Under the pieces are notes generated by a model. The model was not told where the DNA came from. It saw only the letters and a program-made list of their open reading frames with translations, and did no database searches. A program made the position numbers and the translations under genes. DNA of 64,000 nt from Malachius bipustulatus (taxonomy: Eukaryota; Arthropoda; Insecta; Coleoptera; Melyridae): NCBI GenBank assembly GCA_910589415.1, contig OU342633.1:34292210-34356209 (forward strand), read 5' to 3'. Within the stretch, counting starts at the first letter, position 1. Each line of letters opens with the position of its first letter. Below are positions 1 to 64,000 of this stretch, in pieces.

Positions 1-2211
1 GGCAAACATTCTGGCTCTGGCGGGTGACGTTGTTTGAATTGTTGAAGACAATTTGAATTTTGATAGTTGTTATAGAAGTTTTATTAAGCACTTTGGACTT
101 TTTATGGGGTGACTTGAAGTCCCAAGATTTATGCTACACCTCCTGAATCTCCTCAAGTAGTTACTTATATTACTTCAAAAAATAATCGCAGAATTTTCTA
201 AAATAAAAATTGATTTGTTTAATTATATGGAAGTTGGGAGGTGAACATTTTAGAGCAGTAAATTGAATAGAATTATTTTTTTAATAACCATTTTTATTAC
301 CTCCCACAGTATTCTAGGTAGTGTTCTCAAAAAAGAAACCTAAGAGAAAAGTAAAGGATGCCTCTGTGTGCTTCAAGGATCAAGGATGCATGAATAAATT
401 TGACACTACGCTAAAATTTGGCCCCTCTTCAAGTTAAAATTGACCTGTTTCAGAATTTTTTAAACTTGTACGAAATCGGATATTATTTAGAGGGTGCAAA
501 TTTTTATTGGACGAATTGCTTAAAGCGTTCTAGTTCACGTATATAGGCAACTTATAATTCACCAATGGCGAGATGAGGGTGTTAGCGAGCAACCAAAAAT
601 ACATCTAATATGAATTTTACGCGGTCTTTTCATAATATTTTCTTCGATTCAAAGAAACATCATTTAAAGGTCGTAAAAATTTCTTATTTGCTTATTTTAA
701 ATGATCAATTCTCCAATTTCTTCAACAATTTTAATGAAAATATAATTTTTAATAAATTTACGAGTCCAAGACATAAATCTATTTTGTCTCGTCTCTTCCC
801 TCTAATATTCAATACATCCTAACTCAACAAAGGGGATTACAATTCATTTTTTAAATCATTTAGAAGAATTTGAAGGCATTTTTAGATAAGTATCACTTAC
901 TGTATCTAGAAAAAATCACGCCCACAATCATATCTTCTCATTTATATCCACCCCGATTGAAAAAACTGGAGGGTATTATTTTAGTTTCATTTGAGTCCTA
1001 GGAAGTTTTAGAAGAATCACTTATTATCTCATTATGTAATTATCTGGGGATGTTATTTATTTCTTGTATTTCGTAAGATTATATATTTCTCTCGGGAGTC
1101 ATTGTGAAATTTGAAAAATTCATGCCAGTCGGTCGTGAAATATTATAAAAGAACATCGGTGACCAATAATTTTCCCTTCATTAAATAATTAATAAGACTT
1201 TACGTAGTCAAATGTAATTATTATCAATAGCTTAGTTGAGTAAAAAAAATATATTGGACCGATATGAAATAACAAAGAAAACGACTCCTATTTTTGTTTT
1301 GCTCTTTACAAAATTAGGGTGCAATAAATAATTATGAAATAATAAAAACTCCCTGAACACATTACGATATCTCCCTTGAACCTATCTCTGTAAATGGTGA
1401 AGTATCCGGCGCGTTGTCTTAAAAAATTATCACATCAGTTTGTGTTTTATTAGCCTCATTTTAAGAAAAGCTTCGTTTTATTAGAAAAAGTCCGATCCTA
1501 AGTAATTTATTCTTATAAATCCAGATTCAAAAATAAAATTTATGATATAACGCATGAAACTAGGTATAGGTACTGTTTCTTTAAAGCGAAGCATGTGAAC
1601 ATAAGATTGAGGCTTACCAAGTTATTGGTTAAAGAGAGTAAATGAGTATCACACAATTATTAAGAAATGGGGCTACTAAAAATTGAATCGAGACCACTAA
1701 AAACTGGACTGAGGCTCATGATGGAGTAACGAGAGCGGATAATTTTGTATAATCGAATCTAAAACTTTCTAATTCCTAGAACCTAAATTCCTTTTTTTGA
1801 AAGGAAAATAATATGTCTCTAAAAAATAAGATGAAAAGGATATTGTAAGACATACAAAATATCTATCACTTATTTGCATTGTTGACGTATTTTTGACACT
1901 ATTACCTACATTTATACAAATTCAAACGACGATTTTGGTTTCATAAAATTTTTTTTGATTTAATTCATCAACTTTCGCTTCTCTCTAAAGTGTTCCCCTC
2001 ATGACTTCTCGATTTTGCTGCTTTTGTCCAGTTTTAATCCTGCATGATTTTTTTTCTGCAATACTAGGTATATCTTCTTCCTTATTATAAATATGTTAGA
2101 TGTTCTGCAGCTTAACAATTAATGTCAAGATTGATAACGCTTCAAGAAACTTGGATATATATCTTACTTTTTTTGATGTATAATAATTATAATATTGCCA
2201 CAACTATAATG
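1..2211. other. AT-rich sequence without recognisable gene
   Basis: No reading frame here looks like a known protein. The longest open frame, 70 codons at 610-822 (+), is low-complexity and rich in Phe, Asn and Ile. I see no exon-like stretch related to the receptor locus and no clear terminal repeats. Confidence 0.5.
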
Positions 2212-2213
2212 TA

Positions 2214-3986
2214 TACAGGGTGTCATAAAAATGGCAAAAAGCTCTGAAGTATGTTGTGGGTAAGCATCAACGGTGGCAAAAAAAACAATGAAAAAAATCA
2301 AGTCGTCATCAATTGACTGCGAAATAAAGAAGCAAAGTTGAGGACTCAACTTCTTTATTTTTGAGTAGTCAGTAAAAGGGAATCATGTCATACAAAGAAG
2401 TAGGTATTTTAATGGTTTTTAATGGTAAAATCGCTCAAACTTTTACCTTTTCTCTTCAATTTTATTCCAAAAATCTGATTTTTTATCAAGATGCTATATA
2501 TATATATATATTCGTTTGAAATTACAAATTGCAGTCTTACGATACATGTTGTTTAGTTTATTAAATTACATATGATTGGTTTCGTCGATCATGGGGAAAA
2601 GAACGATCTGTAGGATATTCTGATGCGATGTTGACATCATGGTGAAGCATTTGCTTTGAGAGATGAAAATGCATTTGGCATTTCGAACGTTGAACAAGTG
2701 GTTCGCGAGAATTTGTGAACGGATCAAAGTACCTACTGTTAAAATGTGCTTCAACAATGATCAAAACTGTCCTAAGTTTCCTAATATTGACGAGAAAAAT
2801 GTACCCAAATCGTGATTACACAAATATGGTGTTGGTCTTGGGTAAATGTCATGGGAATGCACATGAGGCCGCAATGGTTTACGCCCAAACATATTCAATT
2901 CGCAGACATCCAAATGATTACGTCATCAAAAGATTGGAAGGAAGGATGCGAGGGACTGGTCATTTAATTCCAAATGGAGGTGTAAGTAGACCGCGGTCGT
3001 CCACGTTCTGCGTTGACGCCTCAGGTAGAGGAAGAAGTGTTAGAAATTTTTCAAGAGGATCCAAGACGCAGCCTACGGAATATAGCTGCGGAAGTAGAGG
3101 TATCACTTTCCTCTACTCATAAGTTTATCGCTGGTGAGAGCCATCACCCTTACCACTACACCAAGGTGCAGAGTATTTTACCCAACGATTTTGAACCGAC
3201 AAGTAGAAGTAGAGCACGCCTTCAATTATCAAGTGTTAAGGTTTGACGAAGCAAATTCTTCTCGGGATTGTTTCTTTAATCAGCACAATAATCGTTATTA
3301 TGCTTTGGAAAACCCGCATGTGTGTCGTTTGAAGGTCACCATCAAAATTGCTATGACGTTGATGTGTGGGGTTGGGCTGGGATTCAGGGGAGTGAGCTTG
3401 TGGGACCTATAATATTGCCGTATAGGTTAAATGGAGATAATTTCCTGGAATTTCTGAACAGATCTAAATAACGATTAGACAACCTTCTTCTGACGGAAAT
3501 ACAAGATACGTGGGTGCAGTTGGACGGTCACCCAGGTCATTTTTCTGATATAGTGAGAACCTGGTTAGATGAACAATACACAGGAAGATGGATCGGTCGC
3601 AAAGGGTCACTAATACACCCAGACTTCCACCATCAACTTTTTTTTCGGGGTCACATCAAGTCAACTGTTTATCGCACTCCTGTCCAAAATGAGCAAGATC
3701 TAATAATGAGAATTCTAAATGCTGCTGCCATCACTGTTGTATTTGTATTACAATACAATATTTGTATTAAAATACAATACAAATGCCATCACTGTTACGC
3801 CTCAAATGCTACAGCTAGTGCACACCAATATTGTGCGACGAGCCCAGATTTGCTTGGAGGCTCAAGGACAAAATTTTGAACAATCACTTTAATAAACATT
3901 ATTTCGTAACAGTAAGTAATTTTCATGATTGAAGCATTTTTAATAATTTCAGCAGAGCTCTTCCGTAATTTTTAGGACAGCCTGTA
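2214..3986 (+). mobile_element. Decayed mariner/Tc1-like DNA transposon
   Basis: The ends are inverted copies of each other: TACAGGGTGTCATAAAAAT at the left and, read from the right end inward, TACAGGCTGTCCTAAAAAT. TA dinucleotides flank both ends, as expected for the IS630/Tc1/mariner superfamily. The interior holds a broken transposase. Length of about 1.77 kb fits a formerly autonomous element with one gene. The right end abuts another inverted-repeat element that starts two bases later. Confidence 0.75.
2790..3725 (+). pseudogene. Broken mariner-like (DUF4817-type) transposase
   Basis: Translated pieces in at least three frames follow the order of an IS630/mariner-like transposase of the kind with an N-terminal DUF4817 helix-turn-helix. 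A first piece near 2811-2975 has the YTNMVLVLGKCHGNA stretch. A second near 3013-3125 reads TPQVEEEVLEIFQEDPRRS (second helix-turn-helix). A third near 3514-3700 has QLDGHPGHFSDIVRTWLDEQ, where the D of LDG is a likely catalytic aspartate of the DDE/D core. Frame changes near 2990, 3130 and 3400 and a stop around 3410 mean no functional enzyme. Family is recognised by motif pattern only. Confidence 0.7.
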
Positions 3987-3988
3987 TA

Positions 3989-4616
3989 TACAGAATGTCT
4001 TGTGAGAAACCCTCTAAATTTGGACATTTGTCTAGGGAATACAAAAAAGTCTAATAAACATACGGCCAAATGTCCATAATAGTTATACTCGTACTTATAC
4101 TGAGATAGGCACTGTTAAAAATATTTTTTAATCAAGTGAATTTATTACAATCTGAAATACATTATTACAGAAAATAAATTATTTTGTAATTACCTAACTA
4201 CCCCCCCCCCCCCAACATGAAGTATTCCATTAGAATCAGCTACTTAGCTCCTAAGACCTCACTCCTCTAGAATAGCCTTTGAGGATGGTTGAAATCTTTA
4301 GTTTATACAAGCAAGGGAGGCACCACTCCTTGTAATGACCAACTATAAGCAGCATTCACAGCATTCATCACAGATGATCCCCTTACTCTTCAACGAAGTT
4401 ACTAAACTGGTAAACATGGTGGTATTTTTTTGTAACCTAATCAATGAATTTGTAAGTACAAGAAGTAATTATTATTCACTTGAGAAAAAATATTTTTAAC
4501 AATATCTCAGAATTTGACGGTTGACAATTTGACCATATTTTTATTAGCATTTTTTTAATATTTTTGGATGCCCCGAACACCCCAAATTTATGGGGTTCCT
4601 CACGAGACATCCTGTA
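3989..4616. mobile_element. Foldback MITE with C-rich centre
   Basis: Left end TACAGAATGTCTTGTGAGAA is matched in inverted form by the right end, which read inward is TACAGGATGTCTCGTGAGGA. Subterminal blocks also pair: 4114-4140 (TTAAAAATATTTTTTAATCA) with 4480-4503. A run of 14 C lies at 4201-4214. No coding capacity. Probably a nonautonomous Tc1/mariner-type element; the family is unknown. Confidence 0.7.
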
Positions 4617-5340
4617 TGTCTCGTGATACAGCTAGATGTTCGCGATTATATTTCTTGTCCTTCCCCTGCAACCAGACCAGCTCTTCATCGCATCCAATTA
4701 ACTTTTGAACGATTTTCTTACAGAAGTTTGTTCCAGTTATTTGTTTAACGCGATCGATCCTTTTGCTCCTCTTTGCCTGTTCTGATTATCACTACTTCCG
4801 TGTTCTTCCTTGCAGATAGCTGGGAAGCCATGAAAGCTTCACTCCACTTATCCCAATTCTCTGAAGTTGGCGAGGAATTATTCCGAGAGCTCCGAAATCA
4901 TTGCCACAGTGTGTAGATTCACCCCATGCCTTCAGAATTAAATCTTTTGGTAGAATTATCCTGCAAAATTGCTTCAAAAATATAAGAAAGTTGTATGTAC
5001 ATATGTACCCTGTATATAAGCAAAACCCAAAATGTTGGATATCGTTGTCAAGATAATTTTAGTATCTTTCAAATGATGTATCACTCGATATCTGTTCCCT
5101 ACGATGGTAAACAATGGGGTAGCTACCCCTGCCAAGGGGCTGAACATGGGTAGTTAAATTTGTCACCAAAATATGTCCCCCTCGATAATAAAATCAACCT
5201 GTTTCGGCGTTTTTCGCATACATCTTCACTTTCCAAATTATTAGGCTTGTTACCTTTTCGATAGCCCAACCTGTACATATAATGAATATAATAATGAAAA
5301 TAATGAAAATTTCATTCAATTCTCTCATGATAATTGTATT
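4617..5340. other. Spacer without recognisable gene
   Basis: No credible reading frame. The 61-codon minus-strand frame at 4792-4977 shows no family resemblance. A CCTGTACATAT stretch near 5271 resembles the end of a TACAGG-type element but no partner end was found. Confidence 0.4.
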
Positions 5341-6295
5341 CAGGGTGTTTCAGATATAAAAGGCCAAATTTAAAGGGAAAGTTCCTCTAATAAATATAAG
5401 TTGAAAAAATAAATTTCAGCCTAAAACGACGTTTCGTTTAAAAGATAGGGTGTCAAAGCTTAAAAAAATATAACAGTTTTTTTGTTATAACTCGTGTAAA
5501 TTTAAACCGATTTTGATGAAACTTGGAATGAACAATAAGCAAACAAAGGTCTTTAATTTGGCTATTTCAGGTTTTGTACAGATCTCCCAGTGGCGTAGTT
5601 ATTCAAGGTCAGCGCCCCTTTCCCCCACGTATCTTTTACGCCACTAACTTTTTTGCAATTGCTAAATCGTTATTCAACATTAGCTGAGTGACATTACCTG
5701 AGGAAACTTCAAATATCTCAAAAACGATGCGTTTTATGAAAGAAACTAATGATTTTTTTTATTTAAAGATACACGGGCTTTTTTAAAGCTGTAAGCGGAA
5801 ATTAAAGTTGTATATTTGAAATAAAGTCAATGGCGTAAAATATAGGGAGGGAAAAGTGTTTCCAATCCTGAATATGAGATTAGTGGCATTGTCCGAGGAA
5901 ACTTTAAATGTCTCTAAAATGGTGTGCCGTTTAAAAAAAATTAAAGAATATCTTTTCATTCCAAGTTACATGGGCTATTTAATCACGCTTTGACATTTGC
6001 AGTGAAGTTAGTGGCGTAAGAGATGAAGGAAAAGTGGCACCGAACCTGAATATCTAATCTACCCCACTGGAAGACATCTATAAAACCTGAAAACGTTAAA
6101 GAGCTTCGTCTGTTTATTGTTCATGTCAAGTTTTATCGCATCAATTTAAATTTAAACTAGTCATACTTAAAAACTGTTTTAACATATTTTATTTTTTTAT
6201 TTTGAGACCCTGTATCTTTTAAACGAAACGTCATTTTGAGCTGAAATTGAGAAACTACCCTTTTGAATTTGGCTCTATATATCTGGAACACTCTG
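5341..6295. mobile_element. Palindromic MITE (CAGGGTGTTTCAGATATA ends)
   Basis: The left end CAGGGTGTTTCAGATATAAA pairs with the right end, which read inward begins CAGAGTGTTCCAGATATATA. Longer pairing continues inward: ACGACGTTTCGTTTAAAAGA near 5426 against TCTTTTAAACGAAACGTCAT near 6215. Two internal blocks containing GTGGCGTAA and ATCTCAAAAACG-like motifs recur. Noncoding. Confidence 0.65.
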
Positions 6296-6972
6296 TATAT
6301 TTTTAATTTCTTCATTAGATTCGCGGAAAAAATAAATTGCTCACAGTCTTCATGGGAGAGTCTCAGGAAGATCACAATTTTAACCGAACATTGCACTTAA
6401 AACTTAAATCCCTACCACGAGCTCTCGAATAGTAAATATAACTCCAAAATGTGAAATAAATGTGCCCTTAAGAACATAAAAAAATTTAACTGTTTTACAA
6501 TTTATATTTGAACACAACCTTCATTCCCAAAGAAAGTGTGTAGATACAGCAGAACCTCTGTTTTCGGTCAAATTCTTAGCACCATTTTACTTAATATTGT
6601 ATGTTTCAGTCCATTCCTGCATCAGATTCGCGGAAGTAAATACCTAAGTAAGTAGATTAACTATGAGAGTTCTAGCGCAAAAACGCGTGTATTTTCTTAT
6701 GGAGCTTAAAGTTAGCGAAATCTTACCAAAAGTCTCTACTGCGCATGCGCGAACTTTAATAAATTTGCTATGAGTTGAATGATTTACTGCGCATATGTTA
6801 ATGATCGTGTGTCTACACTGCTACCATCAATACAACTGCGAGGTTTGCAAGCTCGTCTGACCGATGTATTTAAGCAGTGTGTATAATCCTTCGTAAAGGA
6901 TATTTAAGGTTATTATGGAAAATATAGTTGAAACTCCTAGGATGCTACCGTCAGTAATTTATAGCTATTAAG

Positions 6973-7105
6973 CCCCTCGGAATTCAATGGCGCTACTCAG
7001 AGGCCCGAGGTAGGTAGCTGCGGAGCAAGGGCAGGTCGACCGTTAAGTATTTTAAGCCGATACGGCCCCTCGGAATTCAAAGGCGCTACACAGAGGCCCG
7101 AGGTA
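6973..7105 (+). repeat. Subrepeats inside the Polinton-type inverted repeat
   Basis: A roughly 40-bp block starting GGCCCCTCGGAATTCAA and ending CAGAGGCCCGAGGTA occurs at about 6973-7012 and again at 7066-7105. Each block is itself partly palindromic (CCTCGG near the left, CCGAGG near the right). The mirror copies lie near 8440-8575 in the other terminal repeat. Confidence 0.75.
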
Positions 7106-7632
7106 AACGGCTTTCCTCAAGTGGGAAATTCCACGATTACACCAGTGTCAGTAGATTTCTGCTGAAATATATAGGCGTCGAATGTCGCTATGGACCGAGC
7201 GCCACAGCCATATCGGTAATATGACTGCCCGACACATTTTGGATGATTTCTAGGAATGACCTGCCACTTCAACCGTGTTAAAAAGGAATGTAGGTTATGG
7301 AAAGTAGATCACTTAGCATTACCCAGGGTGCACCACGTGGAGGCGATCTACATTTACACCCCAATAAACAAATACAATATACTGCTAATAACTATTTATT
7401 CAATATAAATTATATACATAAGTCAAAACAACATACAAGAAGAGGCGATAAGAATGATTAACATAGGATACAATAGAAAATTACAAACGTATACAAAATT
7501 CTAAAAATACAGTAAACCTACTACTAATAACTATTTTTTTTATATAATATAAATTTTATACATAACATAAATCGATATACAAGATGTGATATAAGAATGA
7601 ATAACTCAGGATACAATATAAAATTACAAATG

Positions 7633-7997
7633 TTAACAAGTTTTTCTTAGTTTATCGGGTATGACATCAACATTATCATTTTTTCTTTTGCGAGTAGGAT
7701 TCTGAGCTGATGCGCTAATAGAATAGTGTCCCCAAGGTAGTGTATATATAGTGACTTGCGTGGCCTAGTGGTACTCCGCTGGCTCACGAAGCCATAGATC
7801 GCGGGTTCGAAACTCACCTCGGCCCGCTTTACTTTTCAGATTCATTTTCGAATGTCTGTGAAAAGTAAAACAAGCGATCGAACGTTTATAAGGAAAATAT
7901 ATATTATAAAAGTCTGTGGCTAATGAGTTCGTCTCGAAGCCAAACTACCAGAGTGGAGCGACTATGTCTTACCTACACAGTTAAGACCGATGCTCCC

Positions 7998-8052
<55 letters not shown>

Positions 8053-8289
8053 TAGTGTATCATAGCTCCCATTTACTAGGTATCTTTTATTATCATGGGG
8101 GCTCAAGGCAATTTTGATATTAGTGATGCTAGACACTTGATGCTTCTCACTTTTGATTAACCTTTGCTCAACGGACTTCTCAGTTTCATCACGCAAGCAC
8201 ACCAGATAATCATCAAAAGAGATTCGATTTTTAACTATATGATTCTTCACTCCCTTAGCCTTTTTAACATGGTTGAAGTGGCAGGTCAT
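7633..8289 (-). pseudogene. C-terminal fragment of Polinton-type DNA polymerase B, split by a SINE
   Basis: On the minus strand a frame enters from the right terminal repeat at 8289. It contains KKAKGVKNHIVKN, then ISFDDYLVCLRDE and ALSPHDNKRYLV. These resemble the C-terminal tail of protein-primed family B DNA polymerases of Maverick/Polinton elements (judged from memory of the family pattern, no search). The frame runs into the poly(A) of a SINE at 8050. On the far side of the SINE the same frame continues from 7735 to a stop at 7633-7635. Only about 115 residues survive, without exonuclease or polymerase catalytic motifs, so it is nonfunctional. Confidence 0.5.
7746..8050 (+). mobile_element. 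tRNA-derived SINE with poly(A) tail
   Basis: A tRNA-like head carries an A box, TGGCCTAGTGGT, at 7761-7772 and a B box, GGTTCGAAACT, at 7804-7814. These are the internal RNA polymerase III promoter elements. A body of about 190 bp unrelated to tRNA follows, then about 45 A at 8006-8050. The insertion is flanked by the direct repeat GGTAGTGTAT (7736-7745 and 8051-8060), a target-primed reverse transcription signature. It interrupts the polymerase fragment of the surrounding element and is therefore younger than it. Confidence 0.85.
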
Positions 8290-8900
8290 TCCTAGAAATC
8301 ATCCAAAATGTGTCGGGCAGTCATATTACCGATATGGCTGTGGCGCTCGGTCCATAGCGACATTCGACGCCTATATATTTCAGCAGAAATCTACTGACAC
8401 TGGTGTGATCGTGGAATTTCCCATTTGAGGAAAGCCGTTTACCTCGGGCCTCTGTGTAGCGCCTTTGAATTCCGAGGGGCCGTATCGGCTTAAAATACTT
8501 AACGGTCGACCTGCCCTTGCTCCGCAGCTACCTACCTCGGGCCTCTGAGTAGCGCCATTGAATTCCGAGGGGCTTAATAGCTATAAATTACTGACGGTAG
8601 CATCCTAGGAGTTTCAACTATATTTTCCATAATAACCTTAAATATCCTTTACGAAGGATTATACACACTGCTTAAATACATCGGTCAGACGAGCTTGCAA
8701 ACCTCGCAGTTGTATTGATGGTAGCAGTGTAGACACACGATCATTAACATATGCGCAGTAAATCATTCAACTCATAGCAAATTTATTAAAGTTCGCGCAT
8801 GCGCAGTAGAGACTTTTGGTAAGATTTCGCTAACTTTAAGCTCTATAAGAAAATACACGCGTTTTTGCGCTAGAACTCTCATAGTTAATCTACTTAAGTA

Positions 8901-9590
8901 ATCCCCAAATCAGGATGATGGACTTATCAAAGGAAAATTTTTGCTTTGCTATTATTGTCCTATTTCTTAGGAATTTCCTTTTACTTAGTATGTTTGGCAC
9001 TACTAAACGTTTAAACCAACCACAACTAGTAAAGATAAAGGCTGTTTGTTGCGACAAACGATGCGTAGTCAGCAACAAATTTCTTACAACTCTTTCTCCA
9101 CAATAATAATTATTCAAAATTTTTCAATAATTTAATCGAAATAAATGTTTCATTCTGTGATCATAAAAGAGTTTTGAAAAGGCAAAATTTCAAGAAAATA
9201 AAACATTTACAAGTTGATGAGTTTAAAAGACAGACAGGATACGAAACCTACTTGTAAGAATTCCTCGACTATGACCAAGTCCTCCAATGGTAGACTTGGT
9301 CTTTCCCCTCCAACTTTCACTGACCAATCACCTTTCATTTATGATATCCCTCCAGAAAGAAAATATTAAATAACTACTCCGTCTTCGGTAGATCATGAGA
9401 ATTTTCGCCAACTTCTTCCCCATAAAACACCCCCTATAATCAAACAAAAAAAAATCTAAATATTTACTTCGTCAATTATTGTAGTCCATAACAATCAATA
9501 TAATTTTTCCAGAAAACTCCCTCCATCGCCTCTCTAAAATATTAACAATCTCTTGCAACAGCAATTAAGATCCAATTTGAATGAATCCGC
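8901..9590. other. Upstream flank of cassette A
   Basis: No credible gene. From about 9310 on, the sequence is alignable to the flank of cassette B from about 15190, so the duplicated unit includes several hundred bases upstream of the promoter. The 63-codon frame at 8915-9106 has no recognisable relatives and overlaps an equally long antisense frame. Confidence 0.45.
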
Positions 9591-9596
9591 TATTGA

Positions 9597-9700
9597 CATA
9601 ATCACAGCATTTAAGTAAGCACATCTCAGGATTTAAATTATTGATTGACAATTACTTCGGAGATTATTTAAACAAAGATCAAATCGATATCGCAGTCAGT
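9597..9700 (+). promoter_or_regulatory. Cassette A core promoter
   Basis: A TATTTAAA box at 9665-9672 lies about 32 bp upstream of an arthropod-type initiator, TCAGTC, around 9696-9701. The resulting 5' leader would be about 30 nt to the ATG at 9728. The motif CATAATCACAGC at 9597-9608 and an AT-rich block TTAAATTATTGATTGACAAT at 9635-9654 recur upstream of the other cassettes. Function is inferred from position and conservation. Confidence 0.6.
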
Positions 9701-9727
9701 CGCTCTCTAGATCTCCGCCAAGAAACC

Positions 9728-10512
9728 ATGGGTGCTTTGATCGTCTCCAAGTTCCTCCGCTACTTAACCACCTTAGCTGGTATGTGGCCTTATAGATCAG
9801 AAAACAACATTCTTACACGCATGTATAGGATATACTCTAATATCCTTCGTGCCTCTTTGTTGCTCATCATCACTACGATGATAATTGACGTTCCAAGTTT
9901 GGCGAAAAGAGAACCTGGAAGACTTGGCGACCAAGTTGGTTTGATTCTTCTTCTTTCCATCAGTCTTTTCAAGCATCATAAGTCGAACAATGAAGGATTC
10001 CATTATTTGATCTTCGAAGCCGAGAAACAGAATGAAGCCATGGTGAGTGCTACTGGTGTGGTGAGGAGGATTTATGAGAAACATGCAAGAAAGATAACAA
10101 TTATGCATAGACTGTTAACAGTGTGTGTCTTCTCTACTGTTTCTATATATTCAATCGATTTCTATCTCGATGCAGTTAAATATGACCCTGATGCGAGGGA
10201 TGAAAATAATTTAACCATCGCTACAAAAAAACTTGTTATATTTAATGCTTGGTTGCCCTATGATAGTGACGATTATTACATCTTCACAAATATATGGTAT
10301 GAGTATTTACTCATTGTCATGACTCTTATAGTGTACGCTGCTGACTGTGTGTATATTGCACTTGTTTTAAATTGCCTATGCGATATAAAAATCATCAAGT
10401 ATTATTTTGAAAATTATGACAGTGTTAGTGTTGTTGTGGAGAATCGAAAGAGCAAAGATCTTGCGTATTATAAAGTTGTTTGGTGCATCCAAAAGCATCA
10501 AAAGGTCATCAA
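9728..10512 (+). CDS. Odorant receptor exon 1, cassette A
   Basis: This exon codes for the N-terminal 261 residues of an insect odorant receptor (7tm_6 family), a membrane subunit that pairs with Orco to form an odour-gated channel. The reading frame opens further upstream at 9641. I choose ATG 9728 (MGALIVSKFLRYLTT) because it aligns with the starts of cassettes B to E and because cassette B has a stop in the upstream stretch. Hydrophobic segments lie near residues 35-58, 68-84, 126-150 and 190-218. Motifs shared with the other cassettes include GRLGDQVGL, FNAWLPYDSDDYY and KVVWCIQKHQKVIK. The exon ends in phase 2 at a consensus donor, CAA|GTAAGT. Roughly 55-60% identical by eye to C-E, and much closer to B. 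Confidence 0.87.
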
Positions 10513-10570
10513 GTAAGTGGAGCGTTTAAAAAAATTTAGAGTTTCATTGAGTTAAATTTTAATGTTTCAG

Positions 10571-10670
10571 GGACATTGCACTCCTAGACGTGACTATAAG
10601 GAGTATCATGATGGCGGATTTTTTGACAAGATCGTTACAGCTCGCTTCCACTGCTATGATTATCTTAACG
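10571..10670 (+). CDS. Odorant receptor exon 2, cassette A
   Basis: The acceptor TTTCAG precedes 10571. One base completes the codon split by intron 1 (58 bp), and 33 codons follow, starting DIALLDVTIRSIMMADFLT and including RSLQLAS. The exon ends in phase 0 at ACG|GTAAAT. It should hold the start of TM5 or TM6. No 3' exons were found between here and cassette B; the next compatible acceptor seen is at 44861. Confidence 0.82.
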
Positions 10671-11740
10671 GTAAATTTATTTATTATTATAAGCTTGAAG
10701 TGATGATAAATCAAATAATTTCTTGCACCAATCAAAGAGGCGTTACAAATGAGATGAAAAAGTATATTCTTTAATGTTCTGTTAAATAAATGTCAACCCA
10801 AGTCAACACACAGTTTCCTGCAACATTATTTTTTCGTTCTAATTGCCTGAAATAATCAGAAATCCAGGTTCACAAAAACAGATTGTTAAACGCAGTACAA
10901 GTAGGTACTTACGTTTATTTGTTTTTGTGAAGCTGGTCAAAGTGTGCTGTTCGATTTAAGAAGCCATTTAATATAATTTTTCCTTCACTTCACGAGTCCG
11001 AAGCCATTTTTTCGGAAAGTCGATGTGCTTTTCTCTCAAAAAATGCAAACAATTTTTCTTAAGTACGGCCCTGTTTCCTTGATTTACAGTTCTATAGCAA
11101 TAGGCTATCGCGTAAATTCGCAGTACCTGAGTTTTTGAAATGATTTCAAATGAATTTTGAGGAATTAGAAACAATTGATACGGCAATATTGAAAATCGAA
11201 GTTTTGCTAGGTACAAAGTTCTTACTTATACCTTAGTTTGTCAAGCTGGTCGAAGTGTGCCATTCGATTTAAGAGGCTCACTTCACAGCCTTTTTCTTGT
11301 ACATACTTATCGAGTCCGATGTCGTTTTTTTCCGAAAGTCGAATGGAAAATGTGCTTTTTTGTTTAAAAATGTGTAAACAAGTTTTCTTCAAGACGGCCC
11401 TGGTTCCTAGGTTTAAAATTCCGGCAATAGACCATCCCATAAATTCGTAGTAGAACAGTTTTTGAAGTGATGTAAAATGACCATTGAATATACTTTACGA
11501 ATTCGAAACCGTGTTTTTTCTTTGAAGGTAGATTTTTCAATTTTCCGATATTGAATTTGAAGTGCCTCAGAAGAAGAGTGTTTCTGCTTAGATTTATTGG
11601 ATTTCATGAAACCGTTGCAAACATATCGTTTGTAAAATTAAAGCCCTAACTTACCTACAAAACACCCTGTATCTTCGTACCTGTTGGCAATAAAATGTCA
11701 TAGACTTTCTCTTTCATTAAAAATTGTATACATCGAGTAT
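10671..11740. other. Intercassette DNA with a duplicated block of about 280 bp
   Basis: Two imperfect direct copies lie at about 10928-11200 and 11232-11510. Both contain GAAGCTGGTC/CAAGCTGGTC, AGTGTGC, a GAGTCCGA block, TACGGCCCTG/GACGGCCCTG and AAATTCG. An AACACCCTGTATC near 11662 resembles the end of a TACAGGGTGT-type element. None of the short open frames here is convincing. No receptor 3' exon is visible. Confidence 0.5.
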
Positions 11741-12354
11741 ACACAGGGTGTATCTTTAAAATATTGTGAAAAAATTTAAATACAGATTTGTGAGTCAAAA
11801 ATAAACAAAGAGTTTTCTATTAACGTATGTCCGGAAATGCATCGTTGTTGAGATACAGGGTCCAGTTTCCAGTTTTTTGAAGATATCTCGAGACTCGTTT
11901 AAGATACGACAGAACTCAGTTTTTGTTCATATCATATCATTTTGAAACAAAAGCAACTTTTTCAATACCAACTCTGTTTTTTTCGTGTGGCATTTTCAGA
12001 AATCTTAGGATTGATCGAAGTTTTTTGCCCTTCCTTATCCGACATATGTTTTGAAGCATCCAAAGCGAGTTTTTCATCTTAAATGGTCTTTTTTTATTGA
12101 AAACAGCTCACGTTAGCAATTATGACCAGGAGTACCTTTTTTTGTGTAGAAAGTATCGGCGGTTAAAAAGCGTTTTGAAAATGTCAATTTGCCCAATGTC
12201 GTAGATATTAGAATCTCCGCCACTGGCGTATGAAAAAAATTAGTTATCATTGAAAAAATTGCTAATATCAGCTCAATGCATCTCGAACGGTTCTCGAGAT
12301 ATCTAAAAAAAAACAGGAACAATAATATTTCCGATTCTTCTCAATGAACGTTCC
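11741..12354. mobile_element. Probable remnant of a CAGGGTGTATC-type inverted-repeat element
   Basis: Begins with CACAGGGTGTATCTTTAAAA, like the termini of several elements in this window. Internal text such as GAGATACAGGGTCCAGTTTC is noncoding. No matching right end was found, perhaps because the LINE that follows truncated it. Confidence 0.35.
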
Positions 12355-12723
12355 GTTAATGGTTTATTTTTAACGATTAAGATTACGATTGTGTGTACAC
12401 CTCGCTGTGGTGCTCCTTCTTGAATATAGTTTTTCTGGTGAACCAAGTAAAATTTTGTTTCAAATTAATTGCTAACGTGTACTATACTACTTGTGAGAGT
12501 GTTTCGCCATCTTCTGTACCTGAAGTGAGCTATCCAAGTTGGCTAATTTCTGACGGATACATAATTATTTACTCGAGCAATTCAAGAAACCATTGAATTA
12601 TTTCTCTTGTTGTTATCATTATTCGTACCAACCTCGTATCCTTATCGGGTGACGTTGATATCAGCCTGTGTTTTGAAGTTCAAGTCCGAAGTCAGCTGAT
12701 CATTGTTGTTGTTTACATTCACC

Positions 12724-13593
12724 ATGCCTAATTATTGCTCGATTTGTGACAGTGCCATAACACCTACAACCCCATCTGTTAAATGTAATGGATTGTGCAG
12801 GAAATCATCGCACATAAAGTGTTTGAGCCTTGATGAAGTTGAACTTAGATCTCCGACCTTCCAAACCAACTGGAGATGTCCGAATTGCGTCAGACCAAAA
12901 ATTCCCTCCCAGATATCCATAATAGAACAAGCTATGAAGACACAGTTTGAGACGTTCAAGTCCACCATTATGCAGGTGATTTCCCTGGAATTTTCTAAGA
13001 TTAATAGCAGGCTGGACGCATTGGAGATCAATGTTGGTACAATGAAGAAAGAGTTGAGTGAGCTGAAAACGACTACGTCGGCTGATAAGCACGAGAGTAA
13101 TCCATCATCGGGAGCAGGGCTTGGAGTAAATGTTGATGACTTGGTTTCCGAGATCAGGGATCGCAATCAGCGATGTTATAATGTGATCTTATTCAACATT
13201 CCGGAGTCAAATGCCGTATCCTCACAGGGTAGAGTGTTGGAAGATCGGGATAAAATCAACGGGATCCTGGCACCTCTGGGATCCTTCAATCAACCTAAAA
13301 AGGTAATACGTATCGGTTCTGTTAGTGTAAATAAAATTAGACCCCTGAAGATTACCTACGAGACCGAAAAGGAGGCAAGAGATGTTTTGCGTTCAAACAA
13401 GCGGAGTGCTGACAGGGAACATCACTTTCACGCTGATCTTACCGCAGCCCAACGTAAGACGGTTAGAACTGTTGTCCAGGAGTTCCGTGACAGGATAGCG
13501 AAGGGGGAGCAGGACATTGTCTTGAAATATCGAGATAACATCCCTTATATTATTAAACAAAGGAAGACTGGTTCAGTAGAGCCAAAGAACTAA
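12724..13593 (+). CDS. LINE ORF1 protein with PHD-like zinc finger
   Basis: A 289-residue protein if translation starts at ATG 12724 (ACCATGCC context); an in-frame ATG at 12703 would add seven residues. The N-terminus has a PHD-type Cys/His pattern: CSICDSAI, then KCNGLCRKSSHIKC and WRCPNC at about residues 4-57. A helical region follows (about residues 70-115), rich in heptad-like hydrophobics. The C-terminal half (NVILFNIPES onward) looks like the RRM-like plus C-terminal fold of LINE-1-type ORF1 (Transposase_22). Such proteins bind element RNA. The frame is open throughout, although the element lacks reverse transcriptase. Confidence 0.75.
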   Translation: MPNYCSICDSAITPTTPSVKCNGLCRKSSHIKCLSLDEVELRSPTFQTNWRCPNCVRPKIPSQISIIEQAMKTQFETFKSTIMQVISLEFSKINSRLDALEINVGTMKKELSELKTTTSADKHESNPSSGAGLGVNVDDLVSEIRDRNQRCYNVILFNIPESNAVSSQGRVLEDRDKINGILAPLGSFNQPKKVIRIGSVSVNKIRPLKITYETEKEARDVLRSNKRSADREHHFHADLTAAQRKTVRTVVQEFRDRIAKGEQDIVLKYRDNIPYIIKQRKTGSVEPKN

Positions 13594-13607
13594 CTATTGC
13601 CCAACAA

Positions 13608-13985
13608 ACTGATTTTATATGTTATTTTCAAAATGTACGTGGATTGAGGTCAAAGTCTTCCGATTTTTACCTTAGTTCGAGTGTCAAGGAATTCGATTGT
13701 GTTGGTGTAAGTAGTTGAAACTTGACTCTCTGAAGATATCTCTAGTTCTGAATACTTCATGGATGATTATACAGTCTTTCGCAAAGACTGTCAGTTTGAT
13801 TTGACCGAAAAGACTCGTGGGGGTGGTGTCATCTTGGCGGTGAGAAAGTCGTTTATCACATCTAGCTTGAATCTAGATCTTCTATGTAATTTAGTTCCGT
13901 CAATTGCGTCAATATCTAGAGATTGCGATTTTAATGCGGATAGTTTATCTACTGTTTTGGCTGTGTCCATCCGAAGCCTCTAATC
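13608..13985 (+). pseudogene. Remnant of LINE ORF2 endonuclease
   Basis: After the ORF1 stop, a frame reads CYFQNVRGLRSKS, the typical beginning of an APE-type LINE endonuclease. It is broken near 13715. A second piece in another frame (from 13759) contains DYTVFRKDCQFD and TRGGGVILAV, also endonuclease-like. Sequence then jumps to the 3' UTR without reverse transcriptase. Confidence 0.65.
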
Positions 13986-14127
13986 TTGAGTTGTTGATCA
14001 CCGTGTATGCACTGTGCTTTTTCTTTTTTTTTGTCTTTATTTTGTTCACACAATTGTTGTACATATTATTGATTGTTGTTGTGTCTATATAAAATTGTCC
14101 TGTAATTGGATCATGTATCTGTTGGGC

Positions 14128-14133
14128 AATAAA

Positions 14134-14164
<31 letters not shown>

Positions 14165-14166
14165 TA
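14128..14166 (+). repeat. (ATT)n tail of LINE
   Basis: About twelve ATT units follow GGGCAATAAAT at the end of the LINE. This is the simple-repeat 3' tail common in Jockey/CR1-group elements. Confidence 0.85.
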
Positions 14167-15300
14167 ATCGCGGCCAGGAAGATGAATAAAAACTAAGATG
14201 ATTAACGTCTGTTAACACTTTTGTTTATTCGCATGATACGACTGGATAATTGGAAAATTTAGATACTGCGTATAGGGTGACAGCGTTATGGTGGCTGTCC
14301 GCGGATATCTTGTTCGAGACGCTAATTCTCAAAACAGAGATAAACACTCATTGGCCCTTCGGTCTCAGACTCGATTGTTGTTGAAAGATCGAAAGATAAT
14401 TTTGAAGAAGCGATTTAACTTCTAATTATGAAGGTAATAGGTAAGGTAAAGGTAATAGATAAAAATTCAGATAAAATACAGGTGAGGCTTGATGCCGTTT
14501 GTCCACGCGACCGTTCTCGTTGACAACCCTGCCTCTTCTCCTTCTCTCTTTCCTCGATGCTTCTTCCACACGCCAGTTTTCCTTACCAAGCAGAGGGCTC
14601 CTCTCTTTCTATATTATCGCTTAGCTATGTGCGATGTACGCATAAGTTGATGTCGTCCGTGTATTTAAACATGCTGTTATTTTAGAAAAGGTTGTTAACA
14701 ATTTTTGCTCGATAAAATGATTTTTATTTTGACGTTAAAATACTCGTAGATAGGCTTTAACGCCACTAATGCGTTACGGAATCACGACCTAAAGTTTTTC
14801 GCACTTATTTAGGATAGCTCTGTATAATTAAGTCAACCCTAAATGGAAAAGAAAAAGTGCTGAAATATCTATAACAATAAAAAAATCTAAGTAAAATTGT
14901 TTATTACTAAATGTAAACTAAGTGCGCTATCAAAAACATTTAAAAATGATTATTTTCCATTTCTTCAAGAAAATATACACATAATCGAGCTCTATTCCAA
15001 AGGAGGCCCGTGATATTAGATACAACCGCCAATTCAAAATCAAGGTGGAGGAACAACAAAAATTTTGAACTGCAACAAGAAAAAATTCTGTTTTTATTCA
15101 AATTCCTTCACATTGCTAAAAATTTAAAATCATCCCTTAGTGTGGCGACTTTTTCACAACCATGACAAGAATACCACGTTGTAACATTCCCCTACAACTT
15201 TCAATGACTTAAATTCACTCATGAATCATCTTTAATTTCTGATTTGCCCTTGATAAAATAAACGGGTTTAACCATCATGTGAATTATGCCAACTTCTTCC
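14167..15300. other. Intercassette DNA, nothing recognisable
   Basis: AT-rich sequence without coding potential or clear repeats. From about 15190 it becomes alignable with the flank of cassette A. No receptor 3' exon is visible. Confidence 0.4.
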
Positions 15301-15478
15301 TATAAAACCCCCTACCTATAATCAACAACAAAATCTAATTATTTACTACATCAATTATTATCATAGTCCAGAACAATCAATATCATTTTTCCAGAAAACT
15401 CCGTCTCTTGTCTTTTTAAAATATTAACAATCTCTTGCAGTTGTAATTAAGACTCAATTAGAATAAATTCGCTAATTA

Positions 15479-15583
15479 CATAATCACAGCAGTTAAGTAA
15501 GTACATCTCAGGATTTAAATTATTGATTGACAATTACTTGGGAGATTATTTAAACAAAGATCAAATCGATATCATAGCCAGTC
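15479..15583 (+). promoter_or_regulatory. Cassette B core promoter
   Basis: CATAATCACAGC (15479-15490), TATTTAAA (15547-15554) and CCAGTCG (15578-15584) keep the same order and spacing as in cassette A. The initiator differs by one base from TCAGTC. Confidence 0.5.
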
Positions 15584-15606
15584 GCTCTCGAGGTCTCTTC
15601 TAAATC

Positions 15607-16392
15607 ATGAGTGCTTTGATCGTCTCCAAGTTCCTCCGCTACTTAACCATCTTGGCTGGTCTTTGGCCTTACAGATCAGACAACAAGTTCCTTACACGTA
15701 TGTATAGGATCTACTCTAATATCCTTCGTGCGTCTTTGTTACTTATCATCGTTGCGATGATAATTGACCTTCCAAGTTTGGCGAAAAGAGAACCTGGAAG
15801 GCTTAGCGACCAGGTAGGTTTGCTGCTTCTTCTTTCTATCAGCCTTTTCAAGCATCACAAGTCGAACAATGAAGGATTCCATTATTTGATCTTTGAAGCC
15901 GAGAAACAGAATGAAGCGATGGAAAGTGCTACTGGTTTGGTGAGGAGGATTTATGAGAAACACGCAAGAAAGATAACATTTATGCATAGACTGTTATCAG
16001 TGTTTATCGGCTCCACTGTTTTGTTATATGTCATGGATTTCTATAACGAAGCAAGTAAATATGATCCTGATATGAGCGACGAAGACAATTTAACCGCCAT
16101 CGCTACTAAAAGGCCTGTTTTGTATAACGCTTGGTTGCCCTTTGACAGTGACGATTATTATATCATGACAAACATGGTTTGAGTATTTACTCTTAGTCAT
16201 GATTCTTATAGTTTATGCTTCTGACTGTACCTACCTTACACTTATTTTAAATAGCTTGTGCAATATAAAAGTTATGCAGTATTATTTTGAAAATTTTGAC
16301 TGTTTAAGTATTGTTATGGGGAATGGAAAGAGCACGGATCTTGCTTATAATAAAGTTGTTTGGTGCGTCAAAAAGCATCAAAAGATCATGAA
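15607..16392 (+). pseudogene. Odorant receptor exon 1, cassette B, frameshifted
   Basis: Closest relative of cassette A. The frame opens at ATG 15607 (MSALIVSKFLRYLT) and is intact to about residue 190. There, around 16174, the sequence ACAAACATGGTTTGAG replaces ACAAATATATGGTATGAG of cassette A. The 2-base deficit puts a stop at 16180-16182. The correct frame resumes at once (from about 16199) and runs to the normal end, GTGCGTCAAAAAGCATCAA, and the donor GTAAGT at 16393. There is no other disruption, so this is a recent null allele, a young pseudogene or an assembly error. Confidence 0.82.
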
Positions 16393-16449
16393 GTAAGTGG
16401 AGAGTTTGAAAAATTGAGGGTTTCATTCTGTTAAGTTTAAATGTTTCAG

Positions 16450-16549
16450 GGATATTACACTCCTAGATGTGACTATAAGAAACATCATGATGGCGGATTT
16501 TTTGACAAGATCATTGCAACTCGCTTCCACTGCTATCTTTATCTTAACG
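16450..16549 (+). CDS. Odorant receptor exon 2, cassette B
   Basis: Same structure as in cassette A: acceptor TTTCAG, one completing base, 33 codons starting DITLLDVTIRNIMMADFLT, then ACG|GTAAAT. It is open, although the first exon of this cassette carries a frameshift. Intron 1 is 57 bp. Confidence 0.78.
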
Positions 16550-17734
16550 GTAAATTTCTTCATTATTAAGAGTTTGAAGTAATGCTAAATAAAAAAATCA
16601 ATCATTATTTTAAATCAAATGAAAGAATCTATTCCTCGATGTGCTGTAAATAAACCTTTCCAATTTTCTCAATCCCCCTTATTCAATACACAGCTTCCCG
16701 GCAATCATGTCGAAATCAAAATTATTTTTAAAATTTTTCTAATCGCGCGTGAGTTGTGGGAATTTTTTATTATAAAAGGTGCTGAGCATAACCTATAATG
16801 ATTCCACCAAAAGAGAAGGTTGTTATTTATCTTCATATCTTTATTATGCTCACTTTATCAAGGCAATTGAGACCCTCGTCCGGCGTGAAGACCAGAGAAA
16901 ATTTGCCAAATGTTAAATTTAAAAAAAGCTGTATAATTTTCGAGGGCCATTATTCAAATAGGGTTAAAATTAATAAAATTTTCAACTAAACTTTAGAATA
17001 ATTTTAGTTTTCCGCTCATGAGAAATATTTAATCAATTAAGAACTTCTCAAGTCTTTCAAAGCTTGGACTGATGGTCTTGACGGAACTACCATTTTCCTA
17101 CTGAGAAAATCGGCTGAAGCTTCTGAAAATTCCACAAGAGAGTTAATCTTCGATGTGCCTTTCCTTTACACTTTACTTGATTCAGTTATTTAATACACAG
17201 CTTCCTGGCAATCTTATCGAAACCAAAATTATTCTTAAAATCCTTTCTACTTGCGCGTGAGCTGTGGAAAAATCGGAAGATAGGACTGTCTGACCATGAA
17301 TATGATCATTGGACTGATCATAAAAGAAACATTTCATAAATAATTTTAAACGTTTTTTCACCGAGGGTATTTTCATCACAATCATTTTTTCTACCTCTTT
17401 GGCGTTAACTTAAATAAAACTCTACTGAAAAAACTAACTGAAGCTCCTAAACTTCCAAAAGAGTGTTAATTTTATTTAGACGACAATTTCAAAAAAGAGA
17501 TTCATGGGTGTTTTCAAAAATAGATGTCTAAATTATTAAGAATAACCTCAACGCTCTAGTAAAATTTTAGCCCTTCTATTATTTTTCTCTCTAATTATAA
17601 TCATATAAATTCTTGTATACCTAAATAGAAAAACAATCAATATAGTAACGTATTGCTTAATAATTTCATCCCCTGTCCTATAATCTCAATCCTCGCTGAA
17701 GAAATTAACAACGGATTCTATATTCGCTAAGACG
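16550..17734. other. Spacer between cassettes B and C
   Basis: Only 1.3 kb separates the two cassettes, with no receptor 3' exon. A spacer motif, CACAGCTTCCYGGCAATC, occurs twice here (16689-16706 and 17196-17213). The same motif lies upstream of D (26435) and E (38401). It marks the boundaries of the duplicated unit. The 63-codon frame at 16798-16989 has no recognisable features. Confidence 0.55.
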
Positions 17735-17866
17735 CATGATCACAGCCTTTACATCCCTTAAATTTAAATTATTCATCCATCAATTACGGCCAAGTAATTC
17801 CTTATAAATAAAAAATAACGACTTCGGGATTATTTAAATAAAATTCAAATCAATATCAGACAGTCG
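17735..17866 (+). promoter_or_regulatory. Cassette C core promoter
   Basis: CATGATCACAGC (17735-17746), TATTTAAA (17831-17838) and ACAGTCG (17860-17866). TATA to initiator spacing is about 31 bp, with the predicted start site about 33 nt upstream of the ATG. Confidence 0.6.
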
Positions 17867-17894
17867 TCAACAAGTTGTCACTAAAATAACAAAT

Positions 17895-18673
17895 ATGGGT
17901 GAAAAAATTATCACCAAGTTCCTTCGCGTCTTAACCACGATAGCTTGCATTTGGCCTTACCAATCGGAAAACAGAATCTTCATGAGCATGTATAAAATAT
18001 TCTCCTACTTTCAACGAGTGTCTTTACTGATTATGATCAACTGTTTTATATTCTACATACCATATTTGGCAAAGAACGATCCGGGACGAATTGGCGATCA
18101 AGTGGGTTTGATTCTTCTTCTTCTAATCAGTCTTGTGAAGAATCAGAAAGCTAATACTGAAGGGTTTCGTTACCTGGTTTTGGAAGCTTACAAACAGAAT
18201 GAAGCAATCGAGAGAGCTTGCGATGCAGTGAGGGAGATTTATGGGAGATATGCAAGGAAAATCAAAGTTGTGCATATCATGATAACATTTTTCGTCTGGA
18301 GTACGACTTCCTTGTATGTCATGGATTTTGTTTTTCTGGCAATAAAAAATAATCCAGACTTTAAGGAAGAAAATAATTCAACGATTGCTGCTAAAAAACT
18401 TCTTTTATTTAACGCTTGGTTGCCGTTTGACAGTGATGATCATTATATCTTAGCGAATATATGGTATGAGTATATGCTGTTGGTTATGCTTTCAATAGCC
18501 TTTTCTTCTGACTGTATTTATCTGGCTTTGATTGTGAATTGCCTGTGCGATGTAGAAATCATCAATTATTATTTTGAAAACTATGATGAATTGGATCTTG
18601 TGGAGGGTGACGAAAAGAGCGATGCTTACTATAAGGTTGTTTGGTGCATTAAAAAGCATCAAAAGGTCATCAA
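17895..18673 (+). CDS. Odorant receptor exon 1, cassette C
   Basis: Codes for 259 residues plus two bases of an insect odorant receptor (7tm_6). Start MGEKIITKFLRVLTT at ATG 17895 is common to C, D and E. Likely membrane segments: residues 38-58, 70-82, 126-150 and 190-217. Conserved stretches are NDPGRIGDQVGL (61-72), LFNAWLPFDSDDHY (171-184), CLCDVEIINYYFE (216-228) and KVVWCIKKHQ (247-256). The frame is open and ends at a consensus donor in phase 2. About 93% identical by eye to cassette D. If joined to the shared 3' exons it would give a 396-residue receptor. Confidence 0.88.
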
Positions 18674-18730
18674 GTAAGTGGAGTGTGTAAAAAATTGAGA
18701 GAATCGTTCGGCTAAGTTTAAATGTTTCAG

Positions 18731-18830
18731 CGATACGCGATGTTTAGATGAAGTTACCAGGGATATAATGATGCTGGATTTTCTAACAAGATCGCTGCAA
18801 CTTGCCTCGACAGCTATTTACATTTTAACG
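18731..18830 (+). CDS. Odorant receptor exon 2, cassette C
   Basis: Acceptor TTTCAG, then C, which completes an Asn codon where A and B have Lys, then 33 codons including DEVTRDIMMLDFLTRSLQLA. It ends in phase 0 at ACG|GTAATA. Identical in structure to the second exons of D and E. Confidence 0.83.
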
Positions 18831-19914
18831 GTAATATTTAATCATCAACAAAAAAGGAATTAAAAAAAAATACAAAGATAGCGGAAATAAGTAATTGTTT
18901 GAGATATATTTATAATTTTTCTCTTTTCTCGCTTACTTATAATTGTTAAAACAGGGTTAAACACGCATCGTTATAGAATTTTCAAATTTATTCTAGAAAC
19001 TGGAAGTTCTCGTTTTATTTTCTGATAAATTATTAGATACCTCAAAATTAGTAAATTAGTAAATTAGTCAGCTGTTTTATAGGCCAGTAGAATTGTCCTC
19101 AAAAATGTCCTCAGTTTGCGTTACCATGCACAAATTCTATACTATACAAATTCGATAGAGGACCTTGAAGAGATGTTAAATCCAAATTTGCAGCACTGTG
19201 TGATTTTTTTTTACCAAGTTATGCAAAAAAAAAGGTTTTTTTTTATATCGTTACAAATATCTCGGTTCCTATCTATTGCATATAAGCAAATGACATATCA
19301 TTCTCTTCGTTATGGAATTACCTACATTTTTTATACCAATATTTTGTTACACTGATAATAAAAATAATATTGAGGTTTAAAGTTAAAAAATTGTCTTTCG
19401 AATAAGGTTTTTTGCAAATTTCTTATTTTTTTGCATTTTAACGCTGGAAAGCCCTTGTAGTATTTAGAACAGTCAATTACCGTTACGCTGATTGGTCAAT
19501 CATGAAAATCCGATAAACGAGTCTCTGGTAATCCACCTGCGAAATTGTGCATGTCAAAAATTGGTATTTTATCCGGTTTTTTTTTTTCGTTGATTTTTTT
19601 ATCTTTTGTGAGTGGAATTGTAGTGGGTATCTATTTTATTCATGAAAATGAGTTTTTGTGAGATATTGAGATCTGTCAGTGTATGTTTTCCCGGTGCTAT
19701 CACGTGCGTTCTTAGCTGCGTGAAAACTTCTAGTCACCGTGACTAATTACACGGTATATTATTTATATTATTATATTTAGACAATTTATATTAACGCGGA
19801 AAACACGTCACCTATATTTTTCTCAAAAACTTGGAAGGGTCAGAAAAAACTGAGTTCTACTCTTCAACCAGAAAAAAATCTGCAACAAATGTTGTAATAT
19901 TTTAAATCAAAAAA

Positions 19915-20771
19915 GCCGAACCACGAACTGATTGCGTCAACAGAAAAGAAGTCTTTATCGCTCTCTATGGCGGAAACAACGAAAAATCCTACGACGACTT
20001 TCTTTTCAACTTTTTCTCCCGCATGGGACAAAAGACAAAATCGGATCTTACTTATTTACCACACACAGCACAGTTATATTTCAGCAATATTGAAGAAAGA
20101 TTGCACCGAAATATTTTAAATGTTTACACAACATTGCACAATCTCTCTGCAACGTTGCAGCAAGATTGCAGCAACGACTAAATGTCCAAAACTTGCAATA
20201 TTTCAATGAAATATTGCAGAAATATTGCTGAGAAATATTGTGGCAATCTTTCTAGAAAATATTGCAGAAATATTTCAGAAATGTCTGTTTCATTTTTTGC
20301 ATTTTAAAGACGACCTATCACAATGTACTACAATTATTGATGTTCATTTGATTTAGTAAATGAATATTACCACCATCAGAGTGAGCTGCTGAGCAGCATT
20401 CATTTTGAACTTGTTACCAAATGCAAACATGGCTTGGCAATATCTTGGAAGCGGAAACCTGGGGCTGGAAAATACATAAATGTGGATTATTACCCGTAAT
20501 GAGCACTAAAGATCCAATTCCATCTTCACATCTCAAGGTTATTTCGTGTGCATGCGCAAAAGATTGCGGGACAGCTTGTGGCTGCAGAAAAGCAGGACTG
20601 AAATGCTCTTCAGTTTGCAAGAACTGCTCAGGTCAAAGTTGTTTAAACGTCGCGAAAATCACTGACAACAGCAGCGATGATGAAGACATATATTTGCTAA
20701 CCACGGTTCCCCTGCCTCGCTATTATAGCCGAGCTGAGAATTCAGACAAAATTTATTGTGGAATAGTATAA
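19915..20771 (+). pseudogene. Decayed Cys-rich CXC-like C-terminal domain of unknown element protein
   Basis: Two colinear parts resemble one protein family that I know only as an uncharacterised, widely scattered arthropod type. The first (about 19925-20085) reads ALYGGNNEKSYDDFLF and SDLTYLPHTAQ. The second is the 116-codon frame at 20421-20771, with QTWLGN, WGWKIHKCGLLPV and a CXC-like cluster, CACAKDCGTACGCRKAGLKC, followed by CKNCSGQSC. Just upstream of 20421 the same frame has an in-frame stop. Between the parts lies an expanded AATATTGC-rich block. Function is unknown; CXC clusters often bind DNA, but that is not shown here. Confidence 0.5.
20086..20290. repeat. AATATTGC-rich block
   Basis: The 8-mer AATATTGC and its complement GCAATATT recur many times, often as ATATTGCAGAAATATT. 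The block sits between the two halves of the Cys-rich pseudogene. Confidence 0.65.
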
Positions 20772-21656
20772 GCAAAGAAAACTAGGAAGAACCTGATGGC
20801 TCGCTCATCGAAACGTGCCAAAAAAAAAAAAAATTATAATCTTGACTCTTGTAAAAGCACAGTATTGCCTTGATTTAACAAAAACTTACTAATAATAATT
20901 GTACTTTGTTTAACTACTGATTATTAGTTGATTTTTCTTTAAAAAAAAATACACTCATATATGTTTTTTACTTCAAATTTAGCAACTAAGCATGCAATAA
21001 ATAAAGTATTCAAAATAAAGATTATTTACATGTGTGTTTTGCAATTTAAAATATTGAATATTTATGAACAATAAACGTAGAAATGTTGCACATTGAATGT
21101 AAATAAAACGAATGCTCAATTTTTCATGCGAGTTTTCGAGTCGTTGACGAATGTATTCGTCAATTCAAAATTGTACATCACCGACATGCACATGTTTGCG
21201 CGTAGATTGCCGGAGACTGGATTATTGGATTTTCAAGATTGACCTACCGCTGCACAGGTAATTGACTATTCTTCAAAAAACTACTTGGGCTTTCTAGCGG
21301 TAAAATGCAGAAAAAATAAGTAATTTGCAAAAAACCTTATTCAAAAGACAAACGTTTAACTTTAAACCTCAATATTATTTTTATTATAACTGTAACAGAA
21401 ATAATATTTGTATAAAAAATGTAGATAATTTTATAGCGAAGAGAATGATATGTAATTTACTTATGTGCGATAGATAGAAGCCGAGATATTCGTGAAAATA
21501 CAATAAAAAACGCTTTTCTGCATAACTCGGTAAAAAAAAAATCGCACGGTGCTGCAAATTTGGATTTAACATTTCTTAATGATCCTCTATCGAATTTCGT
21601 ATAATACAAAATTTGTGCATGATAACGCAAACTCAAAATACCATTCTACTGGCCTA

Positions 21657-23460
21657 TTAGGGTAATTTTTGCACCAGTAATGCAACCTATGCAATCATAC
21701 AAGAAAGAGTGGTAGTTGGGGTCGTGTGAAAATGTTTTTCGTAAGGCGTTCGCCAAAAAGGACCGCAGACTTTTGAGAAATAAATATATTCAGAGTGGTT
21801 TTTGCTATTTTTGCCGTTTATTCTACTTTGATGAAAAATTATGTATTTTAATAGAAAATTCAATACAAAACTAAAGTTATAAAGTAGAAAATTTCCATAA
21901 TTTTGGTTCTGTTACTTTTTTTCCAACAAACTTTGCCGCAAAAATAAATTTTCGCTGCTAGAGAGCGTAAAAGCATATACCATAATTCTTCTGGGTATAT
22001 TATTTTAGATTTCCGGTCAAAACTATGAATTTTCTTGGAATGAAACAAGAGATCAAACGAGGACAAAAATTGCAAGAATTTTTATGCTCTACAACTTTTG
22101 TCAAAAGGTATTTTTCTCCAAAACGAATATTTTTGGCTTGAAGTCCAAAATAAGGCCCAAAAGTTTAATGTTGGTACCTAATTAATAAGTTAATTTTCTC
22201 ATTCATGTTTGTAGAATCACAAAGAAATCCCAAACAGGTCGATTTTTGATTAATCAATTATTACACTCAGTTGCTTAAAAAATTCACTACTCGCTTAACC
22301 CCCCCAGTCTGACGTTTACCACCCCTAAATTTTCAAATGGGAAGGGTAATCTTGTGACAATTCATTTTAACTCTTTCTTCTGCTATACAAAATAATATTT
22401 TATCAAATTTATTGCAAAAAAATATTGCAAAAAATAACGTTAGAATAAATTTTTGATGTTCAAGACGAGCATTTTGAACATCTTCTACACTAAGATTCAC
22501 GGTTTTTTGTTATTTATAACACAAAAAATCACACGGTATTACTTATTAACTTTGTATGTAGTTTGTTGTAGGGAATTTCCTAAATCAGATGACTTTGAAT
22601 TTTTTTTAATGTAAATTTTCACAATAAATTTGAAAACAATTAATTTTTAAATAGAAAATGGAGAAACTTTTCAAATGACGTACCTATGACAAGCCCCTAC
22701 TTTCCATTAAAAAATTTAGGGGTCGCAGCTGTCACTCGAAGAGTGACATTATAATAAATCAATATAAGTACCGATTTTGGTATATTTTTCTTTACTTATT
22801 TGAAATTAATTAGTTAAAATATCTAAATTAATATTATTAATACTTTTTAATTGTTAATAGGTGTTTAAAATCAATAAGTAAACGTTTTATCAATTTTAAT
22901 CACTTATTAACAATTGAAAAGTATAAAAGTCAATTTAAAATAAGTAGAAAAAAGAGTATCCAGTAGCAAAAATCGTTACTTTTAATGGTTTACAGAGAAT
23001 TTTTTTTTCAAATTTAAAAAAAATGAAAATAATTATTATGGAGGGCTCACGACCAGACCGGTCTTAAAAATTGTAAAAAAAAGTAGTTTGAATTAAAATA
23101 AAAAAATATCAAATCGAAAAATATACCCTCACATCCAAAAACAAAATTAAAAATTTCAAACCTAATAAAAATCCTAATCAAAAACCATTTCAACTATTTT
23201 TTTGTATTTTTTCTATAAAGGACATCTAAAAAAAAATTTTAAAACAAAAAGAGCTTTGATTTTGACCATTATTACAATAATGCGACTTTTTCTGAATATT
23301 TGAATTTTTTTAACAAGTAGGTAATCAAAAAATATCAAAATTTTCCGAGAAGGTTTTTTTGGGAGGGCTAAAAAATGTCAAAAGATTATGAGGATATCAA
23401 ATTTGTTCAAATAGACCGACTTGACGTGAAATGCCCCGCATAATAATATATTTATATTTA
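21657..23460. other. 3' part of duplicated unit C, then AT-rich DNA
   Basis: From 21660 to about 22620 the sequence is alignable with 28340-29255 downstream of cassette D (shared AGTTGGGGTCGTGTGAA, AAGGCCCAAAAGTTTAAT and GGAATTTCCTAA). Beyond that I see AT-rich sequence without genes. No receptor 3' exon is visible. Confidence 0.5.
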
Positions 23461-24167
23461 TACCGTGTGTCCCCGGATAGGTGAAACGAATCTTATAAAA
23501 GACAACATTTTTTTGATTTTAATTTTAATTTTTTGGGGTTCAGCCCTGCTTGGCTAAAGAATAATTTCTAACAAAATTTTAGTTTTTAAAAATCAAGCAT
23601 GCCTTGGAAATTTCCAAGAAACCGGTTTTTCTGTTATTTGAAAAAGTTGTTCAGAATCAACATTTAGGTCCGTATACCAAATTTCAAAATCATAGGCCAA
23701 CTTTGATCTTTTACATTTACTTTTATGCTTATTTCACAAATCAAAGAATTTCATTTGTAACAAAGACTGATATTGACAAATTGCTATTGATAGGTACAAT
23801 TTGGTTTTTCCATGGCAGTCATTGTTTCAAATTATGAAATTCTTTGATTTGTGAAATTAACATAAAAATAAATGAAAAAAATAAAAGTTGATCTATGATT
23901 TTGAAATTTGGTATAGGGCCCTAAATGTTGATTCTGAACAACTTTTCCAAATAACATTTTGTCGTATTTGCCACATAAAAGGCACTTTACTCAACAGAAA
24001 AACCGGTTTCTTGGAAATTTCCAAGGCATGTTTGATTTTTCAAAACTAAAATTTTGTTAGAAATTACTCTTTCGCCAAGCAGGGCTGAACCCCAAAAAAT
24101 TAAAATTGAAATAAAAAAAATTTTGTCTTTTATAAGAGTCGTTTCACCTATCCGGGGACACACGGTA
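23461..24167. mobile_element. Near-perfect hairpin MITE (ACCGTGTGTCCCCGGATAGG ends)
   Basis: The whole 707 bp folds on itself. Left arm TACCGTGTGTCCCCGGATAG pairs with the right end CTATCCGGGGACACACGGTA, and pairing runs through CCAAGAAACCGG to the centre near 23820. TA flanks suggest a Tc1/mariner-type or similar nonautonomous element. Short frames inside are by-products of the palindrome. Confidence 0.8.
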
Positions 24168-24372
24168 TGTTGATTACAATAATTAAAGGTTTTTGGACAA
24201 TAATTATTATTCAAACAGAGTGTGTAATATTTTTTATAAAAAGGTATTACAATTTCAACTAAAAATTAGCCTGAAGTGACCGATCACCCTTCGGATTACC
24301 CTTAATTGTATTCAACTGATAGAGTTTCTCGGTAGTTACCTAAAGAAAAAAAGAAAAATTATATTTATATAC

Positions 24373-25256
24373 ACAGGATGTCCCAGAAGGCAGGGATTAA
24401 ACGAAACCCAGTGGTAGGGGAGGTCATTTGAAAACAAATCCCATAAGCAGTAAACTTACAAAATAAACTTCTACGCTTTAAAAGTTTAGGAATAACGTCT
24501 TTTTTCTTTACCTACAGTTGTTATTTTGCATTTTTCTTTGCATATTATTAATCGATTTTAGTGTTTAAGAAAAGAATTATCGTGATAATTGAGTGACCAT
24601 AAAAAAAATTAACGCACAGAAAACGTGAACATTACTCAAAAAAACTTCTACGGTTTATGCCCTTATTACCCAACGTCACGTTTCTTAGATTATGTCTACT
24701 CAAAATTAAAATTTTCCAAAGTTAGTTGAAAATGTTCAATTTTGAAAATTATCGTTCTATGGTAATATGAACAATAATACACACGAGAGGGGTTTCAGTT
24801 ATACGTTTATTTACAATGATTGATCATATAATAGAGCATAAGGTTTTTATTTCAAAAAATAATTAATAAGAAAATGTATCAAACACGAATTTTCCACTAT
24901 GTATTTATTTGTTATTTAGTATAGAATACAATCGCTTTCCTACTCTGAACAAATGGTTTCTTCGAGACTTTTTTTCAAATTAGAAAGTATAATCTGGGGC
25001 GTAAAATATGGGGCAGGAAAATGGAGGCAACCACCCATTTTCTACTACGTATCTAGCTCAAAACTATGTGTACCAATTTTGAACAACGTCGCTCAAACGG
25101 CCCTAAAGTAGTTATTCCCAGAATTAGATTTTCATACTTCAACTTTGAACACAACTCCGTTATTATGTCTTTCTGGAAAATATTTTGTGATTCTGATGCA
25201 CCGATTTTCTATTACCTCACAAAATGACACTGGTAAAAAATGAAACACCCTGTATA
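24373..25256. mobile_element. Probable CAGGATGTCCC-type inverted-repeat element
   Basis: Left end ACACAGGATGTCCCAGAAGG and right end AAATGAAACACCCTGTATA are loosely inverted. A related left part occurs at 36637 (ACAGGATGTCCCGGAAG, then CAGTGGTAGGGGAGGTCATT in both). Noncoding. Confidence 0.45.
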
Positions 25257-25339
25257 TGTATATATTTTGTATGAATTGTTACAGTCTAAGATGATTAAGG
25301 TATGGATATAATATTTTAGAAATATATAATTTCATTTAT

Positions 25340-25960
25340 GCCAGTCTAGGAATAACCTCATAAAAAACCTAGACACTCCATTCTGTAGTTCAAATTGGTT
25401 TTAGGATTTGTAACCAATCTATTGCATCTGGAGTAAGTCGATGGATGTAATGGAAACCGTAAATTTAGTTGATGCCGGACACTAGTCAACAATTTGACTA
25501 ATTGTTCCTTCACTTCGCCGCAAATAAGACAATTTGAATTGGAATTGCCATCCATTTGAATAACATTGGGTTACAGCGTCCACGGCCAATTCTTAAATGA
25601 TATAGTTTACTCTAGAGCTTTCTTGGTAGGTCGAATCCGGGAATTCACTTTGTTGGATGAGATGCCGATTGAAAACATTTCGATGAACTCTCCATTCCGA
25701 TTTTCAAGAATCTATTTGCTGCCAAAATTAATTTCGAGATTTCAGCCTTGTCGTAGGAGGATTCTGAAGATCTTGCCAGATCGGAAATTCGGGTGTGTGT
25801 TTCTTAAATTCCCGCTTAGCTGCTGTTTCTCTTCTGATTTCTGGTGGTATATTTTTGGAACTTACCGACAGCCAAGAAAATGGTTTACTCGAGGGTGCAC
25901 CACAACGTACGTGAAACGATCGACATTATCGCTAATGATATTCCAAATAATTAGAAAAAT
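25340..25960 (-). pseudogene. Possible decayed LINE 3' coding remnant
   Basis: On the minus strand, frames with NCLICGEVKEQ followed by CPA- and LLQMQ-like text recall the Cys-rich tail after the reverse transcriptase in some Jockey/I-group LINEs. Several stops and frame changes are present. Identification is weak. Confidence 0.3.
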
Positions 25961-26993
25961 TGAAAAAATAACTAATAAATTCATATTTTCGTGACTATAC
26001 TTTATAGAAACAAATTTCAGGTCCGTATTTAAAAAATTAAGTTAATGATGGCAGAGAAAATTCGAGACGCGTAACCCCTTACATATTTTGATAGAAAATA
26101 AAAAGTGGCCATGAGTAGTGCTTTCAGTTTTTCGATATCTTTTCAAACAAACCATCTTGAAGGAGATTTAAAATTTTACAAATTTCAGTTTTTTCAAAAA
26201 CTATTGGAGACAACTAATTTTTTTCTCAGATTTTTATTGTTCTTTAAATTAGCAGCTTTGCCCCAATTTCACCGAGTCCCTATCTCTTCTAGTTTCTGAG
26301 TGTAACTAGAATTTAACTCTTATTGTGAATTTAACCTGTGTATTGTGGGCCAGGTGAATTTTGGAAAATAATTGTTCGTGATCTGTCAAAACCTCGATGT
26401 GCCTTTCCATTTTTCTTGATTCAGTTATTCAGTACACAGCTTCCTGGCAATCTTATCGAAACCAAAATTATTCTTAAAATCCTTTTACTAGCGCGTGATC
26501 TGTGGATATATCTGAAAATAAGACTGTTTGACCAGGAGCTGATCACTCGACGTTTCATAAAAGAAACATTTCAAAAATAATTTTCAACGTTTTTTCACCG
26601 AGTGTATTTTCACCACAATCATTGATTTTTTTACCTCTTTGGCGTTATGGCGTTAAATGAAATAAAACTTTACTGAAAAAAACTTACTGAGCTTCTAAAA
26701 CCTCCAAAATAGTGTTAATTTTATTTAAATAACAATTTCCAAAAAAGAGATTCATGGGTATTGAGAAATTTTTTAAATGAGATATTTAAATCATAAAGAA
26801 TAACCTTCAACAGTCTAGTAAGAGTAACATTAGCCCTTCTATTATTTTTCTCTCTAATTATAATTATATAAATTATTGTATAAAAAGAAAAACAATCAAT
26901 ATAGTACCGTATTTCTTAATAATTTCATCCCCTCTTCTTTAATCTCTATCCTCGCTGAAAAAATTAAAGACCGATTCCATATTCGCTAAGACG
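25961..26993. other. Upstream flank of cassette D
   Basis: From about 26020 this is alignable with 38043 onward upstream of cassette E (shared TTAAAAAATTAAGTTAATGA). It includes the spacer motif CACAGCTTCCTGGCAATC at 26435-26452. No gene seen. Confidence 0.5.
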
Positions 26994-27122
26994 CATGATC
27001 ACAGCCTTTACATCCCTTAAACTTAAATTATTAATCCATCAATTACGGCCAAGTATTTCCTGATAAATAAATAACTACTCGGGGATTATTTAAATAAAAA
27101 TCAAATCAATATCAGACAGTCG
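26994..27122 (+). promoter_or_regulatory. Cassette D core promoter
   Basis: CATGATCACAGC (26994-27005), TATTTAAA (27087-27094) and ACAGTCG (27116-27122), with the same spacing as cassette C. Confidence 0.6.
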
Positions 27123-27150
27123 TCGTCAAGTTGTCACTAAAACAAGAAAC

Positions 27151-27929
27151 ATGGGTGAAAAGATTATCACCAAGTTCCTCCGCGTCTTAACCACGATAGC
27201 TTGCATTTGGCCTTACCAATCAAAAAACAGACTCTTTATGACCATGTATAAAATATTCTCCTACTTTCAACGAGTGTCTTTACTGATTATGATCAATTGT
27301 TTCATATTCTACCTGCCATATTTGGCAAAGAACGATCCGGGACGAATTGGCGATCAAGTGGGTTTGATTCTTCTTCTTCTAATCAGTCTTGTGAAGAATC
27401 AGAAAGCTAATACTGAATGGTTTCGTTACCTGGTTTTGGAAGCTTACAAACAGAATGAAGCGATCGAGAAAGCTTGTGATGCGGTGAGGGAGATTTATGG
27501 GAGACATGCAAAGAAAATTAAAGTTATGCATATCTTGATAACATTTTTCGTCTGCAGTACGACTTCCTTGTATGTCATGGATTATGTTTTTCTGGCAATA
27601 AAAAATAATCCAGACTTTGAGATAGAAAATAATTCAACGATTGCTGCTAAAAAACTTCTTTTATTTAACGCTTGGTTGCCGTTTGACAGCGATGATCATT
27701 ATGTCTTAGCGAATATATGGTATGAGTATATGCTGTTGGTTATGCTTTCAATAGCCTTTTCTTCTGATTGTATTTATCTGGCTTTAATTGTGAATTGTCT
27801 GTGCGATGTAGAAATCATCAATTATTATTTTGAAAACTATGATGAATTGGATCTTGTGGAGGGTGACGAAAAAAGCGATGCTTACTTTAAGGTTGTTTGG
27901 TGCATTAAAAAGCATCAAAAGGTCATCAA
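27151..27929 (+). CDS. Odorant receptor exon 1, cassette D
   Basis: Open first exon of an insect odorant receptor, same length and start as C (MGEKIITKFLRVLTT). Differences from C are scattered, for example KNRLFMTMYK for ENRIFMSMYK, W for G at residue 90, and EIENN for KEENN in the loop at about 156-160. Membrane layout and the motifs GRIGDQVGL, WLPFDSDDHY and KVVWCIKKHQKVIK are kept. Ends in phase 2 at CAA|GTAAGT. No reading-frame defect. Confidence 0.88.
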
Positions 27930-27986
27930 GTAAGTGGAGTGTGTAAAAAATTGAGAGAATCATTCGGCTAAGTTTGATTGTTTCAG

Positions 27987-28086
27987 CGATACGCGATGTT
28001 TAGATGAAGTTACCAGGGATATAATGATGTTGGATTTTCTGACAAGATCGCTGCAACTTGCCTCGACAGCTATTTACATTTTAACG
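27987..28086 (+). CDS. Odorant receptor exon 2, cassette D
   Basis: Acceptor TTTCAG; completing base C (Asn), then 33 codons including DEVTRDIMMLDFLTRSLQLA; phase 0 donor ACG|GTAATA. Same protein as exon 2 of C. Confidence 0.83.
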
Positions 28087-29340
28087 GTAATATTTAATAA
28101 TTAACAAAAAAAAAGGAATTAAAAAAAAATTAAAAAGACAACGGAAATAATTAATTGTGTTAGCTGGCATTTTTATTTTTTCTCTATTCTCGTTTACTTA
28201 TAATAATTTTTAAAATAGGGTTTAAACACGCATCGTTATAGAATTTTCAAATTTATTTTGGAAACTGAAAGTTTTCGTTTTATTTTCTGATAAATTGTTA
28301 AGTACCTCCAAATTTGTTAATTAGTCAGCTGTTTTAGGGTAATTTTTCCTACACTAATGTGACCTATGCTATAATACAAGAAAGACTGTTAGTTGGGGTC
28401 GTGTGAACATGTTTTTCGCAATGCCTTTGTCAAAAAGAACCGTCGTTTTCTGAGAATAAATATATACAGGGTGGTTTTTGCCCTTTTTTGCTGCGTTTTT
28501 CTCCTTTGATGAAAAATTATGTATTTGGCTGGAAAATTGCATAGAACTAAAGTTTTAGAGTAGAAAAATTCTGTTACTTTTTACAACAAACTCTGCATAT
28601 TTTCGTCGCTAGAGAGCGTAAAAGCATGTTTCATATATTTATGGATATTTTTTTAGATTTTCGGGCAAGTCTATGAATTTACTTAGCATGAAACAAAAGA
28701 TCAAATGAGAACGAAAATTGTAGAAAAGTTACCACTCTTCAACTTTTGACGAAAGGTATTTTCCCCCAAAATGTATATTTTTGGATTTAAATCCAAAATA
28801 AGGCCCAAAAGTTTAATACATACGCATTGTGAACCATATGAGCCTAATAAATAAGTAAACTTTCTCAGTTAATAATGTTTGTAGAATCAAAGAAATCCAA
28901 AATAGTTCGATTTTTGATTATAAAATTACACTTAGTTGCTTACAAAATTCACTCCCCACTTCAACCCCTCCACCCCCCAGTCTTACATTTACTACCCCTA
29001 AATTTTCAAATAGGAAGGGTAAGCTTGTAACAACTCATTAGAAATATACCTTCATTCTCTATACAAATTGATATTTTTTTTCAAATATATTGCAAAAAAA
29101 TAACGTTAGATTCAAGACGAACATTTTAAGCAGTTCCTACACTAAGATTAGTGTTTTTTTTATTCTTTACAACATCAAAATTCAAACTGTATTACTCATT
29201 ACATTATTTGTAGTGTGTTGTAAGGAATTTCCTAAGTTAGATGACTTTTTATAACTCGGGAACAAGATTAGGTGCCTAGGAAAAAATTGAAAGCAGATAT
29301 GTTCTTCTTTTTCAATTCAAATTACAATTTATCAATTTAC
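28087..29340. other. 3' part of duplicated unit D
   Basis: Alignable with the sequence after cassette C up to about 29255, including the empty site of the TTA-flanked element near 28327-28346. No gene and no receptor 3' exon seen. Confidence 0.5.
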
Positions 29341-29780
29341 TTATAAACAACTGGGAGTAGGTTCTATGATGTTGTCATCAAGACAACCCCGGCTATCCGG
29401 GAAACTGGCTGGAATCGGAGCTGGCTGGAATCGGAGCTGGCTGGAATCGGACAGATTGCTCGGGCGCAAGATTTTTGCAGAGGGTTTACTCCCCCGAGAA
29501 AATGGACTCGCTATCTTTTCCCAATCACCTAAGTTATCACACAGTTGGTACGTTAATCGTACCCTTGTCCCAGGGCCACTCAATGGAGAAGACGGAAAAT
29601 TCCAGGGGTCAGATGAGGTTATCACAAAAAAACGGATCCGGAGGGGCGGTCTTTAAGCGCTCCCCGCGTTATATATGACACCAGTTGAGTCAAGTTGTTT
29701 ACGAGTAGCTTGAGGACCACGGTCGGTGGTGACAATTATTGAGGGTCATGAAGTGAGATTATTAACAGTTTTATTATTAT
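29341..29780. other. GC-richer noncoding segment with minisatellite
   Basis: At about 29403-29450 a 16-bp unit, CTGGCTGGAATCGGAG, is repeated three times. The segment has higher GC than its surroundings and overlapping short frames on both strands without family likeness. Probably an unclassified transposon piece. Confidence 0.4.
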
Positions 29781-29789
29781 CAGAAACCA

Positions 29790-30246
29790 AACCTCCCAAA
29801 ACTTAATTTCAATAACAACCGAGAGGTTATGATAATAATCTGTTGCTGGCTAGATTTGGTTTTACTTCTCTGTATGTGAGGCGGGTTACTGGGGGAATTA
29901 AGTTTCTGTTTAACTTGCTTAATAACATAGATTGTAGCTTTTTACTTAGCAGGGTTAATTTCCTGGTGCCTCGTCCATGTGCCCGATTTAGCTGTGCTTT
30001 TTATTGTTCATCCAGTAGAACAAATGCATTGGTGAGGTCACCGATCAATGTTATATGTGAGCTTTTCAATGCAATATCTGCTATGTGTGATATTATTGCT
30101 GATACTTTTGGCGTAATATTGGCCTGCATTGTTGCAAAGTATAATACCTAACTAGATCTTACTGTACTCTTCTCTGCTGTAAATGTAAAATGTATATGAT
30201 GCTTTTGTTCCTGTAAATGGGTGTAAACCTGCTGGAATATATTATT

Positions 30247-30274
<28 letters not shown>
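29790..30274 (+). mobile_element. 5'-truncated LINE 3' end with (AAAT)n tail
   Basis: The frame at about 29843-30151 reads FLFNLLNNIDCSFLLSRVNF, then CSSSRTNALVRSPINVIC. This pattern (LYKLLNG...CSELL..., RTN...SPINR) is typical of the extreme C-terminus of Jockey/CR1-group LINE ORF2. A short 3' UTR and an AAAT repeat (30247-30274) follow. The next LINE begins directly in this tail. Confidence 0.65.
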
Positions 30275-30278
<4 letters not shown>

Positions 30279-30286
30279 TCATCAAG

Positions 30287-31714
30287 ATGGCGCCGGCAAG
30301 TGCAGGTGCTGAAACAAGGCCGGGTGAAATATCTTACAAATGCCATCCTAGACAGAAATTTAATTCAGTTATATGTATTATATGTGAAGGTGTATATCAT
30401 GTTAGTGATTTTCAAAGATTGGAGAACACAAGGTTAATCAGTGCAATTTTTGTAATATGTCCTGAACATGAGGACCACAACATAACCACAAACTTGTGTA
30501 TGAATTCGCTGAATATTGAAGCAAAGACTATAATAGCACAAATTAAATCCACGCATATGAATGAAATGAAGGAGCAAATACTAAGAGACTTTGAAGACCA
30601 TGAAGAAGAGAACAGGGATGTAACTGAGTTGGAGAAATTAAGAGTAGAAAATACACTATTGAAAGAACTTAATAAAGAGTTGAAAGAGAAAAATCAATTA
30701 CTGAGAGATAAAATTGAAGTTGAAAAATCTGTAGTTCCTAAGGTTGGGAGCAAGACTTTTGCCGAGGCTATAGCAGGTAGTAGAAAGAATACGAAACAAG
30801 TGCCTAAAATAGTGGTGAAAAAAACTAGGAAGGATATGAGCATTGAAAAAATTAATAAATATGTGAATCACTACTTAGTTAAGGAGAAGTCAATACAAAC
30901 AAAAAGAGTGAATAAGAAGAATGAAGATGAAATAATCATAAGCTGTTCTAATGATGAAAGTGCCAATAAAGCAAAGGAAATATTGAATAGTAAGCTTAAT
31001 GAGATGTGCGAAATAGTGAAGGAGGATATGATAAATCCAAAAGTGAAAGTGATAGGAATAGATAATTTTGAAAACCTGGATAACAAAAATATTGAAGAAG
31101 ATATTAATATTAGAAATTTCAATGATTTAAAAGATAAATGCATCATACTGCATTCTTATCAGAATCCCAGAACAAATCAGACGACAGTGTTATTGGAGGC
31201 CACAGCTGAAATCTACAGGCGAATTAAGGAAAACAATGACAGGTTATTCGTTGGCTACCAAAGCTGCAAAGTATTTGATTATATCAATGTTAAGCCCTGC
31301 TATAAATGCGCCAGATATGGCCATAACAGTTCTAAATGTAGAAATGAAATGGTCTGTTTGAGATGTTCTGGTAAACATCAAACAAAAGAGTGTAGTGAAA
31401 CAGCTGAATTAAAGTGCCCGAACTGTTCTTTCAGTAATACTAAGCATAAAACAAAATACAACACCGAACATTCAGCAGCAGATAGTCAAGAGTGTGCGAT
31501 TTTAAAATCAAAACTGAGAAAAATGATTGATAATACTGATTACCCTATCAGTCCCTCGCTTCCAAGATATCTTGGGAAGGTTGATAAGGTGCAGTATCAG
31601 ACAATGACTGGACGGACTCCTGTGATAAAGAAGACTCAGTCTCAAGCAATCAATGAAAGAAAAGTAAACAAACGAGAAAATTCACGAAAAAATGCACCAG
31701 CAAGTGAATTATGA
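30287..31714 (+). CDS. LINE ORF1 protein, gag-like with zinc knuckles
   Basis: 475 residues, open. The N-terminus has a Cys/His cluster (CHPRQKFNSVICIICEGVYH, about residues 19-38, then CPEHEDHN), like a PHD-related finger. Residues about 100-145 form a probable coiled coil (LEKLRVENTLLKELNKELKE). A basic middle follows. At about residues 342-395 there are three knuckle-like motifs: CYKCARYGHNSSKC, CLRCSGKHQTKEC and CPNCSFSNTKHK. Such proteins bind element RNA and act as chaperones. The start ATG lies 12 nt after the presumed 5' end of the element. Confidence 0.85.
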   Translation: MAPASAGAETRPGEISYKCHPRQKFNSVICIICEGVYHVSDFQRLENTRLISAIFVICPEHEDHNITTNLCMNSLNIEAKTIIAQIKSTHMNEMKEQILRDFEDHEEENRDVTELEKLRVENTLLKELNKELKEKNQLLRDKIEVEKSVVPKVGSKTFAEAIAGSRKNTKQVPKIVVKKTRKDMSIEKINKYVNHYLVKEKSIQTKRVNKKNEDEIIISCSNDESANKAKEILNSKLNEMCEIVKEDMINPKVKVIGIDNFENLDNKNIEEDINIRNFNDLKDKCIILHSYQNPRTNQTTVLLEATAEIYRRIKENNDRLFVGYQSCKVFDYINVKPCYKCARYGHNSSKCRNEMVCLRCSGKHQTKECSETAELKCPNCSFSNTKHKTKYNTEHSAADSQECAILKSKLRKMIDNTDYPISPSLPRYLGKVDKVQYQTMTGRTPVIKKTQSQAINERKVNKRENSRKNAPASEL

Positions 31715-31990
31715 AGGTGTCAAAAACACAGTGAGTGAGTCGAATGATAAACAAACTCTTGTTTTAACTATCCATAATAATGATAGAGATTTGATGTTAT
31801 ATATAAATATAAGAGATTTTTATGCTGATTTAAAAAAAAATTGGGTATTCTCATCTGGTGTTTTGAAATGGGGTGAATGGTCTGTTTTTGTGCAGAATCG
31901 ATGTACTTGTCATGTGTGTCAACTAGTATCAGAATTATTGCAACAGAGACTCCCAGGTATGTTGATGATGAACTACATAATATGTAAAAA

Positions 31991-34543
31991 ATGGCTAGTT
32001 TAGATGAAGTTGAAATAGTTCAAGAAGAGTTGACACTTGATAGCTTTAGTGGTTTGGATGAATATCTAGATGTTAACAGTGGATTAATTTTGTATCTTAA
32101 TATAAGAAGTTTAAATGCCAATTTTGAGCAGCTAGAGATATTGATTGGAGATCTTAAGGTTAGGCCTTTGCTGATAGTCTGCACTGAAACTTGGACTCTG
32201 AGTCATTATGAATTCTTTAAGTTGCCAGGATATAAAATTTTCTATAATAATGGTTGCATTAACCAGGCTGATGGGGTTATGATGTATATAAATGAAAATT
32301 GTACGGAAACTACTGAAGTAATACACATGGGTAGGTTAAACATACTTCACTCTAAGTTAAAGATTGAAAATACTGTGTACTTGGATGTATCAGCTGTATA
32401 CAGATGTCATGACTTACCTAAACAAGAGTTTATTCATAATATTGGGACATATTTACGTGGAAAAAAGAGTATAAAGAACCACATAGTGGTAGGAGATTTC
32501 AATGTTGACCTTTTAGTTCTAGACCAGCTGCAACAAGAATTCTTGAGTGTTCTCCTTGAATTTGGATTTGTTCCTGGGTTTTTGGGGGTTACCAGACCAT
32601 CCACCAATTCTCCGTGTAGGGGCTCGTGTATCGATAACATGTTCATTAAAACGGATTCAATAAAGTATCAAACTTTGAAAGTTAGTGTACCCTATCCAGA
32701 TCATTATCCTCTTTTTATGACTTTTGCAAATCAATCAAATAAATCAAATAAAGTACATGTAGATACTGTGTTTAAAGGGGTTGATTATAAAAAGCTCAAG
32801 AAATTAGCTGGCGGGACTGATTGGAATAGGTTGTTGATGCACGATCCTAGTGTGACTGCACAACTGATTGTAAATGAAATTATATATTGTGTAGATAGGG
32901 CTAAGTGGTCTGGTCCTAAAGGAAGACCTAAAAGTAGGGGTAGAAAAAAATGGATAACAAGTGCAATAATAACATCATGTGCCACTAGAGAATTAAAATA
33001 TAAGACCTGGAGGATGAGCCCATCTAACTTGGGTTTGAAGCAGGAGTATGATAGATATAGCAGGGTACTTAATAAGGTGATTAAGGCAGCTAAAATATTA
33101 TATGAAAGATCTCTAATTGAAGAAAATAAGCTCAATTATAGAAAACTTTGGCAAATAATCAGTGAAAATCTAGGAAAGCCAGCCGTAAACAAAAACAGGG
33201 TTGATTTTATTCTAGATGATGAAGATAGAAAGATTACTGACCCTATTGAAGTTGCTGATTACCTAAATACTTATTTTTGTGAAATTGGAGAAAAATTAGA
33301 AAATAGAATAATAAATGAATCACACAGTTGTGAATCAAGTTTCCCAATAGTCAATCGTAGATCAATTTTTCTAGAGCCAACTGATCCAGTAGAAGTCGGG
33401 AATGTTATTAGTGGTATGAGAGATAGGGCTGGTGGTATTGATAATATTAGCTCAAAAGTATTAAAATCAATAGTGAGTCATATATCGGGACCATTATCTT
33501 ATGTTTTCAATCAATGTATTGAACAGTCGGTTTGGCCAGATATTTGGAAACAGGCAGAGATAGTTCCAATCTTTAAGGCTGGTGACAGACATAGAGCAAA
33601 CAACTATAGACCGATATCTCTCATATCCAATATAGGTAAAATTTTTGAGAAGCTGATTCATATCAGGGTGTACGATTTCCTAATGCAGAGTAAAATAATA
33701 TCTAGGCGACAATATGGATTTGTGAAAAAATTGGGAACGAAAGATGCACTTGACTACATCACTAATTTAATATATAAAAAGTTAGATGTAAGTAAGCCCA
33801 TTATGATGACTTTTTTGGACTTATCAAAAGCGTTTGATACTGTGGATCATAAGTTGTTGCTAGATAAGCTGAGGTATTATGGAATAAGAGGTAATGCACA
33901 TAAGTTATTGACCAGTTATCTATCTGATAGGTTTCAGAGGGTGAGGGTTAATGATGTCAGGAGTGACTTTAGGCGAGTAAAGATGGGTGTTCCTCAAGGA
34001 ACTATCCTTGGTCCGCTCCTATTTGTACTGTATGTGAACGATCTATTGTTTGGTCTAGACGAAGATGAAATTATGTCATATGCTGATGATATGGCAGTCA
34101 TCGCTTTCGGTGATACATGGGCTCAAACAGAGGATAAGATGAATTCATTGTTGGGACAAATAGCCGCTTGGCTGAACCGAAATAAGCTAACCTTAAACGC
34201 TGATAAGTCTGCGTATGTTACCTTTGGTAATTACAGAGATAGTGTTCCGATTGACTGTGATATACACATTGGCAATAAGAAACTATCAAGGGTTAATAGC
34301 TGTAGATACTTGGGGATATTTATAGATTATAACCTTAAGTGGAATGTACATACTGAATATATTGTTAGCAGGACCAAGTACCTCATTTTTGTATTTTATA
34401 AATTATCCAGGTTAATGAATGCAAAGACACTAATGATGATATATTATGCTTTTTTTCATTGTTATGTAAATTATGGTATAAATGCATGGGGAGGGGCTTA
34501 TGATAACAGTTTAAGTAAGTATATTGCAACACATTCAAAATAA
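31991..34543 (+). CDS. LINE ORF2: APE endonuclease and reverse transcriptase
   Basis: 850 residues before a premature end. The endonuclease occupies about residues 25-240: LNIRSLNANF, CTETW (catalytic Glu), VVGDFNVDLL and PDHYPLF. Reverse transcriptase spans about 430-770: KAGDRHRANNYRPISLIS, FLDLSKAFDTVDH (first catalytic Asp), GVPQGTILGPLLFVLYVNDL and YADDMAV (catalytic Asp pair). No RNase H. The protein copies element RNA at a nicked target. A one-base change near 34520 shifts the frame, giving an early stop at 34541-34543; the natural C-terminus continues in the +1 frame. Confidence 0.88.
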   Translation: MASLDEVEIVQEELTLDSFSGLDEYLDVNSGLILYLNIRSLNANFEQLEILIGDLKVRPLLIVCTETWTLSHYEFFKLPGYKIFYNNGCINQADGVMMYINENCTETTEVIHMGRLNILHSKLKIENTVYLDVSAVYRCHDLPKQEFIHNIGTYLRGKKSIKNHIVVGDFNVDLLVLDQLQQEFLSVLLEFGFVPGFLGVTRPSTNSPCRGSCIDNMFIKTDSIKYQTLKVSVPYPDHYPLFMTFANQSNKSNKVHVDTVFKGVDYKKLKKLAGGTDWNRLLMHDPSVTAQLIVNEIIYCVDRAKWSGPKGRPKSRGRKKWITSAIITSCATRELKYKTWRMSPSNLGLKQEYDRYSRVLNKVIKAAKILYERSLIEENKLNYRKLWQIISENLGKPAVNKNRVDFILDDEDRKITDPIEVADYLNTYFCEIGEKLENRIINESHSCESSFPIVNRRSIFLEPTDPVEVGNVISGMRDRAGGIDNISSKVLKSIVSHISGPLSYVFNQCIEQSVWPDIWKQAEIVPIFKAGDRHRANNYRPISLISNIGKIFEKLIHIRVYDFLMQSKIISRRQYGFVKKLGTKDALDYITNLIYKKLDVSKPIMMTFLDLSKAFDTVDHKLLLDKLRYYGIRGNAHKLLTSYLSDRFQRVRVNDVRSDFRRVKMGVPQGTILGPLLFVLYVNDLLFGLDEDEIMSYADDMAVIAFGDTWAQTEDKMNSLLGQIAAWLNRNKLTLNADKSAYVTFGNYRDSVPIDCDIHIGNKKLSRVNSCRYLGIFIDYNLKWNVHTEYIVSRTKYLIFVFYKLSRLMNAKTLMMIYYAFFHCYVNYGINAWGGAYDNSLSKYIATHSK

Positions 34544-34856
34544 ACTTTTGAAAATAATAAGCAAAAAAGGATCTATTCAGATTGAATACCCACTTAATGT
34601 TGCTCAATCCTTTGCATATAACTGCCTGTTGTTTCATTATGACTGCCTGAGTGATGGTTTTGTTAAATCCTCTAGCATTACCAGGCATAGAAGTGTTCAA
34701 TTGCCAAAAATTAATAAAACTGTTTATAGTAAGAGTAGTTATGTAGTTTCTATAAAGCTTTTTAATATGTTACCTAAAGAGCTTAAGACTCTCAAAAATA
34801 TACGGTCCAAAACTAATAAAGATAAATTTAAAATGTGGATAAGGTGCAATGTCTAG
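34524..34856 (+). pseudogene. Frameshifted C-terminus of LINE ORF2
   Basis: Continues the ORF2 protein in a different frame: LQHIQNKLLKIISKKG is the usual post-RT motif of this LINE group, and VKSSSITRHRSVQLP and FNMLPKEL follow to a stop at 34854-34856. About 105 residues. Shows that the copy lost its intact ORF2 by a small indel. Confidence 0.75.
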
Positions 34857-35197
34857 GAATCTCTATGGATTGTTTTTGTTTGGAAATAATTTTTTGTAAT
34901 CATTGTTTTTGTTTTGTTGGGGGGACATTTGTAGTAAGAATATATAGGGAGATAGAAATTTGTTTGAAATATATTAGTTTAAGTTTTATATATTTTTTTT
35001 GTTGTTTTTAGGTTTTTGATTTTTAGGTATATTTTTTTTTTTTTTGTTGCTTTTTTTTTTTTTGTTTCCTACCTTACCTACGAACAGATAACAAGATTAT
35101 CTCTGTAGGATTGTTTACATTTTTTTGTATTTTAATACTATGTATTCAATATGGTATAATAAATAAATAAATAAATAAATAAAAATAAATAAATAAC

Positions 35198-36110
35198 AAA
35201 TGCAAATATCAGGTAGCGATCGTTTTATTGTGGACTGCGAAGCAAAGCGGCGGGAAGCGAGGCGCGGTCAGCGGAGGTGATGGAAAATTTCAGCAATTAG
35301 AATTGACTCTCCGGTAGGTACGTGAGTACCTACTTCGCGTGTCAGGATTGAAAACCTGGTCCGTGCGGTGAGGCCGCTGTGCGTTGCGATTCGATCAAAG
35401 GGCTGAGGATCGGCGTGCTGTTTTGACGACTACCAGGCCACGCCGACACCGCAAGATTACCCGCTGCTACGCCGGGTCAGCAATCTCATGACAAAGACGG
35501 GACCTTCGTTACTCCAGCGGAAGACGGGTACCGATGGGCTTTTGACTAGTACCAGGCCACGCCGCCACCGCGAGATTACTCCCTGCTACGCCGGGTCAGC
35601 AATCTCACGACAAGAACGGGGCCTTTGTTACTACAGCGAGGGTCGGGAACAGATGCAGAAAGGGACAATTGAGAAGGATTATTTAGGGCGACCGTGACAC
35701 AACCAAATACAAGAAAAAATTACGACTGATATGAGCTGTCACCTACCTTGGCACGGAATCGAAGGGTGGTCGGCTCTAGACTCGTGGGATCGGCAACGGC
35801 GCGGACTCGGAGCGGCGGTTTATCACTCGATCGGATACTCTACTGTTCGCTAAGAATACGGGATCGGAACTCTAAAGGCCGGTTCTCACTTGTACGACAC
35901 CCGACGACGTGCCATGTCATCGGGTGTCGTACAAGTGGGAACAGGCTTTAATGCCATTTAACACTACTAATCGCCGCGTTACCACTGGGATCGGAAGTCT
36001 CTATACTTTCAATACTCTATCGGGAGTCTATGAATTTAACACACTAGGGAGGACAATCTGTTGATACACGTCGGTTTATCACTCGATCGGAAGTAGGATA
36101 GTTAATGAAA
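35198..36110. repeat. GC-rich segment with two 120-bp direct repeats
   Basis: ACCAGGCCACGCCG, GAGATTACYC and CTACGCCGGGTCAGCAATCTCA occur twice (about 35420-35535 and 35540-35655). GGTTTATCACTCGATCGGA recurs at about 35816 and 36072. No credible gene. A tiny hairpin element (35878-35951) lies inside. Confidence 0.6.
35878..35951. mobile_element. Very short hairpin element
   Basis: About 74 bp almost wholly palindromic: AAAGGCCGGTTCTCAC and CTTGTACGACACCCG pair with CGGGTGTCGTACAAG and GTGGGAACAGGCTTT. The loop is about 10 nt. It resembles two bare MITE ends joined together. Confidence 0.6.
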
Positions 36111-36482
36111 AGTTAAAATAGGGACATGTAAACCGTTTTTCTCTATCTTTAGCCGTTTTTGTTGTTCAGGGCTTTGAACTTCAAAAAAGGCGATTTTCAC
36201 TTGTTTATAACTCAAAAACTTCTGAATTTAAACACCAACTGTAAAAGCCAATCTTATTTTTTCTTCTCAGACAATCTAAAAATGCAATAACATAGGAGCA
36301 TTCCATTTAAAAAAACATAACTTTGATATGTTTCATGCTTTTGGGACACCTGTACATTATGAATATAATTTTAAAACGTACCTCTACCGGATCTCTATCC
36401 ACTCCAAAAATAAAAAGATCCTAAAATCCAGAGACACGGCCATAATCTTCCGTGGCGTATACCGTGAATAACCCTGTATAGA
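36111..36482. mobile_element. Partial copy of a CATGTAAACCGTTTTT-type MITE
   Basis: The stretch ATAGGGACATGTAAACCGTT, with TTTCACTTGTTTATAACTCA following, is shared with the palindromes at 54.8-56.5 kb. Here it occurs once only. The end near 36474 reads AACCCTGTATAG, like the termini of the others. Confidence 0.5.
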
Positions 36483-36635
36483 AGTTTTGTCAATTTATTG
36501 TTATAATCTCACATTGAAAATCCCCGAAGAAGCGAGTAACAGCTCTCGAAAGCTTGCGGAAAGCAATAAAGAGTACACAACTACTCAAGCCTAAATTATA
36601 TTGACAACGACCCCGAGGAATTTCCGAAAAAAAAC

Positions 36636-37047
36636 AGGATGTCCCGGAAGACATATAGATCAAACGAAACACAGTGGTAGGGGAGGTCATTTGCAAACAA
36701 ATTCCATTAGCAGTGGTCCGATTGTTTACGGTTTTTGAGTTATTCGCCATTTGATGGTTTAAAAAAAAATATACATTTTTTGGGAGAAAAAAAAAGAACA
36801 GTTTGTTCATTTTTTGTAAATGTTTCGCTTTGAATGTTTTAGAATAACGTCTTATTCTTACAGTTGTTTTTTTGCATTTTACTTCGCATATTATACAGTC
36901 ATAGCCTATTTTTTTGCCACTCCGGCTTCGCCGTCGTGCTCGAAAATTCGCGCGTGTTTTAAAGACCTTAATATCCACTCATACTTTAAAATACTAATAA
37001 ATTTATTTCAGAACCGTATTGAATATTTTGTTTATTTTTTGAGTGTT
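36636..37047. mobile_element. Partial CAGGATGTCCC-type element
   Basis: ACAGGATGTCCCGGAAGACA and CAGTGGTAGGGGAGGTCATT match the left part of the element at 24373. No right end was recognised. The 162-codon minus-strand frame crossing it has no protein-like features. Confidence 0.45.
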
Positions 37048-37048
37048 G

Positions 37049-37127
37049 AAACGAATTATAGACAGATAGACACGTTGGGTGCCACTTGAAACGAATTATT
37101 AGACAGATAGACACGTTGGGCGCCACT
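37049..37127 (-). repeat. Duplicated primer-binding-site segment
   Basis: Read on the minus strand, a 42-bp unit that begins TTCAAGTGGCGCCCAACGTG is present twice (GGCGCC in the copy next to the LTR, GGCACC in the other). TGGCGCCCAACGTG is the start of the sequence complementary to the 3' end of tRNA-Lys, used as primer-binding site by many retroelements. Confidence 0.45.
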
Positions 37128-37959
37128 TGAAACGAACTATTTAACCCTTAGAGGGGAAAAATAGTCGTTGAGAGCATGAGACAGTAAAAGACAACAAGGG
37201 TCGTGGGTTGAGTCGCTAGTCTAAGAGGGTCAGCAATAACAAGCAGGTCAGCAGAACAACAGGTACTCTTTATTAAAATAAATCACAAGTATGAATATTT
37301 AGAAAAAAAATCACAGATGTTAATATCACAGACTCTTGAGCACGGTTAACAACAATAAGGAACAAGAGCGTGTAGTATATCCGAATGAACTGATCGGTTA
37401 AAACTTGGTAGGCAAAGGCACTTAGCTTCGTAGGGTCTCCGGAGCGAGGGTGGAAGTTTAGCTGGTGGTAAACTTGGTCTCAGGTACAACCAATGTGCTG
37501 CCTTCTTGTTCGAAGAAAAAACTTGCTTCCAGGAAAACTTGCGTCCGTACGAAGAGGTGGATTCCGTCAAAGAGTTGATTCCGGGGAAAAAATTGAGTCC
37601 GGGAGAAAAAGTTGCCACCCAGGAAAAAGCAAGCCAAAAACGTGGGTGATGTTTATAATAATTTACGGGAAAGTTCACTACGCCATTTCGCTAAAAATTC
37701 CAGATGTTTGCGGAAACGATCTTCCTCTAGCGAATTCCAGGAGAGAAAGGAAAGGTTAAATCACAGGTATCTGCGTACCGGATTGAAACTCGACAGTCGA
37801 GGTCGACGAGACTCCACAGTCGAAGTCGACGAACTCGAGGCCTCCAGCCGGCCGTGTTTGCGTCGCACTAAAAACCACCATCACTCACTTATTGCGCGCG
37901 CACCGCAGTTGTCTCCGTGTCGCTGGCATTTAGCCGGTACGTACACAATGTACGTTACA
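37128..37959 (-). mobile_element. Probable 5' LTR of a retrotransposon
   Basis: On the minus strand an 832-bp segment starts TGTAACGTACATTG and ends CGTTTCA. Two bases later comes a TGGCGCCCAACGTG primer-binding site. TG/CA ends and this placement fit an LTR. An AATAAA-type signal lies inside (rc of 37272-37280). No gag/pol follows, so the internal region is lost. No second LTR was found, so the assignment rests on the PBS and termini. Confidence 0.42.
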
Positions 37960-39046
37960 GTGTAATTTCAAAAGTCAGAAAAGAAAAAGCTGAATTGAAT
38001 AAATTAAGTGCACCATTTCCTCCTAAATCAAGAAAAAAATGTCAGGTCCTTATTTAAAAAATTAAGTTAATGATGACAGCGAAAATTTGAAACATTTTAG
38101 TTAGAGTTGGGAATTTAAAATTCCAAATATTTAAGTTTTTTTAACTTTTTTGGAAAACTATCGCAGACAACTGAATTTTTTCTCAGATTATTATTGAGCT
38201 TTAACTTTACAACTTTTCTCCAATTTAACCGAGTTCGTATCTTTTCTAGTTCCCGAAATCCTAATGATGTAGCTTAAATTTGACTCAGCCTGTATATCGT
38301 AGGCAGGTGAATTTTGAAAAAACCACTTTTTCATGATTTGTGAATTACTCGATGTGCTGGTATTAAAACCTTTCTCTTTTCTCTATTCATTTATCCAATA
38401 CACAGCTTCCTGGCAATCTTATCGAAACCAATTTTTTTGTAAAGCTTATACTAATTGCGCGTGAGTGGACGAAATGCCTAAAAATAAGAGACCAGGAGCT
38501 GATAATCGGACATTTCATAAAAGAAACGTTTCACCAATAATTTTAAACATTTTTTTGGCCGAATATAACATCATCTGATTTTTACCTCTGGCGTTAAATT
38601 AAATAAAACTTTAAACAAAAGTTTGGAAAAATTTGAGTTTACCGCTCATGAGAAATCATTTCAAGAGCTTTTATACTATAGTCTTCCAAAACTTAAGACC
38701 ATCAGTCTGGTCTTGACTGCTACTTTTTCGTACTGAAAAAACTAGCTGAAGCTCCCAAAACCCAACAAGAGAGTTAATTTTATTTAGACAACAATTTCCA
38801 AAAAAGAGATTCATGGGTATTAAGAAATTTTCAAAATTAGATGTTTAAATTATCAAGAATAACCTTCAAAGCTCTAGTAAGATTAGCCCATCTATTGTTT
38901 TTCTCTCTAATTATAATCATATAAATTATTGTATAAGTAGAAAAACAATCAATATAGTAACGTATTGCTTAATAATTTCATCCCCTGTCCTATAATCTCA
39001 ATCCTCGCGGAAGAAATTAACAACCGATTCCATATTCGCGAAGACG
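37960..39046. other. Upstream flank of cassette E
   Basis: From 38043 alignable with the flank of cassette D; includes spacer motif CACAGCTTCCTGGCAATC at 38401-38418. No gene seen. Confidence 0.5.
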
Positions 39047-39178
39047 CATAATCACAGCATTTACACCCCTTAAATTTAAATTATTAATCCATCAATTACG
39101 GCCAAGTAATTCCTTATAAATAAAAAATAACGACTTCGGGATAATTTAAATAAAACTCACATCAATATAAGACAGTCG
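39047..39178 (+). promoter_or_regulatory. Cassette E core promoter
   Basis: CATAATCACAGC (39047-39058), a slightly different TATA-like ATAATTTAAAT (39141-39151) and ACAGTCG (39172-39178). Same order and spacing as C and D. Confidence 0.58.
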
Positions 39179-39206
39179 TCATCAAGTTGTCACAAAAACC
39201 AGAAAC

Positions 39207-39985
39207 ATGGGTGAAAAAATTATCACCAAGTTCCTTCGCGTCTTAACCACGATATCTTGCATTTGGCCTTACCAATCGGAAAACAGAATCTTCATGATCA
39301 TGTACAAAATATTCTACTACTTTCAACGAGTGTCCTTATTGATTATGACCAATTGTCTCATATTCTACTTACCATATTTGGCAAAGAACGATCCGGGACG
39401 AATTGGCGACCAAGTGGGTTTGATTCTTCTTCTTATAATCAGTCTTGTGAAGAATCAGAAAGCTAATACTGAACGGTTTCGTTACCTGGTTCTGGAAGCT
39501 TATAAACAGACTGAAGCAATCGAGAGAGCTTGCGATGCAGTGAGGGAGATTTATGGGAGATATGCAAGGAAAATGAAAGTTGTGCATATCATGATAACTT
39601 TTTTCGTCTTAAGTACGACTTTCTTGTATTTCACGGATTTTGTTATACTGGCAGTAAATAATAATTCAAATTTGAGTGAAGAAAATAATTCAACGATTGC
39701 TACTAAAAAACTTCTTCTATTTAACGCTTGGTTGCCGTTTGATAGCGATGAGCATTATGTCTTAGCGAATATTTTTTATGAGTATATGATTATGGTTATG
39801 TTTTCAATAATTTTTTCTTCTGATTGTATTTATCTGGCTTTAATTGTGAATTGTCTGTGCGATGTAAAAATCATCAATTATTATTTTGAAAATTTTGATG
39901 AATTGGATTTTGTGGAAGGTGAAGAAAAGGGCGATGCTTACTATAAGGTTGTTTGGTGCATCAAAAAGCATCAAAAGATTATCAA
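39207..39985 (+). CDS. Odorant receptor exon 1, cassette E
   Basis: Open first exon of an insect odorant receptor (7tm_6), 259 codons plus two bases, closest to C and D but more diverged (about 88% by eye). Distinct changes include ISCIWPYQ, FVLSTTFLYFTDFVILAVNN and IFYEYMIMVMFSIIF in the third and fourth membrane segments, where ligand contacts are likely. Conserved GRIGDQVGL and WLPFDSDEHY remain. This cassette is the nearest to the shared 3' exons. The joined gene is 779+100+102+156+54 nt, 396 residues plus stop, a normal length for the family. Confidence 0.9.
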
Positions 39986-40042
39986 GTAAGTGGAGTGTTT
40001 AAAAAATTGAGAGAAACATTCGGCTAAGTTTAAATGTTTCAG

Positions 40043-40142
40043 GGATACACAATTTTTAGATGAAGTTACTAGGGGTATAATGATGTTGGATTTTCTGACA
40101 AGATCGCTGCAACTCGCCTCGACAGCTATTTATATTTTAACG
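40043..40142 (+). CDS. Odorant receptor exon 2, cassette E
   Basis: Acceptor TTTCAG; completing G (Lys), then 33 codons including DEVTRGIMMLDFLTRSLQLA; phase 0 donor ACG|GTAATA at 40143. Intron 2 to exon 3 is 4.7 kb and full of repeats. Confidence 0.86.
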
Positions 40143-41200
40143 GTAATATTTAATCATCAAGAAAAAAGTAATTAAAAAAAAATCAAAAACTAAAAAATAT
40201 AACGGAAATAATAGCTAAAACGGAGCTAGATTTACAATTTGTCTCTTTTCTTACGTATAATATACTATAAATCTCAAAATAAGCTTTAAACATGCATCGT
40301 TGCATAATTTTTAAATTTATTTTATAAATAGAAAGTTTTTATTTTATTTTCTGATAAATTGGTGGGTACCCCCAAATTGGTAAACCAATCAGCTGTTTTA
40401 GGCTAATTTTCCCTACAGTAATGCGACCTATAATACATAAAATATAAATTTTCTCTGAATTTTCCATAAATTTCCCCCCTCTTATAGACTACGTTTTTAT
40501 TTTTAGGTAATATTTTGTTTTGCTATCAGACCATTTTAGACCAGACTAGATTAATATAAATAAACGAGAAATTGGAAAACACAAATTTAAGAAAAATGTT
40601 ATCAAAAATAAACATTTTACGTGGCTTTAAAGAAAATATAGTTTTTTAATTGAAAAGCTAATGATATATTTTTTTATTAGAAACGATTTGCAACCCCCCC
40701 CCCCCCCTATAACCCCAGCAAGGGACTCTTTTTTCAATGATATATATTAATTCAATTATATTAATTGAAAAAAAATCAACTGCATAAACTTCTCACGTTT
40801 TAACAGTCAAGCTCCAAGCCAGGTTGGTCTTGACTACGTTTCTTATTCAATTTAAATACAAAAACTGAAATCCAGGCTGAAATAGGGCCCTGCCCTATTG
40901 CATTCAATTGTATGGGAATATACCTACATCTACAATAATAATGCCGTGATAACGTCGTGATTTTCAGTTTTTCTGTGAAATAGTTGGTATTCTGCGAAAT
41001 ACCAGTACATTTGACTTATGGATCTTTGGCAATCTACCTTCTTTCGGCGACGTTGGTTTACGTTGGGAATTGATGATACTTCAGCTAAGTACTGAAATGA
41101 ATCGCACCTAGGTAGGATGATAAGGAAATTATTTCCATCTCCCTCGTTAAATCAGCCCAAATCGAAAAAGCAAATAGTGCAAGCATTAGGTACGTAAATA
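40143..41200. other. Intron 2 of cassette E, 5' part
   Basis: Up to about 40430 it follows the sequence behind cassettes C and D. Beyond that, AT-rich DNA with a run of 14 C at 40693-40706. No gene. Confidence 0.45.
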
Positions 41201-44200
41201 CCTAAAGGTAAAATTGTTAGGAAATCAAAGCGCAGCCACCCGCCGTTACATCAAGTAAACGATCCCCGTCCGCTCATTAAATATTCATAAAATAGAAGCG
41301 CTGTAGCTAGTGGAGTTCCAGCACTTTTAACAACATCGAAGAGACGGCGAAGCTAGGGTAGAAGTTGACCAGATGGCAAGGCAGGGTATTGTAAAAGACA
41401 CTCTCGACCCGCGTGATGAAGGGAAGAGCTGACCTAGATACAGACCGGGTGAAAGAATGTGGAATCATGAATCAAACAATAACTTCATGCAAGGACAATA
41501 GTAACTAGTTAGGTATTACACACACGGTAATGAAACTTTAATCAAACCATAGGGCGAATTAATAAACTGCAATAGCCGAAAATTCGCTGCGGTCCCGAAA
41601 CTGCAAGTAGGTGAAAATGCAAAATGAAGATGGAACCGGTGTAATTATAATAGCTAGACACAATGGAAAGGTGCAGAACGCGTCGGCCGATTTGAAGGAA
41701 AATTTAGGTAGTTCAGGTTCAGGACAATTCAGTAAGGTGGCCGCGAGGTCAAATCGCTGAGTCCCGTGATTGGGGAGATATGATTAAGAAATAAATCACG
41801 GTATAGGGCAGTGCTAATAAGGTGCATTGTTGCGTGGTGTTTAGAAAGCGGGAGACTCCTTAACCCGCATCTGACTCCTTAACCCTTTTAGTCGTTGTCC
41901 AGAGATGGCATAATATTGTGAACTCCAGGCAACGACTCCTTCTTAACCAGCAGTTCAGCCAGAGATGACTTTATGTGAACTCCAGCCGAATTGTTCTTCT
42001 TCAACCTGAGAATTTCCGTTGCCAATTTAGTTAGGACAAAATAGCACCCAAACAAATTTCTAATCACAATTCGTAACCAACAACTCGGCCAGAGATGACT
42101 TTATGTGAACTCCAGCCGAATTATCCTTCCTAAACCCAGGAAAAACCCCTTGAGAAATTAATTAATTAGGGCAGATATCATTGCAACCACATTTCCGACA
42201 ACGTAAAACAATCAACCCTCTCCGCAATGTTCACGTGCACAGGCCCCATTTTAAATCAAGTAAAATAATCAGTTAGGTATTAGGCGGCACCGTAAAGTAT
42301 AGGTACCCACGCAATTACGTCAATGAATAGAAAGACCCCGGCAGGAAAGAAATACTTCAACAAATAATTACAAATTCACGTATAGGAAATCGAGATAGAG
42401 CTAGGAGCAAAAATAGACCCAGAGGAGTGCAGATGTAGGATCACGCAAATGTTAGGCAGGAAGCAGTCCCTTTAAATTATACGATATTAGAGAGTGAAAG
42501 TGAGAAATACTTCCCATTGTATGGCGCTATATGACAGGAACTCGCAACAGTAGGTTGAACCCTCAGACATAGCAGAGCAAGCTTAGGCAGCGTTGTCAAA
42601 TGTAGCACCAGCCACTCATTTACATTATCAGGAAGTACTAATTCCATTACTACACCCGATTAGGATTCATAATAGGTACTCGATTATCCCACGTTGGGGG
42701 AGGCATTCATCTCGATGTCCAGATGAAGACCTCCGTTGAACCAGTAAAAGAGCAAGACTCTTTAAAGTGGAAATCGTAGAGCGCAACAGGGCAAAAGCAC
42801 CCTCAGAGTAGGACAGAGTAAAGCAAACCAAAGCAAGGTTGTCAGGTGTAATAACCGCCCTCACATATCAGGAAATCCAATAACAAAAATAAAGCTAGGA
42901 TCATGAATTGTCCTTCAGCAAATAGGAATTCAAAACAACCAAAAACAAATTAATCCCGAGTATGTGAAAAGCCATTCAAAATCAATCAAAACCAAAACTC
43001 ATTTAGCACATCATACGAATGTCAACTCCATTCAAAATTTAAAAACAAACCCCGCAGAAAATTGCTATAAAATGTTATTGCCAGTCTGGACTGAGTTATC
43101 TGCTTTCTAAACAGGTGTTAGGGGTAAAAACCTTGGACCACGGTGGAATCGATGGTTGGTCTCGATATCCGTAAACAAGCCGGCTCCAGAATAGGTATTC
43201 GTAAAAATTCCAGCATTCAATTATTACCCAGGCAAGCCTGCGGAATAATCTTAGAATAGCGGCCTAGTTTGGTCAGTTGGTCATCACCTTTTAAATAGCA
43301 AAAGAAAACTGCGAATTGCAGAGAACGTCGTATTCGAAATGATAAGGTATATTGACTCATCGCTTTACGAGGCCAGGTAGAACAAAAAGGTAGCCGCAGG
43401 GCAAATAGGTATTGACGGTCCAAAAGTGGCCAAATAAAGGTAGCCCAGTGAGGCAAAACGACAACACAACAAATAAGCAAAATTAGTTAAAACAACTATC
43501 ATGAGTATGACGTCAATTCACGAAAACCGCTTTCACAATTGAGAAAAGCAATTGGAAAGATATTCGAATATTGTTATATTGTTTAAAGAGGAGGTAGCAA
43601 ATCAAAACAAAAATGGCAACACTGCTCCAGACATCCAAGCCAAGACAGACATTCCCGCCATAGCCCGGGTAGTCTGTAACCAACATGGTTGTATTCTTTA
43701 ATTAATTCAAGCAGTTGCTTGAAATGAAATCAAAGAAATTAGAAAAAGGAAATTAGGCAAAGAAAATCGTCGAATAGGCAAACAAAACAGACCTTTACGC
43801 CATATTCCGGATCGTCTGTAACCAAAGTGGTTATATTCTTTAATTAATTCAAGCTGTTGCTTGAAATGAAATCAAAGAAACCGAAAAAAGGAAATTAGGG
43901 AAGGAAAATCGTTGAATAGGTGAATCACACAGACATTTCCGCAATATACCGGATAGTCTGTAACCGAAATAAAAGCAAAACGAAATAATAAGACATTCCC
44001 GCAATATACCGGGTAGTCTGTAACCGAAATAAAGCAAAACGAAATAATAAGAAAGCACAGGTGTGCAAAAGAGAGGAATCCGAAATGGATTGGAGTTTGA
44101 AAAATGCATAAAAGGGATCTCTCTTCGCTTTCCATTTTTTTGTACTCTCTATACAAAATCACAGTCCATCTCGCCCTTCACCATTTTGCGCTCTCGCAAA

Positions 44201-44526
44201 TGAATTCTCTCTCTCATCATACGTTTTCAGACATCTGACAGGAAGCCAACAGTTAACAACAAGTCTCAGTTAGTTTCCCCGCTTTTCTGTGGGAAATCCC
44301 AATCAACCGAGATACAATGAATCATAGTAGGTTTTTTTGCGCATTCGTTTCGGCCATAGTAATCCTGGCATACCTACCTCAATAAAAGAGCAGGGGCGAC
44401 TACGGTAAAAACTACGATAAACTCAACGTAAGAAACCACAGCGGTCCTATTAGGGTAAACCCAGAGGTAAATAGACGATCACAGTGGCTTTTCGAGAAAG
44501 AGCAACGGGCCCGGGTCATCTCCGTT
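41201..44526 (-). repeat. Tandem-repeat-rich noncoding block, perhaps LTR-derived
   Basis: Several families of local repeats occur. CCAGAGATGACTTTATGTGA with AACTCCAGCCGAATT is found at about 41960 and 42090, with a diverged copy at 41901. A unit of about 150 bp with TTCTTTAATTAATTCAAGC recurs at 43626 and 43791. A unit of about 60 bp, with ATATACCGG and TAGTCTGTAACCGAAATAAA, occurs at 43930 and 43991. On the minus strand the block begins TGTAACGGAGATGACCCGGG at 44526, like many LTR starts. No coding frame of note. LTR origin is a guess. Confidence 0.4.
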
Positions 44527-44860
44527 ACAGTACCCAAGTAATTTGTATAATGTAGTTGGAATATGAGCATATGGGTCTAGGATAAGTTTCTTGTAATTAC
44601 GGGACCCGTCAGGGGTCATTCAAGAATATTATTGCTTTACCTTTATTCGCAACAAGGATGATTATGTTCTGGTTGGGATTGAGGTTTAGTGGGGCCAAAT
44701 ATGTTGCCAAAGAGAGTTTGGTGCCTTACAGAAGTCTAGGTGATTATAAGACGAATTTAATTGACAACATTTATTTATTAGAAGTCCTCTTATTCCTGAT
44801 TCAATATTTTGCGATGATCAACTGAAAGAGTTTAATATTAATAAAATAATTTAATTTTAG

Positions 44861-44962
44861 ATGCCATTCTCCTTACTTTATTGCTGGGCAGTAATATATT
44901 TCTGGTACATGAGCTATCTGGTATTTGTTTACTACTGGCATGGCAATGAACTGCGAGAAGAA
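44861..44962 (+). CDS. Odorant receptor exon 3 (shared)
   Basis: 34 codons in phase 0 after acceptor AATTTTAG, starting MPFSLLYCWAVIYFWYMSYL and ending VFVYYWHGNELREE. It holds TM6 and the GNE motif that precedes the intracellular loop in insect odorant receptors. Ends at GAA|GTAAGT in phase 0. Only one copy was found in the window, while exons 1 and 2 exist five times. Confidence 0.83.
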
Positions 44963-45191
44963 GTAAGTAGGTAATCAATTCATAATATTTTTGAGTACGT
45001 AAAGTATTTCGTTAGTGATAAAAAGTCTCGATTTTATGATTAATTTCATAAAGTTCCAGAAGGATATAATAATCTTCAACTCTAGCACCATCTCCATTTT
45101 TATATTTTTTTCCGCAATAGATCTCTCTTTCTAATTTTTTATGACATTTTCTTAAAGTTCTAAATCAACTTTTTAGAGTTATAACTTTCAG

Positions 45192-45347
45192 AGCATGGCG
45201 ATTTCGGATGCAATCTACAGAAGCAACTGGTACGAACAGGACGCAGCGACCAAGAAAATCCTTCACATTATTATGATGCGTTCTCAGCGATGTCTTTCTC
45301 TCCATGTTGGATCGCTCTGTGACGTATCCAATGAGATTCTTGTTAAG
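45192..45347 (+). CDS. Odorant receptor exon 4 (shared)
   Basis: 52 codons: SMAISDAIYRSNWYEQD, then IMMRSQRCLSLHVGS and SNEILVK. The SxxxxxAIYxSxWYE motif and the RSQRPL-like motif are hallmarks of the C-terminal third of insect odorant receptors. I prefer the acceptor CTTTCAG before 45192 because the GNE-to-SNWY spacing then matches the family. An alternative acceptor before 45177 adds five residues in frame. Ends at AAG|GTATTT in phase 0. Confidence 0.86.
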
Positions 45348-45801
45348 GTATTTATTAATTATTATCAAATTGTTTGGTGATAAACTCTAGTGGATGTCGG
45401 CTTAGTCAGTATAACAAACTTTTTCATTATTAGTCCAATTTTTGCTAATAATAATAATTGTTAACATGCAATAATATTGCCCTTTTGAATAATAATAACA
45501 ATAATGATTACCTGGCATACCCATTTTAGTTCCTTCGTGGGCTGTTTCAGTCAGCACGCAGTCAGGCACCTTTCAGCATATGATTTCTTGCGCATTATTC
45601 TTCCTCGTGCCTTATCCGCTCAACGTATTTGTGCTATCATCAAGGAAATTTTGATCTTGCTTACGGCCGCTCGGAATGTCTCTACCGATGCCATCCCATA
45701 TCATTGGCGTACACACTTCCTGGTGGTCTTCTACGTTCTATTTTACCTTAGAAGGTCTATTTTTCCTTCTAGCAGAGTACGAGCTGTAATAAACTATACT
45801 T

Positions 45802-46734
45802 TCATTTCGCATTATGTGACCAAGGTACGTCAATTTTCTGATTTTTATGGTCATCAGTTCCCCTCTCGGTCTTCATCCTTCTTGGCACCTCCTCATTTGT
45901 TACGTGTTCTGTCCATCCAATCTTCAGAATTCTTCGCATTATCCATATCTCGAAACCCTCTATACATTTGCATGTTACCTCCGTGAGCGTCCAGGCTTCC
46001 ACTCCATATAATAGCACAGAATAAACGTAGCCCTTAATCATCCTCTTACGCAGATACAAGCTTAGGTTATTGCTGCTGAACACATTTCTCATTCTCAGGA
46101 ACACAGATCTCGTCTTTTCTTTTCGTTGACGAATTTCAAGGAAGTGATCCCAGCTGTCATTAAGAGGGCACCCTAGGTACAAGATCTGTTTCACCCGTTT
46201 CAGAATTGTTCATCTTATATTCAAATTCGGTGTCATGTCACTGTCTCTGCTCACAACCATGTACCTCATCTTTGATGCATTCAATTCGAGGCCATATTCT
46301 GCTCCCACTTCCATCACTCTATGTATTAATGTTTGTAGTCCTTGTGGTGTGTGTGATAGTATCACTGTATCATCGGCATATCTAATGCTATTTAGAGGCG
46401 TTCCATTTACAAATATGCCTCCTTGCTGGCCGTCTAGTGCCTCACGAAACAGTTCTTCGGAATACGAATACATATTAAAACGCAAAGGTGACAAAACGCG
46501 TCCCAGGTTTACTTTATCATAAGGTCTCACAGCCGCCGTCTGACCACAATAAAAGCCTGATATTATTTTCAGATCTCTTCTATCTATCCCTGTTTTTCTT
46601 AGGATGCTTATTATTTTCTCTTTCTTTACTCTATCAAAGGCTTCCCTAAAATCTATAAAGCACGCATGCACGTCGTAGTTTACGTCTCTGCACCTCTGTA
46701 TTAACACTTGTATGGTGAATAGGGCTTTTCTCAT
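45802..46734 (-). pseudogene. RTE reverse transcriptase remnant
   Basis: The first piece contains CFIDFREAFDRVKKEKII (motif A) and IRYADDTVIL (motif C). After a frame break at about 46200, GYVYSVLLYGVEAWTLTE and FEIWIMRRILKIGWTEHVTN show the C-terminal part. All are typical of RTE-clade LINEs. Broken, nonfunctional. Confidence 0.75.
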
Positions 46735-47305
46735 TCCCAGACTTTCTCTGAATCCAAACTGCGTTGGTCTTATTTCAGCTTCTATTTACTTGTATATTCG
46801 TCGGTGGATGATTTTTAGAAAGATTTTGTGTGCATGGTTCATGGCTCATGAGACTGAAGGTTCTACAGTCTTCACATTTTCTTGCGTTAAGTTTCTTAGG
46901 AATCGTGACAAATGTTGATTTCATCCATTTTCTGGGGATTGCTCCCGTCTTATGGATTCTGGTGTAAAGTCTACATAGTTTGTCTAGTGCTCTTATCTTG
47001 TCTTTGAAATATCTTCCTTTTTTGTTTCATTATCTTTTCAGCCTTAGGTTTATATCTGCAGCCAGAGGGTTGTGATCAGATGGTACATCCGCTCCAGGAT
47101 AGGTTCTCACTGACTTTATGCTATTGCGGAATCTCTTGTTAATAGTAATTATTTGATTTCTGATAATTTCGTCAGACGTATCTCCTGGAGCTTTCCAAGT
47201 GTATAATCTTCACGGTGGCATTTTGTAGAATGTATTTCCTGCTATCAGGTTTTTCTCCTGGCAGAACTGAAACATTCTATGTATATCATCTGTCATTATA
47301 AACAC

Positions 47306-47563
47306 CTACGCCCTTAAATAGTCGCCGACTATTTCTTCTTGTTTTCCTTTACCAATTTTAGCATTAAAGTCGCCCATTACTATAGATATTTCATCTTCTG
47401 TTGTGTATTGTATTGCAACCTCTACCTCTTCGTAAAATATCTCAACTTCCTTATCTGTAAGTCCGCTATGTGGAACGTATATTTCGATGATGTTTGTTTT
47501 CATCGGTTTTGTATTTAGTTGTACCATAGCTACTCTATCTGAGATAGGAAGGAAGCATAGTAG
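47306..47563 (-). pseudogene. RTE endonuclease remnant, distal part
   Basis: Contains FLPISDRVAMVQLNTK, IIEIYVPHSG and VMGDFNAKIG, the last being the GDFN motif of APE-type endonucleases. It is separated from the proximal part by the palindromic insertion. Confidence 0.72.
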
Positions 47564-49541
47564 TGGAGAGGGTCTGTCAAAAAAAAAAGGCTCCATCCGC
47601 CTTGGACTCGAGAATTTTTTTTTATTTTTTTTCATGAAGTTGGACCTCCTCTTCATTTTGGTGGCATTTTCAAAAATTTAATCGACGCCCTGGCGGAGAA
47701 ATGTGCATGCGAAGACATCGGCAATGGTTTTTTTCACATATCTCGCTTAATTCAACTCTGAGCATAGTAAATATCTGTCAAAAAATGAAGAGCTATCGAA
47801 GACGCGTAATTTGAAATTTGACTGGTCCAAATCGGTCAAACAGTTCTCGAGATATCGCATTTTCAATTTTAAGGCCCTTTCTTCAGGGTTCCGCCGCGGT
47901 GCGAATACACCGCCGTCCGTTTTCACGTTGTTTGCATGGAAAAAATCGACTTAGGGACTTAATTTTTTTTTTCATCGACAGACAGCAGTGTCCTTAATGA
48001 TGCCTGAAATTTTGAAGTCGCTATCTCGATTAGAGGGGGGAGGGGGAGGGGAAATCATAATTAAAATTCAAATTGCTGTAACTTTCGCTTATATTAGGGC
48101 CTCGGGCCCAACCAATGGGAGATGACACTTTGGAATGCCTACTTTAAAATGGTATTTTTTTTTCGATTCCGCCAATATTGGCAAGATGCCCGCAGAAAAA
48201 CCGATTTCCCTCTCCCCTTTTTTTTCTTAAAACTGGTGTTTTGCCATGAAAGAAGGGGGTGGGAGTAAAAATTTTTTCGTCATCACACGGGAATTTTTTT
48301 TATCTTTGATTTGAGCCCCAGTAGACCTCGATCGGACCATTATTAAGGTCACAGGGTCACCAAACGCGTTTGGTCTTGTAGAATGGCAAGGATTAGGGTT
48401 AGCGGATTCCGCTACCCGGCATTTTTTAGGGCTAAGTGTCCCCTTTCAAGATTTTCTTACCCCATGTCGCTATCTCAATTAGGGCCTGCACGCGGACGTG
48501 ATATGTAAACCAATTAATCTAGCGTGTGTGTCTGTGAGAGAAGAGAGAAAGGAGAGGGAGCGCTAAACTCCGCGCCCGGCTCTCGCTGCTGCGCGGCTAG
48601 ATTAATTGGTTTACATATCACGTCCGCGTTCATGCCCTAATTGAGATAGCGACATGGGGTAAGAAAATCTTGAAAGGGGACTCCTAGCCCTAAAAAATGC
48701 CGTGTAGCGGAACCCGCTAACCCTAATCCTTGCCATTCTACAGGACCAAACGCGTTTGGTAACCCTGTGACCTTAATAATGGTCCGATCGAGGTCTACTG
48801 GGGCTCAAATCAAAGATAAAAAAAATTCCCGTCTGATGACGAAAAAAATTTTACCCCCACCCTCTTCTTTCATGGCAAAAAACCAGTTTTAAGAAAAAAA
48901 GGGGGGAGGGAAATCGGTTTTTCTGCGGGCATCTTGCCAATATTGGCGGAATAAAAAAAAAAATACTATTTTAAAGTAGGCATTCCAAAGTATCATCTCC
49001 CATTGGTTGGGCGCGAGGCCCCAATATTAGCGAAAGTTATAGCAATTTGAATTTTAATTATGATTTCCCCTCCCGCTCCCCCTCTAATCGAGATAGCGAC
49101 TTCAAAATTTCAGGCATCATTGAGGACACTGCTGTCTGTCGATGAAATGAAAATTAAGTCCCTAAGTCGATTTTTTCCATGCAAAACACGCGAACACGGA
49201 CGGCGGTGTATTCGCACCGCGGCGGAACCCTGAAGAAAGGGCCTTAAAATTGAAAATGCGATATCTCGAGAACCATTTGACCGATTTGGACCAGTCAAAG
49301 TTCAAATTACGCGTCTTCGAGAGCTCTTCATTTAAGCTCTTCGACAGGATATTTACTATGCTCAGAGTTGAATTAAGCGAGTTATGTGCAAAAAACCCAT
49401 TGCCGATGTCTTCGCATGCACATTTCTCCGCCAGGGCGTCGATTAAATTTTTGAAAATGCCACCAAAATGAAGAGGGGATCCAACTTTATGAAAAAAAAA
49501 TCTCGAGTCCAAAGCGGTTCGAAAGTTAGACTCTCTCTACT
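47563..49541. mobile_element. 2-kb near-perfect palindrome inserted in the RTE LINE
   Basis: Two arms of about 950 bp (47563-48531 and 48596-49541) are inverted copies around a loop of about 65 bp. The right end read inward starts AGTAGAGAGAGTCTAAC; the left starts GTGGAGAGGGTCT. ATAGTA flanks both sides (47557-47562 and 49542-49547), and removing the insert restores the LINE frame, so it is a true insertion with a 6-bp duplication. No coding content. Confidence 0.8.
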
Positions 49542-49569
49542 ATAGTACCGATTTAGCGGTGACTGAATC

Positions 49570-49752
49570 CTACTCAGTTTTGATGGTTTTTGAAGGCTTC
49601 TTCTGAGTAATACCCGAGTATTTGTCCACTCGGCAGCTTCGTGAATTTGGCCACTCCATTTTGCTTATTCCCAGAAGGTTGATATTCAATCTTTTCATTT
49701 CTTGCACCACATTATTCGTTTTCCCGCCTCGTACAAGCTTCTTACATTCCAT
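49570..49752 (-). pseudogene. RTE endonuclease remnant, N-terminal part
   Basis: MKRLNINLLGISKMEWPNS followed by a Tyr-Ser-Gly motif is the usual beginning of the RTE endonuclease; the catalytic Glu position reads K here. About 60 codons survive before a stop. Confidence 0.72.
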
Positions 49753-50498
49753 GCTCCTAATCTCATCCTCATGCCTAGCCGGAAGAGTCTTAGCACCCCT
49801 TCCCCATTGAAGGGGGGTCCGGAACTAGGGGCCGTCTTTCGATTTCCAGTCATGATTCCCTGGGGAGTACAGTAGTTTCATGTTGCTGTCTGTACCGCAG
49901 TATCACAACCGATTGAGACATTATTAGTATGTCGTCTGTGGTTGTGTGATCACAATCCTTTGCTGCGTTTCTTTTGCTTAAGCACTGGTCCAGTAATGGA
50001 GTAGCTGCTGCTCTACCCCACGCTAGTTTTGGTCCGCCCCGAGTATTTAATTTCCTCGGTACAACCAATATCTGGGAGGAATTCCCCTATACGCCACCTG
50101 GGGAGGCTCCAGATGAGGTACTATGCAACCCCACGCTGGTGTTGCGCATTACTAAACGAATATATGACAGCTTACCACCTCACCTCAATATTTACACCAA
50201 TTACATGCAATGTTTTAAAACCAATTACAACCAATATGTTTTTCACTTTTTGGTTCCTTTTGGGCTACTTTTGGGCTACCCACAATTGTTTCATGTAATA
50301 AAGAACAAATATTTACAAAGATCTTTTTATGTTATCATCGTATCTGAAGATGGCAAGTATGTCGAAACTTGTCGGTGATAGTGAATCTCAAGAAGACAAA
50401 ATGAAAAGCGAGCAGACTTTTTCTTGTTTTCATTCATTAACAGTGAAAACTCTCCCATTACCGGTCATTATATTAATTATAAATTCTGATTGTTACAG

Positions 50499-50552
50499 AT
50501 CGCAAAAACGTTTTACTCCATGGTGACACTTTTCCAAAACGTCACCTCATGA
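50499..50552 (+). CDS. Odorant receptor exon 5 (shared, last)
   Basis: Acceptor TTGTTACAG precedes 50499. Seventeen codons, IAKTFYSMVTLFQNVTS, then TGA at 50550. The FYSMVTLFQN tail matches the end of TM7 in insect odorant receptors (compare the SYSYFTLL-type endings). Phase 0 agrees with exon 4. Intron 4 is 5.15 kb because of the RTE insertion. Confidence 0.85.
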   Translation: MAKTFYSMVTLFQNVTS

Positions 50553-50680
50553 ATATCACTTGGAATATTATTTCAAGAGCGTTACTGCTGTTAATCACGT
50601 CGCACGCTTTGTTGAATAATCACAATCAACGTGGAGATGCAAGGAGAATAAGCAAAGGAGTCCTGCTGCAGCTCATATTT

Positions 50681-50686
50681 AATAAA
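50681..50686 (+). promoter_or_regulatory. Polyadenylation signal of the receptor locus
   Basis: AATAAA 129 nt after the stop codon; the first such signal downstream on the + strand. Confidence 0.6.
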
Positions 50687-50929
50687 TTCACCTTGAAATG
50701 TACACAAAATATTATTATAAATTAACAGTAATTTTAATTGAATTATTAATTAATATTATAAGCATTAATGAAGGTATTTTTGTATTTAATTTTTTACACT
50801 GTCTTAAGCCTCGCTTTTCACCTAGTCACGAGAATATTAACCTAAGAGATGTTTAAAGGTGACTTATTTTTAATAAAGGTTACCCTGTACCTATAGAGCT
50901 CCTGTAATCAAAACACTTAAGACGAACGA

Positions 50930-51890
50930 TAACCGCTTACGATAGCTGCTTTGTAGATTATGGAAGGGCCTTCGATAGTGTTAAACATAATATAGAACTT
51001 ATCAACCTTCTGCATAACCAAGGATTGGATTGCAAGCCCTTTATTGAAAATCTACACTGGGAACAATCGGCATCAATCAGAATTATGCGAAAACACTACT
51101 GCGGATGTCCACATAAAGCGAGAAGTACGTCACGAGTACGTTCTATCTCCCCTCATCTTCAATCTTTTCTCTGAGAGGATTTTTCAAAATGCATTACAGA
51201 ACATCAAAGAAGGCATCAAAGTAAATGGAAAAATCGTTAACAACATTAGATATGTTGATGATACCGTCGTCCTAACATGACTGCTAGGGTTAGTTGTAGC
51301 CAAGAAGGCTACAAAAACTTATAGATGCAATTAAGATAGAAGGTGATATACTGGGTCTGGAGCTTAATACTTAAAAAAAAAAAACAAAATGAATGGTAAT
51401 ACGCAAGAACCCGAGCAAGCAAGCAAATATACCTACGTGTATTAACCGATAGAAAATGTTACCAAATTCAAATATTTTGGCTCATGGGTACTAAAAGATT
51501 TAGATCCGGAAGTTGTAGTCCGAACCCATATAGAATGCGCGAGATCTGCATTCCTCAAAATGAAAAAGCTTCTCACGAATACAATATGTAATTATTCTGT
51601 CACTTGGCATCCGATATCGTTTTGTTAAAACATAAGTACAAAGAAATGGAAATAAATCCATGACACTTCTGGAGGCTTTTGAGATAAGGATCTATCGACG
51701 ACTTCTGAAGATCAGGAACACAACGTATCTGTAACTAAATGGTTTTACGGAGAATAGGACAAGACAGAGAACTTCTAATAGACACATAGGTGCGCAAAAC
51801 GAACAATTTAGGTCATATACCTGTAATATACCACCCCAGGGTAAGAAGTTGTTCCTGAAAAATAATCCTCATCATAAATAAAGAAGAACA
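50930..51890 (+). pseudogene. Decayed RTE LINE fragment
   Basis: Frames read DYGRAFDSVKHN (motif A), LSPLIFNLFSERIFQNAL and NNIRYVDDTVVLT (YxDD motif C). Later text such as FKYFGSW, then LEAFEIRIYRRLLKI, follows the RTE C-terminal order. There are several frame breaks and one remaining open piece (51044-51280). Confidence 0.68.
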
Positions 51891-52129
51891 ACCATTTACA
51901 ACTGAGATCTCCAGAATCCATTATTTCACACCGCTTCTACAATGGTTTGGAATTTCACCTATACGACCGTTAAAAACTACGATGGAATCTTTAACCCGCT
52001 CTGAAGACGTGATACCCAAAAGAGTAGCTCGAGCAACAGTCAGTCGAATTGAAGAGAGACGGATAGAGCTACAAAGGGTCGTATGAGTATAAAACACCAG
52101 CGCTGCCCGGCCATAGGATCAGGATCACT

Positions 52130-53500
52130 TCCCGACTTGACTCCGATTCCTCCTAACCCTTGGGTAGATTGAGAATACTCTCTTTCCAGCTCCTCTTTAA
52201 GCCGAAGCTAGAAGCCAGTGCGATCGAGAATACTCTGTTCTGGTTTTACCTATCAATAATCAGTATCCACAATAAGTGAGACCTATCATAAACAAACAAA
52301 GGTGAAAACCAACAGAAAGGTAGAAACAAAATGTGCACAGAAAATTAAACAAACAAAAGGCCTAAGCAAACGAAAGGTAGACACAAAGAAAGACATGTTA
52401 CCCCACTAACCAAGGGAAGTTTAACTTCATTTCTAGTTTGTTTGTTAAGCATCAATTTGTACCTCATTTCGAAATTTGGCATCTAAAACCTCTAAAAGCG
52501 AAAAACAACAAAATTCATACAGCGCGAGGTTTTCATCAAAAGTTTGAGTAGCTTACTTATAACATTAATAGGAACAAATTAAGGGTTTAAACCAAAACAA
52601 ACAAAAAACAAAACAAAAACGAGTTCCGTAATGTCAGAGCATAGCCTTTTACGGTAAATTCAGAACCAAAGAGATCAAGGTATTTTATTACAGCAGTTGC
52701 GCGAATGCGAGAGTGCCTTCAGTGTTTCTATTATTGTATAAGTCGCGTAAAACTAATGTTCACTTGAACAGAGTCGCCTGAGGGAGAAGGTCAGTGAGGT
52801 GCTGCCTTCGTTTCTTGTAGGTTCTGGTAATTTCTCTTGGAAAAGCTTACCTGCAAATTGATGACTTAGTCAAATTAGGAAACATTGAAAACAGAGTAAA
52901 ACCACAAGCTTGAAATTGAAGTAAACTGCCCAACCAAACGATTCAATTCATTGTCATTCAGGAATTTTTACAGTCCTCACAAAAGCCAAGGCAAACAGAG
53001 AGTAAGATGATAGAAATGATTCAATCAGGTCCTTTTTAAAAACAACTCTTAGAACAGCATCGGACTCTCTCAATAAATAAATGTAAATTAACTAATAGAA
53101 ATACTTAAATTAAGGTAATTTAAGATTTCATTGTAAGGAATGAAATGACATCCAGTTTGAAATATAGATGAAATAGTGATCATTTGATTCTTTAATCTTA
53201 AAGGAAGACATTTTGATCACACAGCTATTTGACTCCTGAGCTTTTGCATACCCTATCCGAGAACCGAGAGTGGCAACAAGAAACGACACAACGAGAAGTG
53301 GCTCCTAGCCGCATTTCCTAGACGATCATCGGAGGAAGGGGGGTGGTTGTTACAATACATATATCGAGGAAGAAATTATGAGTTCTTGAGATTAGTCATG
53401 GAGCGAAAGTTTGAGGGGAAGAGAAACTGTTACTGGCTAAGAGATGTTAGAGATTGAGCGAGACTGGACACTCACTCGTCATTGAAGGCAGCACAGGACA
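52130..53500. other. Nothing recognisable
   Basis: No coding frame of note, no clear repeats. A few AAACAAAC-rich stretches near 52300-52620. Confidence 0.4.
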
Positions 53501-53559
53501 GACAACAATTTGCCAGAATTGTTGCCGAACTTCTGCAATGAAGATGGCACCTTAACAAG

Positions 53560-54020
53560 AAGACACCATGGTTCTACCCACATTTTCAAAATGCTACCCC
53601 TAACCATCATTAACGAGAAATGTGATAGCTGTCAAGAGATAAAGGGTCGGATCGCAATGGCCTGGAATATCTTCAACAAAATGAGCATTCAAGAGTCACG
53701 ACCTCACTTTGGACACCAAGATGCGGCTCGTGAGATGCTATGGGTTTCCGATTCTTCTGTATGTGGTGTAGACTTGTACCCTGACCAAAGAAATCACGGA
53801 TAAACTCGTCGCCTTCGAACTCTGGATACACAGAAGAATCCTAAAGATATCATGGGTGATGAGAATCACCAATGAGGGAGTATTAAGACGAATGCGAAAG
53901 ACACCGGAGCTGGTGAACATTCTCAAATGTCGAAAGCTGCAGTACTTGGACCATATTATTATGAGGAATGAGCAAAGATATCAACTGCTCCGATGTACAT
54001 TGCAGGAAAAAGTATTTTAG
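53560..54020 (+). pseudogene. Decayed RTE LINE C-terminal fragment
   Basis: CDSCQEIKGRIAMAWNIFNKM, then FELWIHRRILKISWV, RITNEGVLRRMRK and KLQYLDHIIMRNE fit the C-terminus of RTE ORF2. Frame breaks near 53800 and 53950. Confidence 0.62.
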
Positions 54021-54208
54021 CTGTTAATAATAATTATTATTGATACAATAGTTATATCTACAATCGTATTGCTGTAAAAACCTTACAGTCTAAAAAAAGC
54101 CTGTTTTAAACGAAAATAGAGTTTAAATTTTTTGATGAAGGTATTATTCGTTACTCGATTACTTTGAAATACCTAAATCGATGTTATTCTATGTTACAAT
54201 TCTGTTTA

Positions 54209-54480
54209 GATAAATAAATAAATAAATATCGTATGGCTGTGGTAAAGCCCAAGTGTCAGAAGTTTTCAAGTAGCCCAAGGGCCTCTGACGTAACTTAACG
54301 ACTGCTGTGAAGCAGCCGGGACCCCCTTTTTAACGTACCTCCCGGAGCACGATCGGTCACGGAACTTTTTTATTTACCACTATAATTGGTCACCCATCTA
54401 AGTACTGACCAAGCAAAGTCATGTTGCACTTTAGAGATCGTTTGACCGAAACTCTAGCAGCTTGGCTATTGTGACCGATA
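54209..54480 (-). mobile_element. SINE with 5S rRNA-like head and (ATTT)n tail
   Basis: On the minus strand the first 90 bp (54475-54388) resemble 5S rRNA: GGTCAGTACTTAGATGGGTG-ACC matches its highly conserved 3' internal control region, and CGATC with the GTTGC-like text upstream sit at the right spacing. The 5' part is more diverged. A body of about 160 bp and a TTTA-type tail (54209-54228) follow. 5S-derived SINEs are a known class (SINE3). Confidence 0.55.
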
Positions 54481-54481
54481 T

Positions 54482-54775
54482 ACAGAGTGTTTGGTGACTG
54501 AACAGCCATAATCGAGCGTCATGTATAAAATTATTGTATTTTAAGCATAAAAGAGGGAATAACTTTTTTCAAGATCAGGTCTCGTTTAGAAAATATTTTC
54601 AAAATTGTTGTTCGATTATTACTGAATGAAACATTATTTTTATTGCGCCCTTAGTTTTACATTTTTGTAGATATTTCCTATACAAGGCCTGATCTTGAAG
54701 AACGTTATTCTCTCTTTTATGCTTAAAATCCGATTTTATACATGGCGTTTGTTTTTAACTGTCCGGAAACAAACA
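54482..54775. mobile_element. Short inverted-repeat element
   Basis: TTTTAAGCATAAAAGAGGGA near 54539 pairs with TCTCTCTTTTATGCTTAAAA near 54709; ATGTATAAAAT and the TCAAGATCAGG blocks also pair. Left end TACAGAGTGTTTGG. Noncoding. Confidence 0.55.
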
Positions 54776-54802
54776 AACAAATTTTTCGGCGGCCTTAGTT
54801 TT

Positions 54803-55662
54803 ATACAGGGTGTCTGCTTAAGGCTGGCCACCGGCTATATCTCGGAAACTAATGGGCCTATAACCTCAAAATAAAAAATTTCCACACATAAGTGATCAAG
54901 AGAAATTCAATGAAAATATTTTCAAGATGGCCGCACTTCCGGAAATACCGGAAGTTGACACCTACTTCGTTATTTTAACAGGAACACCCTGTATATTATT
55001 ATATTTTTTAAATGTCTGAAGAAATCGAATACAGGTGGTTTTCACCATTGGAATTTAGATTGAGCGGTTTATGAGTTATAAACAAGTGAAAATCGAAAAT
55101 TTTCAACTTCAAAGCAGTCTAGAACTAGAACGGCTCAAGATATCCAAAAACGGTTTACATGTCCCTATCCTAACTTTTTACGTTTTATCCCAGTGTGTGG
55201 AGTAAATTTTAATACAGGGTGATGAAAATTATCCGATTTTTCATCACCCTGTATTAAAATTTAAACCACATAGTAGGATACTATGTGAAAAGTTAAGATA
55301 GGGACATGTAAACCGTTTTTAGATATCTTGAGCCGTTCTAGTTCTAGACTGCTTTGAAGTTGAAAATTTTCGATTTTCACTTGTTTATAACTCAAAAACC
55401 GCTCAATCTAAATTACAATGGTGAAAACCACCTGTATTGGATTTCTTCAGACATTTAAAAAATATAATAATATACAGGGTGTTCCTGTTAAAATAACGAA
55501 GTAGGTGTCAACTTCCGGTATTTCCGGAAGTGCGGCCATCTTGAAAATATTTTCATTGAATTTCTCTTGATCACTTATGTGTGGAAATTTTTTATTTTGA
55601 GGTTATAGGCCCATTAGTTTCCGAGATATAGCCGGTGGCCAGCCTTAAGCAGACACCCTGTA
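54803..55662. mobile_element. Palindromic MITE 1 of a back-to-back pair
   Basis: Arms of about 425 bp are inverted copies over the whole element. Ends are TATACAGGGTGTCTGCTTAA and its complement. The centre (about 55213-55250) carries TACAGGGTGATGAAAA and its complement, itself like an element end. Noncoding. Confidence 0.82.
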
Positions 55663-56511
55663 TACAGGGTAAGTCATTGATATGGGAAAGCTCGATTGCA
55701 CCTACACCATTAAAGATATCGAAATTAACCAAAAAATGCTGTAAATGGGAGGGTAAAGTGCAGTTTGTAAAACTATTTTCAGATACACAGGTGGCCCAAT
55801 ATCGCTGTACGCCATACAACTTTGTTATTTTAAATAGGACACCCTCTATATTATTACATCTTCATATTGTTTGAGAAAAGTCAAAAAGAATGGTTTGTAA
55901 AGTTGAAGTTTGTAATGAGCAATTTATGAGTTATAAACAAATGAAAATCGCGATTTTCCATTTTCAAAGCAGCTTATATTGAAAACGGCTCGAGATATGG
56001 AAAAACGGTTTACATGTTCCTATCTTAACTTTTCAAGCGGTATCCTATTGGATGGATGGAATTTTTATACAGAGTGGTAAAAAATTTGATTATTTTCATC
56101 ACCCGGTATAAAAATTTCAGCTACATGATAGGATACCAAATTAAAAATTAAGATAGGGACATGTAAACCGTTTTTCCATATCTCGAGCCGTTTTCAATAT
56201 AAGCTGCTTTGAAAATGAAAAATCGCGATTTTCATTTGTTTATAACTCATAAATTGCTCATTACAAACTTCAACTTTACAAACCATTCTTTTTGACTTTT
56301 CTCAAACAATATGAAGATGTAATAATATAGAGGGTGTCCTATTTAAAATAACAAAGTTGTATGGCGTACAGCGATATTGGGCCATCCTGTGTATCTGAAA
56401 ATAATTTTACAAACTGCACTTTACCCTCCCATTTACAGCACTTGGTTCATTTCGATATCTTTAATGATATAGTGTAATCGAGCTTTCCCATATCAATGAC
56501 TTACCCTGTAT
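55663..56511. mobile_element. Palindromic MITE 2 of a back-to-back pair
   Basis: Starts TATACAGGGTAAGTCATTGA directly at the end of MITE 1 and ends TCAATGACTTACCCTGTA. Arms of about 420 bp. Shares the internal block GGGACATGTAAACCGTTTTT with MITE 1 although the ends differ. Confidence 0.82.
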
Positions 56512-58426
56512 GTTTGGAAATTTTTCCTAAACGAGTCAACATCTTGATAAGGATTGATAAGTCTTCATGTGCATAGACCGGCACCTGGGACGATGGGTTA
56601 TAAAGAACTTATTGAAAACCTAATTTTCATGAGGTTAAGTGTGAAGAGTTGGTTCCTAAACATTCTGAAAGATACTCATCATTCAGAGTTTACATCAACG
56701 AAGAAAACTTCAAAGTGCAATGGATCCTACAGTATGGTCCCAGAACACAATATGTATTACCCGTTTTTCATATCGTCGGTCTCAGACTATTGCAGCGTAA
56801 ATTTTATATCTTACGCTGCAACTTACAATTATTCTTCTGTTAAATATTCCATCTTTGAATGGCAGTTTTTCTTACCCAGTCCTGCAATACAACCCTTATG
56901 CGATCTGATGCCATATTATCGCAAATAACGAAGTAGTGAGGAAATGCGATAAGTTGCAGTCTGGTGAAACGAACAGTTTTTTTTTTTGTATTTACTTTAA
57001 AATCTTTTTGGCAGGCATGAATCCGCGATAATAACATTATGTAACTATCTGCGGAAGAAAAACTGGAGAAATTATTATAATTTATTATTTATATTATTTA
57101 TTTATATTATCATTTTTCCGAAATGACGTGCCAAAATACTATTTGTCATAATGATCGTAATAATATTGATTAGTAAATTTTTGCAGATAACGAATAATTT
57201 TTACACCTTGAGTAACACTCATGCATAATGTAATAATGTATCGAGTTGAATTTACTAACACAAGCTACCTACCTATTATTATCTATTTAAATATTTAGAT
57301 ATTTTCATTCAGGGTCAAGGTGGCGACAGTGGATCATGGGGGTAAAGTTGGTAGATTAAGTACCCACTTCGCTGTCTGAAATAAAAATTGATATATCCTG
57401 TCTTGTTCGTATAAGAATGCTTTGACGATAAAAAATAAATTCAAACGAACTACACCTTTTACAATAATTGTAAGTCAGAAATTATAACATAATCGATATA
57501 ATTTAGTCTAGTCAGTTGTTATTCAGAAAGTGTAACTTGTAATTCAGAACTGATTAGTCTCAATTATTATTGAATGTTACAACTTCTGAATTACAATTTA
57601 CTAATCTGAATTACAGTTAATGTTTTCTGATTTACAGCTGACTAATATGAATTGACCTATCAAACTATCCTTCCTGAATTGAAAACGAAAAAGGTAAGTC
57701 GCCGGCAGTCATTATTAGCTCATAAGTAGATACCAACAGAAGTTCCATGGATTTTATTTTTTTAGCGTGTAAAATTTATGACTAAAGGTAAGTTTGCTGT
57801 CATGAACATTAGTAGGTATGTTTTTTTTTTGTATCGCATTATTATACAGTGTGTATACGTTAACGTGCAGTGCAATATGACATCTTGGAAACTATGAGAG
57901 ATACAGAGTCGATAAAATGACAAAAAATACAGGGTATTTTTAATTTGAGTCATTTTTTTAACACCCTGTAGAATTTATAAAGACAAACAACTTTTTCAAA
58001 TAACTTTTCTCTATTAAGTAAAAAATAAAAGAGAACCGGTCTTCGATAATTAAAAAAAAACTGTGATAAACGAGGTGATAAATTCAGGGAATTAAACTAA
58101 TTTAAACAGAAACCGATCAAACGAAACAAAAATTGCATTACCAAGGGTTATCCAGGAAGCAAGGAAAAAAATTATAGGAAGTAAACTAAAATGACTCAGT
58201 TAATGGAGGTAAGTTGAATAAAAAAACAAAGGCTAGAAAATTCAAGCAATCAGACTTAACTTTTGTATTTCTTTCAGACCTTCATCTATCACAGGTGTTA
58301 TCGGGTGACTTTAATCCGGCTCGAAGGACCATATTATGCTATCATGTGACTTCTAGTTATTCGTCATAGATAATGTCTGACCGAATTGAGTTGTAATTTT
58401 GTTCTAATTAAAAGCATTACTCTTTG
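56512..58426. other. AT-rich DNA without recognisable gene
   Basis: The 124-codon frame at 56554-56928 shows no family likeness and no codon pattern. At 57470-57650 the short motif CTGAATTACA and related forms recur. At 57926-57970 a small pair of ends, TACAGGGTATTTT and AACACCCTGTA, faces each other. Confidence 0.4.

Positions 58427-58472
<46 letters not shown>
58427..58472 (+). repeat. (TAA)n microsatellite before R4/Dong-like copy 1
   Basis: About fifteen TAA units directly upstream of a 5'-truncated R4/Dong-like LINE. Confidence 0.9.
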
Positions 58473-58473
<1 letters not shown>

Positions 58474-59667
58474 TTTTTAGTTAGCCACAGAAAGGCTAAC
58501 TCTACCTAGAGAGATGGAGGGAAGAGGCCTTATTGACATACCCAATCTGCACCACAAACAGATAAATAATCTTCGAGAGTTCTTTCACGCAAAACAAACC
58601 ACGTCCAAACTACACAAAGCCATAAATATCGCAGACAGAAACAACACACCTTTAAGCCTACATAACAAAAACTTGGAGCTACACATAACAGATAATAATA
58701 CAAAACAGCAGTCGTGGACCCAGAAGGAACTCCATGGGAGACACCCCCATGAGCTGAGCCAGAACCATGTCGACAAACAGGCGTCGAACAAGTGGCTTAG
58801 TTGTGGGAACCTTTTTGGGGAGACCGAAGGGTTCATGATTGCTATACAGGATCAAACAATAAATACTAAAAACTAAAGAAAACATATACTCAAGGACACC
58901 ACAATCACAGACGATACATGCAGAAAATGTCATTTATCACAGGAAACAACACATTACAGCTGGATGCAGAATACTTACACAAACCGACTATCTACATAGA
59001 CACAACCAGGTGGCGAACATTATACATCAAAAACTCGCAGCTCAGTACAAACTCATCGACATGTATACACCATATTACAAATACAACCCGCAAACAGTAT
59101 TAGAAAATAGCACTCACAAATTATACTATGACAGAGCCATCATCACAGACAAAACAATTCATCATAACAGACCAGACATCACATTAATAGACAAAGAAAA
59201 CAAAAATACATATATAATAGATATAGCGATACCCAATACACACAACTTGCAGAAAACGGACACCGAAAAACATACAAAATACATAGATCTAGCACAGGAG
59301 GTGCGGCGCCTCTGGAGGATGGACAGGGTAGTCATCGTACCGATAGTCTTGTCCTCTACAGGGGTTGTACCATATGCACTACATAAAAACTTACAGACAC
59401 TCAAAATGCACAAAAATACGTACATAGAACTACAGAAAGCCACAATAATAAGTACATGTCACATCGTTAGAAAATTTCTGTACGCAGACATACAAATAGA
59501 TGAACATCCGACACATTTAACAGAATTGACACAACACACAAACTAAACACATGTAGTAGAACTTCTATGGCGACCTTGTCTTGGTGATAGCCCGACATGG
59601 TTGCTTGCCGCCGGGAGATGAGACCCGAGATGCTACATATATGCAGAAGAAATAATAATAATAATAA
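58473..59667 (+). mobile_element. R4/Dong-like LINE, copy 1, 5'-truncated
   Basis: Retains only the C-terminal part of the single ORF, after the reverse transcriptase. 58514-58876 has LHGRHPHELSQNHVDKQASN; a Cys-rich CRKC stretch follows in broken frame. 59010-59546 holds the endonuclease. 3' UTR ends GCAGAAGAAATAATAATAAT at 59645-59667. Frame breaks at 58874 and about 59000. Confidence 0.78.
59010..59546 (+). pseudogene. Restriction-like endonuclease domain of R4/Dong-like LINE copy 1
   Basis: Contains YYDRAIITDKTIHHNRPDIT and IIDIAIPNTHNLQK, the PD...(D/E)xK-type core of site-specific R2/R4-group LINEs, then VVIVPIVLSSTGVVP. The open piece lacks the rest of the protein, so it is inert. Confidence 0.72.
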
Positions 59668-59751
59668 GAGACACCTTCTAGCGAGAACATTACAACCTAT
59701 TGGTCATCTATATGGAGTGAGAGAAAAGAATACAATACAAACGCAAATTGG

Positions 59752-60219
59752 TTGGAAAGGGAAGAACAAGAAAGTTTGTCAGTCCAGCCAATGGAAGAAC
59801 CTACCATCAATGCAGCGAGAGTTACAGAAATAATCAGAAAGACACACAATTGGAAGAGCCCTGGTAGTGATAATATTCACAACTTCTGGTTCAAGAAATT
59901 CACTAACATACATAGCAAACTATCAACATTGATAGATGACATTTTGAGACACCCTGAAAAAGTCCCCCATTTCATGACAGAGGGTAGAACCTATCTCCTT
60001 CCTAAAGGAAAACTAACGGCAGACTCATCTAAATACAGACCTATCACTTGCTTACAGACTATCTATAAAATAATAACGGCATGCATAACATCAATCTTGA
60101 GTGAACACATAGAAAACCAAAATATGACGAGTGAAGAACAAAAGGGATGCCGAAAAGGATGCGATTCAAAGGATGTAAGGAACAACTTATCATTGACTCC
60201 ACTATCCTCAATGATGTAA
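59752..60219 (+). pseudogene. R4/Dong-like ORF, N-terminal reverse transcriptase piece
   Basis: KTHNWKSPGSDNIHNFWFKK and YLLPKGKLTADSSKYRPITC are early reverse transcriptase motifs of this LINE group. The frame is left by an indel at about 60168-60180 (EEQKGCRKGC is the last good match) and stops at 60217. Coding similarity can be traced upstream to 59671. Confidence 0.75.
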
Positions 60220-62072
60220 AAATTAAAAAGAAGAATCTCTCATGTTGTTACGTGGACTATCAGAAAGCATACGATAGCGTCCCGCATTCGTGGCTATTAA
60301 AAGTCTTAGAACTATATAAGGTGCATCCAAATATAAAACGATTGCTGGAACAACTGATGAAGACATGGAGAACAGTGATCCAACTTACTACAAAGGCAGG
60401 ACATATCAGAACCAAGGAAATAAAAATTAACCGGGCAATTTACCAAGGAGACTCTTTGAGCCCGTTATGGTTTTGCCTTGCCTTAAACCCATTATCAGGA
60501 ATAATTAACAGGACAAACATCGGTTACACGTTGAAGAGCAATGAACAGCGGTACACTATATCACACCAGCTATACATGGATGACCTTAAATTGTACGCAC
60601 CAAATCATAATCAACTAAGCGAGCTCATCATGTTGGTACAAATGTTTTCAAAAGATATCAACATGAAATTCGGCCTAGATAAGTGCAAAACGATACACAT
60701 AGAGAAAGGGAAAATTAGAGCCCAAGGAATTGAATTGGGAAATGGAGAGAGGATAGGTTCAATGACAGAAGAGGATGTTTACAAGTACCTAGGTTATGAG
60801 CAAGCTAAACTAGTAGAACATACTAAAATCAAAGAAAAACTGCTTGCAGAATACATACAAAGAGTCAGAAAGATTTGTCAAACACAACTCAATAGTAAAC
60901 ATTTGTTCAAAGCCCTTAACACGTGGGCTGTACCATTGCTAACATACTCATTTGGTGTTATAGCATGGACAGAAACGGATCTTGAAAATATCATGAGAAA
61001 AACAAGAATCGAATTGACAAAACATAGAAAATATCATTCAAAATCGAGCACAATTCGTATGACGCTGAAAAGAGAAGAAGGAGGAAGGGGTTTGGTTGAT
61101 GTTAAAAACCTGCACAACCATCAAATTAAGCTCTTGAGAACATATTTCCTCCAGACAAGATCCACATCGCCTCTACATCAGTGTATAAGCAAAACAGACA
61201 GTAAATATACACCCCTCAATCTGGCAAGTGAAAGAACTCAGCGGAATGAAGAAACAGGCAGCAGTGAGGAAAAGAACCGCGAGTGGCGCAGTAAAGCCCT
61301 TCACGGGAGACACCCCCATGATCTTGATAAACCATTTGTTGATAAACAAGCGTCAAACGCGTGGTTAAAGGCTGGGGAGCTGTACCCTGAGACAGAGGGT
61401 TTTATGTTGGCGATTCAAGACCAAGTGGTGAAGACGAGGAACTACTTGAGACACATCATCAAAGACCCTAATATAGCTGATGAGCGATGTAGAAAATGTG
61501 GGGAAAAGCCTGAGACAATTCAGCATATCACAGCAGCGTGCAGCTTACTTGCCCAGAGTGACTATTTACATCGACACAATCAAGTAGCGTTAATCATTCA
61601 CCAGGAAATATGCTACAGACTAGGAGTTCTTACAGATCACCCTAGAACACCATACTATAAGTATGAGCCAAAAACTGTCGTCGAAACAGAACGGTACACC
61701 ATTTACTATGACAGGTCCATTATCACTGACCGTTGTGTACCATTTAACAAACCGGACATTGTTGTTAGAGATAGGCAGAAGCAGGAAGCCATCATAGCGG
61801 ACATTGCCATTCCAAACACCCACAATATTCTTACCACTATCGCAGAGAAGAAACGCAAGTACACTGAATTGGCGGATGAATTAAAAAAGATGTGGAACCT
61901 AAATAAAGTCACTGTAGTTCCGGTTGTCATCTCTGCCACAGGGGTTGTACCAAAGGAACTTCACAGGAGTTTAAACATATTGGGTATACGAACTCCTGCT
62001 TTCTTTGTGATACAGAAGGCTGTCATACTTAACACCATCAGAATAGTAAGAAGATTCTTAAGTCAAGAGTAG
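60147..62072 (+). CDS. R4/Dong-like ORF: reverse transcriptase and restriction-like endonuclease
   Basis: 641 codons open. Reverse transcriptase: CCYVDYQKAYDSVPHSWL (motif A with catalytic Asp), IYQGDSLSPLWFCLALNPLS (motif B) and LYMDDLKLYAP (motif C, Asp pair). Next LHGRHPHDLDKPFVDKQAS, then the knuckle CRKCGEKPETIQHITAAC, then an endonuclease core YYDRSIITDRCVPFNKPDIV and IADIAIPNTHN. This single-ORF layout with a C-terminal restriction-like endonuclease is that of the R2/R4 group. The true start is lost and an upstream frameshift exists, so it is probably inactive. Confidence 0.82.
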   Translation: MPKRMRFKGCKEQLIIDSTILNDVKIKKKNLSCCYVDYQKAYDSVPHSWLLKVLELYKVHPNIKRLLEQLMKTWRTVIQLTTKAGHIRTKEIKINRAIYQGDSLSPLWFCLALNPLSGIINRTNIGYTLKSNEQRYTISHQLYMDDLKLYAPNHNQLSELIMLVQMFSKDINMKFGLDKCKTIHIEKGKIRAQGIELGNGERIGSMTEEDVYKYLGYEQAKLVEHTKIKEKLLAEYIQRVRKICQTQLNSKHLFKALNTWAVPLLTYSFGVIAWTETDLENIMRKTRIELTKHRKYHSKSSTIRMTLKREEGGRGLVDVKNLHNHQIKLLRTYFLQTRSTSPLHQCISKTDSKYTPLNLASERTQRNEETGSSEEKNREWRSKALHGRHPHDLDKPFVDKQASNAWLKAGELYPETEGFMLAIQDQVVKTRNYLRHIIKDPNIADERCRKCGEKPETIQHITAACSLLAQSDYLHRHNQVALIIHQEICYRLGVLTDHPRTPYYKYEPKTVVETERYTIYYDRSIITDRCVPFNKPDIVVRDRQKQEAIIADIAIPNTHNILTTIAEKKRKYTELADELKKMWNLNKVTVVPVVISATGVVPKELHRSLNILGIRTPAFFVIQKAVILNTIRIVRRFLSQE

Positions 62073-62162
62073 ATGGGAGTGCTTGGTGAAAACCCGTACC
62101 CCATTTAGATCATTAACCAGGAGACCTGAGAATAGTGTGAATAATAATAATAATATACACCA

Positions 62163-62783
62163 TATACAGGGTGATCCCGAAATGGAGGACACGTTCAGAA
62201 AGACTGTAAATTTAAAACAAAAATGGTTTCCTCGGCTTCGTTACCGAGATATAGGGTGTCCTTTTTCGAAAATTTAAATCAAAATGGCAGTCAACTTCAA
62301 ACAACCTACACTGGCAAAGCACACGATTTGACATAACTATTACGATAGTGTTTGCTTTTTATTTTTTTTATTATCGGGAACGGAATAACAGGCATTCAAA
62401 GTTTACCTATTCCCTGAGTTCAAAACAATTTTTCAATGTGGCATCGTTGTTCAAATTCGAGCTCAACAATGCAACTAAAATAAATTTTGAATAACATCAT
62501 CAAATATGTATCCGCGCAACGATTATTGTTTTTAACTTTGTTGGATTTGCCATTTCATATGTTTCCATGGTAACATATATCTGGGTATTATTGTAGACCT
62601 AGACATTATTTTTCTGCCTGAAGAAGGGTAGTGAAGTGTTGTGACTTTTTTGTCCACAAAAGTGATCGTATCTTCTTAAGGGGGCCATACTGGAGAAAAA
62701 AGTATAAGTGAACTTGGAATCTTTAATCCACAATGGATGCTGTGGTGGTGTCTGTGTCCGCCATTTCGGGATCACCCTGTATA
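62163..62783. mobile_element. MITE with TACAGGGTGATCCCGAAATG ends
   Basis: Left end TATACAGGGTGATCCCGAAA pairs with the right end TTTCGGGATCACCCTGTATA. Interior is noncoding and only the outer about 40 bp pair well. It sits directly behind the TAA tail of R4/Dong-like copy 2. Confidence 0.78.
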
Positions 62784-63243
62784 CAATATATGGTGTACCT
62801 ATATGGTATATGTAATATGGTGTATACACATGTATATAGTCCAATAAAGTCTAAAAAGTCATACGTATCGGTTAAGAATACAGATCCTTTTGATAGTTCG
62901 ATTTATTTTGTTTCATATACGTGGTTTTTATAGTAACCGTCCAGTTTGTCTAAACACTCCATCCCGCATAAATAAATAAACATCCGCATTGGTTTTGAAT
63001 GAGAATTAAATGGACATCACAAAGGATAAAAACAAATGTCATTACGTGAATAAATTTTATGTAGTTGTCAGTGGCTCTCAAACTGACGTAAGCTGTTCAA
63101 TTCGTTGTTTGAATGATTCCTTCAATAATTTACGCTCGTTCACAACTTGACATTTAACTGTTTGACATTTTCTGGTGAAATTGAAAATATTAATTTGGAC
63201 GGTTAGTGTGACGTCACATCTGACTTTTTAAACTTAATCCCAC
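62784..63243. other. Nothing recognisable
   Basis: AT-rich, no coding frame of note. TATGGTGTA-like motifs at 62787-62826 echo ACACCATATA just left of the MITE. Confidence 0.4.
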
Positions 63244-63826
63244 TATACACCATATTACAAATACAACCCGCAAACAGTGTTAGAAAATAGCACTCACAAA
63301 ATAAATTATACTATGACAGAGCCATCATCACAGACAAAACAATTCATCATAACAGACCAGACATCACATTAATAGACAAAGAAAACAAAAATACAAATAC
63401 ATATAATAGATATAGCGATACCCAATACACATAACTTGCAGAAAACGGACACCGAAAAACATACAAAATACATAGATCTAGCATAGGAGGTGCGGCGCCT
63501 CTGGAGGATGGACAGGGTAGTCATCGTACCGATAGTCTTGTCCTCTACAGGGGTTGTACCATATACACTACATAAAAGCTTACAGACACTCAAAATGCAC
63601 AAAAATACGTACATAGAACTACAGAAAGCCACAATAATAAGTACATGTCACATCGTTAGAAAATTTCTGTACGCAGACATACAAATAGATGAACATCCGA
63701 CACATTTAACAGAATTGACACAACACACAAACTAAACATCTATGGCGACCTTGTCTTGGTGATAGCCCGACATGGGAGATGAGACCCGAGATGCTACATA
63801 TATGCAGAAGAAATAATAATAATAAA
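63244..63826 (+). mobile_element. R4/Dong-like LINE, copy 3, 5'-truncated
   Basis: Nearly identical to 59060-59667 of copy 1 (both have TACACCATATTACAAATACA, the same endonuclease text and the same 3' UTR). It has small indels: an extra ATAAA near 63300, a change near 63395, and loss of 15-30 bp in the 3' UTR. Ends GAAGAAATAATAATAATAAA. The endonuclease frame is interrupted by a stop near 63484. Confidence 0.8.
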
Positions 63827-64000
63827 CGTCTTTATTGGGCGAAGTTCTCTTCGACGGAGTTCTTACACTTAACCCTTATACCATATCTGCATATTTTCAG
63901 AGCAACAAATTTTGCATATATTTACAAGTTTGTTCCATTAGTAATATAACAACATGATGATAACATAAAATAAAGTATCTAACATAGAGGGCAGACAGCG
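63827..64000 (-). mobile_element. 3' end of another LINE on the minus strand
   Basis: Read on the minus strand the sequence ends CTTCGCCCAATAAAGACG and runs into TTTATTATTATT, like the tail of the LINE at 14.1 kb (GGGCAATAAATATTATT). The body lies outside the window. Confidence 0.45.

Follow-up and report, generated by a model that had tools for sequence, protein, structure and literature searches.

A beetle odorant receptor locus that probably joins several two-exon heads to one partly borrowed tail

Heads and tail of the locus

The window, that is, the whole 64 kb stretch of DNA that was analysed, contains five copies of a pair of exons (exons 1 and 2) spread over positions 9728–40142, here called heads or cassettes A to E, followed by exons 3–5, here called the tail (Table 1). 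Our coordinates for the five copies agreed to the base with those given by an earlier interpretation made from the letters alone (the sequence-only reading). The introns lie at like positions in all of the heads and have clean splice sites, with AA/GTAAGT and ACG/GTAAAT or GTAATA as donors and TTTCAG as acceptors. An ATG and the donors are present in the five heads, and four of them (A, C, D and E) are open and in phase, as had been claimed, with intron 1 in phase 2 and intron 2 in phase 0; the further claim that the phases are the same throughout fails for head B, which deviates through a frameshift. Compared with A, this head carries an in-frame 3-base insertion in addition to the 2-base deletion. 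In tblastn comparisons, the heads were mutually 48–88% identical over the aligned stretches, with expectation values of 2e-76 or better among the matches listed, a likeness that, judged from these alignments, is far beyond chance. A blastn comparison of head E with phage records gave no match, as expected.

Table 1. Coordinates of the heads, the tail and the flanking and intronic segments discussed in the text
Feature	Position	Strand	Remark
Head A upstream motifs	9664..9727	+	TATA-like TTATTTAAA at −64, CAGTCG at −31
Head A	exon 1 9728-10512, exon 2 10571-10670	+	open; phases 2 and 0
Head B	exon 1 15607-16392, exon 2 16450-16549	+	frame broken, 2-base deletion near 16175
A/F/G-type intron 2 start, 3' of head B	16550..16652	+	sequence match
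Head C	exon 1 17895-18673, exon 2 18731-18830	+	open
Head D	exon 1 27151-27929, exon 2 27987-28086	+	open
Head E	exon 1 39207-39985, exon 2 40043-40142	+	open
G/H-type intron 2 piece, 44 bp, 3' of head E	41038..41081	+	95 and 93% identity
G/H-type intron 2 3' end, ahead of exon 3	44532..44860	+	81-82%; 89-90% of aligned bases
Shared exon 3	44861-44962	+	phase 0
Shared exon 4	45192-45347	+	phase 0
Shared exon 5, stop codon TGA	50499-50552	+	phase 0
3' flank	50553..50917	+	

Downstream of the window, the next 131 kb contain four complete five-exon genes of the same family (F, G, H and I), each carrying its own tail, so that one tail per head is the norm in this array. The exon phases of the complete genes are those found at the head/tail locus; the donors of heads A–E resemble those of genes F–H, and the phases match in the four open heads. 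By motif reading, a core-promoter-like pair formed by a TATA-like element and CAGTCG precedes the five heads as well as the complete genes F and H. The pair is placed at −61/−28 in B and at −65/−34 in C and D; in E, the TATA-like element is TAATTTAAA at −65, with CAGTCG at −34. Gene G is complete without this pair, and the pair is therefore not required for a gene of the family.

Exons 3–5 were found once, as the sequence-only reading had stated. A second set was absent from the 64 kb in searches with tblastn at a word size of 2 and blastn at a word size of 7, and the translated search of the DNA between the cassettes with the exon 3–5 sequences, which that reading had called for, yielded no missed copies. 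The best other tblastn match to the tail (E 0.02) was observed at 52056–52142, 3' of exon 5, where a profile search gave an E value of 10. When profiles of five tails were run in six frames (hmmsearch --max), no second tail was detected in the window or in the 50 kb that precede it, and the best non-self matches had E values of 0.17 and 0.14. These results bear on the possibility that every head has a tail of its own that was missed, was lost in the assembly or lies outside the searched stretch, as might be expected from neighbours F, G, H and I having one each. We consider this very improbable, given that the five-tail profiles detect a single tail, that N bases are absent both from the window and from a joined stretch of 264 kb, and that the C-type upstream sequence begins within about 100 bp of B, which leaves no room for a tail. 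The spacer between B and C measures 1,345 bp and intron 2 of A, if joined to 44861, would measure 34.2 kb, in line with the earlier estimates of about 1.3 and 34 kb.

Predicted receptors and the head/tail junction

The predicted products of E plus tail and A plus tail matched the Pfam 7tm_6 profile with 119.5 and 116 bits, respectively (cut-off 25.8; profile positions 57–313 of 313). With exon 1 alone, omitting exon 2, A gave no match and E reached 23.8 bits. Among the solved receptors, E plus tail matched OR10 (8v00, E 8e-19), OR28 (8v3c, E 4e-10), and Orco and related chains (E 1e-8 to 5e-7), with nine distinct solved sequences matched overall, and the predicted spliced E protein aligns to OR10 across the exon junctions.

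Residue 293 of 396 is the last one before the head/tail junction, which lies within a hydrophobic stretch (residues 289–316) that we take for TM6, the hydropathy scan having resolved fewer than seven helices. TM6 lines the odorant pocket. A clean division between a ligand-binding part supplied by the heads and a channel module supplied by the tail had been proposed; with the junction inside the putative TM6, this division is too clean.

Selection on the heads

Synonymous and nonsynonymous changes on the individual branches revealed significant purifying selection in three of the five heads: A (17 synonymous/25 nonsynonymous, p = 0.002 and 0.009 in two tests), B (27/44) and C (8/1 with D=E as the reference, p = 2e-5). 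For D, with C=E as the reference, the result was borderline (8/13, p = 0.048 and 0.09); under the stricter reference C=E=A, the counts were 1/9 for D and 2/0 for C, and pooling the C and D branches gave 16/14 (p = 3e-4). The branch of E, the head that adjoins the tail, showed no significant constraint (7/18), which counts against the explanation favoured below; the complete gene H was likewise without significant purifying selection. In a simulation of neutral substitution (2000 runs), a branch of the length of A remained free of stop codons in 0.4% of the runs, and those of C and D in 9.9–10.8%.

Tandemly duplicated genes often end up truncated, and the heads could be read in this way, with only E (or only A/B) working and the others being 3'-truncated relics of tandem duplication whose decay is not yet seen. 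The frameshift in B, the short branches of C and D, which neutral simulation leaves stop-free about as often as indicated above, and the lack of clear constraint on D and E are what such relics would show. However, the signal on A, on C and on C and D pooled argues against relics, the donors are intact in the five heads, and E, which should then be the more constrained, is not more so than A, B or C. We therefore regard this explanation as unlikely.

Ancestry of the tail

The tail differs from F/G/H at 11% of synonymous sites (pS 0.11), the same value as among F/G/H themselves, whereas heads C/D/E differ from F/G/H at 53–59% (pS 0.53–0.59; Fisher p 1e-11 to 2e-9 for the contrast between head and tail). 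In the controls (F/G/H and I), the pS values of head and tail agree. Intron 3 is 88–90% identical to F, G and H alike, and the 3' flank is 96% identical to G, 92% to H and just 78% to F. By synonymous and noncoding divergence, the tail belongs to the F/G/H clade and is not native to the C/D/E heads, a correction to the sequence-only reading, which placed it behind the last cassette, E. Sequence comparison thus indicates a mixed ancestry, with C/D/E heads and an F/G/H-type tail. Heads A/B also differ from F/G/H (pS 0.24–0.33) by more than the 0.11 of the tail (p 0.03–0.0005); since the tail is nearer to F/G/H than these heads are, it cannot be assigned neatly to A or B. To explain its closeness, conversion by an F/G/H tail, or the loss of another head, must be assumed.

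Sequence of F/G/H type was also recognised in intron 2. Behind head B there is an A/F/G-type intron 2 start, and the final 22 bp of this match overlap with upstream sequence of C/D/E type, which starts at 16631. In G and H, just 6 bp separate the 44 bp piece located 3' of head E from the match picked up again at 44532, and F/G/H-type sequence extends, with interruptions, from 41038 through the end of intron 2, exons 3–5 and their introns up to 51432. Intron 2 has an F/G/H-type start behind B and an F/G/H-type end before the tail, with C/D/E between them, so that an A/B/F/G/H-type gene seems to harbour the C/D/E-type cassettes in its second intron. Matches to the G/H intron 2 upstream of D (26006–26279) and E (37964–38256) were not counted as proof of nesting, since this stretch also matches inverted copies in intron 2 of G and may be a mobile repeat.

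As regards the history alone, the original tail of E could instead have been overwritten by F/G/H sequence through gene conversion, and no cassette would have entered an intron. Both the position of the tail, nearer to F/G/H than heads A/B are, and its mosaic likeness to the three genes in the 3' flank and intron 3 could be accounted for in this manner; nevertheless, the interrupted F/G/H-type sequence from 41038 to 51432 is long for a conversion tract, and the F/G-type intron 2 start is present behind B too. We hold conversion to be a somewhat unlikely, though credible, history.

A model of the locus

It is likely, from the comparisons described, that this is one odorant receptor locus in which the alternative two-exon cassettes A, C, D and E (formerly also B) are used with the shared exons 3–5, C/D/E being nested in a gene of another lineage. 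We infer the nesting history, promoter use, splicing and function to be as follows. A C/D/E-type unit, consisting of a promoter, exons 1 and 2 and the start of intron 2, would have come into intron 2 of an A/B/F/G/H-type gene; the C/D/E cassettes would have multiplied there without tails and would now rely on the tail from another lineage. Each cassette would begin its own transcript, and exon 2 of the chosen cassette would bypass the later cassettes and join exon 3 at the phase-0 junction, giving receptors of 396–398 residues with the last 103 residues in common. The locus probably makes several receptors in this way, by joining different heads to one partly borrowed tail. Up to five receptors had been proposed; this number is reduced to four by the frameshift in B, while the sharing itself is consistent with the single tail, the phases, the donors, the purifying selection on A, B and C, and the motif pairs.

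A point against this model is that the exons 2 of the later cassettes are competing acceptors that would break the frame, so that skipping of up to 34 kb would be needed. The identical exon phases of the complete genes in the array would also permit trans-splicing or read-through in which heads are joined to a tail of F, G or H, but ordinary cis-splicing to the nearest exon 3 is enough, and we regard such linkage as extremely improbable. Our confidence is evenly divided on a more specific proposal: that two head lineages, about one synonymous substitution per site apart, occupy one transcription unit, where the C/D/E heads, their own tail having been lost here, multiply as tailless cassettes of promoter, exon 1 and exon 2 in the intron of the other lineage and make receptors only with a borrowed TM6–TM7 tail, and where, since exon 1 of a cassette fits exon 2 of a later cassette in frame but exon 2 onto exon 2 does not, the phases would allow in-frame mixing of heads and penalise double inclusion.

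Relation to known shared-tail receptors

The combination of alternative 5' and shared 3' exons is already known from Gr39a, Or46a/Or69a and beetle odorant receptors; in the accessible portion of the open-access literature, we found no description of shared-tail receptors whose heads and tail differ in ancestry. In Drosophila Gr39a, 5' exons have been repeatedly gained, lost and frameshifted (PMC2204066). This is a gustatory receptor gene with one-exon heads, whereas the beetle locus encodes a predicted odorant receptor with two-exon heads; from the description of its heads, Gr39a would have no competing internal acceptors. A head and tail of differing gene lineages are not reported for it in the accessible text of that article. 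Drosophila Or46a and Or69a, like the beetle locus, are odorant receptor genes with alternative 5' parts, and their alternative splicing was shown by others (PMC2204066; for Or69a, also PMC3011837); their structure is described, in the parts available, as more conservative, with the Or69aC exon degraded or lost in some species.

Among beetles, shared-tail odorant receptor loci have been proposed from gene order (PMC6720082, PMC8956072). In DponOr2a/b and DponOr36a/b of Dendroctonus ponderosae, the N-terminal A exons are mutually exclusive and the B–E exons seem to be shared, as here, but there are two heads of one exon each, unlike the five two-exon heads of the present locus (PMC6720082). In Rhyzopertha dominica, the heads of RdomOR9 and OR10 have just the terminal exons D and E in common; for RdomOR9, three isoforms were proposed from gene order, as at the present locus, and both genes have fewer heads than were found here (PMC8956072). 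The odorant receptor section of that article does not compare head and tail ancestry, and it states that none of the proposed shared-tail loci could be confirmed by transcripts.

Descent offers a separate argument for sharing: the histories of head and tail differ, and yet three of the five tailless or foreign-tailed heads show purifying selection. If the model is true, a receptor lineage can drop its channel-forming end and persist as a cassette on another gene, and the locus would be evidence from nature that odorant tuning and channel formation reside in exchangeable parts. Heads such as A–D may be labelled as pseudogenes or fragments in annotation.

Gene anatomy and a single set of 3' exons

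The window lies at C4:34292210-34356209, in a genome of 544 Mb in 52 contigs, and its locus comprises five two-exon odorant receptor 5' cassettes (heads A-E) and one set of exons 3-5 (the tail, W). The exon borders of the sequence-only reading were correct to the base. As it had claimed, the frame stays open across exons 1 and 2 in four cassettes (A, C, D and E). The donors and acceptors of the heads are the same as or close to those of F-H, complete genes of the same family downstream of the window. The identical intron phases that it proposed hold in the four open heads (intron 1 phase 2, intron 2 phase 0) but not in head B, which, compared with A, lacks two bases near 16175 and has an in-frame insertion of three bases at another site. 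Joined to the tail, E and A matched Pfam 7tm_6 with 119.5 and 116 bits, respectively; exon 1 alone gave no match for A and 23.8 bits for E, below the cut-off of 25.8. The alignment of the E protein, spliced in silico, with the solved OR10 and OR28 chains spans the exon junctions.

The earlier observation that exons 3-5 occur only once was borne out by a tblastn and DNA search of the 64 kb and by a profile search that included 50 kb upstream. Translated searches of the intercassette DNA with exon 3-5 peptides revealed no missed copies; peptides and DNA alike had strong matches only to themselves in the 64-kb window. The best other tblastn match of the tail peptides (E 0.02, 52056-52142) lies behind exon 5, with a profile score of E 10. 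A search with profiles of five tails (W, F, G, H and the more distant I), run in six frames with filters off over the window and 50 kb upstream, recovered the exons at 44861, 45192 (exon 4) and 50499 (exon 5) alone; no second tail was found there, the best other fragments having E 0.17 and 0.14.

The flanks examined reach 50 kb upstream of the window and 150 kb downstream of it. In the former, neither heads A and E nor the tail had a tblastn match at E <0.1. In the latter, genes F-I each have five exons, with exons 3-5 of 102, 156 and 54 bp and, in F-H, an intron 2 of 3.7-5.0 kb; one tail per head is thus the normal state of the array, and A-D are exceptional. Gene H, though complete, is under relaxed or diversifying evolution: its head (C4:34462015-34462948, 169806-170739) shows 5 synonymous and 34 nonsynonymous changes on its branch, and F-H dN/dS was 0.97.

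Features of the locus, its flanks and other elements (window-relative positions)
Feature	Position	Strand	Remarks
Head A	9728-10670
Head B	15607-16549
Head C	17895-18830
Head D	27151-28086
Head E	39207-40142
Tail (W)	44861-44962, 45192-45347, 50499-50552
Gene F	65751-77960		five exons in place
Gene G	101436-110717		five exons in place
Gene H	169806-177910		five exons in place
Gene I	191019 to about 195.3 kb		five exons in place; more distant
Pair of long open frames (481 aa; 851 aa)	30269-34543	+	between heads D and E
645-aa open frame	60135-62072	+	RVT_1 match 1.6e-21; downstream of locus; adjoins frames at 58863-60219
Near-perfect palindrome, ~1.9 kb	47625-49499		intron 4 of shared tail; arms 85-96% complementary
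Inverted-repeat-bounded insert, ~2.4 kb	19148-21597		behind head C; breaks C/D homology
297-aa open frame	12700-13593	+	PHD-finger match below threshold, 23 bits (cut-off 24)

Proposed nesting of cassettes and head-only duplication

Intron 2 of head B opens with ~103 bp that match A, F and G (A 10671-10719 with 16550-16598; F to 16593; G 102474-102521 with 16604-16652), and upstream sequence of the C/D/E type starts at 16631. Behind head E, the C/D/E-type match is over by 40431, and G/H-type intron 2 sequence runs from 41038 and, after an interruption of ~3.4 kb, again from 44532 up to exon 3. The C/D/E block is thus enclosed by F/G/H-type intron 2 sequence, with the start of such an intron on one side and its end on the other.

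The unit common to C, D and E covers ~1.7-1.9 kb and takes in upstream DNA, both exons and 225-289 bp of intron 2; that common to A and B covers ~1.3 kb, ending 49 bp into intron 2. Since none of these duplicated units contains a tail, we would prefer duplication of heads only to a history in which whole genes were duplicated and tails were lost four times independently. An additional C/D match (21657-22596 with 28334-29248), only 75% identical, may be an older repeat.

Different ancestry of heads and tail

Sequence comparison indicates separate histories for the heads and the tail of the locus. Between tail W and those of F, G and H, synonymous differences per site (pS, Nei-Gojobori) were 0.111, 0.111 and 0.113; among F, G and H themselves, tails differed by 0.097-0.127 and heads by 0.111-0.152. 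Against the F, G and H heads, pS was 0.53-0.59 for C, D and E and 0.24-0.33 for A and B. Head and tail differed by Fisher tests in all nine C/D/E comparisons (p 1e-11 to 2e-9) and all six A/B comparisons (p 0.0005 to 0.03), the comparisons being mutually non-independent. As a control, gene I was set against E, A and F, with W or F as the tail; heads (0.75-0.78) and tails (0.78-0.79) gave similar values, so synonymous sites do not evolve slowly in tails. The dS was near 1.0 for head E (0.93-1.07) and 0.12 for the tail.

In the head tree, C, D and E form one clade (100% support) separate from A, B, F, G and H (96%); the branching order inside C/D/E has no firm support (41%), and the placement of A with F/G/H ahead of B has only 60%. 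Support in the tail tree is weak (55 and 67%). The final 330 bp of intron 2 of W are 89-90% identical to G and H. Intron 3 is 88-90% identical to F, G and H alike, whereas the 3' flank (50553-50917) is 96% identical to G, 92% to H and 78% to F, a mosaic that suggests exchange among array tails.

Tests of constraint on the heads

We counted the changes private to one head at sites where its references agree, with p values from a neutral expectation weighted by composition and transitions. Synonymous and nonsynonymous changes numbered 8 and 1 in C (references D=E; p 6e-5), 8 and 13 in D (C=E; p 0.09), 17 and 25 in A (B=F; p 0.009), 27 and 44 in B (A=F; p 0.0035), and 7 and 18 in E (C=D=A; p 0.35); pooling C and D gave 16 and 14 (p 3e-4). 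A stricter reference including A left 2/0 for C and 1/9 for D, which counts against the present reading. Head B was constrained in the past, though it is broken now. The constraint seen in these terminal-branch counts may in part be older than the tail loss of a head. Given the 5/34 of the complete gene H, a head without a signal need not be dead, and the test has little power when applied to one head at a time.

Proposed choice of head

The motif T(T/A)ATTTAAA, which we take to be TATA-like, lies at -61 to -65 before all five heads, and CAGTCG, presumably initiator-like, at -28 to -34, with a spacing of 31-33 bases. The pair also precedes F and H; both motifs are absent before gene G. A transcript from promoter A would include every later cassette. 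If exon 2 of A, C or D were spliced to that of a C, D or E cassette further on, the frame would be lost and a stop would follow six codons later; joining exon 2 of A to that of B, itself already out of frame, leads to a stop 62 codons on. Exon 1 of A, C or D is in frame with later exon 2 of C, D or E in 6 of 6 combinations. The head would therefore most likely be chosen by promoter, and frame-breaking by-products would be removed. Retention of intron 2 in A-E would add only 5-10 residues before a stop, and working receptors ending at the start of TM6 seem unlikely.

Known systems and other elements

Alternative 5' ends with a shared 3' end are described for Drosophila Gr39a, Gr28b, Gr23a, Or46a and Or69a (PMC2204066; PMC3011837), for the beetle genes DponOr2 and DponOr36 (PMC6720082), and for RdomOR9, OR10, OR2 and OR27 (PMC8956072). 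Five heads of two old lineages sharing one foreign tail are a variant of this architecture, of which no description was found in the open-access literature searched.

Among the other elements, the two-frame stretch that separates heads D and E resembles a recently inserted non-LTR retroelement; its 851-aa frame matches Pfam RVT_1 (1e-32) and its 481-aa frame has no Pfam match. The palindrome in intron 4 is a foldback-like element, and the 297-aa frame is possibly a retroelement ORF1.
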